Below are positions 1 to 64,000 of a stretch of 64,000 nt of DNA, piece by piece (within the stretch, counting starts at the first letter, position 1; each line of letters starts with the position of its first letter). Origin of the DNA: Paracoccaceae bacterium (GTDB taxonomy: Bacteria; Pseudomonadota; Alphaproteobacteria; Rhodobacterales; Rhodobacteraceae); contig JAGRDY010000031.1 of NCBI GenBank assembly GCA_020446815.1, positions 1 through 64,000 of the forward strand. The letters run 5' to 3'. Both the position numbers and the translations under genes were made by a program. The notes under the pieces were generated by a model, which was not told the DNA's origin, made no database searches, and saw only the letters and a program-made list of their open reading frames with translations.

Positions 1-50
1 CTGAAATTACCTGCTTAGGGAATCACTCGACAGGGCGCAGGAACCTTCCT

Positions 51-81
51 AGCCTGCGAGGGTGTCAAACTCTGACAGGCT
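51..81. promoter_or_regulatory. Nested inverted repeats upstream of the WYL regulator
   Basis: TGTCA (63-67) and TGACA (73-77) form a perfect 5-base inverted repeat with a 5-base spacer. It sits inside a wider pair, AGCCTG (51-56) and CAGGCT (76-81). The inner repeat ends 18 bases before the ATG at 96. WYL/HTH regulators of defence loci often repress their own promoter through such palindromes, so an autoregulatory operator is a reasonable inference. No binding evidence is available. Confidence 0.4.
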
Positions 82-95
82 CGCTCGGTGCGCTT

Positions 96-1076
96 ATGTC
101 TTTCGCGAAAGCCCAGGATCTGATCCGTCTCGCTCAAATGGCAGCGACGCGGCGGTATGGCATCAGCCTTGAAGACATTTGCGCCGAATTCGACGTTTCA
201 CACCGAACAGCGCAGCGCATGACCGACGCTTTGGAAGAGACGTTCGGCAACGTCACGGCGGAAGACGGCGAGGACAGAAAACGTCGCTGGCGCCTCTCCG
301 ATCCGCACCTCGATCGGCTTCAGCTGCGCCAAGAGACCGGAGTCGAGGCGCTGGAGATTGCGGCACGCGGAGCCGAGACCGATGGACGTCTTCGGCACGC
401 ACAGGCTCTCACCGATCTTCGCGACGGGCTCCTCGCGCGGCTATCCTCACGCAGCGCAGCCCGCGTCGAAGCGGATGCCGAAGCGGTTCTGACGGCAATG
501 GGCCAGGTGACACGACCCGGTCCACACGTCAGCGTTTCGCCTGATATCCTCGACGCGATCATCGAGGCGCTGCGCGGGCCCTTTCGGCTACGCGTGCGCT
601 ACAATGCAGATAAAGAGACACGCGTTCTCGAGCCGCACGGCGTTCTGCTGGGTCATCGCACCTATCTTGCTGGTCGTGATCCAGCCAAGGCCGATGAGGT
701 GCGGAATTTCCGCATCGATCTCATTCGCGAGGCAACAACGCTCGACGAGAGCTTTGCGCTGAGGGAAGGGTTCACCATTGCGGACTATGCCGCGCAATCC
801 TTCGGCGTCTGGCAAGATCCGGAACAATATGGAGAGGTCGTCTGGCGTTTTGCGCCGGAGGCTTCCGACCGCGCAGCAGGGTTCAGGTTTCATCCAGATC
901 AGGTCCTCGAACCACAAAGTGACGGCAGCCTGGTCGTGCGCTTCCATGCGGCCGGATGGCTCGAAATGACTTGGCACCTCTACCAGTGGGGCGACAAGGT
1001 CGAGGTTGTTGCACCGGAAGGTTTACGCTCGATGGTGGATGGCTATCGCCGATCCGACTTCGGGGCGATGCCATGA
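96..1076 (+). CDS. WYL-domain helix-turn-helix transcriptional regulator
   Basis: A 326-residue DNA-binding regulator. Residues 1-70 form an HTH (ISLEDICAEFDVSHRTAQRMTD reads as DeoR-like recognition helices). A central WYL-type beta domain carries LEPHGVLLGHRTYLAGRDP in the middle third, followed by NFRIDLIREA. The last ~80 residues form the WCX-type tail. WYL proteins are ligand-sensing regulators, frequent as first genes of prokaryotic defence operons. The next gene starts 25 bases downstream on the same strand, so the two are probably co-transcribed. No convincing Shine-Dalgarno precedes the ATG at 96. The ligand and targets are unknown. Confidence 0.85.
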   Translation: MSFAKAQDLIRLAQMAATRRYGISLEDICAEFDVSHRTAQRMTDALEETFGNVTAEDGEDRKRRWRLSDPHLDRLQLRQETGVEALEIAARGAETDGRLRHAQALTDLRDGLLARLSSRSAARVEADAEAVLTAMGQVTRPGPHVSVSPDILDAIIEALRGPFRLRVRYNADKETRVLEPHGVLLGHRTYLAGRDPAKADEVRNFRIDLIREATTLDESFALREGFTIADYAAQSFGVWQDPEQYGEVVWRFAPEASDRAAGFRFHPDQVLEPQSDGSLVVRFHAAGWLEMTWHLYQWGDKVEVVAPEGLRSMVDGYRRSDFGAMP

Positions 1077-1101
1077 AAGCGATTTTCAAAGGAGATATTT
1101 G

Positions 1102-1767
1102 ATGGGCGGCAGTTTGAAATTCAGCGCGCTCAAGGAAAAACAGCGCGCCATTCGGGCCGGCTTCCCTGAAACGATGGGCCTGCGCGTCCACCGCGCCATC
1201 AGTTGGGTTGGCAGGTCCGAAGCCTGTGACGGGGACGACGACGCACGCTTCCTGTTTCTCTGGATTGCCTTCAATGCGGCCTATGCCGATGAGCGCGAGT
1301 TCCAGTCGATCGCACCGGGTGAACGCGCGGCCTTTCTGGATTTCTTCGGCAAGCTTGTCGCGCTGGACAAGGAGAAGAAGGTCTACAAGGCTTTGTGGCA
1401 AAGGTTCACCGGCCCTGTCCGGCTGCTCATGGACAACCGGTTCGTGTTCAATCCGTTTTGGCAGCACCACAATGGGATCGATGGGTATGAAGACTGGGAG
1501 GCGCGTTTCAACACCTCCGTCCGATCCTTCACCCAAGCATTTCAGGCCGGGGATACCGCACGCGTCCTCAGCTTTGTTTTCGACCGCCTATACGTCTTGC
1601 GCAACCAACTCATCCATGGCGGCGCAACCTGGAATAGCGGTGTGAACAGAGCGCAAGTTCGAGATGGCGCGACCATTCTGGCGTTTCTACTCCCCGTCTT
1701 TGTCGACCTGATGATGGACAACCCGGAACAGGACTGGGGGAAGCCATTTTATCCAGTCGTCGACTAG
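1102..1767 (+). CDS. HEPN-like protein of unknown function
   Basis: A 221-residue, mostly helical protein with no close named family that I recognise. Residues 167-172 read R-N-Q-L-I-H, the R-x4-H signature of HEPN RNases, near the end of a helical bundle (from about FLFLWIAFNAAYA at 50). HEPN proteins commonly act as toxic or antiviral RNases. That activity here is inference from the motif and from its place between a WYL regulator and a nuclease-helicase. The start at 1102 is chosen because AAAGGAGAT lies just upstream; an in-frame ATG at 1006 lies inside the regulator gene and is rejected. The reading frame stays open after the TAG stop for some distance without obvious meaning. Confidence 0.6.
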   Translation: MGGSLKFSALKEKQRAIRAGFPETMGLRVHRAISWVGRSEACDGDDDARFLFLWIAFNAAYADEREFQSIAPGERAAFLDFFGKLVALDKEKKVYKALWQRFTGPVRLLMDNRFVFNPFWQHHNGIDGYEDWEARFNTSVRSFTQAFQAGDTARVLSFVFDRLYVLRNQLIHGGATWNSGVNRAQVRDGATILAFLLPVFVDLMMDNPEQDWGKPFYPVVD

Positions 1768-1964
1768 GATTTTGCGCTGGGCAACATTGTTGCGCCAGAT
1801 GCCGCAGTTGCTGTTTCCTGCCCTAACTGTGACAAGAAGCTTTCCAATCATTGCAGCCGTATCTGTTTCAAGGTCCCTCGAAGGCACACGAACCTTGCGT
1901 TTCAAGCCGGAAGAAGATCGACGACACATCAGACTGAAAGACCATCTCGGACCAATCGCTCGCA

Positions 1965-3062
1965 ATGCATGAACCTTCAGACAAACTTCTCAAGCGGTGC
2001 GTTTCGGTCGACATCGAGGTGGATCCCAAGACCGCTCGGATCTTTGCCTTTGCGGCGGTTCAGCGTGGCGAAACGCCTCCGATCCTGTCCCGAAAAGGCG
2101 ATTTGGAAGGCGCTCTTGATCGGTTGGAAGCGGCGGTGGCCAACAACGATCATCTCATCGGTCACAACATTCTGCGGCACGATCTGCCCCACCTCGCGGC
2201 AGCGCGGCCGCGCTTGGCGATGCTCTTCGGCGCGCCGATCGACACATTGTGGCTCAACCCGCTGGCCTTTCCGCGCAACCCATACCACCACCTCGTCAAG
2301 CACTACCATGATGGCCGCCTGCAAGCGGGACATGTGAACAACCCGGAACTCGATGCGCGGTTGGTGTTTCAGGTGCTGGAAAACCAGCTCAACGCATTCC
2401 ACGATCTCCAAAGGGCTGAACCTGACGCGCTGACCGCCTATCATTTTCTGGCCACGCGGCAGGAAGCTTCGGCCGGGTTTGATGCCGTGTTCAGTCTTGT
2501 CCGTTCCGCCCCGGTTCCCTCGGGGCGAGCGGCAGAAGATGCGATCCGGCGCCTCCTGTCAGGCCGTGCATGTAGCCGGCGCATCGAGCAGACGCTGGGG
2601 CGTTTGGCAAGTCCGCAGCTCGGCTGGCCGATGGCCTATGCCCTCTCATGGATTTCGGTGGCTGGCGGGGAGTCCGTGATGCCGCCATGGGTGCGCATGC
2701 AGTTCCGCGAGGCCGCGCTCATCGTGCGCCATCTGCGTGATACGGCCTGCGACAGCCCCGACTGTGCCTGGTGCCGCGAGAAGAATGATCCCAAACGCGC
2801 GCTCTCGCGCTGGTTCGGTTTTGAGGCGTTCCGCCGTCAGCCCGTGGATGACATGGGCCGCCCCTTGCAGGAACGGATCGTCGACGAGGCGATGCACGGA
2901 CAAAGCATCCTCGGCATCCTACCCACCGGCACCGGGAAATCGGTCTGCTATCAGATCCCGGCTCTCTCCAAATTTGACAAGACCGGGGCGCTGACCCGCA
3001 ACGTCGAATTTGCGCGCAACGCGCAGAACCTGCTCCAGTTCCTGAGGTGGAGGTTGGTTTGA
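1965..3062 (+). pseudogene. RecQ-type helicase with N-terminal DEDD exonuclease, truncated after Walker A
   Basis: The N-terminal part of a large exonuclease-helicase. Residues 12-20 carry an Asp-x-Glu (SVDIEVDP), then HNILRHDLPHL and NNPELDARLV supply the further Asp residues of a DEDD 3'-5' exonuclease. A linker follows with a C-x4-C-x2-C cluster (TACDSPDCAWCREK), then helicase motif I, GILPTGTGKSVCYQIP, with the Walker A Lys-Ser at about 325-326. Homology stops after KTGALT, at base ~2996. The remaining ~20 codons are antisense to a neighbouring gene fragment. All later helicase motifs, including DEAH, are gone, so the gene cannot make an active helicase. An isolated exonuclease domain could still be made. 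The family assignment is secure; its role as a defence effector is inference. Confidence 0.75.
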
Positions 3063-3437
3063 GAGTGTAGGCGGCGGTCCAACCCAGATCTGCGACGTTT
3101 CACGGAGGCCGGTGCCTTGCGGCGCTTCTGCCACGCGGGCTAGCCAAGATGGGTTCGCCTTTAGCCAGCGGAACACTGCGTCTTCTAGGGACATCTGATA
3201 ATTAAATGCCGGTTTGTATCCGGGGATCCAATCTTCGCCGAGCCCGATCAGAACCGCGCTGATGTTTTGGTGTTTGAACTCGACCGATCCTTCGGACCGA
3301 TTGTTCAGCAGAGGCAAGAGTGCGCCACGGTGCTCAGCCTCGCTATAGTGGCGCCCGGAAATATCGTCAGCGAGCATCGCGAATTAGTCCGCGACAATCA
3401 GATCGTTCTCGATGTCCGTCCACGTCCCGTTCGACAT
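2997..3437 (-). pseudogene. DUF3883-type protein, N-terminal part only, with internal stop
   Basis: Read from ATG 3437, the frame gives MSNGTWTDIENDLIVAD, then a TAA at 3386-3384, then FAMLADDISGRHYSEAEH and about 120 more family-typical residues (SVEFKHQNISAVL, WIPGYKPAFNYQ, WVGPPPTLSN, VARKFDVAG). In intact relatives I know, the stop position is Tyr and the protein continues into a nuclease-like DUF3883 domain. Here homology ends at about 2997, where the sequence joins the truncated helicase tail to tail. An internal ATG at 3377 could restart translation, but the functional domain is absent. It looks like two independent disabling events, a nonsense change and a deletion. Confidence 0.7.
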
Positions 3438-3473
3438 GCCGCCAGGCTAAAGTTGAGAAGTCCTTTTGTCATC

Positions 3474-3703
3474 AAGGCTTTCAGGTGCCCGCGGTCGATC
3501 GACACCTCCGCTTCGGATATGCGTCAGTACTCGCTGAGCAGGTCGCAGCCTTTCGGAGAGACATACTCCTACCCGAGTTTCACGATCTGATCGCGTTTTG
3601 CGACTATGAGGCGTACACAGACATCCTCGATGCGGCAAAAGATCATGATGCTGCGCAACTCTCTGAATTCCTTCGAGAACGCATTCGCCGAGTTGTCGGA
3701 TGA
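3474..3703 (+). pseudogene. Orphan C-terminal fragment of an unidentified protein
   Basis: The plus frame ending at 3703 carries a natural-looking, mixed-charge stretch (for example VLAEQVAAFRRDILLPEFHD and LSEFLRERIRRVVG) with no start codon or upstream domain of its own. I infer the 3' end of a gene whose front was removed, with the junction somewhere near 3440-3475 next to the start of the DUF3883 relic. I do not recognise the family. It could be a chance frame, since the opposite strand is also open, but its composition is better than that of the shadow. Confidence 0.3.
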
Positions 3704-3918
3704 CGCGACACGACATGGCTCGCATCAGCTTCGAAATGACACAAAGTCAAGTCCGGCGCCTGTTGCCCCAACTGAATACCGTATCGCGCCAAATGCCAAA
3801 CAGAGACTCGGGCCGTTTTGGGCGACTATTTCGCCTGCAATTTCAAGTCTCTAGGGGGTATCGGGCCATGCAAACCGCGGAAATCACGACGCGATGCCAG
3901 AGGAATAAAATCGTTTAA
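3700..3918 (+). CDS. Small hypothetical protein, possibly a relic
   Basis: A 72-residue frame starts with ATG overlapping the TGA of the preceding fragment by 4 bases, which is typical of coupled genes. It is basic and rich in Arg and Gln (MARISFEMTQSQVRRLLPQL near the start) with no recognised domain. The surrounding DNA is clearly poorer in GC than the rest of the window, as expected for acquired or decaying sequence. It may not be translated. Confidence 0.25.
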   Translation: MTRHDMARISFEMTQSQVRRLLPQLNTVSRQMPNRDSGRFGRLFRLQFQVSRGYRAMQTAEITTRCQRNKIV

Positions 3919-3936
3919 AATCAATTGCTTATATGG

Positions 3937-4013
3937 TGGCGGCCCCTGAAGGATTCGAACCCTCGGCCGTCCGCTTAGAAGGCGGATGCTCTATCCAGCT
4001 GAGCTAAGGGGCC
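3937..4013 (-). tRNA. tRNA-Arg (anticodon TCT), CCA encoded
   Basis: On the minus strand the acceptor arm GGCCCCT (4013-4007) pairs with AGGGGCC (3947-3941), followed by discriminator G and an encoded CCA (3939-3937). The D-loop (TAGCTCAGCTGGATAGAGCA), anticodon loop CTTCTAA with TCT, and T-loop GGTTCGAATCC are all present. It is 77 nt including CCA. The 3' end faces the decayed island at 1-3936, the usual side for integrase-driven insertion. I found no second copy of the tRNA end inside the window to act as the other attachment site. Confidence 0.95.
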
Positions 4014-4086
4014 ACGGTTTGAGGTTTAAACGTCGCAGTCGGTTTGGACAAGCCGCTAAGCCTCTGGCCAAGTCTCCGTTTTGGCC

Positions 4087-4234
4087 TCAAGGCAGTCGCC
4101 GCGCCGCGATCCGGTACAGAAGCGGCTTCGCGGGTCGATCTTCAAGATAGGGGCGCATGGACGCCGTAAAGGCGAGCGTATCGAAACGCACCAAGTCCGG
4201 CGCGTCGTAGCCAGTGCCGTTCGACATGTGGCAG
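4087..4234 (-). pseudogene. C-terminal remnant of an unidentified minus-strand gene
   Basis: The minus frame ending in TGA at 4087 reads like genuine protein for about 47 codons (APDLVRFDTLAFTASMRPYL, then ...YRIAARRLP). Upstream of about 4234 it becomes antisense to the Wzc-like fragment. The 5' part is therefore missing. I cannot name the family. The arrangement suggests a deletion that removed the heads of two divergent genes. Confidence 0.35.
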
Positions 4235-6193
4235 GGTAGGATGAGGGTTCTTTTCGCCTTTGAAAAACGCATTGTGGTGAACCTCGAACAGGTTGTGATC
4301 AACCCGAGTTTCAACGAGGATTCGCTACAAAACCAGATCGAGATATTGCGGTCGACCAAGCTCATCGAAAATGTCATTGCCAAGCTGAAGCTGGACCGCA
4401 GCGCCATATTCAACCCGCTGCTCGTCGAGCCCGAGGACAACATCCTGACGCGGATCTCGGGCTGGCTAACCATTCCGCCCGAGATTGCCGATTTTCTTAC
4501 CGGTATCGGTATCTTGAAACCGCCGCCTCCTGCACCGGATGCCACCGCAGTTGCCGAAAGGAACCGGATCGCCATTGACAACAACGTGCTGGACGGGCTT
4601 TCGCTCAACCCGATCCGTGGCTCAAAGGTGATACAGATTTCATATCTTTCGCCCGATCCGGATCTTTCGGCGCGCATCACCAATGCGATCGCCGAGCAGT
4701 ACATCATCGATCAGCTCGATTCAAAGCTCGACGCGACCCGGACGGCAACCAACTGGCTGAGCACGCGCGTCGACGAACTGAAGGATCGCGTTGAACAGGC
4801 GGAATCGGCCGTGGAGACCGCGCGCGCCGAGCAATCGATCAAGACCGGACAAAGCCTGGAAATCACGCAACAACAACTGAAGGAACTGAACGCCTCATTG
4901 AGCGTGATGCGCAACGATACCTTGGCCGCGGGCGCGGCCTATGACCGGCTTCGCTCGGCGGTCGAGCAGGGCAAGGATTTCGGCGCGATCGAGGAATTCC
5001 GCCAGTCGAATATGATTCAGTCATACCGCGAACAGTTGGCGCAACTGGAGTCGCAAAAGATTGCTCTCGAAGCAACCATCCCGTCTACCCACCCGACCCT
5101 TGTCCGCCTCAACCGGCAGATTGAAGAGTTGAACAACAACATCAACGATGAGGCAAAGCGCGTCGTCGCGGCTGCGCAGTCCACCTGGGTGGCCGCGCAG
5201 GAGCAGGAAAAGAGCATCGCCGAAGAGGTGAGGCGGCTCGAGTCGCTGATGCTCCAGCAGTCGCGCAATGAAATCCAGATCCGCCAACTGGAGCGTGAAG
5301 CCCAGGCCAGCCGTGTGCTTTATGAAAATTTCCTGTCGCGGCTGAAGGAAACGACCCAGCAAGAGGATCTTCAGAGCGCCGATGCCCGTGTGCTATCGCC
5401 CGCCGAAAGGCCGCTTTACCCGGAGTCGCAGGCCAAGAAACGCACAATTGCACTGGCGCTTGTCATCGGTGTGTTGCTTGGCGGTGGCATCGTTTTTCTG
5501 CATGACCGGCTCAACAACAGTTTCCGCTCGCCCATGCAGGTCGAGGAACTGACCGGCCTGAAGGTCATCGGGACGATCCCGGCGATAGGTCGGCGCATGC
5601 ATCGGCACGACGTGATCCGCACCTTCAAGGATGCTCCGAAATCGGCGCTGGCCGAGTCGGTCCGCAATTTGCGCACCTCGATCCTTTTCTCGAATGTCGA
5701 CAATCCGCCCAAGGTGGTCATGTTCACCTCTTCGGTCCCGCGCGAGGCCAAGTCGACGACCTCGACGCTGATCGCCATACCCAGTCGGCAAATGGGCAAA
5801 TCGGCGATCATCGTCGACTGCGACCTGCGGCTTCCGACGCTGGCCGGATTGCTTGATGCGAATGACGACAAACCGGGCCTTCTGTCAGTCGTCGAAGGTG
5901 GCGCCACACTCGCGGAGGCGATCCATGAAGAAAAGGAGACGGGCCTTCACGTCCTCATGACGAAGGCATCCGAACCCCGATCGAACATCAACGCCGCCGA
6001 TATCCTGTCATCGAAGCGGTTCGAGAAGCTGATCAGCGAACTGCGCGAAATCTACGATCTCGTGATCCTCGATACCCCCCCGGCGCTGGTTGTGGCCGAT
6101 GGCCGTTGCCCCGCGAGCGGCATCGTGGCGCTGTCGCGCAGAACATCCACCCGTCCCGGCAGCCCAAAGTGCCAAAGCCACCTCTTGGGTTGA
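4214..6193 (+). pseudogene. Wzc/GumC-type polysaccharide co-polymerase and tyrosine autokinase, truncated at both ends
   Basis: The recognisable part runs from about 4256 (VVNLEQVVINPSF) through a long periplasmic coiled coil (codons ~170-390), a GNVR-like segment and a transmembrane helix (IALALVIGVLLGGGIVFL). It ends in a BY-kinase domain with Walker A' (SAIIVDCDLRLP) and Walker B (LVILDTPPALVVAD). These proteins span the inner membrane and set polysaccharide chain length. The first transmembrane helix and the start of the Wzz domain are missing. The Walker A loop reads VPREAKSTT, with Ala where Gly is normal. After Walker B (~6108) the sequence leaves the family, and the Tyr-rich tail is absent. 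It is most likely non-functional. It lies apart from the glycan genes beyond 53 kb. Confidence 0.75.
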
Positions 6194-6197
6194 AAGC

Positions 6198-7559
6198 TCA
6201 ATCGAGCCCGGCACCCTCGGCGTTCAGGGCCGCGCGTACGTCTTCGCCGCTGACGTCGCGAAACCTCATCGCATTGCGCAGAACCATGTCGGCCGCGACG
6301 GCGGCGGCGTGACCGTAACCGAAGCACTGTGCGGTCACGCGCGCGGAGGCAAGCGCCTCGTGCTCGGCACTGAGGCAGCGTCCGGCCACGATGATGTTCT
6401 CGCCGGTTTCGGGAACCAGCGTGCCGTAGGGGATTTCGTAGAAATCGTCGAGCAGCCACTCGACCCGCGGCTTGGCGCCGGAATGCAGCTCGATCGGCCA
6501 CGGGCAGCGGACCACCCCGTCACGGTGCTTGCGCCGCTCGACCACGTCGGCATTTTCGAGCCGCTTGACGCCGACGACCGACCGGGTCTGGCGGATGCCG
6601 ACCTCGACGCCGGTATCGTTGACGAAACTGTCCTCGCATCCCGGCACCCTGTCTTTCAGGAACCGGGCGTATTCGCGCACCTGGTGGCGCGCGACGAGTT
6701 CCGCCTCGGTGTGATCGGCGGGGTCGGTGACATCCAGATCGCGGCCGTCCCGGCCGAGGATACGGGTTGCGTTGACCAGCAACTCGTTGGGACGGGAGGT
6801 TGAGAATATCCATATCTTCTTGCGCGGTAACTGGTAGCGTCCCGAGTTATCCGCCGCGATCAGCGCCTCCACGACATGTTCGGGGCTGATGGTGTTCTCG
6901 CCCCAGTATCCCAGGAAGCGATCGACATCGACGTTGCCCAGCCGAAAGATCATGGTCGGGTTCTGCATCACGCCGTTGCGGCCCCTGGTCGTCGCCCAGC
7001 CGGCGCGGTGCACGACATCGGCGTCGCCGCTGGCGTCCACCACCACCCGGGCCTCGATCCGGGCCAGCCCCGACTTCGTATCGACAATCAGCCCGCGCAC
7101 CGTATCGCCATCCCGCAGGACGCCGACGACCTGCGTGTGAAAGAGAATCTCGACGCCCGCGCCGGTAAGAAAGTCATCCGCCGTTTCGCGCCACACAAGC
7201 GGATCATGCGTGACCGTCCAGGTCTTGCCGTAGCGCTGGGGCTCGGTCAGGCCGCCCCTGGATGCGAGGCGCGCGCGGAACTCGTCGGCAAAGCCGAAGA
7301 CCACCTGTTCGGGCCGGTTGGTGTGTCGTTCGCTCGAAAGGAACAGCCCGCAGACCGTGCCCGACATGCCGGCCACCGCGCCGCCGCCGCAAAAGCCGTA
7401 GCGTTCGATCAGCAGGGTCCGGTGGCCCTTGCGCGCGAGGTTGGTGGCAGCCGATACCCCCGCAGCACCGCCCCCGGCGACCACTGCATCGACCGCAACG
7501 AGCAGCGGCAGCGCATGTTCATCGAGCACGTTGCGACTGGCATAGCGGTCTTCGGGCAT
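6198..7559 (-). CDS. FAD-dependent oxidoreductase (FAD_oxidored family)
   Basis: A 453-residue flavoprotein. Near the N-terminus lie the Rossmann glycines AVVAGGGAAGVSAATNLARKG and, just after, RYGFCGGGAVAG, a Cys-Gly loop common in this family. A further dinucleotide-binding segment is VVVDASGDADVVHRAG, and the C-terminus has the family motif IIVAGRCLSAEHEALASAR. Substrates in the family are diverse small organic molecules and often unknown. The gene ends five bases from the scarred Wzc relic, while its own C-terminus looks complete. Its 5' side faces a 384-base gap and then the MttB-like gene on the same strand, which suggests a shared catabolic role. Confidence 0.75.
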   Translation of the reverse strand: MPEDRYASRNVLDEHALPLLVAVDAVVAGGGAAGVSAATNLARKGHRTLLIERYGFCGGGAVAGMSGTVCGLFLSSERHTNRPEQVVFGFADEFRARLASRGGLTEPQRYGKTWTVTHDPLVWRETADDFLTGAGVEILFHTQVVGVLRDGDTVRGLIVDTKSGLARIEARVVVDASGDADVVHRAGWATTRGRNGVMQNPTMIFRLGNVDVDRFLGYWGENTISPEHVVEALIAADNSGRYQLPRKKIWIFSTSRPNELLVNATRILGRDGRDLDVTDPADHTEAELVARHQVREYARFLKDRVPGCEDSFVNDTGVEVGIRQTRSVVGVKRLENADVVERRKHRDGVVRCPWPIELHSGAKPRVEWLLDDFYEIPYGTLVPETGENIIVAGRCLSAEHEALASARVTAQCFGYGHAAAVAADMVLRNAMRFRDVSGEDVRAALNAEGAGLD

Positions 7560-7943
7560 GACGATCCTTTAGAGGGTAAGATCGGATTATACTGGGCGAT
7601 ATATCAGGTGGTAAGGGTTAATCAAAGACCTCTACATGACTGTCGGCCTTGGGTATTCTCAAAGTGGGTCATCGCTTGCCTTCAAGGCATGACGGCGGGG
7701 TATGGCGGTGCCGAGCTGCTCGGGAACATTGGCGACGGCGTCCAGAGCGGCAGGGTCGCCGCCGTCGTCGGGTAGAGCGGTGGCAAAGTCGCCACGGGCC
7801 AGATGATCACCGAGGTGTTTGAAGCCTTTCCTGTTTTCGATGCCGGCGATCGAATTTCGGCTGGCTGACAGCGCTTCGGGAACGGTGTGCCACCGAAACG
7901 GGCGCAAAACTGCGGCGCGGCCGCCCCTACGCGCCGATGGCTT
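7560..7943. other. 384-base intergenic stretch
   Basis: This gap separates two minus-strand genes. The part next to the oxidoreductase start (7561-7640) is AT-richer and probably contains its promoter. The part from about 7660 to 7900 is open in two minus frames (for example ENRKGFKHLGDHLARGDFAT), but I see no family, start signal or repeats. No terminator hairpin with a T-run is evident. Confidence 0.4.
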
Positions 7944-9530
7944 TCAGCCGCGCGGGCGCGGCCAGTCGGCATTGGGGCGCATCCGTTCGCGCGGCAGGCG
8001 CACGGGGAATTTTGCGCGAATCTCGTCGTCGATCGCGCGCGGGATGTGCTCCGGGTAGTGACTGGCGAGCGTTGCATCGACATGATCGATCGCGCGATCG
8101 AGCGCGGTCCGGCGGTCCTTCTCGGCCCACTCGCTGGGGCTCATCCGGTCGCCGAACCTCGGATAGACGTAGTCGCGCTCCATCAGGTCCATGGTCTGGC
8201 AATGCGCAAGGAAATGGCCGGGCCCGCCCACGCAGACCTCGCGGATGACATCGACCGAGAGGGTGTCGTCGGTCACCTCGATCCCGCGCACCGTTCGCAA
8301 TGCCGCCCCGACCGAGTCGTTGTCCATCGCCAGACTCTCGAGAGAAAATCCCATCAGCGAGGCGACCATGCCGCCCGCCTCATACATCAGGTTGGCGCCG
8401 GCATTGGCGGTGACGACGTGATTGAGGGCCTTCTCGTAGCCCGACTGGGCGTCCGGCACCTTGCTGTCGGCGATCCCGGCGGGGATGCCTGAAATCAGGC
8501 CGTAATAGCGGCCCATCTGGCCACAGGCCGCAGTCAGGAGCGCCTGCTCGCCGCTGCCGCAGCACATCGCCCCGGTGCGCAGGTCAGACACGAACGGCCA
8601 GAAGCCGATGATCACCGGATTGCCCGGTGCCACCGCCTCGACATAGATCGCGCCGGCCAGAAGCTCCGCGACGATCATCACCACGTTGCCGGCCAGTGCC
8701 GCCGGCCCGGTGGCGCCGGCCTGGCCAAGCGAGACCAGCATGATCGGCATCCCGGCCCGCGCGCCCACCTCGAGGCATCGGCAGCTGTCAGCCGCGAATT
8801 TCAGCGGCGAGACCGTGAAGCAGCACGACATCGATACGAACGGGCGTTCGCGCCACTGCCTTTCGCCGCCAACGATCCTGTGCATCACCGCGAGCGAGTC
8901 CTCGAGTTGGCGCACGCCGCCCCAACTGGTGCCGACATGTTTCGAGGTGCCGGCGAGGCTCGCGTAAAGGGTGTTGAAATCCATTTCGTAGAAGTCCTCG
9001 ATCTCGCGCGGGACCACGGTACGCTGAAAGAAATGGATATTGTCGAGCGTGTCGACGAGGCGCGCGCAGTCATAGAGGTCGTTGAGTGTCGAATTGCGGT
9101 AGGCGCCGGTGCGCGGATCGACCATGCTTACCGTCGCACCCGCCGTGCCGCAATAGAGCCGGCTGCCCTGCATGTGCATGTCGTGGCAGGGATCACGCCC
9201 GGCCAGCAGAAAGTCGCGATTGATGCGCGGCAGGTAATCCTCGACCAGCGCGCGCGGAAAGGTGATGCGGCCGTCGCGATAGACGCAGCCGATCCGGGTC
9301 AGATAGTCAACGGTCGAGGGCAGGCAATCACCGATGCCCACGGTCTCGAGCACGTCGAGCGCCGCGTGGTGGACGCGCACGACGTCGGCGTCGCTCAGCG
9401 GGCGGAAACGGCAGGCGCTGTCCATCCCGCCGCGAACCGGACGCATTTCGATCTCGCTCGGCGCAGCTCTCTGCGTCCGGCGCGCCGCGCGCCCGCCGCG
9501 CCTCGTTGTCGTAACCTGCATCTGGTTCAT
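7944..9530 (-). CDS. MttB-family (non-pyrrolysine) corrinoid-dependent methyltransferase homologue
   Basis: A 528-residue member of the trimethylamine methyltransferase family. In this superfamily the methyl group of a quaternary or tertiary amine (glycine betaine, carnitine, proline betaine, trimethylamine) is passed to a corrinoid protein. Family features are the N-terminal LSDADVVRVHHAALDVLETVG, the central LYCGTAGATVSMVD, and the Gly-rich barrel region VSLGQAGATGPAALAGNVV. No in-frame amber codon is present, so it belongs to the pyrrolysine-free branch. The start at 9530 is fixed by AAAGGAG nine bases upstream; longer reading runs antisense through the LysR gene. It is divergent from that regulator across 58 bases. 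No corrinoid protein gene is in the window. Confidence 0.8.
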   Translation of the reverse strand: MNQMQVTTTRRGGRAARRTQRAAPSEIEMRPVRGGMDSACRFRPLSDADVVRVHHAALDVLETVGIGDCLPSTVDYLTRIGCVYRDGRITFPRALVEDYLPRINRDFLLAGRDPCHDMHMQGSRLYCGTAGATVSMVDPRTGAYRNSTLNDLYDCARLVDTLDNIHFFQRTVVPREIEDFYEMDFNTLYASLAGTSKHVGTSWGGVRQLEDSLAVMHRIVGGERQWRERPFVSMSCCFTVSPLKFAADSCRCLEVGARAGMPIMLVSLGQAGATGPAALAGNVVMIVAELLAGAIYVEAVAPGNPVIIGFWPFVSDLRTGAMCCGSGEQALLTAACGQMGRYYGLISGIPAGIADSKVPDAQSGYEKALNHVVTANAGANLMYEAGGMVASLMGFSLESLAMDNDSVGAALRTVRGIEVTDDTLSVDVIREVCVGGPGHFLAHCQTMDLMERDYVYPRFGDRMSPSEWAEKDRRTALDRAIDHVDATLASHYPEHIPRAIDDEIRAKFPVRLPRERMRPNADWPRPRG

Positions 9531-9588
9531 TCGAGACACTCCTTTCGCTGCGGTCTGATCTCGCCGTCGCATTCTGCGCGGGGTGCAA

Positions 9589-10623
9589 ATGAGCGCAATT
9601 GACAGTTTTTGGACGATCGGTAACCATGGCTTACCAGTCACGCCGCCCGCCGCGACCGCGGGTCTCGAAGGAACAGGGCAGTTGGCCAGACATCCGTCTT
9701 TCCGGGCGTTGCCGCCGCTCAACACACTCAGGGGGTTCGAGGCGGCGGCGCGACTGTTGAACTTTCGCAGGGCGGCGGAAGAACTCAACCTGACGCATGC
9801 CGCAATCAGCCACCAGATGCGCCTGCTCGAGGGTGATCTGGGTTGCGCGCTATTCCGGCGCGAGGGGCGCGCGGTAGTGCTGACCGAGGAGGGCCGCATC
9901 TTTTACGACCATGCACGGCGGGCGCTGGATACCTTGGTGACCGGTGCCGGCATCATCCGCCGGTTTGGCCCGGAGGCCGATCTCAGAATCGAGACCTACA
10001 TCACCGTGGCTATCCGCTGGCTCTCGCCGCGATTGCCGCGGTTCCATGCGGCCCATCCCGAGATCAACTTCTCGGTCAACACAAGGCGCACGCAATGGTG
10101 GTTCGACGAGACCGACACCGATGTCGCCATCATGTATGTCGATCGCGATCTGCCGGCGAGCCTGCGGTCTAAGGTGCTGTTCGAAGGCACTCTCTACCCG
10201 GTCTGCAGTCCGTCGATCCTTGCCGAGCTGAGCCCGGTCGTGATGCCGGCCGATCTCCTGGGCCTGCCCCTGATCGAGGTCTCCTCGGCACCGAACGACT
10301 GGCGCGACTGGTTCCGCGCAGCAGGGGTCGAGAACGTGCCCACGCTCCGCTATACCAAGGTTGACACCTACGCGCTGGCGCTCGAGATGGCGATCACCGG
10401 CGCCGGGGTCGCGATGCTCAACGGCCCCTTCGCCGAAGAGGAACTGAGACGGCGCGAACTGGTGCTGCCGGTCGATCAGGTGGCGCGCTCGGGCGGCGAC
10501 TGGGCGGTGCTCTACCGGATCGACCGCGAACGCGACCACAAGATCCGCGCCTTCGTCAAATGGCTGGTCGAGGACGTTGCGGCCGACCGCAACCGGCGCG
10601 GGCCGGCCGGCGTTGCCCGGTGA
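9589..10623 (+). CDS. LysR-type transcriptional regulator, GcvA-like
   Basis: A 344-residue regulator. The winged HTH starts at about residue 40 (LPPLNTLRGFEAAARLLNFR, then HAAISHQMRLLEGDLG), followed by a LysR substrate-binding domain (RIETYITVAIRWLSPRLPRF). The GcvA subgroup typically controls amino-acid and amine degradation. About 37 residues precede the HTH, more than usual, so a start further in is possible. ATG 9589 is preferred to GTG 9583 because GCGGGG lies at the right distance. It is divergent from the MttB-like gene and is its likely regulator. Confidence 0.85.
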   Translation: MSAIDSFWTIGNHGLPVTPPAATAGLEGTGQLARHPSFRALPPLNTLRGFEAAARLLNFRRAAEELNLTHAAISHQMRLLEGDLGCALFRREGRAVVLTEEGRIFYDHARRALDTLVTGAGIIRRFGPEADLRIETYITVAIRWLSPRLPRFHAAHPEINFSVNTRRTQWWFDETDTDVAIMYVDRDLPASLRSKVLFEGTLYPVCSPSILAELSPVVMPADLLGLPLIEVSSAPNDWRDWFRAAGVENVPTLRYTKVDTYALALEMAITGAGVAMLNGPFAEEELRRRELVLPVDQVARSGGDWAVLYRIDRERDHKIRAFVKWLVEDVAADRNRRGPAGVAR

Positions 10624-10672
10624 GGCAGCCGCGCGCCCCGCGGGTCATCGCGCATCCGCTGTCAGCGGGCGG

Positions 10673-12127
10673 TCAAAACGCCTTGAGCCGTTTCATGCCG
10701 ACGTTCTTCGACTGGTAGTAGCTCGCCAGCGCCTCGACCCCCTTTTCCCGGCCGATGCCCGAGTTCTTGAAGCCGCCGAACGGGGTCTCGACGCCGCCCA
10801 CGCCCCATTCGTTGACATGGACCTGCCCGGCGTCGAGCCGTTCGGTCGTCCAGACCGCCCGGTCGAGATCGTTGGTGAACACCACCGCCGCCAGCCCGTA
10901 TTCGGTGCCGTTGGCGATCTCGACCGCCTCGCGCGGGTCGGAAAATTTCAGCACCGACAGCACCGGGCCAAATATCTCCTCGCGGTTGACCCGATCGTCC
11001 GGCGACACGTCCGCAAGGATTGTCGGAGCCATGAAATTGCCCTCGCGGTCGAGCTTGCGGCCCCCGGCCGCCGCGCGCGCGCCCTGCTGCACGCCGATCT
11101 GGGCATAGTTGTCGACGCGGGCGAGCTGGTCGGCCGAAATCAGCGGCGTGATGTCGGGGTCGTCCATCCCGGCGCCGATGGTCAGGCCCCCGGTCATCGT
11201 GACGAGCCGGTCCACCGTTTCGTCATAGACGCTGTCATGGACGACGAGGCGCGACATCGCATCGCAGCACTGACCGGAATTCATGAAGATTCCGGCCTGG
11301 GTCTGGGCCACGACATTGTCCATGTCGGCATCGGCATAGACGATGCCGGGGCTCTTGCCGCCAAGCTCCAGCACCGCCGGAATCAGGCTTTCGGCGGCGG
11401 CATGGGCGATCTTGCGGCCGGTGACGACCGAACCGGTGAAGACGATCTGGTCGATGCCGGAATGGCTGGCGAGCGCAGCACCCGCCTCGTGGCCGTAGCC
11501 GCAGATCAGGTTCACGGCCCCTTCGGGCAGGCCGATCTCTTCGGCGAGTTCGGCCAGAACGTAGCCCGCCGTCGAGTCAAGCTCGGGCAGTTTCACCACG
11601 CAGGCATTGCCGGCCGCGAGCGCCGCCGACAGCGAGCGTGCGACCATGTTCAGCGGGAAGTTCCACGGGATGATATGGGCGCTGACGCCGTAGGGGTAGG
11701 GGACCACATAATCGACATAGCCGTCGCCGAGGGGAATGTACTTTCCCTCGATCTGCGCGGCGAGACCGCCGTAATACTCGAAATATTTGGCCGAACCCTC
11801 GACCTCGCCTCGCGCCTCCGAAATGCGCTTGCCGGCGTCGAGCGAGATCAGCGTGGCGATCTCCTCGGACCGTTCGCGCAGCTTGCGTCCGATCTCGGCC
11901 ACCATGCGGCCGCGCGCCATCGGCCGCATGTCGACGAGCGCGCGCGAGTCGACGCAGCGGCGCGCGGCGGCGACGGCGCGGTCGACATCGGCGGCGGTCG
12001 CGCGCGCCACTTCCGCAAGTGGGCGGCCCGTCGCGGGATTCAGGAGCGTGATCCGCCCGCCGTCGGACCCGTCGACCCATTTGCCGCCGATATAGTTCCG
12101 CCAGTAATCCTTCATCGGTGTGCTCAT
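10673..12127 (-). CDS. NAD(P)-dependent aldehyde dehydrogenase
   Basis: A 484-residue ALDH-superfamily enzyme that oxidises an aldehyde to the acid. It has the family's NAD-binding and catalytic elements: IPWNFPLNMVARSLSAALAA, ELGGKSPGIVYADADM with the general-base Glu, and the nucleophile region FMNSGQCCDAMSRLVV with the catalytic Cys. It ends in the typical PFGGFKNSGIGREKGVEALA. ATG 12127 overlaps the TGA of the upstream flavoprotein gene by 4 bases and follows AAGGGAAA, so the two are translationally coupled. The aldehyde is probably released by, or derived from, a betaine or amino-alcohol; formaldehyde, betaine aldehyde and a semialdehyde are all possible. Confidence 0.9.
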   Translation of the reverse strand: MSTPMKDYWRNYIGGKWVDGSDGGRITLLNPATGRPLAEVARATAADVDRAVAAARRCVDSRALVDMRPMARGRMVAEIGRKLRERSEEIATLISLDAGKRISEARGEVEGSAKYFEYYGGLAAQIEGKYIPLGDGYVDYVVPYPYGVSAHIIPWNFPLNMVARSLSAALAAGNACVVKLPELDSTAGYVLAELAEEIGLPEGAVNLICGYGHEAGAALASHSGIDQIVFTGSVVTGRKIAHAAAESLIPAVLELGGKSPGIVYADADMDNVVAQTQAGIFMNSGQCCDAMSRLVVHDSVYDETVDRLVTMTGGLTIGAGMDDPDITPLISADQLARVDNYAQIGVQQGARAAAGGRKLDREGNFMAPTILADVSPDDRVNREEIFGPVLSVLKFSDPREAVEIANGTEYGLAAVVFTNDLDRAVWTTERLDAGQVHVNEWGVGGVETPFGGFKNSGIGREKGVEALASYYQSKNVGMKRLKAF

Positions 12128-14463
12128 GTCGTTTCCCTTTCCAAGATCTTTCGTCCCACGCCCGGGATTTCGTTCGTCGGTGCGGCCGGCTGCCAGGCAC
12201 CCGCGACGCAAACTTCAAGTGCGCCCTGCCATGGATCGAGCAGCGCGAAGGCCAGCGCCTTGTTTCTCAGATGCCCCCATCCGCCCGAGGTCGTGCAGCC
12301 GACGGTGCGGCCGGTTGCGTCTCGGACCGGCTCGGCACCATGCGGCATGGTCGTCGCGCCGCCAATCTCGATATGGACGAGCTGTCGCGCCGCATCCCGC
12401 GACCCGGCGGCGATCGCGGGCGTCACCTCGGTATTCAATTCGCTTGGCCAGGCAGGGAGTGCGGATTCCAGCCTGAGAGATTCGAGCGCCCGCGCGCCGA
12501 TCAGGGTCGTGCCCTGCTCAAGCGCAAGAAAGACGTGGCGCAGCATGTCGGCGCGGACATGGAGCCGGTAGCCCGGCAGGCCGAACGGATCGCAGCGATG
12601 GGCGCGGACAGGGGCGTAACCGATGGTAATCGTCTTCACCCAGCCGGGCGGCAAAGCCGCGGCGTCCAGCGCCTCCGTGGTGGACTTCTGCAGACGTTGC
12701 GGCGCGGATGCCCCGAAGAGCAGGAGCGCCCCTTCCGATCCGGACAGGTTGTCGACCCGCACGTCAACACCGATCGGCATCGCCTTGCGCAGCGCATCGA
12801 GAACCCGACGCTCGCTCACGGCGGCAGTTGTCAGGATGACGCGGTCTTCGCTTTCCCGCGCGATCGATATCTCCGCCTCGATCCCGCCATTCGATGCTAG
12901 GAGAAAGCCCGCCGTGGCGCAGCCGGTCGCGGGCAGATTGACCGTCAGGGCGCTAGCGAGCAATTCGCTGGCGCCCGCGCCCGACAGGGTGATCACCGAG
13001 CCGTGGCTGACATCGGCCAGTGCCACGCCCGCCGTGGCGGCTCGGCATTCCGCGGCCACCGCGTCATGCCAGTTCGGCCTGTAGAATGACGGTTCGTCTT
13101 TCACGCCATCCGGCGCGAACCAGTTGGGCCGCTCCCATCCGGCGGCGGCGCCAAACCTGGCGCCACGCGCGGCCAGAAGGTCATGTATCGGTGTCGTGCG
13201 CAACGGCCGCGCTGCGGGCAGTTCCTCGCCGGGCTTGGGGAGCAGGTAGGTGTGCTCGTAGGCCTCCTCGACCTTGCGCGCCGACCACGCACGCGTCGCC
13301 CAGTCGCCGAACCGACGGGAATCGCAGCATGCCATATTGATCGAGGGCGCGCCGTGCGTCATCCATTCGGCCAGCTGCCATCCGATCCCGCCGGCCAGGG
13401 TGATGCCAAAAGGATTGCCCTCGGCCAGCCAGAAATTCGTGAGGCCAAAAGCGGGGCCGGTCGTGGGAAGATCATCGGGGGTGTAGGGCATGGCGTAGTT
13501 CACGACCCGCCTGATCCCCGCCTCGGCCAGTACCGGGATGCGCGCCATCGCGTGCTCGAGATAAGGCAGCAGCTTTTCCAGCTCGTCGGGAAACGGCTCT
13601 GCCGGGCCGGCGGGCGGCGCGTCGACGAACCGCGCCTCGCCGCGCCCGTCATAGGCCCCGACGAGGAACGCATCGCCCTCCTGGCGGCAGTAGAACACGC
13701 CCTCGGGATCGCGCATCACCGGCATCTCGGGCAGGCCCGCGAGGCGCCGCTGGGCGAGTTCGGGCAAGGGTTCGGTGACAAAATACTGGTGGCGGACCCC
13801 AACGCATTGGGCGATCAGTCCGACCATCCCGGCGACGCGCCGGGCGTGATTGCCGGACGCGGCCACGACGTGCCGGGCAAGAACCGTGCCCTGCGAGGTC
13901 GTGACCCGCCAGAGTCCCTGCGCATCCTGCGACAGCGCCGTCACTTCGCAGTTGCGATGAAGCCGGGCGCCCCCCTGTCGCGCCCCGGCGGCGAGGCTTT
14001 GCGTGAGGTCGGCCGGAGCGATATGGCCGTCCTCGGGGTTATAGAGTCCGCCGAGGATGCCCTCCGTTTTCATCAGAGGCCAGAGGGCGCCGATCTCTTC
14101 CGGTGTCAGCAGCCTCGCCCTGGCGCCGGTGGCTTCGGCCAGACCCATGTAGCGGCGGAATTCGTCGAGACGGTCGGGATGCGTAGCCAGCCGGAGATTG
14201 CCGCACGCATGGTATCCCGGCGCGAACCCGGTTTCGGCCTCGAGCCGCGAATAGAGATCGACGCCGTACTGGTTGAGCCGGCTGATGGTGGGATCGAGCG
14301 TGTAGAGGATGACGTGCCCCGCGGCATAGGCCGTGGCCCCGGTGGCGAGGTCATGCTGCTCGCAGAGCACGACATCGCGCCAGCCCTTCTTGACAAGGTG
14401 ATAGGCGACGCTGCATCCGACCGCGCCGCCGCCGATGATGAGAGCTTCTGCGGTCTTTTGCAT
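12124..14463 (-). CDS. Dimethylglycine/sarcosine dehydrogenase-like FAD-GcvT fusion with altered cofactor residues
   Basis: A 779-residue protein with a DAO-type FAD domain (LIIGGGAVGCSVAYHLVKKG at 9-28), an FAO_M-like middle (RPNWFAPDGV) and a GcvT/YgfZ-like C-terminal half. In relatives the flavin is bound covalently through the His of a TSGSTWHAAG-type loop. Here that loop reads ATGATAYAAGHV, with Tyr46 in place of His. The folate-domain motif (YAGELGWE in the paralogue at 24322-26769) is also lost, replaced by CDPFGLPGYRLHV. It probably uses non-covalent FAD and may not transfer C1 units to folate. ATG 14463 is chosen because the longer frame would reach the divergent LysR start. Confidence 0.75.
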   Translation of the reverse strand: MQKTAEALIIGGGAVGCSVAYHLVKKGWRDVVLCEQHDLATGATAYAAGHVILYTLDPTISRLNQYGVDLYSRLEAETGFAPGYHACGNLRLATHPDRLDEFRRYMGLAEATGARARLLTPEEIGALWPLMKTEGILGGLYNPEDGHIAPADLTQSLAAGARQGGARLHRNCEVTALSQDAQGLWRVTTSQGTVLARHVVAASGNHARRVAGMVGLIAQCVGVRHQYFVTEPLPELAQRRLAGLPEMPVMRDPEGVFYCRQEGDAFLVGAYDGRGEARFVDAPPAGPAEPFPDELEKLLPYLEHAMARIPVLAEAGIRRVVNYAMPYTPDDLPTTGPAFGLTNFWLAEGNPFGITLAGGIGWQLAEWMTHGAPSINMACCDSRRFGDWATRAWSARKVEEAYEHTYLLPKPGEELPAARPLRTTPIHDLLAARGARFGAAAGWERPNWFAPDGVKDEPSFYRPNWHDAVAAECRAATAGVALADVSHGSVITLSGAGASELLASALTVNLPATGCATAGFLLASNGGIEAEISIARESEDRVILTTAAVSERRVLDALRKAMPIGVDVRVDNLSGSEGALLLFGASAPQRLQKSTTEALDAAALPPGWVKTITIGYAPVRAHRCDPFGLPGYRLHVRADMLRHVFLALEQGTTLIGARALESLRLESALPAWPSELNTEVTPAIAAGSRDAARQLVHIEIGGATTMPHGAEPVRDATGRTVGCTTSGGWGHLRNKALAFALLDPWQGALEVCVAGAWQPAAPTNEIPGVGRKILERETT

Positions 14464-14560
14464 GTTGGCCCCCACCGCGCCTGACAACCCCGGCAAGAAT
14501 AGAGGATTTGCGCCCGATACGCGGTACGGATAATCCTCATATGGACCATGACTCGAATTC

Positions 14561-15550
14561 ATGAGGCCCGACCTGACCCGACGCCTTCCCCCGCTTTACC
14601 CCCTGCGCGCTTTTGAGGCCGCGGCGCGGCACGGCAGCTTTTCGGCCGCCGCGCGGGAGCTTTCGCTGACGCAAAGCGCGGTCAGCCACGAGGTGAAGGC
14701 TCTCGAGACCTGGTTCGGCACCGCCCTTTTCCGGCGGGCGCGCTCGGGGCTGGTGCTGACGCGGCGCGGCTTGCAGGTCTTCGGAATCGCGCAAAGAGCA
14801 TTTGCCGAACTTTCGGGGTTGGAGGCAGGGACAGAGTTCGGCACTCTCATAGGCACGGTCACCATCGCGGCGCCGCCGCTCTTTTGCGCGCACTGGCTGC
14901 TGCCGCGGCTCGACCGTTTCGCCTCAGCCAATCCCGCCGTCGCGTTTCGCATCATCAACGTCACCGTCGACCGGCCCGAGCTCTTGCGTGAGGTCGACAT
15001 CGCCATCGTCTGGGGCGACGGTGTGCCGGCGGGCCGCGATGGCGTGCGGCTGATGTCGGCGATGCAGATGCCGGTCGCGAGCCCGGCCTTGACGGCAACC
15101 GCGGGCACGGCGGTTCTGGAGACCCTCTTGCGGCAGAGCCGCATCCTGCACGAGGGCGACAGGAAGATTTGGCGAAGCTGGTGTGAACGGGCCGGAACCG
15201 GAGTGATCGAGAACCATGATGAATGGGTGTTCGACGACCCGGCGCTGATGATCGAGGCCTGCATGCGCGGACACGGCATCGCGCTCGGCACGCTGCCGCT
15301 GATCGACGGGCTGCTGTCGGAGGGCCGTCTTGTCGCTCTCTTCCATACAGCGCTTCCTGCACCATTCCACTATTTCCTGACCCGGCCCGATCCGTTCCTG
15401 AGCGGGCGCGCGGCGGCGGCGGTCTACACCTGGCTCAAGGGGTTCGCGGACGCGGCGGCACCGCCGGTCACGGACAGGCGCGATCCGCGCGCCCCCGAGG
15501 CGCATCCGCCGCCCCCTGCCGGGCCGGGCCGGGCCGCACGGCGCGGATGA
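14561..15550 (+). CDS. LysR-type transcriptional regulator, GcvA-like
   Basis: A 329-residue regulator. The N-terminal HTH is immediate (LPPLYPLRAFEAAARHGSFS, then QSAVSHEVKALETWFG). A LysR_substrate domain follows (GTVTIAAPPLFCAHWLLPRL). The tail after about residue 300 is Pro/Arg-rich and low in complexity. It is divergent from the flavoprotein-ALDH operon across 97 bases and lies just ahead of a two-gene enolase operon on its own strand, so it could control either or both. The 97-base gap contains the only promoter space for both directions. Confidence 0.85.
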   Translation: MRPDLTRRLPPLYPLRAFEAAARHGSFSAAARELSLTQSAVSHEVKALETWFGTALFRRARSGLVLTRRGLQVFGIAQRAFAELSGLEAGTEFGTLIGTVTIAAPPLFCAHWLLPRLDRFASANPAVAFRIINVTVDRPELLREVDIAIVWGDGVPAGRDGVRLMSAMQMPVASPALTATAGTAVLETLLRQSRILHEGDRKIWRSWCERAGTGVIENHDEWVFDDPALMIEACMRGHGIALGTLPLIDGLLSEGRLVALFHTALPAPFHYFLTRPDPFLSGRAAAAVYTWLKGFADAAAPPVTDRRDPRAPEAHPPPPAGPGRAARRG

Positions 15551-15702
15551 CCGCCCGCGCGGCGCGGGGTGGCTGCCCCTGTTCGCGGTATTTGCATCCC
15601 CGATGAGAAATGGGAATATTCGCCCTGGGCGGACAACCTGCCTGATTCGATCCCCTCGTAGCCCCGCCGGGTGCGTGTCGGGGATGTGTTTTCCGTCAGC
15701 GG

Positions 15703-16836
15703 ATGTGCAAGATGACAGATGGAACCGTCGCGCGAATCGAACTTTTCGGAATCGGGCCTGACGGCCACAGGGTTACATGGTCCGCGCGGCTCGGGCCGAT
15801 GTATGAGGCGATGATCGTCGCGCGCCTGACCCTTGCCGACGGGACCGAAGCCGTCGCTGGACTGACCGCCTATACCGAGCACGAGTTCGACCGCACCACC
15901 TTCGATGCCGCCGCGCTGATGGCGCCCTTCGTGCTCGGCCGGGCGGTGTTCGACATCCCGCGCATCTATCAGGATATGCGCGGCCGTTACGTTCCGCTGG
16001 GGCACCTGGCCACGTCGCTGTTCGACATCGCCCTTCATGACGGCAAGGCCAAGCTGCTGGGGGTTCCGATCTATCGCATGCTCGGGGCGGCGCGTGATCG
16101 CATCCGCGCCTATGCCTCGAGCCCGCTGCTCGGGTCGGATGACGAATACATCGCCTATTGCGAGGACATGCTCGCCAGGGGCTACCGCGCCATCAAGGTG
16201 CACCCGTACTGCGACTTCGCCCCGGACCTGCGCCTCGTCCACCGGCTGATCGAGCGGTTCGAGGGCCGGCAGATCGGCTGGTCGCTCGACTCCGACGGCA
16301 ACTACGACTTCGGACAGGCGCTGCGCATCGGCCGTGTCCTCGATGCCGCGGGGTGGGAGTTCCTCGAGGCGCCGCTTCCCGACAGCGACCTGTCCGGCTA
16401 CAGGGCGCTGGCCGAGGCGCTCGACATCGACGTGATCTGTGGCGGCAACGCACTGCCGGATCTGCGCATCATCCGCCTGGCGCTGGAGATGGGGGCCTGG
16501 GACCGGTCCCGATTCGACGTTACCGGGATCGGCGGTTTCACAGGCGCCTGCGCCGGCATGGCGATGACGGCGGCGCACAACCGCAAATGCGAGGTCCAGA
16601 GCTGGGGATACACTCTCACCCAGGCGGCGAACCTGCACCTGATGCTGGCCTATTCCAACTGCGACTATTTCGAACAGGCCGCGCCGTTCGAGAAGTACGA
16701 GGTCGGTGCCCGGCAGGTCATCCGGCCCGATGCCGACGGCTGCGTGTCGCCATCGGGCCTGCCGGGCCTCGGGATCGAGCTCGACTGGGACGCGCTCGCG
16801 CCCTTCGTCTATGCCCGCCGCGAGTTTTCGGCATGA
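15703..16836 (+). CDS. Enolase-superfamily enzyme (mandelate racemase/MLE type), divergent
   Basis: A 377-residue enzyme with a capping domain and TIM barrel. Barrel-strand signatures are AIKVHPYCDF (Lys and His at strand 2), SLDSDGNYDF (metal Asp, strand 3) and FLEAPLPDSD (metal Glu, strand 4). Strand 5 reads ICGGNALPD, with Asn where the third carboxylate usually stands. The later strands carry DVTGIGGFTGA and VQSWGY. This superfamily abstracts a proton alpha to a carboxylate for racemisation, epimerisation, dehydration or cycloisomerisation. Its reaction cannot be assigned. The next enolase gene overlaps its stop by 4 bases. Confidence 0.75.
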   Translation: MCKMTDGTVARIELFGIGPDGHRVTWSARLGPMYEAMIVARLTLADGTEAVAGLTAYTEHEFDRTTFDAAALMAPFVLGRAVFDIPRIYQDMRGRYVPLGHLATSLFDIALHDGKAKLLGVPIYRMLGAARDRIRAYASSPLLGSDDEYIAYCEDMLARGYRAIKVHPYCDFAPDLRLVHRLIERFEGRQIGWSLDSDGNYDFGQALRIGRVLDAAGWEFLEAPLPDSDLSGYRALAEALDIDVICGGNALPDLRIIRLALEMGAWDRSRFDVTGIGGFTGACAGMAMTAAHNRKCEVQSWGYTLTQAANLHLMLAYSNCDYFEQAAPFEKYEVGARQVIRPDADGCVSPSGLPGLGIELDWDALAPFVYARREFSA

Positions 16837-17972
16837 GCGTGCGCATTGAGCGTGTCGATGTCCACTGCCTTCAGGATCCGGCCGCGGGGCATTTCCGATT
16901 CGAGGGCAGCTACCAGAATGTCGTCGTCGTGGTCCATGGCGACAACGGCCTCGCCGGCATAGGCGAAACCGATTCGCCACCCTCGGTGATCCGGTCGATC
17001 ATCGAGATGCCCACCTACAATTCCCTCGCCATGGGCCTGTCCGAGGTCGTCACCGGACAGCCGGTCGACGATCCGCGCGCGCTCTGGGACGCGATGTACG
17101 GCGCCACGCAGTGGTTCGGGCGGCATGGCGCGGCCATCCATGCGATCTCGGCGCTCGACATCGCGATCTGGGATCTGCATGCCAGGTCGCGGGGCAAGCC
17201 GGTCCATGCCGTCCTCGGCACCGCCCGCCGCGACCGGCTGCCGGCCTATGCGACGATCTACCCGATGGCCGCGACGCCCGAGGGCATCACCGCCCAGATC
17301 ACGCCCCTGCGCGAGCGCGGTTTTCGCAACATCAAGTTCTGCGTCGATCCGTGGTGGTCCGACATCGCCCTCGTGCATGCCAACCTGCGCCATCTGCGCC
17401 GCATCGTCGGGCCGGATTTCGGCCTCATGCTCGACGTGGCGCAGGAATTCGACCGCCTCGCGCAGATCGTGCCGTTCGTCGGGCTTCTCGAAGAGATCGG
17501 CGTGCGCTGGATCGAGGCGCCGTTCGCGCTCGACAACCTTGCCGACCACGTCGCGCTCAAATCGAAGACCCGGCTTGCGATCGCGGTCGGGGATCTGGGC
17601 GTCACCACCTGCAAGGAGTTCCGCCCGTTTCTGGATGCGGGCGCGATCGACATCGCCCAGCCCGATCTCACCATGTTCGGCGGGCTCACCGAGGCGATGC
17701 GCCTCGAGGGAATGTTGCGCGGCACCGGGGTGCGCATCGTTCCCCATGGCTACAACAGCGACATCACCATCGCGGCGAACCTGCATTTCGCGGCGACGCT
17801 CGCGGACGAGACCTTTATCGAGTATTCCACCAGCCCGGCGCGGCTGCGGCGCGAGCTGTGCAGCGGGCTGCCGCCGGTCGAGGACGACGGCACGATCGCC
17901 GTTCCGCAGGCGCCGGGGCTGGGGCTCACCCTCGACCGGGCCCTGATCGACGAGCTGAGCGTGGCGCGCTGA
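16833..17972 (+). CDS. Mandelate racemase/muconate lactonizing enzyme family protein
   Basis: A 379-residue enolase-superfamily member. The N-terminal cap has AAIHAISALDIAIWDLHARS. Barrel features are NIKFCVDPWW (strand 2 Lys), LMLDVAQEF (Asp), WIEAPFALDN (Glu), AIAVGDLG, then DIAQPDLTMFGG and IVPHGYNSDI. These supply the Asp and His of a mandelate-racemase-type acid-base dyad, followed by FIEYS. It is therefore closer to the MR/acid-sugar branch than the three Lys-type paralogues further right. ATG 16833 overlaps the upstream TGA by 4 bases. It meets the aminotransferase operon tail to tail. Confidence 0.8.
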   Translation: MSVRIERVDVHCLQDPAAGHFRFEGSYQNVVVVVHGDNGLAGIGETDSPPSVIRSIIEMPTYNSLAMGLSEVVTGQPVDDPRALWDAMYGATQWFGRHGAAIHAISALDIAIWDLHARSRGKPVHAVLGTARRDRLPAYATIYPMAATPEGITAQITPLRERGFRNIKFCVDPWWSDIALVHANLRHLRRIVGPDFGLMLDVAQEFDRLAQIVPFVGLLEEIGVRWIEAPFALDNLADHVALKSKTRLAIAVGDLGVTTCKEFRPFLDAGAIDIAQPDLTMFGGLTEAMRLEGMLRGTGVRIVPHGYNSDITIAANLHFAATLADETFIEYSTSPARLRRELCSGLPPVEDDGTIAVPQAPGLGLTLDRALIDELSVAR

Positions 17973-18065
17973 GGCGTCGGGCCCCGGGCGGCACCGCGCG
18001 GACTGGCCGGGTCGGCCGCGATGGGCGCTGCCCGCGCCAGTACGTTCAGGCGCGTTCGGGTTCGT

Positions 18066-19340
18066 TCAGGCGATCGCCTCCGTGGCCCTGACGATCGCCG
18101 CCTCGGTCATCGCGAAATCCTCCTCGGTGAGGGCGAGACAGGGGTAGACCTTGCCGGGTGACTTGAAGATGCCGTTGGCGCGCAGGGCCGCGTTGAAGGC
18201 CGCACTCCTTTGCGTGTCGGCGGCGGCCACGTCGCGATAGCTGCGCACGTTGCGGTCGGTGAAGACGACGTCGAAGAGCATCGGATGGCCGACGATGCGG
18301 TGGTCGATGCCGGCCGCGTCGAGATGGCGCGCGAACATCGCCTGAAGCCGCTCGCCATGGGCGCGCAGCCGCCCGTAGGCGCCGTCGCGGCGCAGGATCT
18401 CCATCGTCTTCAGCCCCGCGACCGCGGCGGCCGGGTTGCCCGAGAGCGTCCCCAGCATCATCAGCCAGCGGTCCGCCCCGACGGCGGCCTTGTCGAAATG
18501 ATCCATGATATCCTTGCGCCCGGCCACCGCGGCAAGGGGAAAGCCGCCGCCGATGATCTTGCCAAGTGTGCACAGATCGGGGGTCACGCCATATTCTTCC
18601 TGGGCGCCACCATAGGCAAAGCGAAAGCCGGTCACGACCTCGTCGAAGATGAGCACGATGCCGTAGCGGTCGCATAGCCCGCGCACCGCCTGCAAAAAGC
18701 CCGGCAGGGGCGGGATGATGCGCTGGAGCGGCTCGACGATGAGGCCGGCGATGTCGGCCCCGTGTTCGGCCAGCAGGCTGTCGAGATAGTCGAGATCGTT
18801 GAACGGGGCGATCAGCATCCCGGCCCTGACCGCCTCGGGGATGCCGGCGCTGTCGGGGACCGCCTGGGGAAAGTTCACCAGCCGCGTCGGCGCGAGGCTC
18901 ATCTGCGCCTCGGCGGACATGCCGTGATAGCCGCCCTCGAACTTGAGGATCTTGTCGCGCCCGGTGGCCGCACGGGCAAGTCGCATCGCATACATGTCCG
19001 CCTCTCCGCCCGAGGCGAGAAAGCGCACTTGTTCGGCGCAGGCGACCGCGCGGCAGATTTCCTCGGCCAGGTCCACCGCCGCGGCGTTGTTGGCAAAGAA
19101 GGTCATGCCACGGGGAAGTTGTTCGGCAACTGCCTCGAGCACCTCGGGGTGGCCGTGCCCCAGCAACATCGGGCCCGAGCCGATGAGATAGTCGACATAT
19201 TCGCGCCCGTCCTCGTCCCAGACGCGCGAACCCCTGCCTTCGCGGATAAAGATCGAGGGGTCGAAATTGCCCAGGCCACCCGCGGGCAGCACCGCGCGGG
19301 CGCGGTCGGCCAGAGTCTGCATCGGGGTCTTGTCGAGCAT
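18066..19340 (-). CDS. Class III aminotransferase, glutamate-1-semialdehyde aminomutase-like
   Basis: A 424-residue PLP enzyme. It has the N-terminal VWDEDGREYVDYLIGSGPML, the phosphate-site region FLASGGEADMYAMRLARA, the cofactor Asp at about 233 (LIFDEVVTGFRFAY), and the Schiff-base Lys261 in LGKIIGGGFPLAAVAG. Relatives include HemL, but the operon context makes a catabolic role likelier than tetrapyrrole synthesis. It could transaminate an omega-amino acid or an amino-semialdehyde, or catalyse a 1,2-amino shift. It is the last gene of the seven-gene operon, 9 bases after an enolase gene, with AGGAGG as ribosome site. Confidence 0.85.
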   Translation of the reverse strand: MLDKTPMQTLADRARAVLPAGGLGNFDPSIFIREGRGSRVWDEDGREYVDYLIGSGPMLLGHGHPEVLEAVAEQLPRGMTFFANNAAAVDLAEEICRAVACAEQVRFLASGGEADMYAMRLARAATGRDKILKFEGGYHGMSAEAQMSLAPTRLVNFPQAVPDSAGIPEAVRAGMLIAPFNDLDYLDSLLAEHGADIAGLIVEPLQRIIPPLPGFLQAVRGLCDRYGIVLIFDEVVTGFRFAYGGAQEEYGVTPDLCTLGKIIGGGFPLAAVAGRKDIMDHFDKAAVGADRWLMMLGTLSGNPAAAVAGLKTMEILRRDGAYGRLRAHGERLQAMFARHLDAAGIDHRIVGHPMLFDVVFTDRNVRSYRDVAAADTQRSAAFNAALRANGIFKSPGKVYPCLALTEEDFAMTEAAIVRATEAIA

Positions 19341-19349
19341 GGTTTCCTC

Positions 19350-20453
19350 CTAATCGATAATGGCCACGGGCTGGCCCAGCATGTCGGGGTCGGGCGTCAC
19401 GCCGAGGCCCTCGCCCTCGGGAGGGGCGATCCGCCCGCCGCGGCGGACGGGGGCGCCGGGATCGAGGCGCGGACCCACATAATGCGACAGATCGCAGGTG
19501 TTGAGCACCATCCGCGCCGGTGTCGCGGCGGCGAGATGCAAGAGCGCAGCGGTGGTGATGTCCGATCCCCAGGTGTCCTCGATGCACATCCTGGCGCCCA
19601 GATGCAGGCACAGATCGCGCGCCCGGCGCGACGCCGAAAGGCCGCCGAACTTCGACAGTTTGATCGCGACGGCATCCATGCACCCCAATTCATAGGCTCT
19701 GAGCAGCGAGGCCGGATCGTGCCCGTTCTCGTCGATCTTCATCGGCAGGCCGGTCGCGGCCCGCACCGCCGCGCATTCCTCGAGCGTCGGGCAGGGCTGT
19801 TCGAGCATCACGTCGAGGCCCGCCACCGCCCGGCCGACCCGCGTCGCGTCGAGCCGCGTTGCGCCGCAGTTCCAGTCGCCATAGACCAGCGGGCCGGGGC
19901 CCACCGCCTCGCGCACCAGCCTCAGGCGCGCGGCATCTTCCTGCCAGTCGCCCGCGGCGCCGAGCTTGACCTGGAACTGGGTCATGCCCCCGGCCTGCGC
20001 CTCGCGTGCGATGCGGGCCATCTCCTCGGGGGCGACGCAGGTGATCGAATGATAGAGCGGCATGTCCGCCGCCTGCCGCCCGCCCAGAAGCGCGTGCACG
20101 GGCAGGCCGGCGGCCTTGCCGGTGATGTCCCAGAGCGCCATGTCGAGGGCGGACTTGGCGTAAGGATGGCCTTGCAGCCACGCCTCGGCGCGCTCCATCA
20201 CCGCCTCGGGGCCGACCGGATCGGCGCCGATCACCACCGGCGCGAGATATTCCAGCGCCGGGCGCACGCCTTCGGCATAGGCGGGCAGGTAGTGCGGGAT
20301 CGGGCAGACCTCGCCCCAGCCCTCGATGCCGGCATCGGTCTGCGCGCGCAGAACGACCGAGCTGACCGTATCGCAGGTCTTGCCTCCGGCCATATGATAG
20401 GTGAGGTGACTGGTGAGCGGCACCTCCCAGAGCGTGAGCTTGGTGATTTTCAT
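19350..20453 (-). CDS. Enolase-superfamily epimerase/dehydratase, paralogue 1 (MLE-type lysines)
   Basis: A 367-residue enzyme. MLE-subgroup barrel residues are visible: FQVKLGAAGDW (strand 2 Lys), VYGDWNCGA (Asp), MLEQPCPTLEEC (Glu), MKIDENGHD (Asp/Glu) and VAIKLSKFGGLSASRRA (strand 6 Lys), then IEDTWGSDI. The lysine pair and the LEQPC segment resemble the 4-hydroxyproline-betaine 2-epimerase and cis-3-hydroxyproline dehydratase group. The reaction is therefore probably at the alpha carbon of a proline-like or other amino acid. It overlaps the upstream enolase by 4 bases and precedes the aminotransferase. Confidence 0.8.
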   Translation of the reverse strand: MKITKLTLWEVPLTSHLTYHMAGGKTCDTVSSVVLRAQTDAGIEGWGEVCPIPHYLPAYAEGVRPALEYLAPVVIGADPVGPEAVMERAEAWLQGHPYAKSALDMALWDITGKAAGLPVHALLGGRQAADMPLYHSITCVAPEEMARIAREAQAGGMTQFQVKLGAAGDWQEDAARLRLVREAVGPGPLVYGDWNCGATRLDATRVGRAVAGLDVMLEQPCPTLEECAAVRAATGLPMKIDENGHDPASLLRAYELGCMDAVAIKLSKFGGLSASRRARDLCLHLGARMCIEDTWGSDITTAALLHLAAATPARMVLNTCDLSHYVGPRLDPGAPVRRGGRIAPPEGEGLGVTPDPDMLGQPVAIID

Positions 20454-21565
20454 CGCGGGGCCTCATGAATTGCGACAGGATCGCCCAGCCGCCCGGTTTC
20501 GGGGGCGACGCCCAGCCCCGGCGAGGAGGGCGGCGTGGCGAAGCCGCCTTCGTTGCGCGCACCCTGACCGGGGACCGGATCGACCGAGAGGTGATAGTGG
20601 CAGAGCCAGCTCGCGAGCCGGTTCGCCTCGGGGGTGGCGCTGGCAAGGTGGATGGCGGCGGTGTCGGCGAGCGCCGAGCCGCCCAGATCCTCGATATGCA
20701 TCTGCCAGCCGACCGAGACGCCAAAATCGCGGATCTGAAGCGCCTTGGTCAGCCCGCCGACCCGGTTGGGCTTGACCTTGACTCCCTCGCAGGCGCCAAG
20801 CCGCCAGGCCTCCAGATGGTCCTGGAAGGTGTGAAGACATTCATCAAGCATGATCGGGTTGGCAACGCGGCCCGCCACATGCGCGCATTGGTCGAGCGTC
20901 TCACAGGGCTGCTCCACCCAGTCGCGCGCGGCGACCGAATTCAGGACCTGCACCGCGACGGCGGGTGTCCAGGCGCGGTTGATATCGTAGGTGACCTTCT
21001 CGCCGCGCGGCAAGGCGGCCGAGATCGCCTCGATCCGCGCGATGTCGGCGCCGATGTCATCGCCGCCGAGCTTGGCGGAATGGACCCGGTAGCCCTTCTG
21101 GCTGGCGCTGCGGATCAGCGCGATCATCTCTTCCGGCGTGCCGGTCGAGATCGAGGAATTGACCGCGACCGGCGCCGCCCGGTCGCCGCCGAAAAGCTGC
21201 CACAGCGGCAGGCCGGACACCTGCCCCAGAATGTCCCATGCCGCCATGTCGATCGCCGACTTGACGTAGAGATGACCGGGAAGCTGGATGTCCATCGCCT
21301 CGTTGAGCGCGCGCAAGGCGCGCGGATCACGGCCGAGAACGGCCGGCGCGAGCGTCGCGATGCCAGCCCGGATGCCCGGCCCGTGCGCGGGCAGATAGGT
21401 CGTGCCCCAGGGACAGCCTTCGCCCCAGCCCGTGATACCTTCGTCGGTGTCGAGGCGCACGAAGGTCGAATCGAGTCGCTCGAACTTCAGCCGGCCACCC
21501 GACAGCCAGTAGGGCTGTGAGAGGGGCAGGTCGATGGCCCAGACGGTGATGCGGGTGATCTTCAT
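20450..21565 (-). CDS. Enolase-superfamily epimerase/dehydratase, paralogue 2
   Basis: A 371-residue relative of its two flanking genes. Barrel signatures are HSAKLGGDDIGAD (strand 2 Lys), TYDINRAWTP (Asp), WVEQPCETLDQC (Glu), IMLDECLHTF (Asp/Glu) and GVKVKPNRVGGLTKALQIRD (strand 6 Lys), then MHIEDLGGSA. The N-terminal cap contains VKSAIDMAAWDILGQVSGLP. The different residues around strand 2 (Ser in place of the first Lys or Gln) and strand 6 (Pro-Asn-Arg) suggest a distinct substrate from paralogues 1 and 3. It overlaps both neighbours by 4 bases. Confidence 0.8.
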   Translation of the reverse strand: MKITRITVWAIDLPLSQPYWLSGGRLKFERLDSTFVRLDTDEGITGWGEGCPWGTTYLPAHGPGIRAGIATLAPAVLGRDPRALRALNEAMDIQLPGHLYVKSAIDMAAWDILGQVSGLPLWQLFGGDRAAPVAVNSSISTGTPEEMIALIRSASQKGYRVHSAKLGGDDIGADIARIEAISAALPRGEKVTYDINRAWTPAVAVQVLNSVAARDWVEQPCETLDQCAHVAGRVANPIMLDECLHTFQDHLEAWRLGACEGVKVKPNRVGGLTKALQIRDFGVSVGWQMHIEDLGGSALADTAAIHLASATPEANRLASWLCHYHLSVDPVPGQGARNEGGFATPPSSPGLGVAPETGRLGDPVAIHEAPR

Positions 21566-22668
21566 GGTGCGTACTCTCCAACCGCGGGTCCCAGGCTGTC
21601 GAAATCGGGCACGACGCCCAGACCTGGAGTGTCACTGGCGACAAGCCGGCCGTCGCGCGTCGTGGGGCCACCGATTCCGGTCGAGCGCGTGTTGTAGTTC
21701 ATCAGATCGGTCGTGTTCTGCAGATATTCCTCGGGCGTCGACGCGGCGAAGTGCGCTACGGCCGCGGATGTGATTTCGCCCCCCCAGGTATCTTCGCTGA
21801 CCACCGCGATGCGGTTGTCGATCAGAAAATCGCGCACCCGCCGGGCTTTCGACAGCCCGCCTAGGTTGGAAATCTTGAGGCAGCAGACCTCGGCGCCGCG
21901 ATCGGCGACGATGCGCTGCGCCGCCGCCATCCCGGTCACGCATTCGTCGAGCTTCATCGGCTGCTCGGCCACCCGGCGGACCTGCTGGCATTCCTCGTAG
22001 CTCCGGCACGGCTGTTCGAGGATGTAGTCTAGATCGCGCGTCGCCCGCGCTACCCGGATCGCGTTGTCGACCCGCCAGCCCTGATTGGCGTCAGCCATCG
22101 CCTTTTCGCCTCGCCGCAGCAGCGCGACACCCGCGCGGATGCGGTCGATGTCCTCTGACCAGTCGCCGCCGACCTTGATCTGGAACTGGCGGTAGCCCTG
22201 TGCGCGGTAGGTCTCCATCTCGGCGATGGTCTCGTCCACCGGCTTCTGGGGCGCCACCCGGTACATCGGCGCGGCCGGCGTCAGCTTGCCGCCCAGCAGC
22301 ATCCACACCGGCTGGCCCGCGGCCTGCCCGAGGATGTCCCAGCAGGCCGCGTCGAAGGGCGCCTTGGCGTAGCCGTGGCCCTGGATGACATCATCCATCA
22401 GCCGCTCGATCCGGGCCACCTGGCGCGGGTCCTGCCCCAGCAGCGCCGGCGCGATGAGACGGGCAGCGGCCTCGACACCTTCGGAATGGGCGACCATGTA
22501 GTTCTCGCCGCAGGGCGTGAACTCGCCGCAGCCCCGCAGCCCGGCATCAGTGTCGATGACCACGACCGAGGCGCGCGCCGTCGAGATCGCGTTGCCCGCG
22601 CCCCAGACATAGGTGCCGCCGACATAGGGAAGCTCGGTCCTGTAGACGCGGATTCGGGTGATCTTCAT
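21562..22668 (-). CDS. Enolase-superfamily epimerase/dehydratase, paralogue 3
   Basis: A 368-residue enzyme with barrel signatures FQIKVGGDWSEDI, AMADANQGWRVD, YILEQPCRSYEEC, MKLDECVTG and CLKISNLGGLSKARRVRDF, then SEDTWGGEI. The QIK-G strand-2 and LEQPC motifs are the closest of the three to the betaine 2-epimerase/hydroxyproline dehydratase group. The start at 22668 is chosen because its ATG overlaps the TGA of the DddQ-like gene, giving the same 4-base coupling as elsewhere in the operon. A longer frame runs into that gene. Confidence 0.8.
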   Translation of the reverse strand: MKITRIRVYRTELPYVGGTYVWGAGNAISTARASVVVIDTDAGLRGCGEFTPCGENYMVAHSEGVEAAARLIAPALLGQDPRQVARIERLMDDVIQGHGYAKAPFDAACWDILGQAAGQPVWMLLGGKLTPAAPMYRVAPQKPVDETIAEMETYRAQGYRQFQIKVGGDWSEDIDRIRAGVALLRRGEKAMADANQGWRVDNAIRVARATRDLDYILEQPCRSYEECQQVRRVAEQPMKLDECVTGMAAAQRIVADRGAEVCCLKISNLGGLSKARRVRDFLIDNRIAVVSEDTWGGEITSAAVAHFAASTPEEYLQNTTDLMNYNTRSTGIGGPTTRDGRLVASDTPGLGVVPDFDSLGPAVGEYAP

Positions 22669-23252
22669 GACGTGCCCATCCTTGGTGCGCCGGCCAACCC
22701 CGGCCCCCGCCACAGGACCAGCGCCAGCACAGGTTCGTCATGGGTATCCATCGCGTGGGGCTGCAAGGGCGCATGGTGCCGCGTGCCCTCGGGGCCGATC
22801 ACCGCCGACGGCTGCCCTTCGGTGTGAAACTCGGCGGCGCCGGCGAGGATGTAGTAAAGTTCCTCTGCCTCGTGCAGATGAACGGGGTAATGCAGGCCCG
22901 CGCCCCACCACGCGAGGTAGGCGCGGGTGGCGTGTGACCCGAAGTGCCCGCCTGGCCCCACGATCTCGAACCAGCCGTAGCGGTTGAGGAAATCGCGCCC
23001 GACCTCAGCCTCGGTGTAGGTCTGTTGCCAGTGTGCATGGGGGGCCGCGGCCTTGACTGCGCGCACCACGGGCGCTGTCCGGGTCGACGTGCGCGCCGAC
23101 ATGGCCTGCAGAAGCGCGATGCCCGGGATGGCCAGCGGCTCGCAGGGCCGGGGGGGCGCAGCCTCGGGCCATTCCGCAAAGTCGCGCAGCGCTGGCACCT
23201 CGCGAACCAGATCGCCGGCGGCCGTCTTCAGCGTTTCAAGGGCCGCGTTCAT
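22665..23252 (-). CDS. dddQ: Cupin DMSP lyase, DddQ-like
   Basis: A 195-residue single-domain cupin. The metal-site motif G-x5-HxH-x3-E-x6-G is complete: Gly119, His125, His127, Glu131, Gly138 (HYPVHLHEAEELYYILAG). A fourth ligand, His166, lies in QPHAM. Other features shared with the DMSP lyase family are HWQQTYTEAEVG, FLNRYGWFEIVGP and the terminal LALVLWRG. These metalloenzymes cleave dimethylsulfoniopropionate to dimethyl sulfide and acrylate. Length matches DddQ. It sits between an oxidoreductase and three enolases with 4-base overlaps on both sides. A shift to a different betaine-like substrate is possible. Confidence 0.8.
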   Translation of the reverse strand: MNAALETLKTAAGDLVREVPALRDFAEWPEAAPPRPCEPLAIPGIALLQAMSARTSTRTAPVVRAVKAAAPHAHWQQTYTEAEVGRDFLNRYGWFEIVGPGGHFGSHATRAYLAWWGAGLHYPVHLHEAEELYYILAGAAEFHTEGQPSAVIGPEGTRHHAPLQPHAMDTHDEPVLALVLWRGPGLAGAPRMGTS

Positions 23253-24325
23253 GGCACCACCACGATGTTGCCGGTGTGGCGCTTTTCGATGAAGGCCGCC
23301 TGCGCCTCGCGAAGCCGGTTCAGCGGATAGGTCGCGGCCAGCACGGGGCGGATCTCGCCGCGTTCGATGTAGCGCACGACATCGGCGAAGACCCCGCGCG
23401 GGATGACGGTCGAGCCGGTGAAGGTCAGGTCGCGCAAATAAAGCGTGCGCAGGTCGAGCGTGACCATGGGGCCGGCGATCGCGCCCGAACAGGTATAGCG
23501 CCCGCCCCGTTCGAGCACGTCGATCAGCCGCGCCCAGTAGGGGCCGCCGACGATGTCGGCCACCACCGTCACCTTGTCACCCCCGAGCGCCGCGCGCAGA
23601 TCGCCGGGCGCGCGCGGCAGGATGCGGTCGGGGCCGAGCCGGGCGACATCGGCGTGCTTGGCCTCGGACGCCATGGCGATCACCCGCGCGCCGCGGCGCC
23701 GGGCAAGCTGCACCAGCGCGCCCCCCACGCCGCCCGACGCGCCGGGCACCAGCACCGTGTCGCCGGCGCCGACGCCCGCGCGCGCCAGCATCCCCTCGGC
23801 GGTGGTGTAGGAGCACGAAAAGGTCGCCAGTTCAGCATCGCTCAGATCCGACTGGACGACCGCCAGGTTGCGCGCGTCGATGGTGGTGAACTCGGCAAAG
23901 CCGCCGTCGATCTCCGAGCCGAAATAGCCCGCCTTGTCCTTGTTGTCGGGATCGGACCAGTCGCGCAGCCAGGCGTCGACCATCACCCGCCGGCCGACCA
24001 GGGCGGGATCCGCGCCTTCGCCGACGGCCACGACCTCGCCCACCGCGTCGGCGCCCTGGATGCGCGGAAAGACGATGGGCGCACCGCCCCAGCTCGGGTC
24101 CTGCTCGCCCACATCGGTGTAGGCGTCGCCGGTCGTCGCCTCGTCCACCGTCTTGGAGTACCACCCCGAGCGCGTGTTCACGTCGGTGTTGTTGAGCCCG
24201 CAGGCGCGCACCCGGATCAGCGCCTCCATCGCGCCCGGCTCGGGCCTCGGCCAGTCCTCGTGCCAGACATATCTGTCGAGCCCGCCATGACCGGTCAGCA
24301 CCATTGCCTTCATCGTCGCGGTCAT
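23249..24325 (-). CDS. MDR-family NAD(P)H oxidoreductase (zinc ADH/quinone reductase type)
   Basis: A 358-residue medium-chain dehydrogenase/reductase. The N-terminal GroES-like domain has RACGLNNTDVNTRSGWY, where the Asn-Thr-Asp replaces the usual zinc-binding Cys-His, as in quinone or enoyl reductases. The Rossmann domain carries TVLVPGASGGVGGALVQLAR and the C-terminus IERGEIRPVLAATYPLNRL. In the context of a DMSP lyase it might reduce an acrylate-derived or other enoyl intermediate, but it is not obviously AcuI. It overlaps both neighbours by 4 bases. A second ATG at 24313 could also be used. Confidence 0.75.
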   Translation of the reverse strand: MTATMKAMVLTGHGGLDRYVWHEDWPRPEPGAMEALIRVRACGLNNTDVNTRSGWYSKTVDEATTGDAYTDVGEQDPSWGGAPIVFPRIQGADAVGEVVAVGEGADPALVGRRVMVDAWLRDWSDPDNKDKAGYFGSEIDGGFAEFTTIDARNLAVVQSDLSDAELATFSCSYTTAEGMLARAGVGAGDTVLVPGASGGVGGALVQLARRRGARVIAMASEAKHADVARLGPDRILPRAPGDLRAALGGDKVTVVADIVGGPYWARLIDVLERGGRYTCSGAIAGPMVTLDLRTLYLRDLTFTGSTVIPRGVFADVVRYIERGEIRPVLAATYPLNRLREAQAAFIEKRHTGNIVVVP

Positions 24326-26769
24326 TTCGCGGCCACCTTTTCGACATCGGTGCGCGGCAACAGGTTTTCGGGGTCGTAGGCAGGCCGGTCCAGCACGCGT
24401 GCCTTGCGCGGCGCGCCCATGATGACGACGTCGAGTTCGCGGCCGGGGGCGGCATGGTCGGGGCGCACATAGGCGAAGGCCAGCAGTTTGCCCACACCGT
24501 GCCCGAAGGCGATAGAGCTGACCGTGCCGATCTGCCGTCCCGCCGCCAGCACCGCCTCGCCGCCATTGCCATCCGAGAGCCCGTCGGCCTCGACCTCAAG
24601 ATAGGCGCATGTCCAGCGCGGGCCGACCGCCAGCGCGGCCTCGGTCGCGGGCCTGCCCCGGAAATCCTTGTCCATGCGCACGAAGCGCATCACGCCGGCC
24701 TCGGGTAGCGTCACCTCGTTGGTGAGTTCCCCCGCCCCCTTGAAGCCCTTCTCCATCCGCATCGCGTTCATCGCGAACGAGCCGTATTCGGCCAGCCCGT
24801 GCGCCCGGCCCGCCGCCTTGAGCGCCCGAAACGCACCAAGGATCGCGTCGCGGGGCCCGTGAAACTCCCATCCGAGTTCGCCCGCGTAGGACATGCGCAT
24901 CGCCCAGAGCCCGTGGCCGCCCACCGCGATCTTTCGCGCGCGCATCCACCCGAAGCCCGCGTTCGACAGATCCGCGCCGGTGCAGGGCGCGAGGATGTCG
25001 CGCGCCTTCGGGCCGTTCAGCGCAAGCGCGCCCCAGTCGCTCGAGCGGTTGGTGATCGTGACATCCTCGCCCTTGCGGGCGAAGGTCAGGTAATCGACCA
25101 GCCGTTGTTCGAAGAATGCAGCGCAGACGAGATAGAGGCGATCCGTCGCCAGCCGGACGACGGTGGTCTCCAACTCGATCCGGCCATTGTCATTCAAAAG
25201 ATGGGTGAGCCCGATTCGCCCCTCCGCGGGCAGCCTGTTCGGCACCAGCCGGTCCAGGAAGCCGGCGGCATCCGGACCCGAGATCTCGACTTTGGCAAAG
25301 GCCGAGATGTCCATGATCCCGGCGCGTTCGCGCACTGCACGCACTTCCGCGCCGACAATGTCGTGCAGCGCGGTGCGGCGAAAGCCGTAGATGTCGCGCG
25401 CCTCGATGCCCTCGGGGGCGAACCAGCGCGGGCGCTCATCGCCGTAGACCTCCTCGAACACCGCGCCCGCGGCCTTGAGATCGTCATAGAGCGGCGAGGG
25501 CCTGACCGGCCGCGCCGCCAGCCGGTTGAAATGCGGAAACGGGATTTCGTGGCGCAGAAGGTAGTCTTCCTTCGCCTTGACGATCTGATAGCCCTGGTCG
25601 GCATAGGGGCCGAACCGGCGCGGGTCGAATTCGCGCATGTTGATGTCGGCGGCGCCGTGCACCATCCAGCGGGCCAGTTCGCGGGTCAGCCCGGGCCCCC
25701 AGCCGATGCCGATCTGGGTGCCGCAGCAGCACCAGTAGTTGCGCAGGCCGGGCGCCGGGCCGATCAGCGGGTTGCCGTCGGGCGGATGGGAAATGGCGCC
25801 GTGCACCGCGCGCTTGATGCCCAGATCGGCCAGCACCGGCATCCGGCCCATCGCATTCTCGAGCCAGGGCATGATGCGGTCGTAATCGGGCTCGAAGAGC
25901 TCGTGCTCGGCCTCCCAGGGGCAGTGATCCTCCCACACGGTGTTGGGGTTGGCCTTTTCGTAGATGCCGATGAGCCCGGATTTCTGCTCCATGCGGATGT
26001 AGCCCGACACCAGCCGGTCGTCGCGCACCACCGGCAGCTCGCTGTCGAGGGCCTGGAATTCGGGCACCGTGTCGGTGATCAGGTAGTGGTGCGTCATCGA
26101 GGTTGCCGGCAGATCATAGCCCGACCACGCCGCCATCTGCCGGGCATAGGTGCCGCCGGCATTGACCACGTGTTCGCAGACGAAATCGCCCTGTTCGGTC
26201 GCGACCAGCCAGTCGCCGTTCGCGCGCCGGGTGACGTCGGTGGCGCGGCACTGGCGGATGATCCTGACGCCCAGCTGCCGTGCGCCCCTGGCCAGCGCAA
26301 AGGCGGCGCCGGCGGGATCGACGTGGCCGTCGTCGGGCGTGTGCAGCGCCGCCCTGACGCCGTCGAGATTGTAGAAGGGATGGAGCTCGCGGATGCGCTC
26401 GGGGCCGACGATTTCCATCGGAAAGCCCAGGCCCCTGCCGACCGAGACGGTCTGGCCGAGCCAGTCCATCTCGTCCTCGGTATAGGCCAGCCGCAACGAT
26501 CCGCAGCCATGCCATGTGACAGACTGACCGGTCTCTGCCTCCAGCACCCTGGAATAGAGGTCGATGTTGTAACCCACGCATTTGCCCAGCGCGAAACTGG
26601 AGGTCGAATGGGTGATCTGCCCTGCCGCGTGCCAGGTGGACCCGCTGGTCAGCTCGGCCTTTTCCAGCAGCACCACATCGGTCCAGCCCTCGTGCGCGAG
26701 GTGATAGGCGAGGCCGCACCCCATGATGCCACCGCCGATGACGACCACTCGGGCGTGCGCCTGACTCAT
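24322..26769 (-). CDS. Dimethylglycine/sarcosine dehydrogenase-like FAD-GcvT protein
   Basis: An 815-residue flavoprotein that oxidatively demethylates an N-methyl amino acid and passes the C1 unit to tetrahydrofolate. It has a Rossmann motif (VVVIGGGIMGCGLAYHLAHEG) and the flavin-attachment loop TSGSTWHAAG with His47. An FAO_M region (RWFAPEGIEARD) and a GcvT domain with ALALNGPKARDILAP and MSYAGELGWEFHG follow, then the GcvT C-terminal barrel (GVGKLLAFAYVRPDHA). It is the first gene of the seven-gene operon and faces the RpiR gene across 67 bases. The start at 26769 has AGGA upstream; the longer frame overlaps the regulator. Confidence 0.88.
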   Translation of the reverse strand: MSQAHARVVVIGGGIMGCGLAYHLAHEGWTDVVLLEKAELTSGSTWHAAGQITHSTSSFALGKCVGYNIDLYSRVLEAETGQSVTWHGCGSLRLAYTEDEMDWLGQTVSVGRGLGFPMEIVGPERIRELHPFYNLDGVRAALHTPDDGHVDPAGAAFALARGARQLGVRIIRQCRATDVTRRANGDWLVATEQGDFVCEHVVNAGGTYARQMAAWSGYDLPATSMTHHYLITDTVPEFQALDSELPVVRDDRLVSGYIRMEQKSGLIGIYEKANPNTVWEDHCPWEAEHELFEPDYDRIMPWLENAMGRMPVLADLGIKRAVHGAISHPPDGNPLIGPAPGLRNYWCCCGTQIGIGWGPGLTRELARWMVHGAADINMREFDPRRFGPYADQGYQIVKAKEDYLLRHEIPFPHFNRLAARPVRPSPLYDDLKAAGAVFEEVYGDERPRWFAPEGIEARDIYGFRRTALHDIVGAEVRAVRERAGIMDISAFAKVEISGPDAAGFLDRLVPNRLPAEGRIGLTHLLNDNGRIELETTVVRLATDRLYLVCAAFFEQRLVDYLTFARKGEDVTITNRSSDWGALALNGPKARDILAPCTGADLSNAGFGWMRARKIAVGGHGLWAMRMSYAGELGWEFHGPRDAILGAFRALKAAGRAHGLAEYGSFAMNAMRMEKGFKGAGELTNEVTLPEAGVMRFVRMDKDFRGRPATEAALAVGPRWTCAYLEVEADGLSDGNGGEAVLAAGRQIGTVSSIAFGHGVGKLLAFAYVRPDHAAPGRELDVVIMGAPRKARVLDRPAYDPENLLPRTDVEKVAAK

Positions 26770-26836
26770 GCGATCCGTCCTATCACACAAATGTTTTCTA
26801 TGGACATTCGTATGAGACAATTGTAGCGTCGTCAAT
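26770..26836. promoter_or_regulatory. Divergent promoter and operator region between the two catabolic operons
   Basis: These 67 AT-rich bases must hold both promoters. Two palindromic elements stand out: AATGT (26790-26794) with ACATT (26804-26808), and a perfect ACAATTGT (26817-26824). CAAATGTT occurs at 26788-26795 and again inside the start of the regulator gene at 26847-26854. I infer these as binding sites for the RpiR-type regulator encoded next door. Confidence 0.45.
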
Positions 26837-27748
26837 ATGAAACAAACAAATGTTCCAAGCCCGGTAACGGCCGCCGACCTGCTCACGCAGCTACAGTCGG
26901 CACGCTCGGACATGACGCCGGAACTTCAGAAGATTTCCGGATTTCTGTTGGAGAGTCCGAACGAGATCGGGGTCTGCTCGATTCGTCAGCTCGCCGCCAA
27001 GGCGGGGGTCAAGCCGAACACTCTGGTACGTTTGTCCCGTGTGCTTGGCATGGACAGTTATGAATCGTTCCGCGAGGTGTTCCGCGCCGACATCCGGCAG
27101 GGGCGCGAGACCTTTCCCGACCGCGCGCGCTGGCTGCAATCGCTGGCGCAGCGCGGCGAGATGGGCGCGCTCTACGCCGCCAGCGCCGAATCGGCCATCG
27201 ACAATATCGAGAGCCTCTTTGCCTCGACCGACCACCATCTGATCGAGGCCGCCGCCCGCGACATCGTCGCAGCGCGGCGCTGCTTCGTCCTGGGGGTGGG
27301 CGTGAACAACGCGATCGCCCACAACTTCGCCTATCTCGCCGGCATGGCGATCGACGGCGTTCACGCCCTGCCACACGGCGGCACCCAGCCGGTGGACGGC
27401 ATCGCCCGCGCCGGCGCAAGCGACATCCTGATCGCCGTGACCTTTCGCCCCTACCGGCGCGAGATCGTCGAAGCGGTCGACGCGGCCCGCGCGCAGGGCG
27501 TGCCCGTCATTGCCGTGTCCGACAGCGCGGCCTCGCCGATCATGGTCGACGCGCAGCATCGTTTTGTCGTGCCGACCGACACGCCGCAGTTCTTCATCTC
27601 GACGATCGCGCTCAATGCGTTCTTCGAGGTGCTCATCGCCTTCATCATCGCCGAGGCGGGCGAGGACGCTGTCGCCTCGGTCGATGCCTACCACGCCCGG
27701 CGGCAGGCCCTGGGCATCTATTTCGACGAAAGGGACCGGCAGACATGA
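26837..27748 (+). CDS. RpiR/MurR-family transcriptional regulator
   Basis: A 303-residue regulator with an N-terminal HTH_6 domain (SVCSIRQLAAKAGVKPNTLV-like region at about 47-65, read as GVCSIRQLAAKAGVKPNTLV) and a C-terminal SIS domain (RRCFVLGVGVNNAIAHNFAY; ILIAVTFRPYRREIVEAVDA; VIAVSDSAASPIM). SIS domains in this family bind phosphosugars, but members near amine-catabolic genes probably sense other ligands. It overlaps the downstream Rieske gene by 4 bases and is divergent from the DMGDH operon, so it likely controls both. Confidence 0.88.
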   Translation: MKQTNVPSPVTAADLLTQLQSARSDMTPELQKISGFLLESPNEIGVCSIRQLAAKAGVKPNTLVRLSRVLGMDSYESFREVFRADIRQGRETFPDRARWLQSLAQRGEMGALYAASAESAIDNIESLFASTDHHLIEAAARDIVAARRCFVLGVGVNNAIAHNFAYLAGMAIDGVHALPHGGTQPVDGIARAGASDILIAVTFRPYRREIVEAVDAARAQGVPVIAVSDSAASPIMVDAQHRFVVPTDTPQFFISTIALNAFFEVLIAFIIAEAGEDAVASVDAYHARRQALGIYFDERDRQT

Positions 27749-28863
27749 CCGTTCAGGACACCCCGGTTCCGGTTCGCTCGCTCGAGGCGCGCTACTATAC
27801 CGATCCCGGGATTTTCACCTGCGAGCGCGAGGGGCTGCTTGCCCGGACCTGGCATTTTGCCGGCCACGAGGCCCAGGTGCGGGAGGCGGGCGACTATTTC
27901 ACATTCGAGCTGGCGGGCGAAAGCCTCTTCTGCATCCGGGGGCGCGATGGCGCGCTGCGCACATTCTACAACGTCTGCCAGCACCGCGCGCATCAGCTTA
28001 TGCAGGGCTCCGGCACCACCCGTGTCGTCGTCTGCCCCTATCACGCCTGGACCTACGAGCTGTCGGGGGAACTGCGCTCGGGGCCGAACATCAAGGCGGT
28101 GCCGGGCTTCGACCGCAGCGAGATCTGCCTGACCGAAGTTCGCACCGAGAGCTTTCACGGCTTCATCTTCGTCAATTTCGACGATGACGCGGCGTCGATG
28201 GACGTGTGGTATCCGGGCGTGCGCGCCGAACTGGCCGAATACGTGCCCGGGATCGACGCGCTGGAGCCGCTGGAATGGGTCGAAATCCCCGAGCGCTGCA
28301 ACTGGAAGGTCTCGGTCGAGAACTATTCCGAGTGCTATCACTGTTCGCTCAACCACCCGACTTTCTCAACCGGGGTGATCCGGCCCGAAACCTATGACAT
28401 CCAGCCGCTGGCCAGGGGCTATGTCCTGCGCCATACGACCGAATGCCAGGACCTGTCCAAGATGACCTACCCGATCGACACCTCGGTGCCGCACGGGGGC
28501 GAATACCGATCGTTCTTCCTCTGGCCGATGTTCTCGTTCCAGGTCTATCCGGGCAATGTGCTGAACACCTATCACTGGCGCGCCCACGACGTGGATCACT
28601 GCACGGTCTGGCGCGGCTGGTACACGCCGGGCGGCGTCGACAGCGAGGTGATCCGCCGCCTCGCTGCGCAGGACCGGGTAACGACGGTCGAGGAAGACAT
28701 CTCGCTTGTCGAAAGCGTCGCGCGGGGGCTGAAAAGCCACGGCTACCGTCCCGGCCCGCTGGTGATCGATCCCGCCTGCGGGCTGAACTCCGAACATTCG
28801 ATCCGCACGCTTCAGCAATGGATGCGCGAGGCGGTCGACGCACCCGAGCCGAGCGAGGCGTGA
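27745..28863 (+). CDS. Rieske non-haem iron oxygenase alpha subunit, betaine-demethylase type
   Basis: A 372-residue terminal oxygenase. The Rieske cluster ligands are Cys78-x-His80 and Cys97-x2-His100 (YNVCQHRAHQL, VVCPYHAW). The mononuclear iron site is NYSECYHCSLNHP, with His199 and His204. Glu196 takes the place of the Asp that usually bridges the two centres, as in carnitine and betaine oxygenases. Such enzymes N-demethylate glycine betaine or stachydrine, releasing formaldehyde, or cleave carnitine. No reductase partner is encoded within the window. It overlaps the RpiR gene by 4 bases and the CMD gene by 1. Confidence 0.85.
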   Translation: MTVQDTPVPVRSLEARYYTDPGIFTCEREGLLARTWHFAGHEAQVREAGDYFTFELAGESLFCIRGRDGALRTFYNVCQHRAHQLMQGSGTTRVVVCPYHAWTYELSGELRSGPNIKAVPGFDRSEICLTEVRTESFHGFIFVNFDDDAASMDVWYPGVRAELAEYVPGIDALEPLEWVEIPERCNWKVSVENYSECYHCSLNHPTFSTGVIRPETYDIQPLARGYVLRHTTECQDLSKMTYPIDTSVPHGGEYRSFFLWPMFSFQVYPGNVLNTYHWRAHDVDHCTVWRGWYTPGGVDSEVIRRLAAQDRVTTVEEDISLVESVARGLKSHGYRPGPLVIDPACGLNSEHSIRTLQQWMREAVDAPEPSEA

Positions 28864-29264
28864 TGATGGCCGATTTCGACGACGATCTGTTCGAAAAGGG
28901 GTTGGCGCGGCGCAAGGCGACGCTTGGCGCCGCCTATGTCGAGCGAAACCTCGCGGCCGCCGACGACTTCACCCGCCCGTTCCAGCACGCGATGACCGCC
29001 TGGTGCTGGGGGTTCGGCTGGGGCGACGACGCCATCGACGCCAAGACCCGCTCGATGATGAACCTCGCCATGATCGGCGCGCTCGGCAAGATGCACGAAT
29101 GGGAAACCCATTGCCGGGGCGCAATCAACAACGGCGTCAGCCGCGACGAGATACGCGCTATCATTCATGTGATCGGCATCTACTGCGGCGTGCCACAGGC
29201 CCTGGAATGTTTCCGTGTGGCGCGCAAGGTGCTCGACGAAGCAACCAAGGAGGGCAAGGCCTGA
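28863..29264 (+). CDS. Carboxymuconolactone decarboxylase (CMD) family protein
   Basis: A 133-residue all-helical protein with the CMD signature MHEWETHCRGAINNGVSRDE followed by IRAIIHVIGIYCGVP. It lacks the CxxC of AhpD-like members, so a lyase/decarboxylase type is likelier than a peroxidase. Substrate unknown. The ATG at 28863 overlaps the Rieske stop by one base; a second ATG directly follows. It belongs to the RpiR-led operon. Confidence 0.8.
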   Translation: MMADFDDDLFEKGLARRKATLGAAYVERNLAAADDFTRPFQHAMTAWCWGFGWGDDAIDAKTRSMMNLAMIGALGKMHEWETHCRGAINNGVSRDEIRAIIHVIGIYCGVPQALECFRVARKVLDEATKEGKA

Positions 29265-29420
29265 ACGCTCGTGAAAGCTTCGCGCAGGGTGCGCAGCTTT
29301 GCCCCGTTTTCTGACTCCCGGCGCCCCGGCTGCGGGCCGTGGCGCCGGGTGCCCGACCGCCAGCGCCATCCCGGTCTTGCCAGAGGGCGATACCCAGTCC
29401 CGCAGGGAGGAGAGAAAGAC

Positions 29421-30983
29421 ATGACCACGCGACAAAACACATACCCCGGCCTGCCGTTCACGCGGCGCGGTGCGCTGGGTGTGCTGGGCGGCGGGGCGCT
29501 TGCGGCCGGGCTGATCGGCCCGGGCGCTGTCCGCGCCCAGACGCCGAAAAAAGGCGGTACGCTCAGGATAGGTATGGACGGCGGCGGCACCAGCGACTCG
29601 CTCGATCCGACAACCTATTTCTACTACCACATGTACACGGTCGGCTTCACGCTTGGCAACACGCTGGTCGAACTCGATGCGACGAAGCAGCCGGTCCCCG
29701 AACTCGCCGAAAGCTGGGAGGGCACACCCGACGCCAAGCGCTGGGTGTTCAAGATGCGCAAGGGGGTGGAGTTCCACAACGGCAAGACCGTCACCGCCGC
29801 CGATGCCGCCTATTCGCTCAACCGCCACATCGCCCCCGACTCGAAATCAGCCGCCAAGGGCTTTCTCCAGGGTGTTACCTCGATCCGCGCGGATGGCGAC
29901 AACGTGATCATCGAGCATGAGACCGGCGACGCCGACATGCCGAGCATCATGGGCCAATACCACCTGGTGATCGTGCCGGACGGCTTTGACGACTGGTCGG
30001 GCTTCATCGGCTCGGGCCCTTACATGCTCGACAGCTTCGATCCGGGCGTGCGCTTCACCGCCAGCCGCAATCCCAACTACTGGAAGCCCGATCGCGCCTG
30101 GGTCGACAAGGTTGACCTGTCCTTCATCCTCGATCCCACCGCGCGTGCCTCGGCGCTGATGACCGGCGGTGTCGACATCATCGACTATGTCGACACCAAG
30201 ATTGTCGACCGGATCAAGGCGATGAACCGCTTCCAGATCATCGAGAACATCGGCCTCGCGTATCATGAGTCGGTGATGGACACGCGCGCCAAGCCCTTCG
30301 ACAGCAACGATGTGCGCGAGGCGGTGAAGTTCGCGATCAACCGCGAGGAGCTGGTCGAAAAGGTCTATCACGGCTACGGCACCGTCGGCAACGATCACCC
30401 GGTGCCGCCCAACGACCCGTTCTTCAACAGCGAGTTGCCGCAGCGCCCCTTTGATCCCGACAAGGCGCGCTGGCACCTCAAGCAGGCCGGGCTCGACAAG
30501 ATCGACATCGAGCTCGCGGCGGCCGACGGCGCCTTCACCGGCGCGGTCGATGCCGCGGTGCTGATGCAGGCTAGCGCCGACGGCACCGGCGTCAACATCG
30601 AAGTCGACCGCGTGCCCAACGACAGCTACTGGTCGGATGTCTGGATGAAACGGCCCTACTGCGTGTCGAACTGGGGCGTACGTCCGACGCCGAGCATGAT
30701 GTTCTCGGTCGCCTTTGCCTGCGAGGCACCATGGAACGAAACCTTCTGGTGCAACGACCAGTTCACCCAGCTGCTCAACCAGGGCAAGGTCGAGACCGAT
30801 TTCGCCAAGCGCAAGCAGATTTTCGGTGAGATGCAGCAGATGGTGCACGCAAATGACGGCAACGCGATCTTCGTCTTTCCGTCCACGCTCGACGGCTACG
30901 CCGAGACGGTGCAAGGCGCCGCGCCGGATGCGGTCGCGCTGCTGATGGGCTGCAGGGTGGCCGAACGGGTGTGGATGGCATAG
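29421..30983 (+). CDS. ABC transporter substrate-binding protein, family 5 (SBP_bac_5), Tat-exported
   Basis: A 520-residue periplasmic binding protein. The N-terminus has a twin-arginine signal (PFTRRGALGVLGGGALAAGL, then Ala-rich to VRAQ). The mature protein has the family features KKGGTLRIGMDGG, DSLDPTTYFYYHMY and the SBP_5 block MRKGVEFHNGKTVTAADAAY. Such proteins capture peptides, opines or other amino compounds. GGGAGGAGAG precedes ATG 29421. No permease or ATPase genes follow, which is unusual, since SBP_5 genes normally head five-gene operons. It likely supplies the substrate of the adjacent enzymes. Confidence 0.85.
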   Translation: MTTRQNTYPGLPFTRRGALGVLGGGALAAGLIGPGAVRAQTPKKGGTLRIGMDGGGTSDSLDPTTYFYYHMYTVGFTLGNTLVELDATKQPVPELAESWEGTPDAKRWVFKMRKGVEFHNGKTVTAADAAYSLNRHIAPDSKSAAKGFLQGVTSIRADGDNVIIEHETGDADMPSIMGQYHLVIVPDGFDDWSGFIGSGPYMLDSFDPGVRFTASRNPNYWKPDRAWVDKVDLSFILDPTARASALMTGGVDIIDYVDTKIVDRIKAMNRFQIIENIGLAYHESVMDTRAKPFDSNDVREAVKFAINREELVEKVYHGYGTVGNDHPVPPNDPFFNSELPQRPFDPDKARWHLKQAGLDKIDIELAAADGAFTGAVDAAVLMQASADGTGVNIEVDRVPNDSYWSDVWMKRPYCVSNWGVRPTPSMMFSVAFACEAPWNETFWCNDQFTQLLNQGKVETDFAKRKQIFGEMQQMVHANDGNAIFVFPSTLDGYAETVQGAAPDAVALLMGCRVAERVWMA

Positions 30984-31000
30984 CGCACGCAACGCACCAC

Positions 31001-31028
31001 CGGGAGCCGACTCCGGGTTCGGCTCCCG
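31001..31028 (+). terminator. Hairpin terminator candidate after the solute-binding protein gene
   Basis: CGGGAGCCGA (31001-31010) and TCGGCTCCCG (31019-31028) form a perfect 10-base stem with an 8-base loop, 18 bases after the stop codon. No T-run follows, so it could also be an mRNA-stabilising structure. Confidence 0.5.
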
Positions 31029-31033
31029 CTCGG

Positions 31034-31058
31034 TACTGGCCGCCAATACTGGCCGCCA
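31034..31058. repeat. Tandem 12-base direct repeat
   Basis: TACTGGCCGCCA occurs at 31034-31045 and 31047-31058, separated by one base, just beyond the hairpin. The significance is unknown. Confidence 0.7.
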
Positions 31059-31806
31059 GATCGGTTGATCACGAAGCCGGCCTTCCGAATTGCCCCTTGG
31101 TTGTTTTCCGTCATCCGGCCTATTGGCGCGGCCTCTCCTTAAGACGTCACTTCAAGGCCAAGAGAACCGCCGCTTTCGCCGTGTAGCGCACGGATAGCGC
31201 GGATTCAGTCATTTCTTGACGGCTCCATTTGGTCAGGGGCTTTCCTGTGCGGTGTTGATCAGAGCAGGCTGCGGTGATTTGTGCGGTCCCTGTGCGCGGT
31301 GCATCTGACCACGGGCCTTGACGAAGGCCGCGTGCCAGGCCCCTGTCAGACGGGTGCGCTTTGAAGGCCAGACCGAACCTCGGGGCATCCTGGGAGCGGT
31401 TCCGTTCGATCATCATAATTCATGCCGGATTCGGAAGATGAGCTCGGGACAAACGTCTTTGCCCACCAGTGGAAGTCGGTGTTTGCGGCGATGCGATCTC
31501 GGTCCTGCGCAAAAGCCCGGCAACGGTCGGCGAGGCCGGCATCCGGCGCACCGGGCGTTTCGAAGTGGGAGGTTGCGACGGGTTCGTTGCGCCGCGATCC
31601 GGCGCGCCACCCTCGGGCTGCTTCCGAGGCCGCTGTCGTCGGGCGGGCTCTGAAGCCGCTTCCGCAGCGCAGCCGGATCGGCCTGCGCGAGCAACGGCCT
31701 GGCGCCGGGGTTGCCGCGCCGCCGGTCGCGTCTGCCCCTCCCTCTCACGCGGAATCATTCGCCCGTATTCGGTAGCAGCGGTTACCTGCCGACGGGTCGG
31801 CGGCAA
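31059..31806. other. About 750 bases without a recognisable gene
   Basis: Several frames are open but none shows a family, a ribosome site or convincing amino-acid composition. Proteins read here are Arg/Pro/Ala-rich, as expected for GC-rich shadow reading. No terminal inverted repeats or transposase motifs were seen. Missing permease genes could have been lost here, but no remnant is legible. Confidence 0.45.
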
Positions 31807-32514
31807 TCAGGCCTTGCGGCCGAACAGCACCTCCTGGGCCTTGCGGTCCGTTTGAACGTTTGACCGGAGCTCGGCGGCAACGGCGCGGCCGCGTTGAACG
31901 CCGGGGCGGGCTGCAAGGGCGTCAAGCCAGCGGGCGAAATGCGGTTTGTCGTCAAGCGTCTGCTGCTGGCCTTCCCACCCCGACGCCCAGGGCCAGATGG
32001 CGAAATCGGCGATCGAGATGAAATCCCCGGCAACGAACAAGTTCGTGGCCAATTGCCGGTCGAGGACGCTGTATAGCCGCGCGACTTCGTTGCGGTAACG
32101 GGTTTTCGCATAGGGCAGGTCGTGCGGCGGATCCATCGCCGGGGCGTATTTGATGAAATGATGCGCCTGTCCGGCCATCGGCCCGACGCCGCCCATCTGC
32201 CACATCAGCCATTGGTCGACGGCGATATGATCGCGTTCGGTGGCCCCGTAGAAGGTGCCTGTCTTGCGGGCCAGATATTGCAGGATCGCGCCGGATTCGA
32301 AGATCGACACCGGCTTGCCGTCCGGCCCCTCCGGGTCCACGATCGCGGGCATTCGGTTGTTGGGCGATATTTTCAGGAATTCGGGCGCGAACTGATCGCC
32401 TGCACCGATATCGACCAGATGCACCTTGTAAGGCAGGCCCATTTCCTCCAGCGCGATGGTGATCTTCCAGCCGTTGGGGGTGGGCCAGTAATAAAGGTCG
32501 ATGTCTTGGCGCAT
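31807..32514 (-). CDS. Glutathione S-transferase, Nu-class/Ure2p-like
   Basis: A 235-residue cytosolic GST. The N-terminal thioredoxin fold has LYYWPTPNGWKITIALEEMG, the cis-Pro segment ISPNNRMPAIVDP and the glutathione-contact motif SIFESGAILQYLARK. The C-terminal helical domain contains FISIADFAIWPWASGW. Close to the YfcG/YghU group of disulfide-bond reductases. ATG 32514 has AAAGGA upstream, and no neighbour is obviously co-transcribed. Confidence 0.9.
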   Translation of the reverse strand: MRQDIDLYYWPTPNGWKITIALEEMGLPYKVHLVDIGAGDQFAPEFLKISPNNRMPAIVDPEGPDGKPVSIFESGAILQYLARKTGTFYGATERDHIAVDQWLMWQMGGVGPMAGQAHHFIKYAPAMDPPHDLPYAKTRYRNEVARLYSVLDRQLATNLFVAGDFISIADFAIWPWASGWEGQQQTLDDKPHFARWLDALAARPGVQRGRAVAAELRSNVQTDRKAQEVLFGRKA

Positions 32515-32607
32515 GTGCAATCCTTTCGGTTGAGCCTTACATGGTGGGGCCGCGCCGATTTTCAACTGCGCGGACATGTGCGTCGATGCAGGTCTACTGA
32601 TCGTTTG

Positions 32608-32865
32608 TCAGGGAAGATCGTCCAGTGCCTCTTGCGCGGCCAGGTGGTTGCGCAACGACCAGTAACAATCGCGTTCGGTCGGCTTGAGGCAACGCACCGG
32701 CACGCCGTCGACCATCACCTGCCAGGCGGTTCCATCGGCGGTGGCCGCACGGATCGGATAGGTATTCGATGCATATGCGACCGTGCCGACAACGGGGCGG
32801 TCGGGTTCCGGCAAGGAACAGGCGGTTGTCAACGCGAAGATCGTCACGGCGAGCAAAAGACGCAT
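32608..32865 (-). CDS. Small putative lipoprotein
   Basis: An 85-residue secreted protein. Residues 1-16 are a signal peptide (MRLLLAVTIFALTTACS) with a lipobox-like TTAC, so Cys16 is the probable lipidated residue. The mature part has two further Cys residues (VRCLKPTERDCYW). Function unknown. ATG 32865 has GGAG upstream. The gene is divergent from the metZ leader. Confidence 0.65.
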   Translation of the reverse strand: MRLLLAVTIFALTTACSLPEPDRPVVGTVAYASNTYPIRAATADGTAWQVMVDGVPVRCLKPTERDCYWSLRNHLAAQEALDDLP

Positions 32866-32991
32866 GGCAGGCTCCTTGTCTTGAACAAGGTGCAGTTGAT
32901 CGCAATTTGGCGCGCGCTTCAAGCAAGCTTGCGGCGCGCGCCTGCACGCATCGTTGTTGACCCCGATCGCGGTTCGCGCTATCGAATTTCG

Positions 32992-33044
32992 CGTGGCGAT
33001 TTGTTACCGGATTGCGGGCCACGTTAAACATTCCGCTAAAGAGG
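32992..33044 (+). promoter_or_regulatory. SAM-II riboswitch (metA motif)
   Basis: CGTGGC (32992-32997) pairs with GCCACG (33018-33023). The loop GATTTGTTACCGGATTGCGG and the following TTAAACA...GCTAAAGAGG (ending 33044) match the conserved core of the alphaproteobacterial SAM-II aptamer. It senses S-adenosylmethionine and lies 63 bases ahead of metZ, its classic partner. Confidence 0.9.
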
Positions 33045-33058
33045 TTGGTGGCAAAAGT

Positions 33059-33087
33059 GCCCCTGCCTGTTCCGGTAGGGGCTTTTT
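33059..33087 (+). terminator. Intrinsic terminator between SAM-II aptamer and metZ
   Basis: GCCCCTGCC (33059-33067) and GGTAGGGGC (33074-33082) form a 9-pair stem with one G-T pair, directly followed by TTTTT (33083-33087). Its position suggests transcription attenuation as the expression platform of the riboswitch. No alternative antiterminator pairing was worked out. Confidence 0.7.
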
Positions 33088-33106
33088 GTTGCCGGAGGCA
33101 CTTGTC

Positions 33107-34282
33107 ATGACAGATTGGAACACCCGCACGAAACTGGTTCATTCCGGCACCCGCCGCAGCCGGTACGCCGAAATGTCCGAGGCGATATATCTGACCCAGG
33201 GGTTCGTCTATGCCAGCGCCGAGGAAGCCGAGTCGCGGTTCATCGAAAGCGGACCGGATGAATTCATCTATGCCCGTTATGGCAATCCGACGGTGCGCAT
33301 GTTCGAAGAACGCATGGCCGCCATCGAGGGAACCGAGGATGCCTTTGCCACCGCCTCGGGCATGGCCGCCGTCAATGGTGCGCTCACCTCGCTTCTGAAG
33401 GCGGGCGATCACGTCGTCGCGGCGCGGGCGCTTTTTGGATCGTGCCTTTATGTGCTGGACATTCTGGGCCGTTTCGGGGTGGAGGTGTCACTGGTCGACG
33501 GCACCGATCTGGGCCAATGGCGCAAGGCGATGCGGTCGGAGACCAGGGCGGTTTTCCTGGAATCGGTGTCGAACCCGACGCTCGAGGTCATCGACGTGCA
33601 GAGCGTTTGCGAAATCGCCCACGCCAAGGGGGCGCTGGTGATCGTCGACAACGTATTCGCCACGCCGATCTTTTCGCGCGCCGTCGCCCTTGGCGCCGAT
33701 ATCGTCGTCTATTCGGCAACCAAGCACATTGACGGATCGGGGCGCTGTCTGGGCGGTGTGGTCTGCGGCTCGAAGGCCTATATCCGCAAGGTTCTGGAAC
33801 CCTACCTGAAACACACCGGGGCGGCACTCAGCCCGTTCAACGCCTGGGTGCTCTTGAAGGGGCTGGAAACGCTGGACCTGCGGGTGCGCCAGCAGGCGGC
33901 CTCGGCGCTGCGGATCGCCGAGGCGCTGGCGGGCCACGAAAAGCTCGCGCAGGTGATTTTTCCCGGCCTTGCGTCGCATCCCCACCATGCCATCGCGATG
34001 GCGCAGATGGGCGCGGGCGGCACTGTCGTGACGCTGGACGTCAAGGGCGGACAGGCCGGGGCCTTCAGGTTTCTCGACGCTTTGCAGATCGTCAAGATTT
34101 CCAACAATCTGGGTGACGCCAGATCGATCATCACCCATCCCGCGACCACCACCCATCAAAGGCTGACACCGCAAAAACGGGATGAACTGGGCATCACACC
34201 CGGAATGGTGCGGTTTTCCCTGGGCATCGAGGATTGCGACGACCTTCTGGGCGATGTAGAGAACGCGCTCGACGCGGTATGA
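33107..34282 (+). CDS. metZ: O-succinylhomoserine sulfhydrylase
   Basis: A 391-residue Cys/Met-metabolism PLP enzyme that makes homocysteine from O-succinylhomoserine and sulfide in the cytosol. Features: FIYARYGNPTVRMFEERMAA, ATASGMAAVNGALTSLLKAG, VIVDNVFATPIF with the cofactor Asp181, and Lys206 in YSATKHIDGSGRCLGGVV. The C-terminus has SIITHPATTTHQRL. ATG 33107 is preceded by GGAGG. It is controlled by the upstream SAM-II element, consistent with methionine end-product repression. Confidence 0.93.
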   Translation: MTDWNTRTKLVHSGTRRSRYAEMSEAIYLTQGFVYASAEEAESRFIESGPDEFIYARYGNPTVRMFEERMAAIEGTEDAFATASGMAAVNGALTSLLKAGDHVVAARALFGSCLYVLDILGRFGVEVSLVDGTDLGQWRKAMRSETRAVFLESVSNPTLEVIDVQSVCEIAHAKGALVIVDNVFATPIFSRAVALGADIVVYSATKHIDGSGRCLGGVVCGSKAYIRKVLEPYLKHTGAALSPFNAWVLLKGLETLDLRVRQQAASALRIAEALAGHEKLAQVIFPGLASHPHHAIAMAQMGAGGTVVTLDVKGGQAGAFRFLDALQIVKISNNLGDARSIITHPATTTHQRLTPQKRDELGITPGMVRFSLGIEDCDDLLGDVENALDAV

Positions 34283-34383
34283 CGGGGCAATTCGACGGGT
34301 CGCCCGCGTAGGATTGGACAGCGGGCGCCGCTGCGATCATAATACGATGTGCCGGGATTGATCCGGTGACAGGAGTATGGACG

Positions 34384-35481
<1,098 letters not shown>

Positions 35482-35549
35482 AGCTGGAGCAGGCTGGGCG
35501 TTTCGTCCGTTCAATTGGTCTTCGGCTCCAAAATCAGGCGTGCGCCCCG

Positions 35550-36998
35550 ATGGTTGACTTTCGCCCTGTTGGCTATGTGATCGGTCTTGTCATCGCCGCT
35601 TTGGGGGTGATGATGTTCATTCCGCTGACCGTCGATCTGGCCGTTGGCGACGACAACGCACGGGCCTTTGGCGAAGCGGCCGTTCTGACCATGATTTTCG
35701 GCGGCCTGACATCGCTTGCCTGCCAGAACCGCGCCCGCGACAGCATCTCTGTACGCCAGGCGTTTTTGCTGACTTTGGGTATCTGGCTCTTCGTGCCGCT
35801 TTTCGGGGCCTTGCCCTTTGTTGTCGGCACTCCGAATGTGCGCCTGATCGACGCCTATTTCGAGGCGGCATCGGGGATCACCACTACCGGAGCTTCGGTC
35901 TTTGTCGACGTCGATCAGCTTCCTCTTGGCGTCAACCTCTGGCGCGCCATGCTGAACTGGCTTGGCGGGCTGGGAATCGCCTTCATCGCGATGATCTTCC
36001 TGCCGATCATGCGGGTCGGCGGGATGCAGTTCTTTCGCACCGAAGGCTTCGATACCTTTGGCAAGGCGCTGCCACGCGCGACCGATATCGCGCGCCAGCT
36101 GTTTTTCGTCTATGTGGTGCTGACCACCCTTTGTATCTTGGCCTATGGAACCCTCGGGATGGGGGTGTTCGAGGCCGTGGCACACGGTTTGGCGACGATT
36201 GCCACGGGCGGTTTTTCGCCGCGCGCCGCCTCGTTCGTCGGATACCCGCCGGCGATCGAATATGCCGCGTCGGTCTTCATGGTGCTCGGCAGCCTGCCCT
36301 ACATCCGCTATGTGCAGCTCGTGAACGGAAGCGCCGGGCCGCTCGGACGCGACCCGCAGGTACGCGCCTATCTGCTCTGGATCGGCATGGCGGTCGCCAT
36401 CGTGACAATCTGGCGCGCTACGACCAGCGATCAGGCGATCGAACCAGCCTTCCGCGAAAGCCTGTTCAACCTGATCTCGATCATGTCGAGCACCGGCTTT
36501 TCCTCCGGCAGTTTCAGCCTCTGGGGCAGCTTCGCGATCATCGTCGGTGTCTGGCTGGGCATCATCGGGGCCTGTTCGGGATCAAGCGCGGCGGGGTTGT
36601 CGGTTTTTCGCGTGCAGATCATGCTTTCTGCGCTGCTGGCCGAAATCCGGCGCATCCATATGCCGCACAGGCTTGCGCCGATCAAATATGACGGGCGTGC
36701 CGTTTCCGGCGATACGATGGATGCGATCATTCTCTATCTGGGGGCCTATATCCTGGGCTTCGGGATCATCGCCGAACTGATCGCCGAGACCGGGGTCGAT
36801 TTCGAATCCGCCCTCTTCGCGGCCTGGACCTCGATCGGCAATATCGGCTATGGCTATGGCCCGCTGCTGGCGCGGACCGGCACATTCGTCGACTTTCCCG
36901 ATCCGGCAAAGGTTCTGATGATCATGGCGATGATCATGGGCCGGCTGTCGCTGCTTTCGGTTTTCGTGATCGCCTTGCCGAGGTTCTGGCGCGCCTGA
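35550..36998 (+). CDS. TrkH-family potassium uptake protein, copy 1 (altered pore loop)
   Basis: A 482-residue integral membrane protein with four pore repeats: SGITTTGAS, IATGGFS, MSSTGFSSG and SIGNIGYG supply the filter Gly residues. In TrkH/KtrB the loop after the third filter normally reads like GSTxxGIKxxR. Here it is CSGSSAAGLSVFR, with Ser where the conserved Lys should be. The neighbouring copy keeps Lys. The partner NAD-binding protein TrkA is not in the window. Ion selectivity or gating may differ from copy 2. Confidence 0.88.
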   Translation: MVDFRPVGYVIGLVIAALGVMMFIPLTVDLAVGDDNARAFGEAAVLTMIFGGLTSLACQNRARDSISVRQAFLLTLGIWLFVPLFGALPFVVGTPNVRLIDAYFEAASGITTTGASVFVDVDQLPLGVNLWRAMLNWLGGLGIAFIAMIFLPIMRVGGMQFFRTEGFDTFGKALPRATDIARQLFFVYVVLTTLCILAYGTLGMGVFEAVAHGLATIATGGFSPRAASFVGYPPAIEYAASVFMVLGSLPYIRYVQLVNGSAGPLGRDPQVRAYLLWIGMAVAIVTIWRATTSDQAIEPAFRESLFNLISIMSSTGFSSGSFSLWGSFAIIVGVWLGIIGACSGSSAAGLSVFRVQIMLSALLAEIRRIHMPHRLAPIKYDGRAVSGDTMDAIILYLGAYILGFGIIAELIAETGVDFESALFAAWTSIGNIGYGYGPLLARTGTFVDFPDPAKVLMIMAMIMGRLSLLSVFVIALPRFWRA

Positions 36999-37039
36999 GA
37001 ACGCTTGACACCCCCCGTTGCCGCCGCCATGCCTGCATC

Positions 37040-38488
37040 ATGCTGGACCTGCGCCCGATCGGTTATGTTGTTGGCCTGCTCAGTGCCGCGTTGGGCGCCG
37101 CAATGCTTTTACCCGCGGCGGTGGATTATGGTTATGGCAATGGCCACGGGGTCAGATTTGTCGAAAGCGCCATCGTTACATGTCTGACCGGTGGCCTGAT
37201 GGCGCTTGCCTGCGCCAACCGGGTGGGCGACCGGCTGACCTTGCAACAGACTTTCCTGCTGGCCACGAGTGTCTGGGTCGCCTTGCCCTTGTTCGGCGCG
37301 CTGCCGTTCCTGATCGGCCAGACCGAGGCGCGCGCGGTCGACGCGGTTTTCGAGGCCATGTCAGGTTTGACGACCACCGGATCGACGGTGTTCACCAAGC
37401 TTGAAGCATTGCCCAAGGGTCTGTTGCTGTGGCGCTCCATGTTGCAATGGTTTGGCGGCATCGGCATCATCGTCGTTGCCATGGTTTTCATGCCCGAACT
37501 GCGTGTCGGCGGGATGCAGATATTCCGTTCGGAGGCCTTCGATACCGCCGGCAAGGTGCTGCCCCGCGCCGCACAGATCGCGGCCCGGATAGGGGCTGCC
37601 TATGTGGCGCTGACGCTCTTGTGTATCGGGGCCTATGTTCTGGTCGGGATGACCGGATTCGAGGCGTTCAATCATGCGCTGACGACGATTTCGACGGGCG
37701 GGTTCTCGACCTCTGACGCCTCGTTCGGGGTTTATCAGGGCCGGCCCGAATATGTGGCCTCGGTGTTCATGGTTCTCGCCAGCCTGCCCTTCGTGCGCTA
37801 TGTCCAGATCATGGCTGGTTCGGCGCGCCCGATCCTGCGCGACCCCCAGGTTAGGGGTTTCTTGTGGGTTGTTGGGGTGCTGGTCGGGGTGATCACCGCC
37901 TTTCGGGTGTTGGCCAATGGCGATCACGCCGAACACGCCTTTCGCGAGGCGCTTTTCAACGTGACCTCGATCATCACCGGCACCGGCTATGCCAGCGTCG
38001 ATTATCAGCTCTGGGGGGCGTTTCCGGTTGTGCTGTTCTTCTTCATCGGCCTGATCGGCGGCTGCGCGGGTTCGACGTGCTGTTCGGTAAAGATATTTCG
38101 CTATCAGTTGTTGATCGCCGCGGTACGCGCGCAGATGCGCCGCATCCATTCGCCGCATGGCGTGTTCACGCCGCGTTACGATGGCCGTCCCGTGACCGAA
38201 GATCTTCTTGGCTCGGTCATGGCGTTTTTCGGAGTGTTCATTCTTACCCTCGGGCTGACCGCGGTGGCGCTGGGGCTGACCGGGCTTGATTTGGTATCGT
38301 CGGTTTCGGGGGCGGCGACGGCAATCGCCAACATCGGCCCCGGCCTGGGGGAAATCATCGGCCCGGCGGGGAATTTTGCCACGATCAACGATTCGGCGAA
38401 GTGGATATTGTCGCTGGCGATGCTTTTTGGCCGGCTGGAACTCATGGTGGTGCTGGTGATCTTCCTGCCGCGATTCTGGCGCGTCTGA
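37040..38488 (+). CDS. TrkH-family potassium uptake protein, copy 2
   Basis: A 482-residue protein of the same length and arrangement as copy 1, which ends 41 bases upstream. The filter loops are GLTTTGST, ISTGGFST, ITGTGYAS and AIANIGPG, and the third-repeat loop CAGSTCCSVKIFR retains Lys and Arg. Both end in PRFWR. Similarity along the whole length indicates a tandem duplication. It forms the membrane pore of a Trk system that needs a cytosolic TrkA. Confidence 0.92.
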   Translation: MLDLRPIGYVVGLLSAALGAAMLLPAAVDYGYGNGHGVRFVESAIVTCLTGGLMALACANRVGDRLTLQQTFLLATSVWVALPLFGALPFLIGQTEARAVDAVFEAMSGLTTTGSTVFTKLEALPKGLLLWRSMLQWFGGIGIIVVAMVFMPELRVGGMQIFRSEAFDTAGKVLPRAAQIAARIGAAYVALTLLCIGAYVLVGMTGFEAFNHALTTISTGGFSTSDASFGVYQGRPEYVASVFMVLASLPFVRYVQIMAGSARPILRDPQVRGFLWVVGVLVGVITAFRVLANGDHAEHAFREALFNVTSIITGTGYASVDYQLWGAFPVVLFFFIGLIGGCAGSTCCSVKIFRYQLLIAAVRAQMRRIHSPHGVFTPRYDGRPVTEDLLGSVMAFFGVFILTLGLTAVALGLTGLDLVSSVSGAATAIANIGPGLGEIIGPAGNFATINDSAKWILSLAMLFGRLELMVVLVIFLPRFWRV

Positions 38489-38534
38489 CGGTATCCGGCG
38501 CGGCAAATGCCCGGCAGACGTCCAGTGCGCCGCC

Positions 38535-40313
38535 TCAGTTCCAGCAGGAGACCAGCACCGTCATGTCGCGTCCGAGCGTCGTGATATCCTCGGCGGCAAG
38601 GGTGCGTCTCGGGGCGCCGGCATCGTCGATCGCCGATGCCGGCTGGGCGCTTGCCGCGCCGCCATTGGCCAAAGCCTCCGAAATGACTTTCGACTTGAGC
38701 GCGAAACCCACGTCATCGGGCAAAACGCGGCCATTCGTCGACCGGCGCGGCAGAAGCATTCCGATGACATCGCCGGAGGCATCGAGCACGGGCCCCCCCG
38801 CGTCGCCTGGCAGGGTGGTGACGGCCAGCCGCGCGACTTCGGTCTGGCCCTCGAGCCCCTTGACATCGGCCAGCGTGCCGAAGCTCAGGACCGCTTCGTC
38901 GAGAGCGTCTTCATAGGAATAGCCGGCAACGGCGATTTCGCCGTTGATCCGCCCGGTGGCGCCGTTCAGTGCCGCATGGCTTTGCGGCGCCAGCGTCTCG
39001 CGCGGTTTCAGGATGGCCAGCCCGATGCCCCGATCCTGCAAGGCCACGTCCGCTTCGTGGGTGCCGTCCAGGGTGATGCGGGTGCATTGATCGAGCACCT
39101 CTTCGGTGGTGGCCACGGTGCCTTGCGCATCCAGATAGAACCCGGATCGGGAAATTTTCGGTCGGCGGATTTCCAGCCCCGACATCAGATCGGCGCGATC
39201 TTCGGCCAAAGGCACGCCCAAGCCGTCACTGAGCACCCGATCGCCAACTGGTGTGAACGAGGCTTTCATGACTTCGAGAATCTTTGCCGCGCGGGCATCA
39301 TCGCCGGATTTCCAGATCAATGTGTAGCCTTTTATCACCCCATCTTGCAGCGCCGCATAGGTGTGCGATGCGATGCGGTCATTGCGGCCGCTGAGGGTGA
39401 AACTGGTCCGGCCAAGGGTGCGTTCGCCCTGCAGGGGCACGATTTCCAGCGTCTGCATGATGTCGTAAAGCCCAAATAGCGCCGCCTGATCACCCGACTG
39501 CGAAATCAGCAATACGCGAAGCCCCGACCCGTCCACTTCGCTGAAATGGACAAAGGGCGGTTCATAGCGGTCGAATGCCACCAGCGCCAGGGGCAGGGTC
39601 ACCTCGATCCCGGCCTCGGGATCGGAATAGGTTTGCAGCCCGAGCGCGGCACGCTCGCGCCGATAGCGCTCGACGATTTCGGCCCGCTGCGCCGAGGTCA
39701 GAATGCCGGTTGCGTCATAGCCTTGTTCCGATTGCCATTCGGCCATGCTGTTGCGTGTGCCGGGCCCGAAATCGCCGTCGATCGCGGCGGTGTAATGGCC
39801 GCTCCACTGCAAGGCCTGTTGCAAGAGCATGCGTTCGTCGGAGTTGAGCAGCGATTCCGACCGGCGCGCCTCGGCGGGGGTTTCCGCGTCGGCGATCGGG
39901 GCTGCGTCAGGGGCGGGAAGGGCGGGTTCCAGGATGTTCCCGGTCTCTGCGGGCGCGGGCAACTGAACGCCGTCAGGCCAGAATTGCTGCCGGTAAGCCT
40001 CGGATGAGGCAAGGTAACTGTCGCCGGGGATCAGGCGTTCGCTTTTCAAAAGCCCAAGCGCGTTGGCCGCGTCTTCGGCATTGTAGGGGCCAAGTGCGAT
40101 CGCATACCAGCCCGACGACATCCTGAAGCCGCCGACATTGGGGAAGACCCCGGCATAGGCGCGGGCGCGTTGCTGGCCTTCGTTCAGGGTGGGTACGGCC
40201 TGTATTTGCACCCAGACATCCTGCGCCGCCGCCCCTGTCGCCGCCCCTGTCGCTGCACATATTCCCAGCACCAGGCTCAACAATTGCCCGGCCCGCCTCA
40301 TCACCGCTATCAT
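38535..40313 (-). CDS. Exported trypsin-fold protein with SPOR-like and peptidoglycan-binding regions, triad missing
   Basis: A 592-residue periplasmic protein. It has a signal peptide (LLSLVLGICAATGAATGAAA), then a SPOR-like region (QQRARAYAGVFPNVGGF, SSGWYAIALGPY) and a PG_binding_1-type repeat (YTAAIDGDFGPGTRNSMAEW). The C-terminal half has a trypsin-like fold. There the expected catalytic His site reads TTEEVLDQC, the Asp site reads RGIGLAIL and the Ser site reads LPGDAGGPVLD, with Ala for Ser. It is therefore probably a binding or scaffold protein at the cell wall, not a protease. ATG 40313 has GGAAGG upstream. Confidence 0.7.
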   Translation of the reverse strand: MIAVMRRAGQLLSLVLGICAATGAATGAAAQDVWVQIQAVPTLNEGQQRARAYAGVFPNVGGFRMSSGWYAIALGPYNAEDAANALGLLKSERLIPGDSYLASSEAYRQQFWPDGVQLPAPAETGNILEPALPAPDAAPIADAETPAEARRSESLLNSDERMLLQQALQWSGHYTAAIDGDFGPGTRNSMAEWQSEQGYDATGILTSAQRAEIVERYRRERAALGLQTYSDPEAGIEVTLPLALVAFDRYEPPFVHFSEVDGSGLRVLLISQSGDQAALFGLYDIMQTLEIVPLQGERTLGRTSFTLSGRNDRIASHTYAALQDGVIKGYTLIWKSGDDARAAKILEVMKASFTPVGDRVLSDGLGVPLAEDRADLMSGLEIRRPKISRSGFYLDAQGTVATTEEVLDQCTRITLDGTHEADVALQDRGIGLAILKPRETLAPQSHAALNGATGRINGEIAVAGYSYEDALDEAVLSFGTLADVKGLEGQTEVARLAVTTLPGDAGGPVLDASGDVIGMLLPRRSTNGRVLPDDVGFALKSKVISEALANGGAASAQPASAIDDAGAPRRTLAAEDITTLGRDMTVLVSCWN

Positions 40314-40464
40314 AAACCGCAACCTTCCAAGAACCTGATCCGCGAATCCGATGCCGAACCTAACAGGATGGCGGGCGGCGTCACCTCAAAAACCGATACT
40401 GGCCGATTGACCACCCCGTTCCTGTTGCCTATTGAGAACGCGTTTTTCCGTTTGCAGGCGCGCC

Positions 40465-41385
40465 ATGACCGTTTCCGCCCCCCGCTCCTTTCAGGATATC
40501 ATCCTGCGGCTTCAAGGCTATTGGGCGGCAAGGGGTTGTGCCATCCTGCAACCTTACGACATGGAGGTGGGGGCAGGCACCTTTCATCCTGCAACCACCC
40601 TGCGGGCGCTGGGCACGCGCCCCTGGGCCGCGGCCTATGTGCAACCCTCGCGCCGCCCGACAGACGGGCGTTACGGCGAAAACCCCAATCGCTTGCAGCA
40701 CTATTATCAGTTTCAGGTCATCATCAAACCCTCGCCGCCCGATTTGCAGGAACTCTACCTCGGATCGCTTGCCGCCATCGGCATCGATGCCGGCCTGCAT
40801 GACCTCCGCTTTGTCGAGGACGATTGGGAAAGCCCGACGCTCGGCGCCTGGGGGCTGGGGTGGGAAGTGTGGTGCGACGGCATGGAAGTATCGCAGTTCA
40901 CCTATTTCCAGCAGGTCGGCGGCCATGATTGCGCGCCCGTGGCGGGGGAACTGACCTATGGGCTGGAACGGCTGGCGATGTATGTTCTGGGCATCGATCA
41001 TGTGATGGACATGCCCTTCAACGACCCCGACGGGGCGATCCCCCTCAAATACGGCGACATTTTCCGCCAGACCGAACAGGAATATTCGCGCTGGAATTTC
41101 GATCAGGCCGACACCGCGATGCTGCTGAAGCATTTCGAGGATGCCGAGGCGGAATGCGCCCGCATTCTCGCAGCCGATGCGACCGACGGTGCCGGCCGCG
41201 AAATCGTCATGGTTCATCCGGCCTATGATCAATGCATCAAGGCCAGCCACCTTTTCAACCTGCTCGATGCGCGCGGGGTGATTTCCGTCACCGAACGGCA
41301 GGCCTATATCGGCCGGGTCCGCGCCCTTGCCAAGGCGTGCGCCGATGCCTTTGTGACCACGGACGCGGGCGGGGCGGCACTGTGA
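40465..41385 (+). CDS. glyQ: Glycyl-tRNA synthetase alpha subunit
   Basis: A 306-residue catalytic subunit of the alpha2beta2 class II enzyme that charges tRNA-Gly. Diagnostic stretches are [58 protein letters not shown] and [18 protein letters not shown] 40465 fits the conserved N-terminus. It is the first gene of an operon that continues through an FkbM methyltransferase, a small membrane protein and glyS, each junction overlapping or within 1 base. Confidence 0.97.
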
Positions 41386-42098
41386 GCGGCGATCAGGACA
41401 GGCGGCCCGACGAAGCGGCAGATGCCGCCAGGGTCGACGCGCTCGAGGCCCGGCTCGTCAAGCTCAGGCGCCGCGAAAAGCGCAACCTGCGCCATGCCCG
41501 CGCGCACGGGTTTCTTGACGGCGTTCTGGCGCTTTTGCGGCCCGGCGATATCGCGATAGATTGTGGTGCCAATCTCGGCGAAGTCACGACCCTGCTTGCC
41601 GACACCGGAGCAGAGGTGATCGCTTTCGAGCCCGACCCCTATGCCTTTGCCCGGCTCGGCGCGCGCTTTGCGGGGGGGGCCAATGTGACGCTGCACCAAA
41701 AGGCGGTATCGACCGGGGCGGGCAGGGTGCGGCTGATGCGGGCGGCAAATTTCGACGACAACCCCAAGGGCGGTTCGGTCAAGAGCACCCTGCTTGCCGG
41801 CGGGCGCGGCATCAGCGAAAGCGACGGCATCGAGGTCGAGGTGATCGATTTCGTCGCCTTCCTGCGGGATCTGGTCGCCGACAGGGGGCCGGTTGCCTTT
41901 CTGAAAATGGATATCGAAGGGGCCGAGCTCGACCTTCTGGAGGCCATGGATGCGGGCGGACTTTTCGCCGATATCCGCTGTACGGTGGCCGAGACCCACG
42001 AAAACAAGTTCAAGGATCTGCGCCCCCGCTACCGGGCGCTGCGCGAAGCGCTGGGCCGGAAATACACGGCCCGGCATGTGAATCTGGACTGGATATGA
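41382..42098 (+). CDS. FkbM-family SAM-dependent methyltransferase
   Basis: A 238-residue enzyme. The SAM-binding motif [20 protein letters not shown] is followed by [11 protein letters not shown], and the family motif [17 protein letters not shown] is present. FkbM proteins O-methylate sugars, lipids or other metabolites; the substrate here is unknown. Translation probably starts at GTG 41382, which overlaps the glyQ TGA (GTGA). It lies between the two glycyl-tRNA synthetase genes, which ensures co-expression but does not by itself imply a translation role. Confidence 0.85.
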
Positions 42099-42568
42099 AT
42101 GGCAAGATCGTCACGGGGGGTATCGTGCTGACAGCCTTGGCGGCCGGGGCCGCGATGTATTATACGCAGGTCTATGCCTATTATACGCCCGTCGCCGCGT
42201 CATCGCCCGCGGCCGTGATGCGGCTGACCACCATAGATGGTGTCGCGGAGCCGATGTTGACAGAGGAATTTCAAGGCGTTGACGCCAACAGCTCACCCTT
42301 GCGGTTCCGCGGCTGCTTTACCACGCCGACCTCTCTGGCGACGCTGACCGAAACTTACCGGCTCTATGATGCGCCGACGCCGCTCAATGCGCCGGGCTGG
42401 TTCTCGTGCTTTGATGCCGCCCGCATCGGTGCCGATCTGGAATCCGGGCGGGCGCTGGCCTTTCTGTCGCAATCCGATATTCACCCCGGCGTCGACCGTG
42501 TGATCGCCGTCTATCCCGATGGCAGGGCCTTTGCCTGGCACCAGTTGAACGAAAGCGCGAACAAATAA
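42095..42568 (+). CDS. Membrane-anchored conserved hypothetical protein between glyQ and glyS
   Basis: A 157-residue protein with one N-terminal transmembrane segment or uncleaved signal (IVTGGIVLTALAAGAAMYYT) and a periplasmic part containing two Cys residues (RFRGCFTTP, GWFSCFDAA) that could form a disulfide. It resembles DUF6446-type proteins found at this place in Rhodobacterales; function unknown. ATG 42095 overlaps the preceding stop by 4 bases, and glyS starts 1 base after its stop. Confidence 0.75.
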   Translation: MNGKIVTGGIVLTALAAGAAMYYTQVYAYYTPVAASSPAAVMRLTTIDGVAEPMLTEEFQGVDANSSPLRFRGCFTTPTSLATLTETYRLYDAPTPLNAPGWFSCFDAARIGADLESGRALAFLSQSDIHPGVDRVIAVYPDGRAFAWHQLNESANK

Positions 42569-42569
42569 C

Positions 42570-44777
42570 ATGCCCGACCTTCTCATCGAACTTTTTTCCG
42601 AGGAGATCCCCGCCCGCATGCAGGCGCGCGCGCGTGACGATCTGAAAAAGCTGGTCACTGACGGGCTGGTGGAGGCCGGGCTGACCTATGGTGCGGCGCA
42701 GGCGCTCTCGACCCCGCGCCGTCTGGTGCTGGCGGTCGAAGGGTTGACCGGCGAAAGCCGCGCGGTGCGCGAGGAGCGCAAGGGCCCGGCGACGACCGCG
42801 CCCGAAAAGGCGGTGCAGGGGTTCCTGCGTTCGACCGGGCTGACACTGGAGCAGTTGGAGATACGCGAGGCTGGCAAGGGGCAGGCCTATTTCGCGGTGA
42901 TCGAGAAACCGGGCCGCAAGGCCTCCGATATCGTGGCCGAGGTGCTGGAAAACACGATCCGCAACTTTCCCTGGCCGAAATCCATGCGCTGGGGGGCGGG
43001 CGGCCTGCGCTGGGTGCGGCCCTTGCATTCGGTGCTGTGCATCCTGAGCGACGAGGGCGGCGCCGTGATCGTGCCCATGGAGATGGAGGGTATCGCCGCA
43101 AGCGACACCACACGGGGCCACAGGTTTCTAGCGCCGGATGCGTTTTCGGTAAATTCCTTCGAGGATTACGCGGCGAAGCTCAAGCGCGCCAAGGTGATGC
43201 TCGACCCTGCCGAGCGCGCCGATCACATCTGGAACGACGCCACCAACGCCGCCTTTGCCGCCGGGTTTGAAGTGGTCGGGGACAATGGCCTTCTGGCCGA
43301 GGTGGCGGGGCTTGTCGAATGGCCGGTGGTGCTGATGGGCAAGATTGATCCCGCGTTCCTGGACCTGCCGCCGGAGGTGCTGCAAACCTCGATGCGCGAG
43401 CATCAGAAATTCTTCTCCTGCCGCAACCCGAAAACCGGGCGGATCGAGGGTTTCATCACCGTCGCCAATACCGAGACCGCCGATCAGGGGGCGACGATCC
43501 TCGCCGGCAACCAGAAGGTTCTGTTTGCCCGTCTGAGCGACGCAAAGTTCTTTTGGGAGAATGACTTGCGGGTGGTTTCTCAGGAAGGGATGGAAGGTAT
43601 GGCCAAAGGGTTGGCCGACGTCACATTCCACAACAGGCTGGGCAGCCAGCGCGACCGCATCGACCGGATCGAGGCGCTGGCGCGCGAAATCGCGCCACTG
43701 GTCGGTGCCAAGCCGGATCTCGCGGCCGAGGCCGCGCGGGTGGCCAAGGCGGATCTGCAATCGGCGATGGTCGGCGAGTTCCCCGAACTGCAAGGCACGA
43801 TGGGCGTCTATTACGCCCGCGCCGCCGGGCTGCCCGAGGCGGTGGCCAATGCCTGCCGCGCGCATTACCAGCCGCTCGGCCCGTCCGACGCCGTGCCGAG
43901 CGAGCCGGTTTCCGTCGCCGTCGCGCTTGCCGACAAGATCGACACGCTGACCGGTTTCTGGGCGATTGACGAGAAGCCGACCGGGAGCAAGGATCCGTTC
44001 GCGCTGCGGCGGGCGGCGCTGGGGGTGATCCGGTTGGTGCTGGGGAACGGGTTGCGGGCGGCATTGCGTGTTCTTATTGACGACGCATACCTCCGAAACC
44101 GGAGCGGAGCAGCAAAGGCAATTCAGCAACTCGAACTTGAAGGTCAGTACGCCTGCGAGGTTCCATTTGATTCAGATCGAGCCATAGAAAACCTTCGGCG
44201 CGAGCGCGAAGTCGCCCGCGACGACCTCCTCACCTTCTTCCACGACCGCCTCAAGGTTCATCTCCGCGACGAGGGCATCCGCCACGACGTGATCGACGCC
44301 TGCCTGGCCCCGTCGCCGCTTGCGGCGACAAGCGCCGCGGGGCCCGGTAACGACGACCTTACGCTGCTTGTCAAACGCGCCGAGGCGCTGGCCGCCTTCC
44401 TGAAAACCGATGACGGCGAAAACCTGATCCAGGGCTTCAAGCGCGCCAACAACATCCTTGCCCAGGCCGAGGAAAAGGACGGGGTTGAATATTCCTATGG
44501 CGCGGACGTGAAATTCGCCGAGGACGCCACCGAGCGGGCGCTTTTTGCCGCCCTCGATGCCGCCGAAACCCTGATCGGTCCGGCGCTGCAGGCCGAGGAT
44601 TTCGCCGCCGCGATGACCGCCATGGCATCGCTCCGCGCCCCCATCGACGCCTTTTTCGAGGCGGTCCAGATCAATGCCGACAGCGACATCCTGCGCCGCA
44701 ACCGGCTGAACCTGCTCGGCCATATCCGCGAGATCTGCCTTTCCGTCGCCGATCTGAACAGGATCGAAACGCGCTGA
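42570..44777 (+). CDS. glyS: Glycyl-tRNA synthetase beta subunit
   Basis: A 735-residue tRNA-binding subunit. It has the N-terminal LLIELFSEEIPARMQARARDD, VQGFLRSTGL, the HD-like region MREHQKFFSCRNPKTGRIEG and NRLGSQRDRIDRIEALAREI, and the C-terminal DALR-like anticodon-binding domain. The codons at about 44070-44200 are clearly less GC-biased than the rest, while the protein stays in frame and family-typical on both sides. The neighbouring PPDK-like gene follows after 100 bases. Confidence 0.95.
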   Translation: MPDLLIELFSEEIPARMQARARDDLKKLVTDGLVEAGLTYGAAQALSTPRRLVLAVEGLTGESRAVREERKGPATTAPEKAVQGFLRSTGLTLEQLEIREAGKGQAYFAVIEKPGRKASDIVAEVLENTIRNFPWPKSMRWGAGGLRWVRPLHSVLCILSDEGGAVIVPMEMEGIAASDTTRGHRFLAPDAFSVNSFEDYAAKLKRAKVMLDPAERADHIWNDATNAAFAAGFEVVGDNGLLAEVAGLVEWPVVLMGKIDPAFLDLPPEVLQTSMREHQKFFSCRNPKTGRIEGFITVANTETADQGATILAGNQKVLFARLSDAKFFWENDLRVVSQEGMEGMAKGLADVTFHNRLGSQRDRIDRIEALAREIAPLVGAKPDLAAEAARVAKADLQSAMVGEFPELQGTMGVYYARAAGLPEAVANACRAHYQPLGPSDAVPSEPVSVAVALADKIDTLTGFWAIDEKPTGSKDPFALRRAALGVIRLVLGNGLRAALRVLIDDAYLRNRSGAAKAIQQLELEGQYACEVPFDSDRAIENLRREREVARDDLLTFFHDRLKVHLRDEGIRHDVIDACLAPSPLAATSAAGPGNDDLTLLVKRAEALAAFLKTDDGENLIQGFKRANNILAQAEEKDGVEYSYGADVKFAEDATERALFAALDAAETLIGPALQAEDFAAAMTAMASLRAPIDAFFEAVQINADSDILRRNRLNLLGHIREICLSVADLNRIETR

Positions 44778-44877
44778 CCCTTTCATTCTGGCGAAAAACA
44801 CCTAGGGTGCGGGCCCGGATGCGTTCGCTGCGCGCGCGGGCCGCGCCGCCCGGCTTTCGCTGGACACGAATCGCAAC

Positions 44878-47460
44878 ATGGCTATGCTGCACCACAGTAA
44901 AGGGATTGCCGCAGTGCAGAAACATACGGTCTTTGCCGATTATGCGCAAATCGACGCCGATGCGGCGATCGATGCGGATCGGCATGGCTGGCGGGCCAAA
45001 TGCCTGCAACGTCTGATCCGGCTTGATCTGCCGGTGCCGCGGACCGTGGCGCTGTCTTGCGATTCCGTGCGCGCCATTGCGGCAGGGCAGATGCCCGATA
45101 CCGGCAGGCTTGCCAAGGTATTCGGCGCCGCCCCGCTTTTGGCGGTGCGTTCCAGCCCGGCCAATCCGGCATGGGGCGGGCCGGGCACCTTGCTGAATGT
45201 CGGGCTGAACGCGAAAAAACATGCCGAACTGGCCAAGGAGCATGGGGCCGATCTGGCGAATGCGCTTTATCTGGGTTTCGTGCAGTCCTACGCGATTCAT
45301 GTGGCGCGGCTCGACCCGGACATGTTCACCGCCGCGCCCTCGGCCCCGGCGCTGGCCGCGGCGCTTGCGGCCTACGAGGCCGAAACCGAGACAGAGTTTC
45401 CGCAATCCATCGCCCAGCAACTGAGCGAGGTTCTGCGCTCGATGGCGCGCGCCTGGGAAGGCACCACCGCGCGGCTGTTGCGCGAAGCCAAGGGCGCCCC
45501 CCCGGATGCGGCGCTGGGCCTTATCGTTCAGGACATGGCGATGCTGGTCGGCCCCGGCCTGTGCGGGTCGGGCACGATCCAGCTGATCGAAGGTGTCACC
45601 GGGGCGCCACAGGTGACAGGGCGGTTCAAGGGAACCAACCCGGTCCATCCCGAAAAGACCGAGACGCTCTATCTGGTGCGCGACAGGCGCGGTCAGTCGC
45701 TGGAAGAGGCCGCGCCCGAGCTCTTTGCCGCGCTCAAGAAACACTGCGCGGTCTGCCGCAGCCAGCTTCGCGAGGAAATGCAGGTGGAATTCGCGCTGGA
45801 AAACGGCGCCCTGAAGGTGATCGACGCGATCACCGTGCCCCGATCGTCACGCGCCGCCGTCCGGGTGGCTGTGACGCTGGCCAATGACGCCGTGATCAGC
45901 CGGAAAGAGGCGATCCTGCGAGTCGAGCCGCGCGCGCTTTCCGAGCTCCTGCATTACCAGGTCGACCCGCGCGGCCCGCGCGACCGCTTCGCCAGCGGCA
46001 TCCCGGCCAGCCCGGGCGCGGCCACCGGCAAGATCGTTTTCAGTTCGGCCGCCGCACAGGCCAGCGCCGCGCGCGACGAAAGCTGCGTTCTGGTGCGCCG
46101 CGAAACCGCGCCCGAGGACATTCGCGGGATGCACGCCGCCGTTGCGGTGCTGACCGAACGTGGCGGCATCACCAGCCATGCCGCGGTGATCGCGCGCGGA
46201 CTGGGTCTGCCCTGTATCGTCGGCGCGTCGGACATCAATTTGAACATGCGCGACAAATCGCTGACGGCCAAGGATGGCCGCGTCTTGCGCGAAGGCGATG
46301 TCATTACCATTGACGGCAGCAATGGCGAGGCGCTGGCGGGGGCGGCAGAGATGCTGGAACCCGCGCTCGACGAATGGTTTACCACGCTCTTGCACTGGGC
46401 CGACAACGTGCGCGATATCGGAGTGCGCGCCAATGCCGACACGCCCGACGATGCGCGCACGGCGCGCATGTTCGAGGCCGAAGGCATCGGGCTTTGCCGC
46501 ACCGAGCACATGTTCTTTGAAGAAGACCGCCTGACGGTGATGCGCGAAATGATCTTTGCCGACACCGCCAAGGATCGCAAGGTGGCGCTCGACCGGTTGT
46601 TGCCGATGCAGCGCGCCGATTTCATCGCGTTGTTCGACATCATGGCCGGTCTGCCGGTCTGCATCCGGCTTTTCGATCCGCCGCTCAATGAATTCCTGCC
46701 CCAGGACCGCGACGGGATGCGGGAACTGGCCGAGGCGCTCGACCGGCCCCTGTCGGAGGTCACGCGCCGTGTGCAGTCGCTGCGCGAATTCAACCCGATG
46801 CTGGGCCTGCGCGGTGTCCGGGTGGGCATTACCGTGCCCGAGATCTATGACATGCAGGCCCGGGCGATCTTCGAGGCGACGATCGAGGCGTCGAAACGCG
46901 GTGCCGCGGTGGTGCCGGAAATCATGATCCCGCTGGTGTCGGCCAAACGCGAGGTCGAGATCGTCAAGACCCATGTAGATGCCGTCGCCGCGGCGGTGAA
47001 AACCGAATACGGCACCGATTTCGATTATCGGCTGGGGGTGATGGTCGAAACGCCGCGCGCCGCACTTCGGGCGGGCGATATCGCCCAGCATTCGACCTTC
47101 CTGTCATTCGGCACCAACGACCTTACGCAAATGGCCTATGGGCTTTCACGCGACGATGCAGGTCGCTTCATGGGAGAATATGTGCGCCAGGGGGTCTACC
47201 CAGAGGATCCGTTCCACGTTCTGGATACCGATGGTGTCGGCGAACTTCTGCTTATCGGCAGCGCGCGGGGCCGCGAAAACCACCCTGAAATCACCATTTC
47301 CGTCTGCGGAGAGCATGGCGGCAACCCGGAATCCATCGCCTTTTGCCGGCAATCGGGGTTCGATTATGTCTCTTGTTCGCCATTTCGGGTGCCCGTGGCG
47401 CGGCTTGCGGCAGCGCATTTCGCCTTGCTGGACCCGCACACGGCCGAAAAAAGCGTTTGA
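44878..47460 (+). CDS. Pyruvate phosphate dikinase-like PEP-utilising enzyme
   Basis: An 860-residue (848 from GTG) three-domain protein. The central phosphohistidine domain has RGGITSHAAVIARGLGLPCIVG with the catalytic His. The C-terminal PEP/pyruvate barrel has GLCRTEHMFFEEDR, SFGTNDLTQMAYGLSRDD and the catalytic Cys in VCGEHGGNPESI. The N-terminal ATP-grasp part is divergent, with SSPANPAWGGPGTLLNVGLN where PPDK usually has GMMDTVLNLGLN. PPDK interconverts ATP, Pi and pyruvate with AMP, PPi and PEP; nucleotide use here may differ. GTG 44914 has AAGGG upstream and may be the true start. Confidence 0.82.
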   Translation: MAMLHHSKGIAAVQKHTVFADYAQIDADAAIDADRHGWRAKCLQRLIRLDLPVPRTVALSCDSVRAIAAGQMPDTGRLAKVFGAAPLLAVRSSPANPAWGGPGTLLNVGLNAKKHAELAKEHGADLANALYLGFVQSYAIHVARLDPDMFTAAPSAPALAAALAAYEAETETEFPQSIAQQLSEVLRSMARAWEGTTARLLREAKGAPPDAALGLIVQDMAMLVGPGLCGSGTIQLIEGVTGAPQVTGRFKGTNPVHPEKTETLYLVRDRRGQSLEEAAPELFAALKKHCAVCRSQLREEMQVEFALENGALKVIDAITVPRSSRAAVRVAVTLANDAVISRKEAILRVEPRALSELLHYQVDPRGPRDRFASGIPASPGAATGKIVFSSAAAQASAARDESCVLVRRETAPEDIRGMHAAVAVLTERGGITSHAAVIARGLGLPCIVGASDINLNMRDKSLTAKDGRVLREGDVITIDGSNGEALAGAAEMLEPALDEWFTTLLHWADNVRDIGVRANADTPDDARTARMFEAEGIGLCRTEHMFFEEDRLTVMREMIFADTAKDRKVALDRLLPMQRADFIALFDIMAGLPVCIRLFDPPLNEFLPQDRDGMRELAEALDRPLSEVTRRVQSLREFNPMLGLRGVRVGITVPEIYDMQARAIFEATIEASKRGAAVVPEIMIPLVSAKREVEIVKTHVDAVAAAVKTEYGTDFDYRLGVMVETPRAALRAGDIAQHSTFLSFGTNDLTQMAYGLSRDDAGRFMGEYVRQGVYPEDPFHVLDTDGVGELLLIGSARGRENHPEITISVCGEHGGNPESIAFCRQSGFDYVSCSPFRVPVARLAAAHFALLDPHTAEKSV

Positions 47461-47659
47461 CAGGCATGGTTTGGCCTCCAACAGGGGCAAGCACCCGCGG
47501 CCGGCGTATTGTTTCTCTAATGGAAACATAATCGCTTGATCGTGTGCCAATGGGCATCAATAGCCCAAGGGGTGGACGAATTGGCTTTTTTCGGCTAATC
47601 CCGGCGGGTCAAAGCCTTTGGGGGGCTGCGGCTCGACGAAGCAATTCGGGAAAAATCTG

Positions 47660-48376
47660 ATGTCAGTGCTGAAGTGCTGGACCGGAAGCATGTTCATGCT
47701 TCTTGCCATGGCCGGAGGCGTGCATGCCGAAATGACGGTCAGCCAATCCAATGATCCGGCTGCATCTCTCGGGGTGAACCTTACCGCCCTTCTGGGGCAG
47801 GAAAAGACGGCGCTCGGCGCTGTCAGCGGATCGCGCCTGGAGGCAATCGTTGCACCCAAGAAAGTGCATGTCGCGCAAAAATCGAAAACCGGGCTGTTCG
47901 GGCTGTTTGCCAAACGCCAGCCCGTCGTCACCTATGACCGGAACTGGGTCGCCAATCTGCCGGCACCAAAGGGCGGGGCGGAATACGAATGCCTGGCGAA
48001 GGCTCTTTATTTTGAATCTCGCGGCGAAGGCGTGAAGGGCCAAGCAGCGGTTGCCGAGGTGGTCCTGAACCGGGTGGAAAGCCCGAAATTTCCCTCCACC
48101 GTGTGCGGTGTGGTCAACCAGGGGGGGAGCAGCGGGTGCCAGTTTTCCTTTACCTGTGACGGCTATTCGGACGCGGTGCGGGAAAAGGGCGCCTGGATGG
48201 TCGCAGAAAAGATCGCTGGTGCGATGCTGGACGGCACGCCGCGTGCCTTGACCGACGGGGCCACCTATTTTCATACATCGGCGGTGCGGCCTTCTTGGTC
48301 GCGACGGTTCGAAAAGACCACGAAAATCGGATCGCACATTTTTTACCGCGTTCCGATCGTGACCGCGATGAACTGA
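47660..48376 (+). CDS. Cell wall hydrolase, SleB-like (Hydrolase_2)
   Basis: A 238-residue exported protein with a signal peptide (WTGSMFMLLAMAGGVHA) and a low-complexity linker. The catalytic domain contains CLAKALYFESRGEGVKGQAA with the catalytic Glu, VAEVVLNRVESPKFPSTVCG and GGSSGCQFSFTCDG, ending GATYFHTSAVRPSW. It cleaves peptidoglycan, probably as a lytic transglycosylase-type enzyme, during wall remodelling. ATG 47660 is preferred; an in-frame ATG at 47618 would add a non-signal leader. About 200 bases upstream form its own promoter region. Confidence 0.85.
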   Translation: MSVLKCWTGSMFMLLAMAGGVHAEMTVSQSNDPAASLGVNLTALLGQEKTALGAVSGSRLEAIVAPKKVHVAQKSKTGLFGLFAKRQPVVTYDRNWVANLPAPKGGAEYECLAKALYFESRGEGVKGQAAVAEVVLNRVESPKFPSTVCGVVNQGGSSGCQFSFTCDGYSDAVREKGAWMVAEKIAGAMLDGTPRALTDGATYFHTSAVRPSWSRRFEKTTKIGSHIFYRVPIVTAMN

Positions 48377-48652
48377 CCTGTCCGGCTTGAACGGGGCGGG
48401 TGAGCGAGGAATGGCCGCCGGCCCCGCGGGGCAGATGGCGATAGCGTTTCGGCCTTGTGTTGAGCCGCCGGCCATCGCATTTCGCGTTCGGCCGAAGGCA
48501 GAGTCGGCGAACAACCGGTTCACGGCGACGCCGAAACGCTGTCGGGGTGGCTCGCGGCCTTGCTACCCGGCTCCGGGCTGCGCCTGTCCGGTGCTGCGCC
48601 TGTCCGGTTCCGGCGAAGCCGATCGAAAACCGCCATGTGTCACAGGCCCGCG

Positions 48653-49543
48653 ATGACTGACGAAACCCGCCTTGCCTTTGCCAGCCTGGAAAGCCGGGCG
48701 CAGGCGTTGAACCCGCCGGCGGACCGGATCAGTCTGCGCGACCATGTGATGCGCGCCGATATCGGCGCTTTTCAGCAAGAGCGCGGCCATGAACAACGTC
48801 TGCGTTTCAACGTTGTGGTTGAACTGTCGGCCCGCGACGATGCGGCCGACGATGTCGACCGTATCCTGTCTTACGACACCATTTCCCAAGCCATTGCCGG
48901 CGAACTGGCGGCGGAACGCCTGAACCTTCTTGAAACGCTGGCCGAACGCATCGCGATGCGGATTCTGGGTGAGCCGCAGGCGGCACGGGTCTTCGTGCGG
49001 ATCGAAAAACTAGATCGCGGCCCCGGTTCGCTCGGGGTCGAGATCGTGCGCGACAAAGCGGGCGTTGCCGCCGCCACCGCCATTGTGGGGCATCGCCCGG
49101 TTGTCGTTCATCTCGACGACAATGCGATTGCCGCGTGCGACATTGCCGCGTGGCTGGATGCCGCCGCGCCGCCCGGAAGGCCGATGATCGTGACGGTGGG
49201 GCCGCCGGATATGGCCCGCCCTGCCGCGCGCGACGCGCAGTGCCAGCAACGCATCGATCTGTTGTCGATCGAACAGAATGCCTGGCGTCTGGCGGCGATC
49301 GTCCCGGAGTGCACGGTCGTGGCCACCCGCACAGAGCTTGACTGGGCGGTCCAGCAGGGCAACCGGGTGATATGGGCGCCGTCAAAGCTGGTGCTGGATA
49401 CCCCCGGCGCCCCGCCGGACAAGGTGGGCGACGGTCTGGCCCTGGCCGTCTGGCTGGCGGAACTGCTCGATGCATCGGTGCTGGTCGTTCACGGGTCTGT
49501 TACGCTGCCGGCGGGTTGCCGCGTGCCGGTGCGCCACGGGTGA
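48653..49543 (+). CDS. folB: Dihydroneopterin aldolase with extra C-terminal kinase-like domain
   Basis: A 296-residue protein, over twice the usual FolB length. Residues ~22-135 form the aldolase (RISLRDHVMRADIGAFQQER, DRILSYDTISQAIAGEL, NLLETLAERIAMRIL, VFVRIEKLD). It converts dihydroneopterin to 6-hydroxymethyl-dihydropterin in folate synthesis. The last ~160 residues contain DGLALAVWLAELLDASVLVV, which resembles the C-terminal part of amino-acid-kinase-fold proteins; this is inference. folP follows after 45 bases. Confidence 0.82.
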   Translation: MTDETRLAFASLESRAQALNPPADRISLRDHVMRADIGAFQQERGHEQRLRFNVVVELSARDDAADDVDRILSYDTISQAIAGELAAERLNLLETLAERIAMRILGEPQAARVFVRIEKLDRGPGSLGVEIVRDKAGVAAATAIVGHRPVVVHLDDNAIAACDIAAWLDAAAPPGRPMIVTVGPPDMARPAARDAQCQQRIDLLSIEQNAWRLAAIVPECTVVATRTELDWAVQQGNRVIWAPSKLVLDTPGAPPDKVGDGLALAVWLAELLDASVLVVHGSVTLPAGCRVPVRHG

Positions 49544-49588
49544 CCGTGGCCCTTGCCAAACCGCCCGACTGGCCGCATTACCCACCGC

Positions 49589-50617
49589 ATGAATCAATCG
49601 CAACGCCTCTATTACCGCCCCATCGCCATGACCGATCCGGCCCGGCCCGAGCGTGCGCTTGACCTGGCGGGCGGCTGGTGCTGGTTCGACCGGGTCGAGG
49701 TGCTGTCGCGCAGTGGCTCGCAAGGGCTGATGGCCGCTGCCGATCTGCCCGGCGATCTGCGCGACAGGCTGAGTGCGCCGCGCCCCGCTTTTTTGGGTCT
49801 GCCGCAAGACCGCCCGCTGATCATGGGTATCCTCAATGTGACGCCCGACAGCTTTTCCGACGGCGGCCGCTTTGCCGCGCCCGAGATGGCGTTGATCCAT
49901 GCCCGCGCCATGGCGGCTGCGGGCGCCGACATTCTCGATATCGGCGGCGAAAGCACCCGGCCCGGTGCCGGCGATGTCACCGACGCGCAAGAGATCGCGC
50001 GCACCGCGCCGATCATCTCCGGCTTGCGTGAAACCGGCTTTGGCTTGCCTATCTCCATCGACACCCGCAAATCCGCGGTCGCCGTCGCGGCGCTTACGGC
50101 GGGGGCCGATATGGTCAACGATGTATCGGCTTTCGCCTATGACCCCGATCTTGCCGCGGTGGTGCGCGCCCGCGACGTGCCGGTCTGCCTGATGCACGCC
50201 CAGGGCACGCCCGCGACGATGCAGTTGGACCCGCGTTATGACGATGTTCTGCTTGATATCTATGATTTCCTTGCCGCCAGGATCGATGCCGCCGAAGCCG
50301 CCGGCATCGCCCGCGGCCGGGTGATCGTCGATCCGGGGATCGGTTTCGGCAAGACCGTCGCGCATAATCTCGCGCTGGTCCGGGGGCTGTCGCTTTTTCA
50401 CGGGCTCGGGTGCCGAATCATGCTGGGCGCGTCGCGCAAGCGGTTCATCGGCACGCTGACCGGCACCGAGGCTGCCGACAGGCGCGGGCCGGGATCGCTG
50501 GCCATCACGCTGGCGGGGGCCTCGCAGGGTGTGCAGTTGCACCGGGTTCATGATACACCCGAGACGGACCAGGCGCTGCGTCTGTGGCGGGCGGTCAATT
50601 GCGGAGGCACGACATGA
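49589..50617 (+). CDS. folP: Dihydropteroate synthase
   Basis: A 342-residue enzyme condensing p-aminobenzoate with the pterin pyrophosphate; the target of sulfonamides. Diagnostic motifs are [79 protein letters not shown] and [11 protein letters not shown]. About 70 N-terminal residues precede the barrel, as in other Rhodobacterales. glmM starts 4 bases before its stop. Confidence 0.95.
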
Positions 50618-51957
50618 GCAGAAAGCTCTTTGGCACCGACGGTGTGCGCGGCACCGCCAACAGTTTTCCCATGACGGCGGAAATCGCGCTGAAACTCGGG
50701 GCGGCGGCCGGGCGGTATTTTCGCACCGACGGGCGCAACCGGCATCGGGTGGTGATCGGCAAGGACACGCGCCTGTCGGGTTACATGCTGGAAAACGCCC
50801 TGACGGCGGGCCTGACATCGACCGGCATGAATGTGCTCCTGCTTGGGCCGGTGCCGACGCCGGCGGTCGGCTTTCTGACACGCTCCATGCGCGCCGATCT
50901 GGGGATCATGATTTCGGCCAGCCACAATCCGGCCCATGACAACGGGATCAAGTTCTTTGGCCCTGACGGGTTCAAGCTTTCCGATGAGGCCGAGGCCGAG
51001 ATCGAGACCATCCTCGGCGGCGGGATCGAACCGGCCCAGCCCGACAACATCGGCCGCGCCAAGCGGATCGACGACGCCTGCGGGCGCTATGTCGAATATG
51101 CCAAGACGACATTTCCGGCGCGCGGGCAGATGTCGGGGCTGAAAGTGGTGGTCGATTGCGCCAATGGCGCGGCCTACAAGGCGGCCCCGCAGGTCTTGTG
51201 GGAACTGGGCGTGGATGTGGTGCCGGTGGGCGTCGCGCCGAACGGATACAACATCAACGAAAGCTGCGGGTCCACTCATCTGGCGACAGCGGCCGAAGCG
51301 GTGGTGACGCATGGCGCCGACATGGGCATCTGCCTTGACGGCGATGCCGACCGGGTGATGATCCTCGATGAAAACGGCGATGTGGCCGACGGCGATCAGA
51401 TCATGGCGCTTCTGGCGGGGCGCTGGTCGGATGCCGGGGTTCTGCGTGGCGGGGCGCTGGTGGCGACGGTGATGTCGAACCTCGGGCTGGAACGGTTCCT
51501 GAAGGGGCGCGACCTGCGGCTGGAACGCACCTCGGTCGGCGACCGTTATGTCGTGGAAAGGATGCGGGCAGGGGGGTTCAATCTCGGCGGCGAACAATCT
51601 GGCCATATCGTGATGACCGATTTTGCCACGACCGGTGACGGGCTGATTGCCGGCTTGCAGTTTCTGGCGGCGATGGCCGATACCGGCAAGCGGGCCTCGC
51701 AACTGGCGCGGCAGTTCGAATCGGTGCCGCAGATGCTGCGCAACGTGCGCTACGGGGTCGGCAAGGAGCCCCTGAAAGCGGCGGCCGTGCAGGCGGCGAT
51801 CTCAAGCGGCGAGGCGCGGCTGAACGGCACCGGGAGGCTGCTGATCCGCAAGTCGGGGACCGAACCGCTGATCCGGGTGATGGCGGAATGCGAGGACGAG
51901 GCGTTGCTGGGCGAGGTGGTGGGCGAAATCGTCGCCGCCGTCTCGGCAGCCGTGTGA
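50614..51957 (+). CDS. glmM: Phosphoglucosamine mutase
   Basis: A 447-residue alpha-D-phosphohexomutase converting glucosamine-6-phosphate to glucosamine-1-phosphate for peptidoglycan and LPS. N-terminus [14 protein letters not shown], active-site Ser103 in [17 protein letters not shown], metal loop [12 protein letters not shown], sugar loop GGEQSGHIV and phosphate loop [15 protein letters not shown] 50614 has GGAGG upstream and overlaps folP by 4 bases, the classic folP-glmM pair. Confidence 0.97.
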
Positions 51958-51986
51958 ACCGCCCCGGCCCCGGGTGAAAGCCTGCC

Positions 51987-52880
51987 TCAGTTGAAAAGCT
52001 GGGTGCCGCGCCGCCGCCGCTGGCTGATCACCAATCCCGCCAGGATCAGTAGCAGCGCCCAGTGAAAGCTGCCCGGCAATGCCTCGCCCAGGGCCAGCAC
52101 GCCAAAGGCGACCGACCAGAGCGGCACCTGATAGTTCACCAGGGTGAGGAAACTCGGGCCGGCGGTGCGGATCACCTCGACCCGGATCAGCGTGGCCAGC
52201 GCGGTGGGCAGCAGTCCCAGCACCACGATGGCCACCATCGGCGTCGTGGCGACAAGGCCGGGCATGCCCTCGACGGCCAGCATGGCCGGGATCATGATCA
52301 CCGAGCCGACACAAAGCGAGGTCGCCGCCAGGATGATCGGGTCGACCGGCGGGCAGAGCCGGACCGTGATGGACGACACCGCGTAACACAGCGCCGCCCC
52401 GATACAGGCCAGCCGGGGCAGCAGCGCCGCCTCGCTGACAAGGGCATCGCCCCCGACCAGCAGCAAGACCCCCATGAAGCCGACGCCAAAGCCCACAGCC
52501 TTGCGCAGGCTCAACCTGTCGCCGGGTACGAACACATGCGCCAGCGGCAGCACGAACAGCGGCACGGCGGCCATCGACAGCCCGGCAAAGGCCGAAGGCA
52601 CCTGCTGCTGGCCCCAGGACAGCAGGAAAAACGGCACCGCCGTCGAAAAGGCGCCGATGAAAGCGATGCTCAGAACCAATGACAGGGTTAGCCGGGGCAG
52701 GGGCCGTTGCAGCACCGCCGCCAGCACGACCAGGACCACCGCCGCCAGCCCGGTGCGCGCCGCCGCGACCGTGAGCGGGCCGTAGCCGCGCAAGGCCAGC
52801 GCCACGACCATGAAGGTGCCCCCCCAGATCAGTCCGAGGGTGGCGATCGACAACCAGTTGCCAAGGGTCGGCTTTTGCAT
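51987..52880 (-). CDS. EamA/DMT-family transporter
   Basis: A 297-residue inner-membrane protein with about ten transmembrane helices in two EamA repeats (WLSIATLGLIWGGTFMVVAL at the start; LLPTALATLIRVEVIRTAGP in the second). It probably exports an amino acid or other small metabolite. ATG 52880 has AGGAA upstream; the longer frame from 52919 adds a polar leader and is not favoured. It converges with glmM. Confidence 0.88.
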   Translation of the reverse strand: MQKPTLGNWLSIATLGLIWGGTFMVVALALRGYGPLTVAAARTGLAAVVLVVLAAVLQRPLPRLTLSLVLSIAFIGAFSTAVPFFLLSWGQQQVPSAFAGLSMAAVPLFVLPLAHVFVPGDRLSLRKAVGFGVGFMGVLLLVGGDALVSEAALLPRLACIGAALCYAVSSITVRLCPPVDPIILAATSLCVGSVIMIPAMLAVEGMPGLVATTPMVAIVVLGLLPTALATLIRVEVIRTAGPSFLTLVNYQVPLWSVAFGVLALGEALPGSFHWALLLILAGLVISQRRRRGTQLFN

Positions 52881-53007
52881 CGAAACATTCCTGTCTGCGG
52901 ATCGCAGGGCTACACCCATTCACCAGTCGATTGAACCCGCATTCAACCGAAATTGCGACTTTGATGGGCAAGCGCCGGCAGGGCCGCCATTGCCGCGGGC
53001 GCGGGGT

Positions 53008-54393
53008 TCAGCGCAGGCTGGCCAGCGCCCTGGCGAGCGCATCCTTGACCAGCCCGGCCGCCCTTGCCGCCTGATCCGACTCGCCATAGCAGCGCAGTTC
53101 CGGGGCATTGCCGGAAGGGCGCAGGTGCACGATGTCGCCGCTGGCAAAGAAAACCCTCAGCCCGTCCGTCAGATCGATGTTCTCTTCCGGCCCCAATGCG
53201 GCAAAGAACCGCTGACGCGCCTGCGGGTCATCCGCCAGCCGCGCAACCAGCGCCAACGATTTGTCGGTCGCCACGCCCTGCAACCGGTCACTGGCGGTGA
53301 AGCGGCGCGGCAACTCGGCGGTCAGCGCCGACAAGGGTGTCTTGCGCGCCACCGAAACGGCCAGCGGCGCGAGGATCGGAAGCAGGCTGTCGCGGGTCAT
53401 CAGCCTGCCCATCCCGCCGCCCCGGCCGTCGCTGTCGAAACCCAGCAGAAATCCGCCGTTGGCTTCAAAACCGACACACCGCCCGCCCTCTCCCTGCATT
53501 GCGGCAATGACATGGGGGGACCCGATTCTGGTCCGCACAACCCTGGCGAAGGCGCCCATCCGCTCGATCAGGGTATTCGAGGAAACCGGCGTCACCACGG
53601 TTTCGGCCCGAAGGTAAAGCGCGGTGAGGACCCCCAGAACATCGCCGGCAATGGCCGCGCCGGTTTCATCGGCCACCAGCGGTCGGTCGCCATCGCCATC
53701 GGTCGAGACGATGGCGTCAAGCCGGTGTTGCCGCGTCCAGGTGTGCAGCAAGTCGCGGGTATCCTGGTCAACGGCTTCGGTATCGACGGGAACGAAGATA
53801 TCCGATCTCCCCAGATCGACGGTTTGTGCGCCCAGCGCGCGCAGGATCTCTCCAAGTATGTCACGGGCGACGGAGCTGTGCTGGTAATTGCCGATTCTCA
53901 GCCCTTGCAGCGACTTGGGGCCGAAACAGCCGATATAGCGGTTCATGTAGGATCGTGCGGGCCCCGCATCACGGGTGGAGTGGCCGCCAAGACCGCCGCC
54001 GGCCTTTGCGGCGCCTCCCAGCGCGGCAAGTATGGATGCTTCGTCGGTCTTGGTGATTTCGCCCTGCGCGGTGTAGAACTTCAAGCCGTTGCGGTCGGCC
54101 GGAATATGGCTGCCGGTCACCATCACGGCGGGCGATCCGCGCGACAGGGCGGCCAGGGCCAGCGCCGGGGTGGGCAGTTCGCCACAATCCACAGTGGCAA
54201 TGCCAAGGCCGTGTGCCCCCTTAATGACGGCATCCGATATCCGTGCCGATGAGGCGCGCAGATCGCGGCCGATCAGCAAAGTACCATTGTGAGGCAGGAC
54301 GCGCAAAAACGCCCCGGCATAGGCCGAACAAAGCTCGTCCGTGAGTTCCGTGACAAGTCCGCGAAGGCCGCTCGTGCCAAATTGTGGAGCCAT
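53008..54393 (-). CDS. Phosphomannomutase (alpha-D-phosphohexomutase)
   Basis: A 461-residue mutase. N-terminal PQFGTSGLRGLVTELTDE, catalytic Ser95 in MVTGSHIPADRNGLKF, metal loop STDGDGDRPLVADE, sugar loop FEANGGFLLG and phosphate loop RPSGNAPELRCYGE. In the family this converts mannose-6-phosphate to mannose-1-phosphate, feeding ManC (encoded 1.6 kb away) for GDP-mannose. It is divergent from the arylsulfotransferase-like gene across a 324-base gap. Confidence 0.88.
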   Translation of the reverse strand: MAPQFGTSGLRGLVTELTDELCSAYAGAFLRVLPHNGTLLIGRDLRASSARISDAVIKGAHGLGIATVDCGELPTPALALAALSRGSPAVMVTGSHIPADRNGLKFYTAQGEITKTDEASILAALGGAAKAGGGLGGHSTRDAGPARSYMNRYIGCFGPKSLQGLRIGNYQHSSVARDILGEILRALGAQTVDLGRSDIFVPVDTEAVDQDTRDLLHTWTRQHRLDAIVSTDGDGDRPLVADETGAAIAGDVLGVLTALYLRAETVVTPVSSNTLIERMGAFARVVRTRIGSPHVIAAMQGEGGRCVGFEANGGFLLGFDSDGRGGGMGRLMTRDSLLPILAPLAVSVARKTPLSALTAELPRRFTASDRLQGVATDKSLALVARLADDPQARQRFFAALGPEENIDLTDGLRVFFASGDIVHLRPSGNAPELRCYGESDQAARAAGLVKDALARALASLR

Positions 54394-54717
54394 GTTGCCA
54401 TTCTCTTTCGATCTCTCGCCGGGTCACCTGCGCGCCGCCGCCCCGGCCGGGATGCGGCGCCCGGATGAGGTTGGCGCTTTTGTAGCATCAAAGCCTGTGC
54501 GCACAACCATCGGGTATTGGCGGTGAAATCAATTTGGCCGAACCGGCCGCTTTGCACCGGCTTCGCGCACAATGAACCAGCGATGCGGAATTTTCCATGC
54601 GTGCCCGGTTGCATCACGCTAAGTGTGACGGGATACATGGGGGTCGCAATGACGCCCAAGCCGAATTAAGACGGTGTTTCAATCGGGCCGAAGGCGGTCT
54701 CAAACGGAAGAGATTTC
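54394..54717. other. 324-base divergent intergenic region
   Basis: Promoter space for the phosphomannomutase (minus) and the arylsulfotransferase-like gene (plus). It is AT-richer than the coding DNA. A near-palindrome TCACGCTAAGTGTGA lies at 54614-54628 and may be an operator. No convincing gene or RNA was seen. Confidence 0.4.
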
Positions 54718-55971
54718 ATGCTTTCCAAAGTGATTTCAATTATTGCGGGTCTTTTCCTGCTGGCCATGGCAAGTTTTCTGAGTGGCATGTGGACCACCTA
54801 TAAGCTCTGGTGGCCCTGGCAGAAAGTGACCGAGATCCAGACCGCCTGGCGATCTTACCGCGCCACCGGGCTTTTCCTGCCTCCCGATACCTTCACCCGC
54901 CGCAAGCCGGATGTGCCCGACGAACGCTATACCGTTTACGATCCGGCGGCGGTTGCGCCCGGATATCTGGTCATCAACCGCTATGACCCCTTTACCGGAA
55001 CCTATGTGCTTGAATTGCTGGACGAGGCGGGCAAGGTGCTCAATTCGCGTACGCTCGATCTGTCGCGCGCCTCCGATACCGGCGAGCCCGGCGATTTTGC
55101 CCATATCGCGACGATGCTGCCCGACGGTTCGGTTCTGACCGTCTATGACGACCGCAAGGGTCTGGTGCGTTTCGACGCCTGCGGCAAGCCGATCTGGGCG
55201 CGCACCGATCAGGTCTATCACCATTCCATCGAGGTCGACACGGATGGCGCCTGGACCTGGCAGTCGGCGATCTGGGACGGCGGCGAGGATCAGCGCATGG
55301 TGCGGTTCGATCCGGAAACCGGCGACATCCTCGAAAGCATCGACATCATCGACGACGTGATCGGCAAGTCGCAGGAAAACCAGGTCAAGATGACCTATCC
55401 CGAAGACTATGAGTTCGACCGCAACATCCAGGTAGGCGGCGCCGACGATCTGATGCATCCCAATGATGTGGAGCCGCTGCGCGCCTCGATGGCGGCGGCT
55501 TTTCCGCAGTTTCACGCAGGCGATCTTCTGGTCAGCTTCCGCAATACCAACATGGTTGCCGTGATCGACCGCAAGACCAAGGAAATCCTCTGGGCGCAAT
55601 ATGGCCCCTGGATCCGCCAGCACGACCCGGATTTCCAGCCCGACGGCACGATCACGGTGTTTTCCAACAATACCTACCGGTTCCGGTCCAATATCTATCA
55701 GGTCGATCCGAAAACCGGCCTGGGGCATGACATCTTTCGCGGCAAGAACGTGGATTTCGACAGTTTCATCATGGGCAAGCACCAGCATCTTGCCAATGGC
55801 AACTGGCTGATCGTGTCGACCATCCAGGGCCGGGTGATGGAAGTGACGCCCGACGGGAAAAAGGTGCGTGAATACAACAATATCCTTGACGACAATTACA
55901 ACAGCCTGGTGCTTTACGCCGAACAATTGCCGCCCGGCTATCTGAAAACCGTTCCCGAATGCAAGAATTAG
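54718..55971 (+). CDS. Arylsulfotransferase-like beta-propeller protein
   Basis: A 417-residue exported or membrane-anchored protein. The N-terminal helix is ISIIAGLFLLAMASFLSGMW. The rest is a six-bladed propeller of the Arylsulfotran_2/ASST group (FAHIATMLPDGSVLTVYDDR, VYHHSIEVDTDGAWTW, DLMHPNDVEPL, LVSFRNTNMVAVIDRKTKE, GKHQHLANGNWLIVST). The regularly placed His residues match the family's active-site His positions. It may transfer sulfate to, or bind, a surface glycan. manC starts 62 bases downstream. Confidence 0.75.
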   Translation: MLSKVISIIAGLFLLAMASFLSGMWTTYKLWWPWQKVTEIQTAWRSYRATGLFLPPDTFTRRKPDVPDERYTVYDPAAVAPGYLVINRYDPFTGTYVLELLDEAGKVLNSRTLDLSRASDTGEPGDFAHIATMLPDGSVLTVYDDRKGLVRFDACGKPIWARTDQVYHHSIEVDTDGAWTWQSAIWDGGEDQRMVRFDPETGDILESIDIIDDVIGKSQENQVKMTYPEDYEFDRNIQVGGADDLMHPNDVEPLRASMAAAFPQFHAGDLLVSFRNTNMVAVIDRKTKEILWAQYGPWIRQHDPDFQPDGTITVFSNNTYRFRSNIYQVDPKTGLGHDIFRGKNVDFDSFIMGKHQHLANGNWLIVSTIQGRVMEVTPDGKKVREYNNILDDNYNSLVLYAEQLPPGYLKTVPECKN

Positions 55972-56033
55972 CGCGGATTCGCGTGCCGGAGCGGAATTTG
56001 TCCATGACGCCTGCGGGCGGCGGAGTATGGTGA

Positions 56034-57446
56034 ATGACGATGAAAACGAAAATCCTGCCGGTTGTCCTGTGTGGCGGGACGGGTACGCGCCTGTGGCCCG
56101 TGTCGCGCGAAGGAATGGCCAAGCAGCTTTTGCCCATTCTCGGCAAGGATACACTGTTGCAATCGACTTTGCGGCGCATCGCGGCGCCGCAATTCGCCGC
56201 GCCGATGGTCATCGGCGGCCATCCGGTGCGCTTCACCATCCGCGATCAGGTCGAGCAGGTCGCACCCCATGCCAAAGTAATCATCGAACCGTGCCGCCGT
56301 GACACGATGGCCGCCGTCCTTCTGGCGGCGATCAGCGCGGCCGCCGAAGACCCCGGCACGGTACTGGCGGTGATGCCGTCGGATCACATGATCAAGGAAG
56401 ACGCCGATTTCCGCACCGCCATCGTGACCGCCGCCGGCCATGTCGCCAAGACCGGCATTGCCGTGATCGGTGTCGTCCCAAAGCAGCCGTCGACGGCCTA
56501 TGGTTATATCAAGCCGGGCGACGATCTGGGCGGCGGCGCCTTCAAGGTTGCGCGGTTCGTCGAAAAACCCGACAAGGCGACGGCGACGAACCTCATCGCC
56601 CAGCGCTGTTTGTGGAATGCCGGGATATTCTGCTTCCGCGCCGGCTGGCTGATCGAGGCGATGACGGCGCTTTACCCCGATGCGGTCGCGGCCATGCGCC
56701 GGTCGGTGGCGGCCATGCAGCCCGATCTGGGCATGTTCGTTCCGGGGGCCGACTTCAACGATGTCGTGTCGATCTCGTTCGATCACGCCTTCATGGAAAA
56801 GACCCAAAAGGCCATTGTGGTGCCGTCGGATTTCACCTGGTCGGATGTCGGCGACTGGAACGCCATCTGGGAAAACGCGGGCAAGGATGCGGCAGGCAAC
56901 AGCATTCGCGGTGACGGTCTGGCGATGGACAGCCGCAATACCCTGATCCATTCCGAGGGAAGGATGGTCTGCGCGCTTGGCGTGGACGATCTGGCGATAG
57001 TCGAAACCGCCGATGCGGTCATGGTCACACGCCGCGACAAGGCGCAGGACGTGAAAAGCCTGGTGGGCGAAATCAAGGGGCGGGGCCGGCCCGAAGCGAC
57101 CGAGCATATCCGCAACCACCGGCCCTGGGGCTGGTATCAGACCACCGATCTGGGCGACCGTTTCCGCGTCAAGCGGATTGTCGTCAAGCCCGGCGCAAAA
57201 CTGTCCTTGCAAAAGCACCATCACCGGGCCGAACACTGGGTGGTGGTGCGCGGCACCGCCGAAGTGACGCTAAACGATTCCGTCTCGATCCTGCATGAAA
57301 ACGAATCCATCTACATTGCCATCGGATCGGTGCACCGGCTGGCCAATCCCGGCAAGATTCCGGTGGAACTGATCGAGGTGCAGACCGGAACCTATCTTGA
57401 GGAAGACGATATCGAGCGGATCGAGGATGAATTCGGCCGGGCCTGA
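56034..57446 (+). CDS. manC: Mannose-1-phosphate guanylyltransferase / mannose-6-phosphate isomerase
   Basis: A 470-residue bifunctional enzyme supplying GDP-mannose. The N-terminal nucleotidyltransferase has ILPVVLCGGTGTRLWPVSRE, VLAVMPSDHMIKEDADFR, FVEKPDKATA and WNAGIFCFRAGWL. The C-terminal type II isomerase cupin begins RPWGWYQTTDLGDRFRVKRI and has the metal-site LSLQKHHHRAEHWVVVRG. ATG 56034 is 62 bases after the preceding gene; a second ATG follows two codons later. With the phosphomannomutase it completes the path from fructose-6-phosphate to GDP-mannose. Confidence 0.95.
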   Translation: MTMKTKILPVVLCGGTGTRLWPVSREGMAKQLLPILGKDTLLQSTLRRIAAPQFAAPMVIGGHPVRFTIRDQVEQVAPHAKVIIEPCRRDTMAAVLLAAISAAAEDPGTVLAVMPSDHMIKEDADFRTAIVTAAGHVAKTGIAVIGVVPKQPSTAYGYIKPGDDLGGGAFKVARFVEKPDKATATNLIAQRCLWNAGIFCFRAGWLIEAMTALYPDAVAAMRRSVAAMQPDLGMFVPGADFNDVVSISFDHAFMEKTQKAIVVPSDFTWSDVGDWNAIWENAGKDAAGNSIRGDGLAMDSRNTLIHSEGRMVCALGVDDLAIVETADAVMVTRRDKAQDVKSLVGEIKGRGRPEATEHIRNHRPWGWYQTTDLGDRFRVKRIVVKPGAKLSLQKHHHRAEHWVVVRGTAEVTLNDSVSILHENESIYIAIGSVHRLANPGKIPVELIEVQTGTYLEEDDIERIEDEFGRA

Positions 57447-57460
57447 ACCCGGCCCTGCAA

Positions 57461-58633
57461 TCAGCCCTTTCCGGCGGCCTTGCGGAAACTGGTTTCGGCC
57501 ATTTCGGCGGCCTTGTCCCAATTGAACTGCGCGGCACGCGCCAGCGCCTGACCGGAAAGCCGGTCTCTCAGCCTCGCGTCCTTGAGGATCTCGACCGTGC
57601 GCGCCACCAGTTCGCCCGTCGATCGCGGGTCGAAGTAGAGCCCGCCATCGCCGATCACTTCGGGCAGGCTGCCACGGTTCGAGGCCAGAACCGGGGTCGC
57701 GCAAGACATCGCCTCGAGCGCGGGCAGGCCGAACCCCTCCCACAGCGACGGAAAGACAAGGGCCGCGGAACAATTCAGCAGTTGCGCCATTTGCGCATCC
57801 GAAATCTCGCCGGCAAAGCTGATGCGGTCGGAACTGCGGGCATCGGCGCTGGCGCCTGCGCGCAACTCGTCGATATTGTCCCAGAACCGGTCGCCGGTGG
57901 TGCGGCCGACAATGATCAGCCGCGCCCTGGGGCATTCGGCCAGGATCGCGGGCATCGCCTCGATCAGGCGCAACACGTTCTTGTGGCGGTTGAAGCCGCC
58001 GATATAGGTCAGGACCTGATCGTCGAGTGCTATCGCGTGGCGCGCGCGGGTGGCGGCCAGAATCGCCGCGTCGGCGATCGGGCAGAAAACCGGATCGGCC
58101 CCTTCGGTGGTCAGGTCGATCCTGTCCGCGCGAATGCCGAGGAAGCGCGACAGATCGTCGGCCGAGGCCTGCGACACCGTCATGATCCGCGCCGCCTGCA
58201 TCTTGGCCAGCCAAATCTTGGCCTGCCAGAGCCGGAAATTGCGCCGCGAGGGGAAAATCAGGTCGGGAAACCGCTCGGGGATGGTGTCGTGAAAGCACAT
58301 GACCTTGGGTATCCGCGACAACAGCGGAAAATAGGAATAGACCGCCGGGTAGAAGAACACGTCGCAATCGATGCCGCGCGCCGCGCGCCCCATCGACAGC
58401 ATGTCCGTGCCCGCCCGCGCCCCGGTGCCCGACGAGGCCTGCGACATGGACCGCGCCGCCCCGGCGATCCTGACCGCGACGCCCTTTGGCGTTTCCCGCC
58501 CGGGCGCGCGGTCGAAAAGCAGCGTATAGCTTATGCCACTGTCGCGCCGCGCCAGCGCATCCACCAGGCTGCGGGTGAAGCGGCCGAAGCCGCGCTCGTT
58601 CTCCCAGGCGCTGGCGTCTATCCCGACATGCAT
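57461..58633 (-). CDS. Glycosyltransferase family 4 protein
   Basis: A 390-residue cytosolic GT-B enzyme. N-terminal HVGIDASAWENERGFGRFTR, linker PKVMCFHDTIPERFPD, and the C-terminal nucleotide-sugar domain with LTYIGGFNRHKNVLRLIEAM and the donor-site EGFGLPALEAMSCATPVLAS (E-x7-E). GDP-mannose is a plausible donor because its synthesis genes are adjacent. ATG 58633 fits the conserved N-terminus; ATGs at 58672 and 58699 would add a short leader. Confidence 0.88.
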   Translation of the reverse strand: MHVGIDASAWENERGFGRFTRSLVDALARRDSGISYTLLFDRAPGRETPKGVAVRIAGAARSMSQASSGTGARAGTDMLSMGRAARGIDCDVFFYPAVYSYFPLLSRIPKVMCFHDTIPERFPDLIFPSRRNFRLWQAKIWLAKMQAARIMTVSQASADDLSRFLGIRADRIDLTTEGADPVFCPIADAAILAATRARHAIALDDQVLTYIGGFNRHKNVLRLIEAMPAILAECPRARLIIVGRTTGDRFWDNIDELRAGASADARSSDRISFAGEISDAQMAQLLNCSAALVFPSLWEGFGLPALEAMSCATPVLASNRGSLPEVIGDGGLYFDPRSTGELVARTVEILKDARLRDRLSGQALARAAQFNWDKAAEMAETSFRKAAGKG

Positions 58634-58838
58634 GGCGTCATTTGCTCCGAATGGTCGAATTGCGTGGCCCATGCCCGACCGATACCGCGTTTCAGGCATG
58701 GATTTAACCCGGAATCGAACCAAAACTGTTTGATTTCCGATACTTGATTTCCAAAATACGCGGAAAAGCTTTTGCGCGCGGGCATCGCAGGGTATCAATT
58801 GCCGGTAACCATTGAAAAACAGGATTGGCCCAGGACAG

Positions 58839-59990
58839 ATGCCCAGCGTTGACACTTCCGCCCCCGCGCCGTTGCATGTACTGGAAATGGCGACCCAGTT
58901 TGGTGTGGGCGGGATCACCCGGCACATCCTCGCGCTGCGCGATTCGCTGCGTGACGGCGGCCATCGCGTGACCCTGGGCGGCACCGCCGCGGCCTGGGCC
59001 GGGCCGGAAAACGAGACCGATTTCCTGGCCCTGCCGACACGCCTTGTCTCGGGCGAGGGCGGGTCGGTTCCGGTTCGCCTGATCAATACCGCGCGATCGG
59101 TCTGGCTGTTGCGCGGCTGGCTGAAGGCGCATCGCCCCGATCTCATCCATGCACACGAATCCGCGCCCGCACTGGTCGCCAACCTGGCCCGCAAGGGGCT
59201 GGGCATCCCGCTGGCCGTCACCTATCACGGCTCGGAACCGGAGCGGATCGCCGGGTTCGGGGCGATCGCCCGAAAGGCCGATCTGGTGATCACCCCCAGC
59301 CACCGGTCAGCCGATGACCTGGCTGCGATCGGCGGCGTGCCCAGGGATCGGCTGAAGGTGCTGGGCCTTGGCGTCAACCCGCCCCCCGACGATTCGGCCG
59401 AGGAAATCGCCGCGCTGCGCGCCGAACTTCTGGGCGATGGCGACAGGCTGATCATCACCATCGCCCGGCTGGAACGGCAAAAGGGCATCGACATCCTGAT
59501 CGACAGCATCGCCCGGATCATCCAGACCCACCCGGAATTCCGCTTTGTCGTCGCCGGCGACGGCCCGGACGAGGAAAAACTGACCGCCCGGGCCCGCGCG
59601 CTGGGGGTGGACAGGCATCTGCGGTTTCTGGGCCGGGTCGCGCGCCCGCTGCTTTACCTGCGCGCCGCCGATCTGTTCTTGCTGACCTCGCGCTGGGAGG
59701 CGCTGCCCTTCACCATCGTCGAGGCGTTTCAGGCCGGCATCCCGGCCGTCGCTGCGGCCTGTTCCGGCGTCGTCGAACTGATCGACGACAGCGTGGGCGC
59801 GGTGGTGCCCATCGGCGATGTCGCGGCCATAAGTGCTGCGGTGACGGGAATCCTGTCGGATGACGAAAAACGCAGCGCGATGGCCGGCGCGGCGCTGGCC
59901 CTGTCGAAACATGACCGGTTCAACCCCGACTGGGTGCACCGGCAGTTTGAAAAGACCTATTACGAGCTGAGCGGGCGGCCGGGACCGTAG
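58839..59990 (+). CDS. Glycosyltransferase family 4 protein
   Basis: A 383-residue GT-B enzyme. N-terminal HVLEMATQFGVGGITRHILA with the Gly-Gly acceptor loop, then DLIHAHESAPALVANLARKG, IITIARLERQKGIDILIDSI and SRWEALPFTIVEAFQAGIPA with the E-x7-E donor motif. Divergent from the other GT4 gene across about 200 bases. ATG 58839 is favoured over a TTG at 58812. Confidence 0.88.
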   Translation: MPSVDTSAPAPLHVLEMATQFGVGGITRHILALRDSLRDGGHRVTLGGTAAAWAGPENETDFLALPTRLVSGEGGSVPVRLINTARSVWLLRGWLKAHRPDLIHAHESAPALVANLARKGLGIPLAVTYHGSEPERIAGFGAIARKADLVITPSHRSADDLAAIGGVPRDRLKVLGLGVNPPPDDSAEEIAALRAELLGDGDRLIITIARLERQKGIDILIDSIARIIQTHPEFRFVVAGDGPDEEKLTARARALGVDRHLRFLGRVARPLLYLRAADLFLLTSRWEALPFTIVEAFQAGIPAVAAACSGVVELIDDSVGAVVPIGDVAAISAAVTGILSDDEKRSAMAGAALALSKHDRFNPDWVHRQFEKTYYELSGRPGP

Positions 59991-60005
59991 ACCGGGCGGG
60001 CCTTG

Positions 60006-61100
60006 TCAGCTGCCACGCGCGGCAAGCGTTCTCAGATGGTCCGCGGTCCTTTCCAGCCCCCTGGCCAGATCGAATGCCGGGGCATAGCCCAGCCGGTCCC
60101 GGGCATGATCGATGTGGCATCGCCCGGTGCCGCAAAACTCCTCGAGCAGATGGTGGTCGGGATAAAAATCGCCGCCCCGTGACAGCCGGGATTTCAGCCC
60201 GCGCACCAGCGCCTCGAATCTCTGGTGGCCCAGAAGGCGCCGCGCCAGCGCGCTGATGCGGGCGGCGGCGGAAGGCCTGTCGCCCAAGCCGCTGTCGTCC
60301 GGCTTCGGCCCCAGCCGCGCGGCAAGATCGCCGACCGGTTCATGGCGCACCTTGCCAGGGCCCAGAATGCGCGCGTAACCGCCGATCATCTCGGACCATA
60401 AAAACGTGCGCTCTCCGGATATTACAAAGCGTTCCTGACCCAGATCGGGTATCAGAGCCGCCCGCAGCGCCGCCTGCACAACATCATCGACAAAGACACC
60501 GTTGCACAGCCCTTCGGGCGTCGGCAGCACCACGTCGCCGCGCGTCAGCGCCCGGGCAAGCCCATCGGTCCACAGCGTGCTGCCGGGGCCGTAAACGATA
60601 GTCGGCTGCAAGATCGCGGCGGGCAAGGGCCCGGCCATCAACCGGCGCTCCATCTCGATCTTGGCCTGCCGATAGGGGCTGCCGCCGGGGCGGGCCATCG
60701 AACCGGCTTCGCTGATATCGTCCTTCGGCCAGGCGTCATAGACCACGATCGAACTGGTATGGACGATGCGCCCCACACCGGCGGCCTGGGCGGCCTCGCG
60801 CAACCGTTCGAAGGCCCGCAGGTTCTCGGCGGCGGATGCGCGGACATCGTAAGCGATGTTGAAAAGAACGTCGCAACCGGTCAGGAAATCGCCCAGCAGC
60901 GCCGCATCGGACATGCTGCCGACAACCACCGTCGGATTCGGTTGCGCAAGGTTCCGCGCACCCGCCTTGCTGCGCGCCAGAACCGTCACATCCGCCCCTG
61001 CCTCGGTCAGTTGCGTCACCAGGCGGCGGCCGATGAACCCCGTGGCCCCGGTGACAAATACCCGGCGTCCCGCGATCCCGGTTCGAAAATCCTCTGTCAT
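60006..61100 (-). CDS. NAD-dependent epimerase/dehydratase (extended SDR)
   Basis: A 364-residue Rossmann enzyme. The cofactor loop is VFVTGATGFIGRRLVTQLTE; the catalytic Ser and Tyr-x3-Lys lie in IVHTSSIVVYDAW and SPYRQAKIEME. A substrate-binding C-terminal part includes FVDDVVQAALRAALI. It probably modifies a nucleotide sugar, for example by epimerisation or reduction at C4. GGAGCG precedes ATG 61100. It is divergent from the Gfo/Idh gene. Confidence 0.87.
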   Translation of the reverse strand: MTEDFRTGIAGRRVFVTGATGFIGRRLVTQLTEAGADVTVLARSKAGARNLAQPNPTVVVGSMSDAALLGDFLTGCDVLFNIAYDVRASAAENLRAFERLREAAQAAGVGRIVHTSSIVVYDAWPKDDISEAGSMARPGGSPYRQAKIEMERRLMAGPLPAAILQPTIVYGPGSTLWTDGLARALTRGDVVLPTPEGLCNGVFVDDVVQAALRAALIPDLGQERFVISGERTFLWSEMIGGYARILGPGKVRHEPVGDLAARLGPKPDDSGLGDRPSAAARISALARRLLGHQRFEALVRGLKSRLSRGGDFYPDHHLLEEFCGTGRCHIDHARDRLGYAPAFDLARGLERTADHLRTLAARGS

Positions 61101-61282
61101 CTTACGCTCCGCTGGTGCCGATTTGGCAACGATAACCACCGCCGCCGGTATTGGAAACCATGCGCGCGCCTTATACTGGCCAGAATCCGGTGGTTGTGGT
61201 AGCGCCCGCGGATTGAACGTACCCATAGGCCCGAACGGCGGCCATGACCCGCCAGACGGAAAATCTAGCAGCGAGGCGACAG

Positions 61283-62335
61283 ATGAGAATCGGGGTGATC
61301 GGGGCGGCCGGAAAAATCGGCCAGATGCGGGTGCGCACCATATTGGACCGGCCCGGCACGACACTCGCCGCGGTCATGGACATGACGATGGACGCGGCGC
61401 GGGCCCATGCCCATGGCGCTCCCGCCTTCACCGATCTTGCCCAGTTTCTGGCCACGCCGATGGATGCGGTGGTGATTTCCACCCCGGCGCATGTGCGCGA
61501 ACCGCTCTGCATCGCCGCCTTTGCCGCGGGACTGCATGTATTGTCGGAAAAGCCGCTGGCCCATAGCGTGGCGGCCAGCCGGCGCATTCTCGATGCCGCC
61601 ATGGCCGCAAAACGCCACCTCGGCGCGGGTTTCAACATGCGCTATTATCCGGCCTTTGCCTATGTCAAGGATGTGATGGCGTCCGGCAGGATCGGCGAAA
61701 TCGACCATATCCGCATCTACGGCGGCCATGAAGGCCTGCCGAAATTCGCCCATGACTGGGAATACAAAGCGGAAGTTTCCGGGGGCGGCGCGCTGTGGGA
61801 TGTCGGCATCCACATGACCGACATGGCGCGTCATCTGTTGGGCGAAATCGTCAGCGTCTACGGGGTGGCCACCGAAAAGGTCTGGAAGGTGCCGGGTTCG
61901 GAAGACAATGCCATGGCGATTTTCAAGAGCCCCTCGGGCGTTGCGGCGATCTATCAGGCGACCTGGACCGACTGGAAGGGCTACAAGAGCGCGGTCGAGG
62001 TCTATGGCAGCCACGGCATGGTGCGCGGCGCCTATGCGCCGATGGAAAACATGCTGTTGACCATGTCCGAGCCGGGCGGCGCGGTGACGACGCGCAAGAA
62101 CCGCTATCCGGGGATTCAGATCCGCGAAAAGCTGAAATCCTGGAAAACCACGGCGCTTCTTTCCTTTCAGGCGGAACTGGACGAATTTGTGGGCCTGCTG
62201 GAAGGCAGGCGCGACTTGCGCATCGCCGACGGCCATGCCGCGCTGCGCGCGGTCGAAATCGCCGCAGCCGTGCCGGAAAGTTCGCGCACCGGCCAGCCGG
62301 TGACATTGGCCGACCTCGGCCCGATGCGGGTGTGA
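61283..62335 (+). CDS. Gfo/Idh/MocA-family oxidoreductase
   Basis: A 350-residue NAD(P)-dependent sugar or inositol dehydrogenase. N-terminal MRIGVIGAAGKIGQMRVRTI, cofactor-contact LHVLSEKPLAHSVAASRRIL with the family EKP, and catalytic-region SGGGALWDVGIHMTDMARHL with the conserved Asp and His. In this setting it may oxidise a nucleotide sugar at C3 or another position. It is coupled to the next glycosyltransferase gene, which starts 2 bases after its stop. Confidence 0.9.
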   Translation: MRIGVIGAAGKIGQMRVRTILDRPGTTLAAVMDMTMDAARAHAHGAPAFTDLAQFLATPMDAVVISTPAHVREPLCIAAFAAGLHVLSEKPLAHSVAASRRILDAAMAAKRHLGAGFNMRYYPAFAYVKDVMASGRIGEIDHIRIYGGHEGLPKFAHDWEYKAEVSGGGALWDVGIHMTDMARHLLGEIVSVYGVATEKVWKVPGSEDNAMAIFKSPSGVAAIYQATWTDWKGYKSAVEVYGSHGMVRGAYAPMENMLLTMSEPGGAVTTRKNRYPGIQIREKLKSWKTTALLSFQAELDEFVGLLEGRRDLRIADGHAALRAVEIAAAVPESSRTGQPVTLADLGPMRV

Positions 62336-62337
62336 CG

Positions 62338-63261
62338 ATGGCCGCGGCGATCCCCGATCTGTCCATCGTCGTCACCATCATCGACGGCGGCGACTGTCTG
62401 CGCGATTTCCTGCGCGCGGTGACCTCATTCAAAGATGCGCCGCGCCACGAAGTGATCGTGCCCCATGATGCCAGCCGCCCGGAAGTTCCTGCGATGGCGG
62501 CCGAATTCCCCACCGTGACCTTTCTCGATATGGGCGGCATCGACACCATCCACCCGCTGAGCACCGAAGCCGGCCTGCACGAGCTTTACGACCGCCGCCG
62601 CGCCCGCGGGCTGGCCGCTTCCAAAGGCCGCATCGTCGCCATTCTGGAGGATCGCGGCCACCCGCGCCCCGACTGGGCGCGCCAGCTGGTGCGGCTGCAC
62701 GGGCAGACCGGCTGCCACGTCGTCGGCGGCGGCATCGAATGCCGTGAACCGGCAAGCCTTTTGAACTGGGCCTTTTACCTGACCGATTTTGGCCGCTACG
62801 GCCGCCCGTTCGAAAGCGGCCCGGCCACATGGGTTTCCGATGTCAACGTGAGCTATTCACGACAAGCTCTTGAAGATATGCGGCATTTATGGCATGAACG
62901 CTATCATGAGCCGCTGGTCCACAAGTTTCTGATGGACCGTGGTGAAAAGCTCTGGCTGTCGAATGAGGTTCTGATCGACCACGGGCGCCCGCCCTGCACG
63001 CTGTCCTATCTGGTGCCCGAACGGTTCCACTGGGGCCGGCTTTTCGGCCATATCCGCACCATGACCATGTCCGAACCCGACCGGTGGAAGCACATCCTTG
63101 CCAGCCCGCTGATTCCGCCCCTGCTATGGTTGCGGCACGGTATTACCCAGGCCAGAAAGGGCAGGGGATTCAGATATTTGCTGGCGCTTCCTTATGTGAT
63201 GATCCTGACCACTTCCTGGACCCTTGGCGAGGTCTGGGGCTATATCACCAGGAAACCGTGA
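62338..63261 (+). CDS. Glycosyltransferase family 2 protein
   Basis: A 307-residue GT-A enzyme. N-terminal DLSIVVTIIDGGDCLRDFLR, a metal-site segment in VAILEDRGHPRPDWARQLVR (where EDR takes the place of the usual DxD), and VSDVNVSYSRQALEDM. The C-terminus is hydrophobic (YLLALPYVMILTTSWTLGEV), suggesting membrane association. It adds a sugar in a surface-glycan pathway; donor and acceptor are unknown. It is 4 bases before the GMC gene. Confidence 0.85.
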   Translation: MAAAIPDLSIVVTIIDGGDCLRDFLRAVTSFKDAPRHEVIVPHDASRPEVPAMAAEFPTVTFLDMGGIDTIHPLSTEAGLHELYDRRRARGLAASKGRIVAILEDRGHPRPDWARQLVRLHGQTGCHVVGGGIECREPASLLNWAFYLTDFGRYGRPFESGPATWVSDVNVSYSRQALEDMRHLWHERYHEPLVHKFLMDRGEKLWLSNEVLIDHGRPPCTLSYLVPERFHWGRLFGHIRTMTMSEPDRWKHILASPLIPPLLWLRHGITQARKGRGFRYLLALPYVMILTTSWTLGEVWGYITRKP

Positions 63262-63265
63262 CGCC

Positions 63266-64000
63266 ATGCCGCACGCACCTTATGATCTTGTTGTCATAGG
63301 TTCCGGGGCATCCGGCGGCTGGGTTGCCAAGGAGGCCGCCGAACGCGGCTGCCGGGTGCTGATGCTGGAGGCGGGGCGCAAACTCGACCCGAAGGCCGAT
63401 TTTCCGCCGCCCGGAAATGATGGCGCGGGCCGGGTGTCGCTGATGACTCGTGTGAGGGCGACCCTGCGTGGCCAGCAGGTGCAGGCGCGCTGCATGTCCT
63501 TCACGCCGCTGACGGCGCATCTTTTCGTCAATGACCGGCAAAACCCCTATACCACGGCCAGGGGCGCGCGGTTCAACTGGTACCGGGCGCGCCAGGTCGG
63601 CGGGCGGATGCACCTTTGGGGGCGCAACGCGCTGCGCATATCCGACGAGGATTTCAAGGCGGCGCAAAGGGACGGGTTCGGCGATAGCTGGCCGATCGGC
63701 TATGCCGATCTTGACCCCTGGTACGGCCATGTCGAACGGTTCCTCGGGGTGCGCGGCGAAGCCGCCGCCATCGCCAACTTGCCCGATGGCGACTATTCCG
63801 GCCCGCATCCCCTGACCGGGGCCGAACGGCGGCTGATGGCCGAACTGGCGGAAAAATGGCCCGACCGTCCGGCCACCACCTGCCGCATCATCCACCACAT
63901 GACCGACCGGCGCACCCCGCCGATCGCCGCCGCCGAGGCCAGCGGCAATTTCGAGCTGCGCAGCGGCGCGGTGGTGTCGCGCATCGAAACCGATGCCGTG
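63266..64000 (+). CDS. GMC-family FAD oxidoreductase, N-terminal part (runs off the window)
   Basis: At least 245 codons are open to the window edge. The FAD-binding start reads YDLVVIGSGASGGWVAKEAAE, followed by VLMLEAGRKLDP and the GMC signature region RARQVGGRMHLWGRNALRIS. GMC enzymes oxidise alcohols or sugar hydroxyls. It starts 4 bases after the glycosyltransferase stop, so it may act on a glycan or its precursor. The C-terminal His-Asn/His active site lies outside the window. Confidence 0.85.
   Translation, partial: MPHAPYDLVVIGSGASGGWVAKEAAERGCRVLMLEAGRKLDPKADFPPPGNDGAGRVSLMTRVRATLRGQQVQARCMSFTPLTAHLFVNDRQNPYTTARGARFNWYRARQVGGRMHLWGRNALRISDEDFKAAQRDGFGDSWPIGYADLDPWYGHVERFLGVRGEAAAIANLPDGDYSGPHPLTGAERRLMAELAEKWPDRPATTCRIIHHMTDRRTPPIAAAEASGNFELRSGAVVSRIETDAV

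Follow-up and report, generated by a model that had tools for sequence, protein, structure and literature searches.

A candidate pair of betaine-catabolism units in a Paracoccaceae genome, one of them housing a DddQ-type cupin gene as an optional component

The region between positions 6198 and 30983 of the window (the whole stretch of DNA analyzed, 64,000 nucleotides from a Paracoccaceae bacterium) probably comprises two independently inherited betaine-catabolism units lying side by side, with their substrates and reactions predicted (rough probability 0.55). Profile searches across its 19 genes bear out the inventory of an earlier, sequence-only reading, with strong family matches for each gene type listed there, namely an MttB, two DMGDH-like enzymes, a betaine-type Rieske oxygenase, a DMSP lyase, five enolases, an ALDH, an aminotransferase, a binding protein, two LysR regulators and one RpiR regulator; to these they add three more, namely an FAD oxidoreductase matching PF12831 (at 6198), QOR (an MDR reductase) and one member of the CMD family. 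The ends of the region likewise agree, with the FADox stop at 6198 and the SBP stop at 30983. In 17 of the 19 frames, third-position GC runs from 0.79 to 0.91, the EnoB frame being left out and the CMD value (0.65) coming from an over-long ORF only. Two overlapping ORFs at 16809–17786 (minus) and 17111–18091 (plus) are without a family match and were rejected as genes; the real gene there is EnoB, the fifth enolase, in a different frame that opens at 16158 in the ORF list.

The right unit (18066–29264) forms a divergon headed by RpiR, with a promoter element that is conserved; it occurs across the Rhodobacterales as well as in a mesorhizobium of Lotus. Its features, followed by the adjoining solute-binding protein gene, are:

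18066–19340, minus: AT3, class-III aminotransferase of the glutamate-1-semialdehyde aminomutase branch, backbone (PF00202, E 4e-58; NF000818 372 bits, cut-off 398)
19350–20453, minus: EnoC, core enolase of the MR/MLE family, backbone
20450–21565, minus: EnoD, optional enolase paired with QOR, relative of 2qdd and 3eez
21562–22668, minus: EnoE, optional enolase paired with DddQ, relative of 2rdx
22665–23252, minus: DddQ-type cupin, optional (PF16867, DMSP_lyase, E 4e-19)
23249–24325, minus: QOR, MDR-superfamily reductase/dehydrogenase, optional (ADH_N/ADH_zinc_N)
24322–26769, minus: DMGDH2, FAD- and folate-dependent (GCV_T) demethylating oxidoreductase, backbone (DAO E 2e-62, GCV_T E 2e-63)
26817–26835, minus: putative conserved promoter/operator element TTGACGACGCTACAATTGT, between RpiR and DMGDH2
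26837–27748, plus: RpiR-family regulator (Pfam HTH_6 and SIS)
27745–28863, plus: Rieske oxygenase alpha subunit, Group V Cys-x-x-Cys, backbone (Pfam Rieske and Ring_hydroxyl_A)
28863–29264, plus: CMD-family protein, PcaC-like (PF02627, E 9e-19; PcaC model 121.5 bits, cut-off 155.7; start at 28860, 28863 or 28866)
29271–30983, plus: SBP_bac_5 solute-binding protein (PF00496, E 2e-74; start possibly 29421)

Seven of the eight junctions inside the two arms are overlaps, and the remaining one is a 9-base gap. From 173 relatives, 80 loci were kept, in which the gene order is conserved, and an orthologue of DMGDH2 occurs in 47 of 295 genomes of the family (own genome counted). An unbiased census yielded 46 loci of other genomes, 35 of them well-flanked; among the latter, Rieske and RpiR are each found in 33, EnoC in 31, AT3 in 30 and the CMD gene in 25, and the optional genes come as two pairs, QOR (24) with EnoD (22; Fisher P 4e-4) and DddQ (14) with EnoE (12; P 3e-4). 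Minimal forms lacking DddQ occur in Sulfitobacter SK012, Roseovarius THAF8 and Mesorhizobium, and in one locus (L087) the place of AT3 is taken by a different class-III enzyme, which the PRK06062 model accepts. The SBP_bac_5 gene lies outside the conserved unit, none of the 46 loci having a relative of at least 40% in the surrounding 12 kb; a 56% relative adjoins the Mesorhizobium cluster. The open-licence literature yielded no description of this operon: SPO1589–SPO1593 and ISM_14095 are mentioned there in PMC3338564 only, and SPO1594 and SPO1595 in none among the matches listed.

The strict form of the element TTGACGACGCTACAATTGT, at which a regulator may bind, lies in the RpiR–DMGDH2 gap of 51 of 107 loci and once elsewhere within those loci. 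Its value as a unique mark is weakened, since the strict form is missing from the other 56 loci and the reversed control pattern, like the element itself, has one match in the genome (the element at one mismatch or fewer).

The left unit (6198–17972) comprises:

6198–7559, minus: FADox, FAD-dependent oxidoreductase (PF12831, E 3e-114)
7944–9476, minus: MttB-superfamily methyltransferase (PF06253, MTTB, E 7e-102; start uncertain)
9583–10623, plus: LysR1 regulator, divergent from MttB (Pfam HTH_1 and LysR_substrate; start uncertain)
10673–12127, minus: ALDH (PF00171, E 7e-155; 4-base overlap with DMGDH1)
12124–14463, minus: DMGDH1 (Pfam DAO, FAO_M and GCV_T)
14561–15550, plus: LysR2 regulator, GcvA-like (Pfam; NCBIfam GcvA model 220 bits, cut-off 288)
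15703–16836, plus: EnoA, enolase superfamily (MR_MLE_C, E 3e-31; nearest solved structure 4jhm, E 2e-74)
16833–17972, plus: EnoB, enolase superfamily (nearest solved structure 3sjn, E 6e-67; 4-base overlap with EnoA)

This half is a rare module, FADox-EnoA-EnoB, here accompanied by MttB, DMGDH1 and ALDH; EnoA was found in 3 of 149 genomes of the family and 2 of 385 of the class (own genome counted). One relative (G580) has the order FADox-EnoA-EnoB-Rieske, with FADox adjoining EnoA and the EnoA-EnoB pair kept, and another (G004) has a BCCT betaine transporter gene between EnoA and FADox. The left unit is probably a rare analogue of the right one, in which MttB possibly fills the slot occupied by a Rieske oxygenase in a relative; a LysR-MttB-DMGDH arrangement in Roseovarius indicus, and a locus (L179) where DMGDH2 has an MttB (51%) as its neighbor but no Rieske, point to such a replacement. 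A pyrrolysine-containing MttB is expected to have an in-frame amber codon. The window MttB frame is open without an internal stop, and scores 366 bits with TIGR02369, the model of the pyrrolysine type (trimethylamine methyltransferase), against a cut-off of 525. The stretch 7944–9476 is that used as the search query, and the coding part has its first ATG slightly upstream; a long N-terminal domain is an artefact of choosing the first start codon in the ORF list. The genome has three further MttB matches. The glycine-betaine methyltransferase MtgBCD of roseobacters (PMC12478193) likewise has a non-pyrrolysine MttB-superfamily protein, in an aerobic relative, but the window MttB has no mtgC-type corrinoid protein beside it, the four PF02310 matches of the genome being on four other contigs.

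Gene-order comparison across relatives showed the sub-operons to be distributed independently, the outcome that the sequence-only reading had itself named in advance as speaking against its single 25-kb supercluster, which is therefore not supported. That the entire 25 kb acts as one functional supercluster is very unlikely, even though both halves are adjacent and betaine-type, the window ALDH could serve the right unit, an MttB (47–48%) lies beyond AT3 in two loci (L073 and L077), a DMGDH2-like gene (50%) follows the MttB gene in Roseovarius indicus, and G004 carries both halves. Those of G004 are on different contigs; none of six other sampled genomes with an EnoE orthologue (at least 74%) and an MttB has the two on one contig within 200 kb; the rarity of EnoA stands against the frequency of DMGDH2; and within the window the conserved element is seen in the right divergon only. 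Some contigs of the six are short, so that the only clean case of separation is G073, where the nearest EnoE–MttB distance on one contig is 274 kb.

The betaine-type catabolism suggested earlier is upheld by the cysteine pair of the Rieske oxygenase, the DMGDH-like enzymes and the BCCT transporter gene that accompanies one left-module relative. A Cys-x-x-Cys adjoining the mononuclear iron site is a feature of some Group V (quaternary amine) Rieske oxygenases; the window protein has it as ENYSECYHCSLNH at residue 192, and it is kept in 106 of 107 relatives. DMGDH1 and DMGDH2 both combine DAO and GCV_T, the domain architecture of DMGDH, from which substrate specificity is at most predicted. The glycine betaine pathway of GbcA and DMGDH likewise has a Rieske step followed by DMGDH-type demethylation, but the right unit adds enolases and an aminotransferase and has no adjoining reductase subunit, and its Rieske protein scores 146 bits with the GbcA model (NF058607, cut-off 670). 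No reductase gene for it was recognized in the region; the Mesorhizobium cluster contains a ferredoxin-reductase-type gene (a Reductase_C protein).

The enolases likewise sustain the alpha-carbon chemistry proposed earlier, in their kinship to solved hydroxyproline and hydroxyproline-betaine enzymes. EnoC, EnoD and EnoE have the residues of the two-lysine MLE subgroup (lysines on strands 2 and 6, Asp/Glu/Asp metal ligands): both lysines and all three ligands are present in 102 of 102 relatives of EnoC and 103 of 103 of EnoE, and, for EnoD, both lysines and one ligand in 92 of 93 and the other two ligands in all 93. EnoA and EnoB are without these lysines at the aligned columns. The right-unit enolases belong with 4mgg, 4e8g, 2qdd and 2rdx, of which 4mgg and 4e8g act on (hydroxy)proline or its betaine. 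EnoC forms its own clade with no solved structure within; its nearest solved characterized relative is 4mgg (E 2e-85), a cis-3-hydroxy-L-proline dehydratase of the enolase type, with which it has the lysines and metal ligands in common. A point of difference is that the operon lacks a proline-racemase-type gene, and the genome search found none either. The structures 2qdd, 2rdx and 2pce, which bear superfamily names only, originate from the Roseovarius nubinhibens copy of the operon, and 3eez is linked to its enolases by clade.

We slightly favor the reading that the right unit acts on a carboxylate betaine, probably of the proline type, which would be N-demethylated and then undergo two-lysine enolase chemistry and transamination. 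In the predicted order of steps, the Rieske oxygenase would take one N-methyl group off the betaine, DMGDH2 would strip the remaining one(s) by FAD oxidation onto folate, metal-dependent EnoC would abstract the alpha-proton so that the skeleton is epimerized or dehydrated, and AT3 would shift or remove the freed amine, after which an ALDH would oxidize the semialdehyde. The QOR–EnoD and DddQ–EnoE pairs may feed further isomers or derivatives into this backbone, DddQ by metal-assisted beta-elimination or isomerization. The likeliest substrates would be proline-type betaines such as 3-hydroxyproline betaine, whose route might run through demethylation, dehydration to pyrroline-2-carboxylate (equivalent to 5-amino-2-oxopentanoate), transamination and oxidation to 2-oxoglutarate. 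The earlier hint at a hydroxylated proline betaine gains support from the enolase kinship and from a Paracoccus locus with an HpbA annotation that also holds a PF16867 cupin, a QOR and an enolase. Counted against this overall reading of the region are the scores of EnoC, EnoD and EnoE (348, 306 and 406 bits) with the cis-3-hydroxy-L-proline dehydratase model NF043002 (cut-off 500), the presence of ALDH in just 13 of the 35 well-flanked loci, the AYAAG of DMGDH1 where DMGDH2 has WHAAG, and the join of EnoE to 4mgg in the tree, flagged as possible long-branch attraction.

AT3 and ALDH suit a linear betaine equally well, and an unlikely alternative is that the unit degrades gamma-butyrobetaine, carnitine or a beta-amino-acid betaine by way of an omega-amino acid (GABA, for example), using AT3 and a semialdehyde dehydrogenase, with the enolases taking a beta-hydroxy or alpha-branched form. 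A class-III transaminase and an ALDH would be natural once the compound is fully demethylated to a primary amine; both AT3 and its PRK06062-type substitute are class-III enzymes, and the ALDH scores highest with betaine-aldehyde and aminobutyraldehyde dehydrogenase models, all below cut-off (best, BADH, 435 against 669). Against this stand the grouping of the enolases with solved (hydroxy)proline and betaine enzymes and the Paracoccus proline-betaine genes, which adjoin the same accessory set.

Proline-betaine catabolism by the hpb genes of Paracoccus and Pelagibaca was reportedly worked out by Zhao in 2013 and Kumar in 2014 (see PMC4113996). It resembles the right unit in joining betaine demethylation to a two-lysine MLE-type enolase. 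The right unit differs in several respects: it has DMGDH2 and no HpbA-type demethylase, none of the 19 genes matching Oxidored_FMN; its backbone includes an aminotransferase; its regulator is RpiR, not LysR/TetR; and it has three enolase types, none of which groups with 4e8g (HpbD, hydroxyproline-betaine epimerase), itself a lone long branch at the root, so that long-branch effects have to be reckoned with.

The DddQ DMSP lyase of roseobacters was reportedly described by Todd in 2011 and Li in 2014, and the title of a 2018 paper by Lei is said to note that the cupin family includes enzymes of unknown function. The window cupin is of the same protein type (E 3e-57 to solved DddQ chains; 4la2, 5jso), and solved DddQ is up to 74% identical to the Ruegeria copies in the operon. 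It has the PF16867 fold with the metal and catalytic His, His, Glu and Tyr of motif 1, the His of motif 2 and the second Tyr, and for physiological DMSP cleavage the evidence comes from published mutants of relatives (PMC5395565); Y120, H123, E129, Y131 and H163 are kept in 68 of 68 sequences and H125 in 67. Although its active site is kept, DddQ is dispensable to the operon. DddQ-type genes also reside outside the operon: of the 59 DddQ-like places in the family sample, just 21 have a DMGDH2 orthologue no farther than 15 kb away, and 12 of the best 30 DddQ loci show neither a QOR, enolase or DMGDH2 gene nor an AT3 gene in the adjoining 1.5 kb. A contig end cuts one of these 12, and one each has an ALDH or a CMD gene adjoining; inspection by eye of the ORFs around 11 of them revealed no common context. 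Searched against plasmids, the window DddQ gave no match at E 1e-15; a PF16867 protein on a Paracoccus plasmid is about 35% identical to related DddQs over about 90 residues.

That the right unit serves catabolism of DMSP or another sulfonium compound, with DddQ as its key enzyme, is highly improbable. The conserved active site favors it, as do the findings in PMC5395565 that dddQ is induced by DMSP and that dddQ mutants make less DMS (97% lower in R. pomeroyi, 20% lower in R. nubinhibens). Against it, the same paper gives DddQ a Km for DMSP of 22 mM; the Rieske, DMGDH, enolase and aminotransferase are without a role in DMSP cleavage; and the MDR neighbor of dddQ (MDR028, a relative of QOR) fails in complementation, giving no relief of acrylate sensitivity (PMC3338564). 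QOR scores 37 bits with the AcuI model (cut-off 440), and no AcuI-like or acrylate gene adjoins the window DddQ, itself an optional gene within a betaine-type operon. A sulfonium main substrate, as envisaged earlier, is weakened because DddQ is dispensable (14 of 35 well-flanked loci, 52 of 80 EnoE-anchored loci) and because the legume symbiont Mesorhizobium carries the backbone with no DddQ by annotation or tblastn. We tentatively propose that DddQ may, by origin and physiology, be a beta-eliminating (C-O or C-N) or isomerizing accessory enzyme of a widespread betaine operon, the DMS it releases stemming in part from side activity on an abundant substrate of similar shape, and that the operon could be an undescribed proline-type-betaine route giving functions to 2qdd, 2rdx and 2pce (and, by clade, 3eez).

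The right-unit operon is common in the family and extends to a legume symbiont, supplies genomic context for three solved enolases, and allows a defined set of substrates and gene deletions to be tried in model roseobacters. As a widespread marine betaine-type operon carries DddQ as an optional part, the natural role of this enzyme may need re-examination. Metagenome surveys, such as that in PMC8520302, count dddQ as a DMSP-cleavage gene; if a betaine operon often without DddQ is a home of this gene, such counts may reflect nitrogen-osmolyte turnover besides DMS potential.

ORF and family searches place 19 genes within 6198-30983 of the window, which is drawn from contig 17 of a 3.47 Mb draft genome in 37 contigs; the sequence-only reading was correct in both the kinds and the coordinates of these genes. 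From left to right, with their flanks, they are:

4214-6190, GNVR and AAA_31 protein (chain-length/tyrosine-kinase type), the left border of the region
6198-17972, left unit: FADox (PF12831), MttB, LysR1, ALDH, DMGDH1, LysR2, EnoA and EnoB
16833-17972, EnoB, the fifth enolase-superfamily gene, embedded in a longer open frame
18066-29264, right unit, minus-strand arm: AT3 (class-III aminotransferase), EnoC, EnoD, EnoE, DddQ, QOR (MDR-superfamily reductase) and DMGDH2; opposite arm: RpiR, Rieske and CMD (PcaC-like)
26817-26835, minus strand, sequence element in the RpiR-DMGDH2 gap
up to 30983, SBP_bac_5 gene
30984-31806, about 820 bases without an accepted gene, separating the SBP gene from a GST gene (31807-32577)
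35550-38488, tandem pair of TrkH-type cation transporter genes

The seven genes of the minus-strand arm, from DMGDH2 to AT3, overlap at five junctions and are separated at one by 9 bases (the EnoE and DMGDH2 starts being approximate), and the opposite arm of this divergon likewise has overlaps.

EnoE, searched against GTDB genomes, has 173 confirmed relatives there, and the best 80 of these show a recurrent order, CMD-(ALDH)-Rieske-RpiR / DMGDH2-QOR-(DddQ)-EnoE-EnoD-EnoC-AT3, with an ALDH 51-56% identical to that of the window. Against the bias of EnoE anchoring, we also took a DMGDH2-anchored census of 295 family genomes from 294 genera, where the DMGDH2 orthologue is found in 47, own genome counted. 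In the other 46 loci genes were counted within 12 kb, and cupins over the whole locus. Flanks of 6.5 kb or more on both sides are present in 35 of them, and these 35 most commonly contain Rieske (33), RpiR (33), EnoC (31), AT3 (30), CMD (25) and QOR (24), followed by EnoD (22), a DddQ-type cupin (14), ALDH (13), EnoE (12) and MttB (3); an SBP gene within 12 kb occurs in none. EnoE accompanies 10/14 DddQ loci versus 2/21 DddQ-free ones (Fisher P 3e-4), and EnoD accompanies 20/24 QOR loci versus 2/11 QOR-free ones (Fisher P 4e-4), both tests ignoring shared ancestry. These counts and pairings indicate an operon with a constant core to which two gene pairs are added optionally, DddQ belonging to the rarer pair. 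Rieske, DMGDH2, RpiR, an enolase, AT3, ALDH and CMD are found together in Sulfitobacter SK012, Mesorhizobium and Roseovarius THAF8, with QOR in the first two and absent from the third, and none of the three loci has a DddQ match. The Mesorhizobium locus additionally encodes ETF and a Pyr_redox_2 + Reductase_C protein, a fitting candidate for the Rieske reductase.

Several further genes accompany these loci. A conserved 285-residue family, absent from the window and without a match in Pfam or NCBIfam, lies between Rieske and CMD at L051:1250-2104 and in 30 more of the best 80 EnoE loci; its AlphaFold model (pLDDT 83) is similar both to a Rhodococcus protein (4ix1) and to arylmalonate decarboxylase/maleate isomerase. 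It adjoins a sulfotransferase-like PF19798 gene in 29/80 EnoE loci (e.g., L030:2900-3694) and, judged by the start of the sequence, an operon-free DddQ in the locus L124. A gene of the GFA family (glutathione-dependent formaldehyde-activating enzyme) adjoins Rieske in 6/80 EnoE loci (e.g., L082:3426-3893), which is consistent with formaldehyde release.

Family and solved-structure matches identify the window cupin as a complete protein of the DddQ type, and the DddQ active-site residues are conserved in 67 or 68 of the 68 sequences compared, the window copy included. The title of Lei 2018 voices doubt that all cupins of the DddQ family are DMSP lyases. Ruegeria copies from right-unit loci share up to 74% identity with the solved DddQ (4la2/5jso), and on this similarity the protein characterised as a DMSP lyase very probably comes from an operon of this type. 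At least one DddQ-type cupin occurs in 52/80 EnoE-anchored loci, a set that includes short contigs. The 295-genome sample has a DddQ-like gene in 48, DMGDH2 in 47 and both in 24 (hypergeometric P 5e-10, ancestry ignored), with 21/59 DddQ places lying within 15 kb of DMGDH2; of the best 30 DddQ loci, the window's counted, 18 lie no more than 1.5 kb from a QOR, enolase, DMGDH2 or AT3 gene. The link between DddQ and the right unit is real and not exclusive. Excerpts of PMC5395565 report that dddQ is induced by DMSP, that its mutants make 97% less DMS in R. pomeroyi and 20% less in R. nubinhibens, and that the Km of DddQ for DMSP is 22 mM. Linkage to dddQ, and probable co-transcription with it, is described for an MDR028 gene (SPO1593, ISM_14095), whose R. 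nubinhibens copy gave no relief of acrylate sensitivity (PMC3338564, in excerpt). DddK, a relative of DddQ, adds amines other than proline to acrylate, forming C-N bonds (PMC12582016, in excerpt), which places C-N chemistry within reach of the DddQ fold.

DMGDH2 has FAD and GcvT domains and a WHAAG motif, whose histidine we take to be the covalent FAD carrier in mitochondrial DMGDH; W[H/Y]AAG is present in 116/116 DMGDH2 relatives, and DMGDH1 has AYAAG instead. The window Rieske protein contains ENYSECYHCSLNH, a Cys-x-x-Cys pair beside the mononuclear iron kept in 106/107 relatives (named and unnamed loci mixed, some genomes possibly counted twice). Excerpts of PMC10952381 describe such a pair in part of the Group V enzymes that act on quaternary amines, a group whose solved members include Stc2 (stachydrine) and CntA.

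The two lysines and all three metal ligands are present in 102/102 EnoC relatives, 103/103 EnoE relatives and 92 or 93 of 93 EnoD relatives; EnoA and EnoB have no lysines at the aligned columns of EnoC-E. In a 60-sequence tree EnoC forms a single clade (100/100), the EnoD group takes in 2qdd and 3eez (100/99), and EnoE groups with 4mgg (97/89, a join marked as a possible case of long-branch attraction). Three solved enolases correspond to proteins encoded in operon L079 of Roseovarius nubinhibens, namely 2rdx (100%), 2qdd (99.7%) and 2pce (99.7%); their PDB molecule names are generic superfamily ones. Membership of EnoC-E in the cis-3-hydroxyproline dehydratase family was rejected, as they score below the NCBIfam cut-off and are relatives only.

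We take 4mgg and 4e8g to be enzymes acting on hydroxyproline and its betaine. The Paracoccus plasmid locus L091 combines a gene annotated HpbA (N-methyl-L-proline demethylase) with a PF16867 cupin only distantly related to DddQ, ETF, a QOR gene (49%) and an enolase that shares 76% identity with 2ps2. Relatives of this enolase in the 60-sequence tree are extra, DddQ-linked enolases of roseobacters, this type being present in 11/133 loci compared, 10 of the 11 with a DddQ-type cupin. The Leisingera plasmid locus L090, which has no DddQ-type cupin, carries Rieske, ALDH, QOR and enolase genes as a set (26, 49, 51 and 37% identity). At 3 to 12 kb from this set its annotation shows genes for DHDPS-like, ALDH and FAD oxidoreductase proteins, a group reminiscent of a hydroxyproline operon. 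L090 also has stretches of 58 and 81 residues with 74 and 62% identity to 4e8g, at L090:1347-1750 between annotated genes, themselves unannotated and possibly a broken gene. The enolase branch, L091 and L090 point to a proline-type betaine as the right-unit substrate; the main rival is a linear betaine, for which AT3 and the ALDH model scores speak. For the proline-type betaine, a proposed scheme starting from 3-hydroxyproline betaine would use every backbone gene and end in 2-oxoglutarate, and would leave CMD without a place. The genome has no proline-racemase-family match.

The sequence-only reading had united both halves in a single 25-kb supercluster, which is not borne out: left-half genes are seldom found with the right unit, and in the genome G004 the halves lie on different contigs. 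Within ±10 kb of the best 80 EnoE loci no left-half gene accompanies the right unit, excepting MttB in three loci (beyond AT3 in L073 and L077, at 47-48%, and at 24% in L013); one of the three census MttBs exceeds 50% identity, in L179, a locus without Rieske. In none of the six sampled genomes with both MttB and an EnoE orthologue (the window's excluded) do the two lie within 200 kb of each other on a single contig; five are split over contigs, so that G073 is the only clean case. MttB itself is common (87/149 family genomes), and three more MttB-superfamily genes, 46-52% identical to it, lie on contigs 22, 34 and 13 of the window's own genome. EnoA, own genome counted, occurs in 3/149 family and 2/385 class genomes, FADox in 3/149 and DMGDH1 in 2/149 family genomes, the second DMGDH1 copy at 42%. 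EnoA and FADox are adjacent in both other genomes seen with the two: G580, of a different family, has FADox-EnoA-EnoB-Rieske oxygenase, and G004 has EnoA-BCCT-FADox with MttB (45%) and LysR (37%) about 12 kb off and, on a separate contig, a minimal right unit, Rieske-RpiR/DMGDH2-EnoC-AT3. FADox was found without EnoA in G057, and EnoA without FADox in G123. Roseovarius indicus pairs MttB with a DMGDH2-like gene. The left unit may be a second betaine-type module with MttB in the place of the Rieske oxygenase.

The RpiR-DMGDH2 gap of 70 bases (start approximate) contains TTGACGACGCTACAATTGT at 26817-26835 on the minus strand. Searched genome-wide with up to one mismatch, TTGACNANNNTACANNTGT matches only the gap site itself, with 0 mismatches; its reversed control also has one genome match, so the pattern by itself is weak evidence (0.11 chance matches are expected in the window with up to two mismatches). 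The position in the gap is the stronger evidence: the strict element lies there in 51/107 divergent RpiR/DMGDH2 loci, always oriented toward DMGDH2, and only once elsewhere in those loci, though homology of the loci accounts for part of this and some genomes are possibly counted twice. The Mesorhizobium locus has the element too. We infer that RpiR binds it. The open-licence literature, to which our search was confined, gave no account of this operon. The right unit is seemingly an undescribed betaine-type operon, common and apparently regulated, in which DddQ is an optional part.
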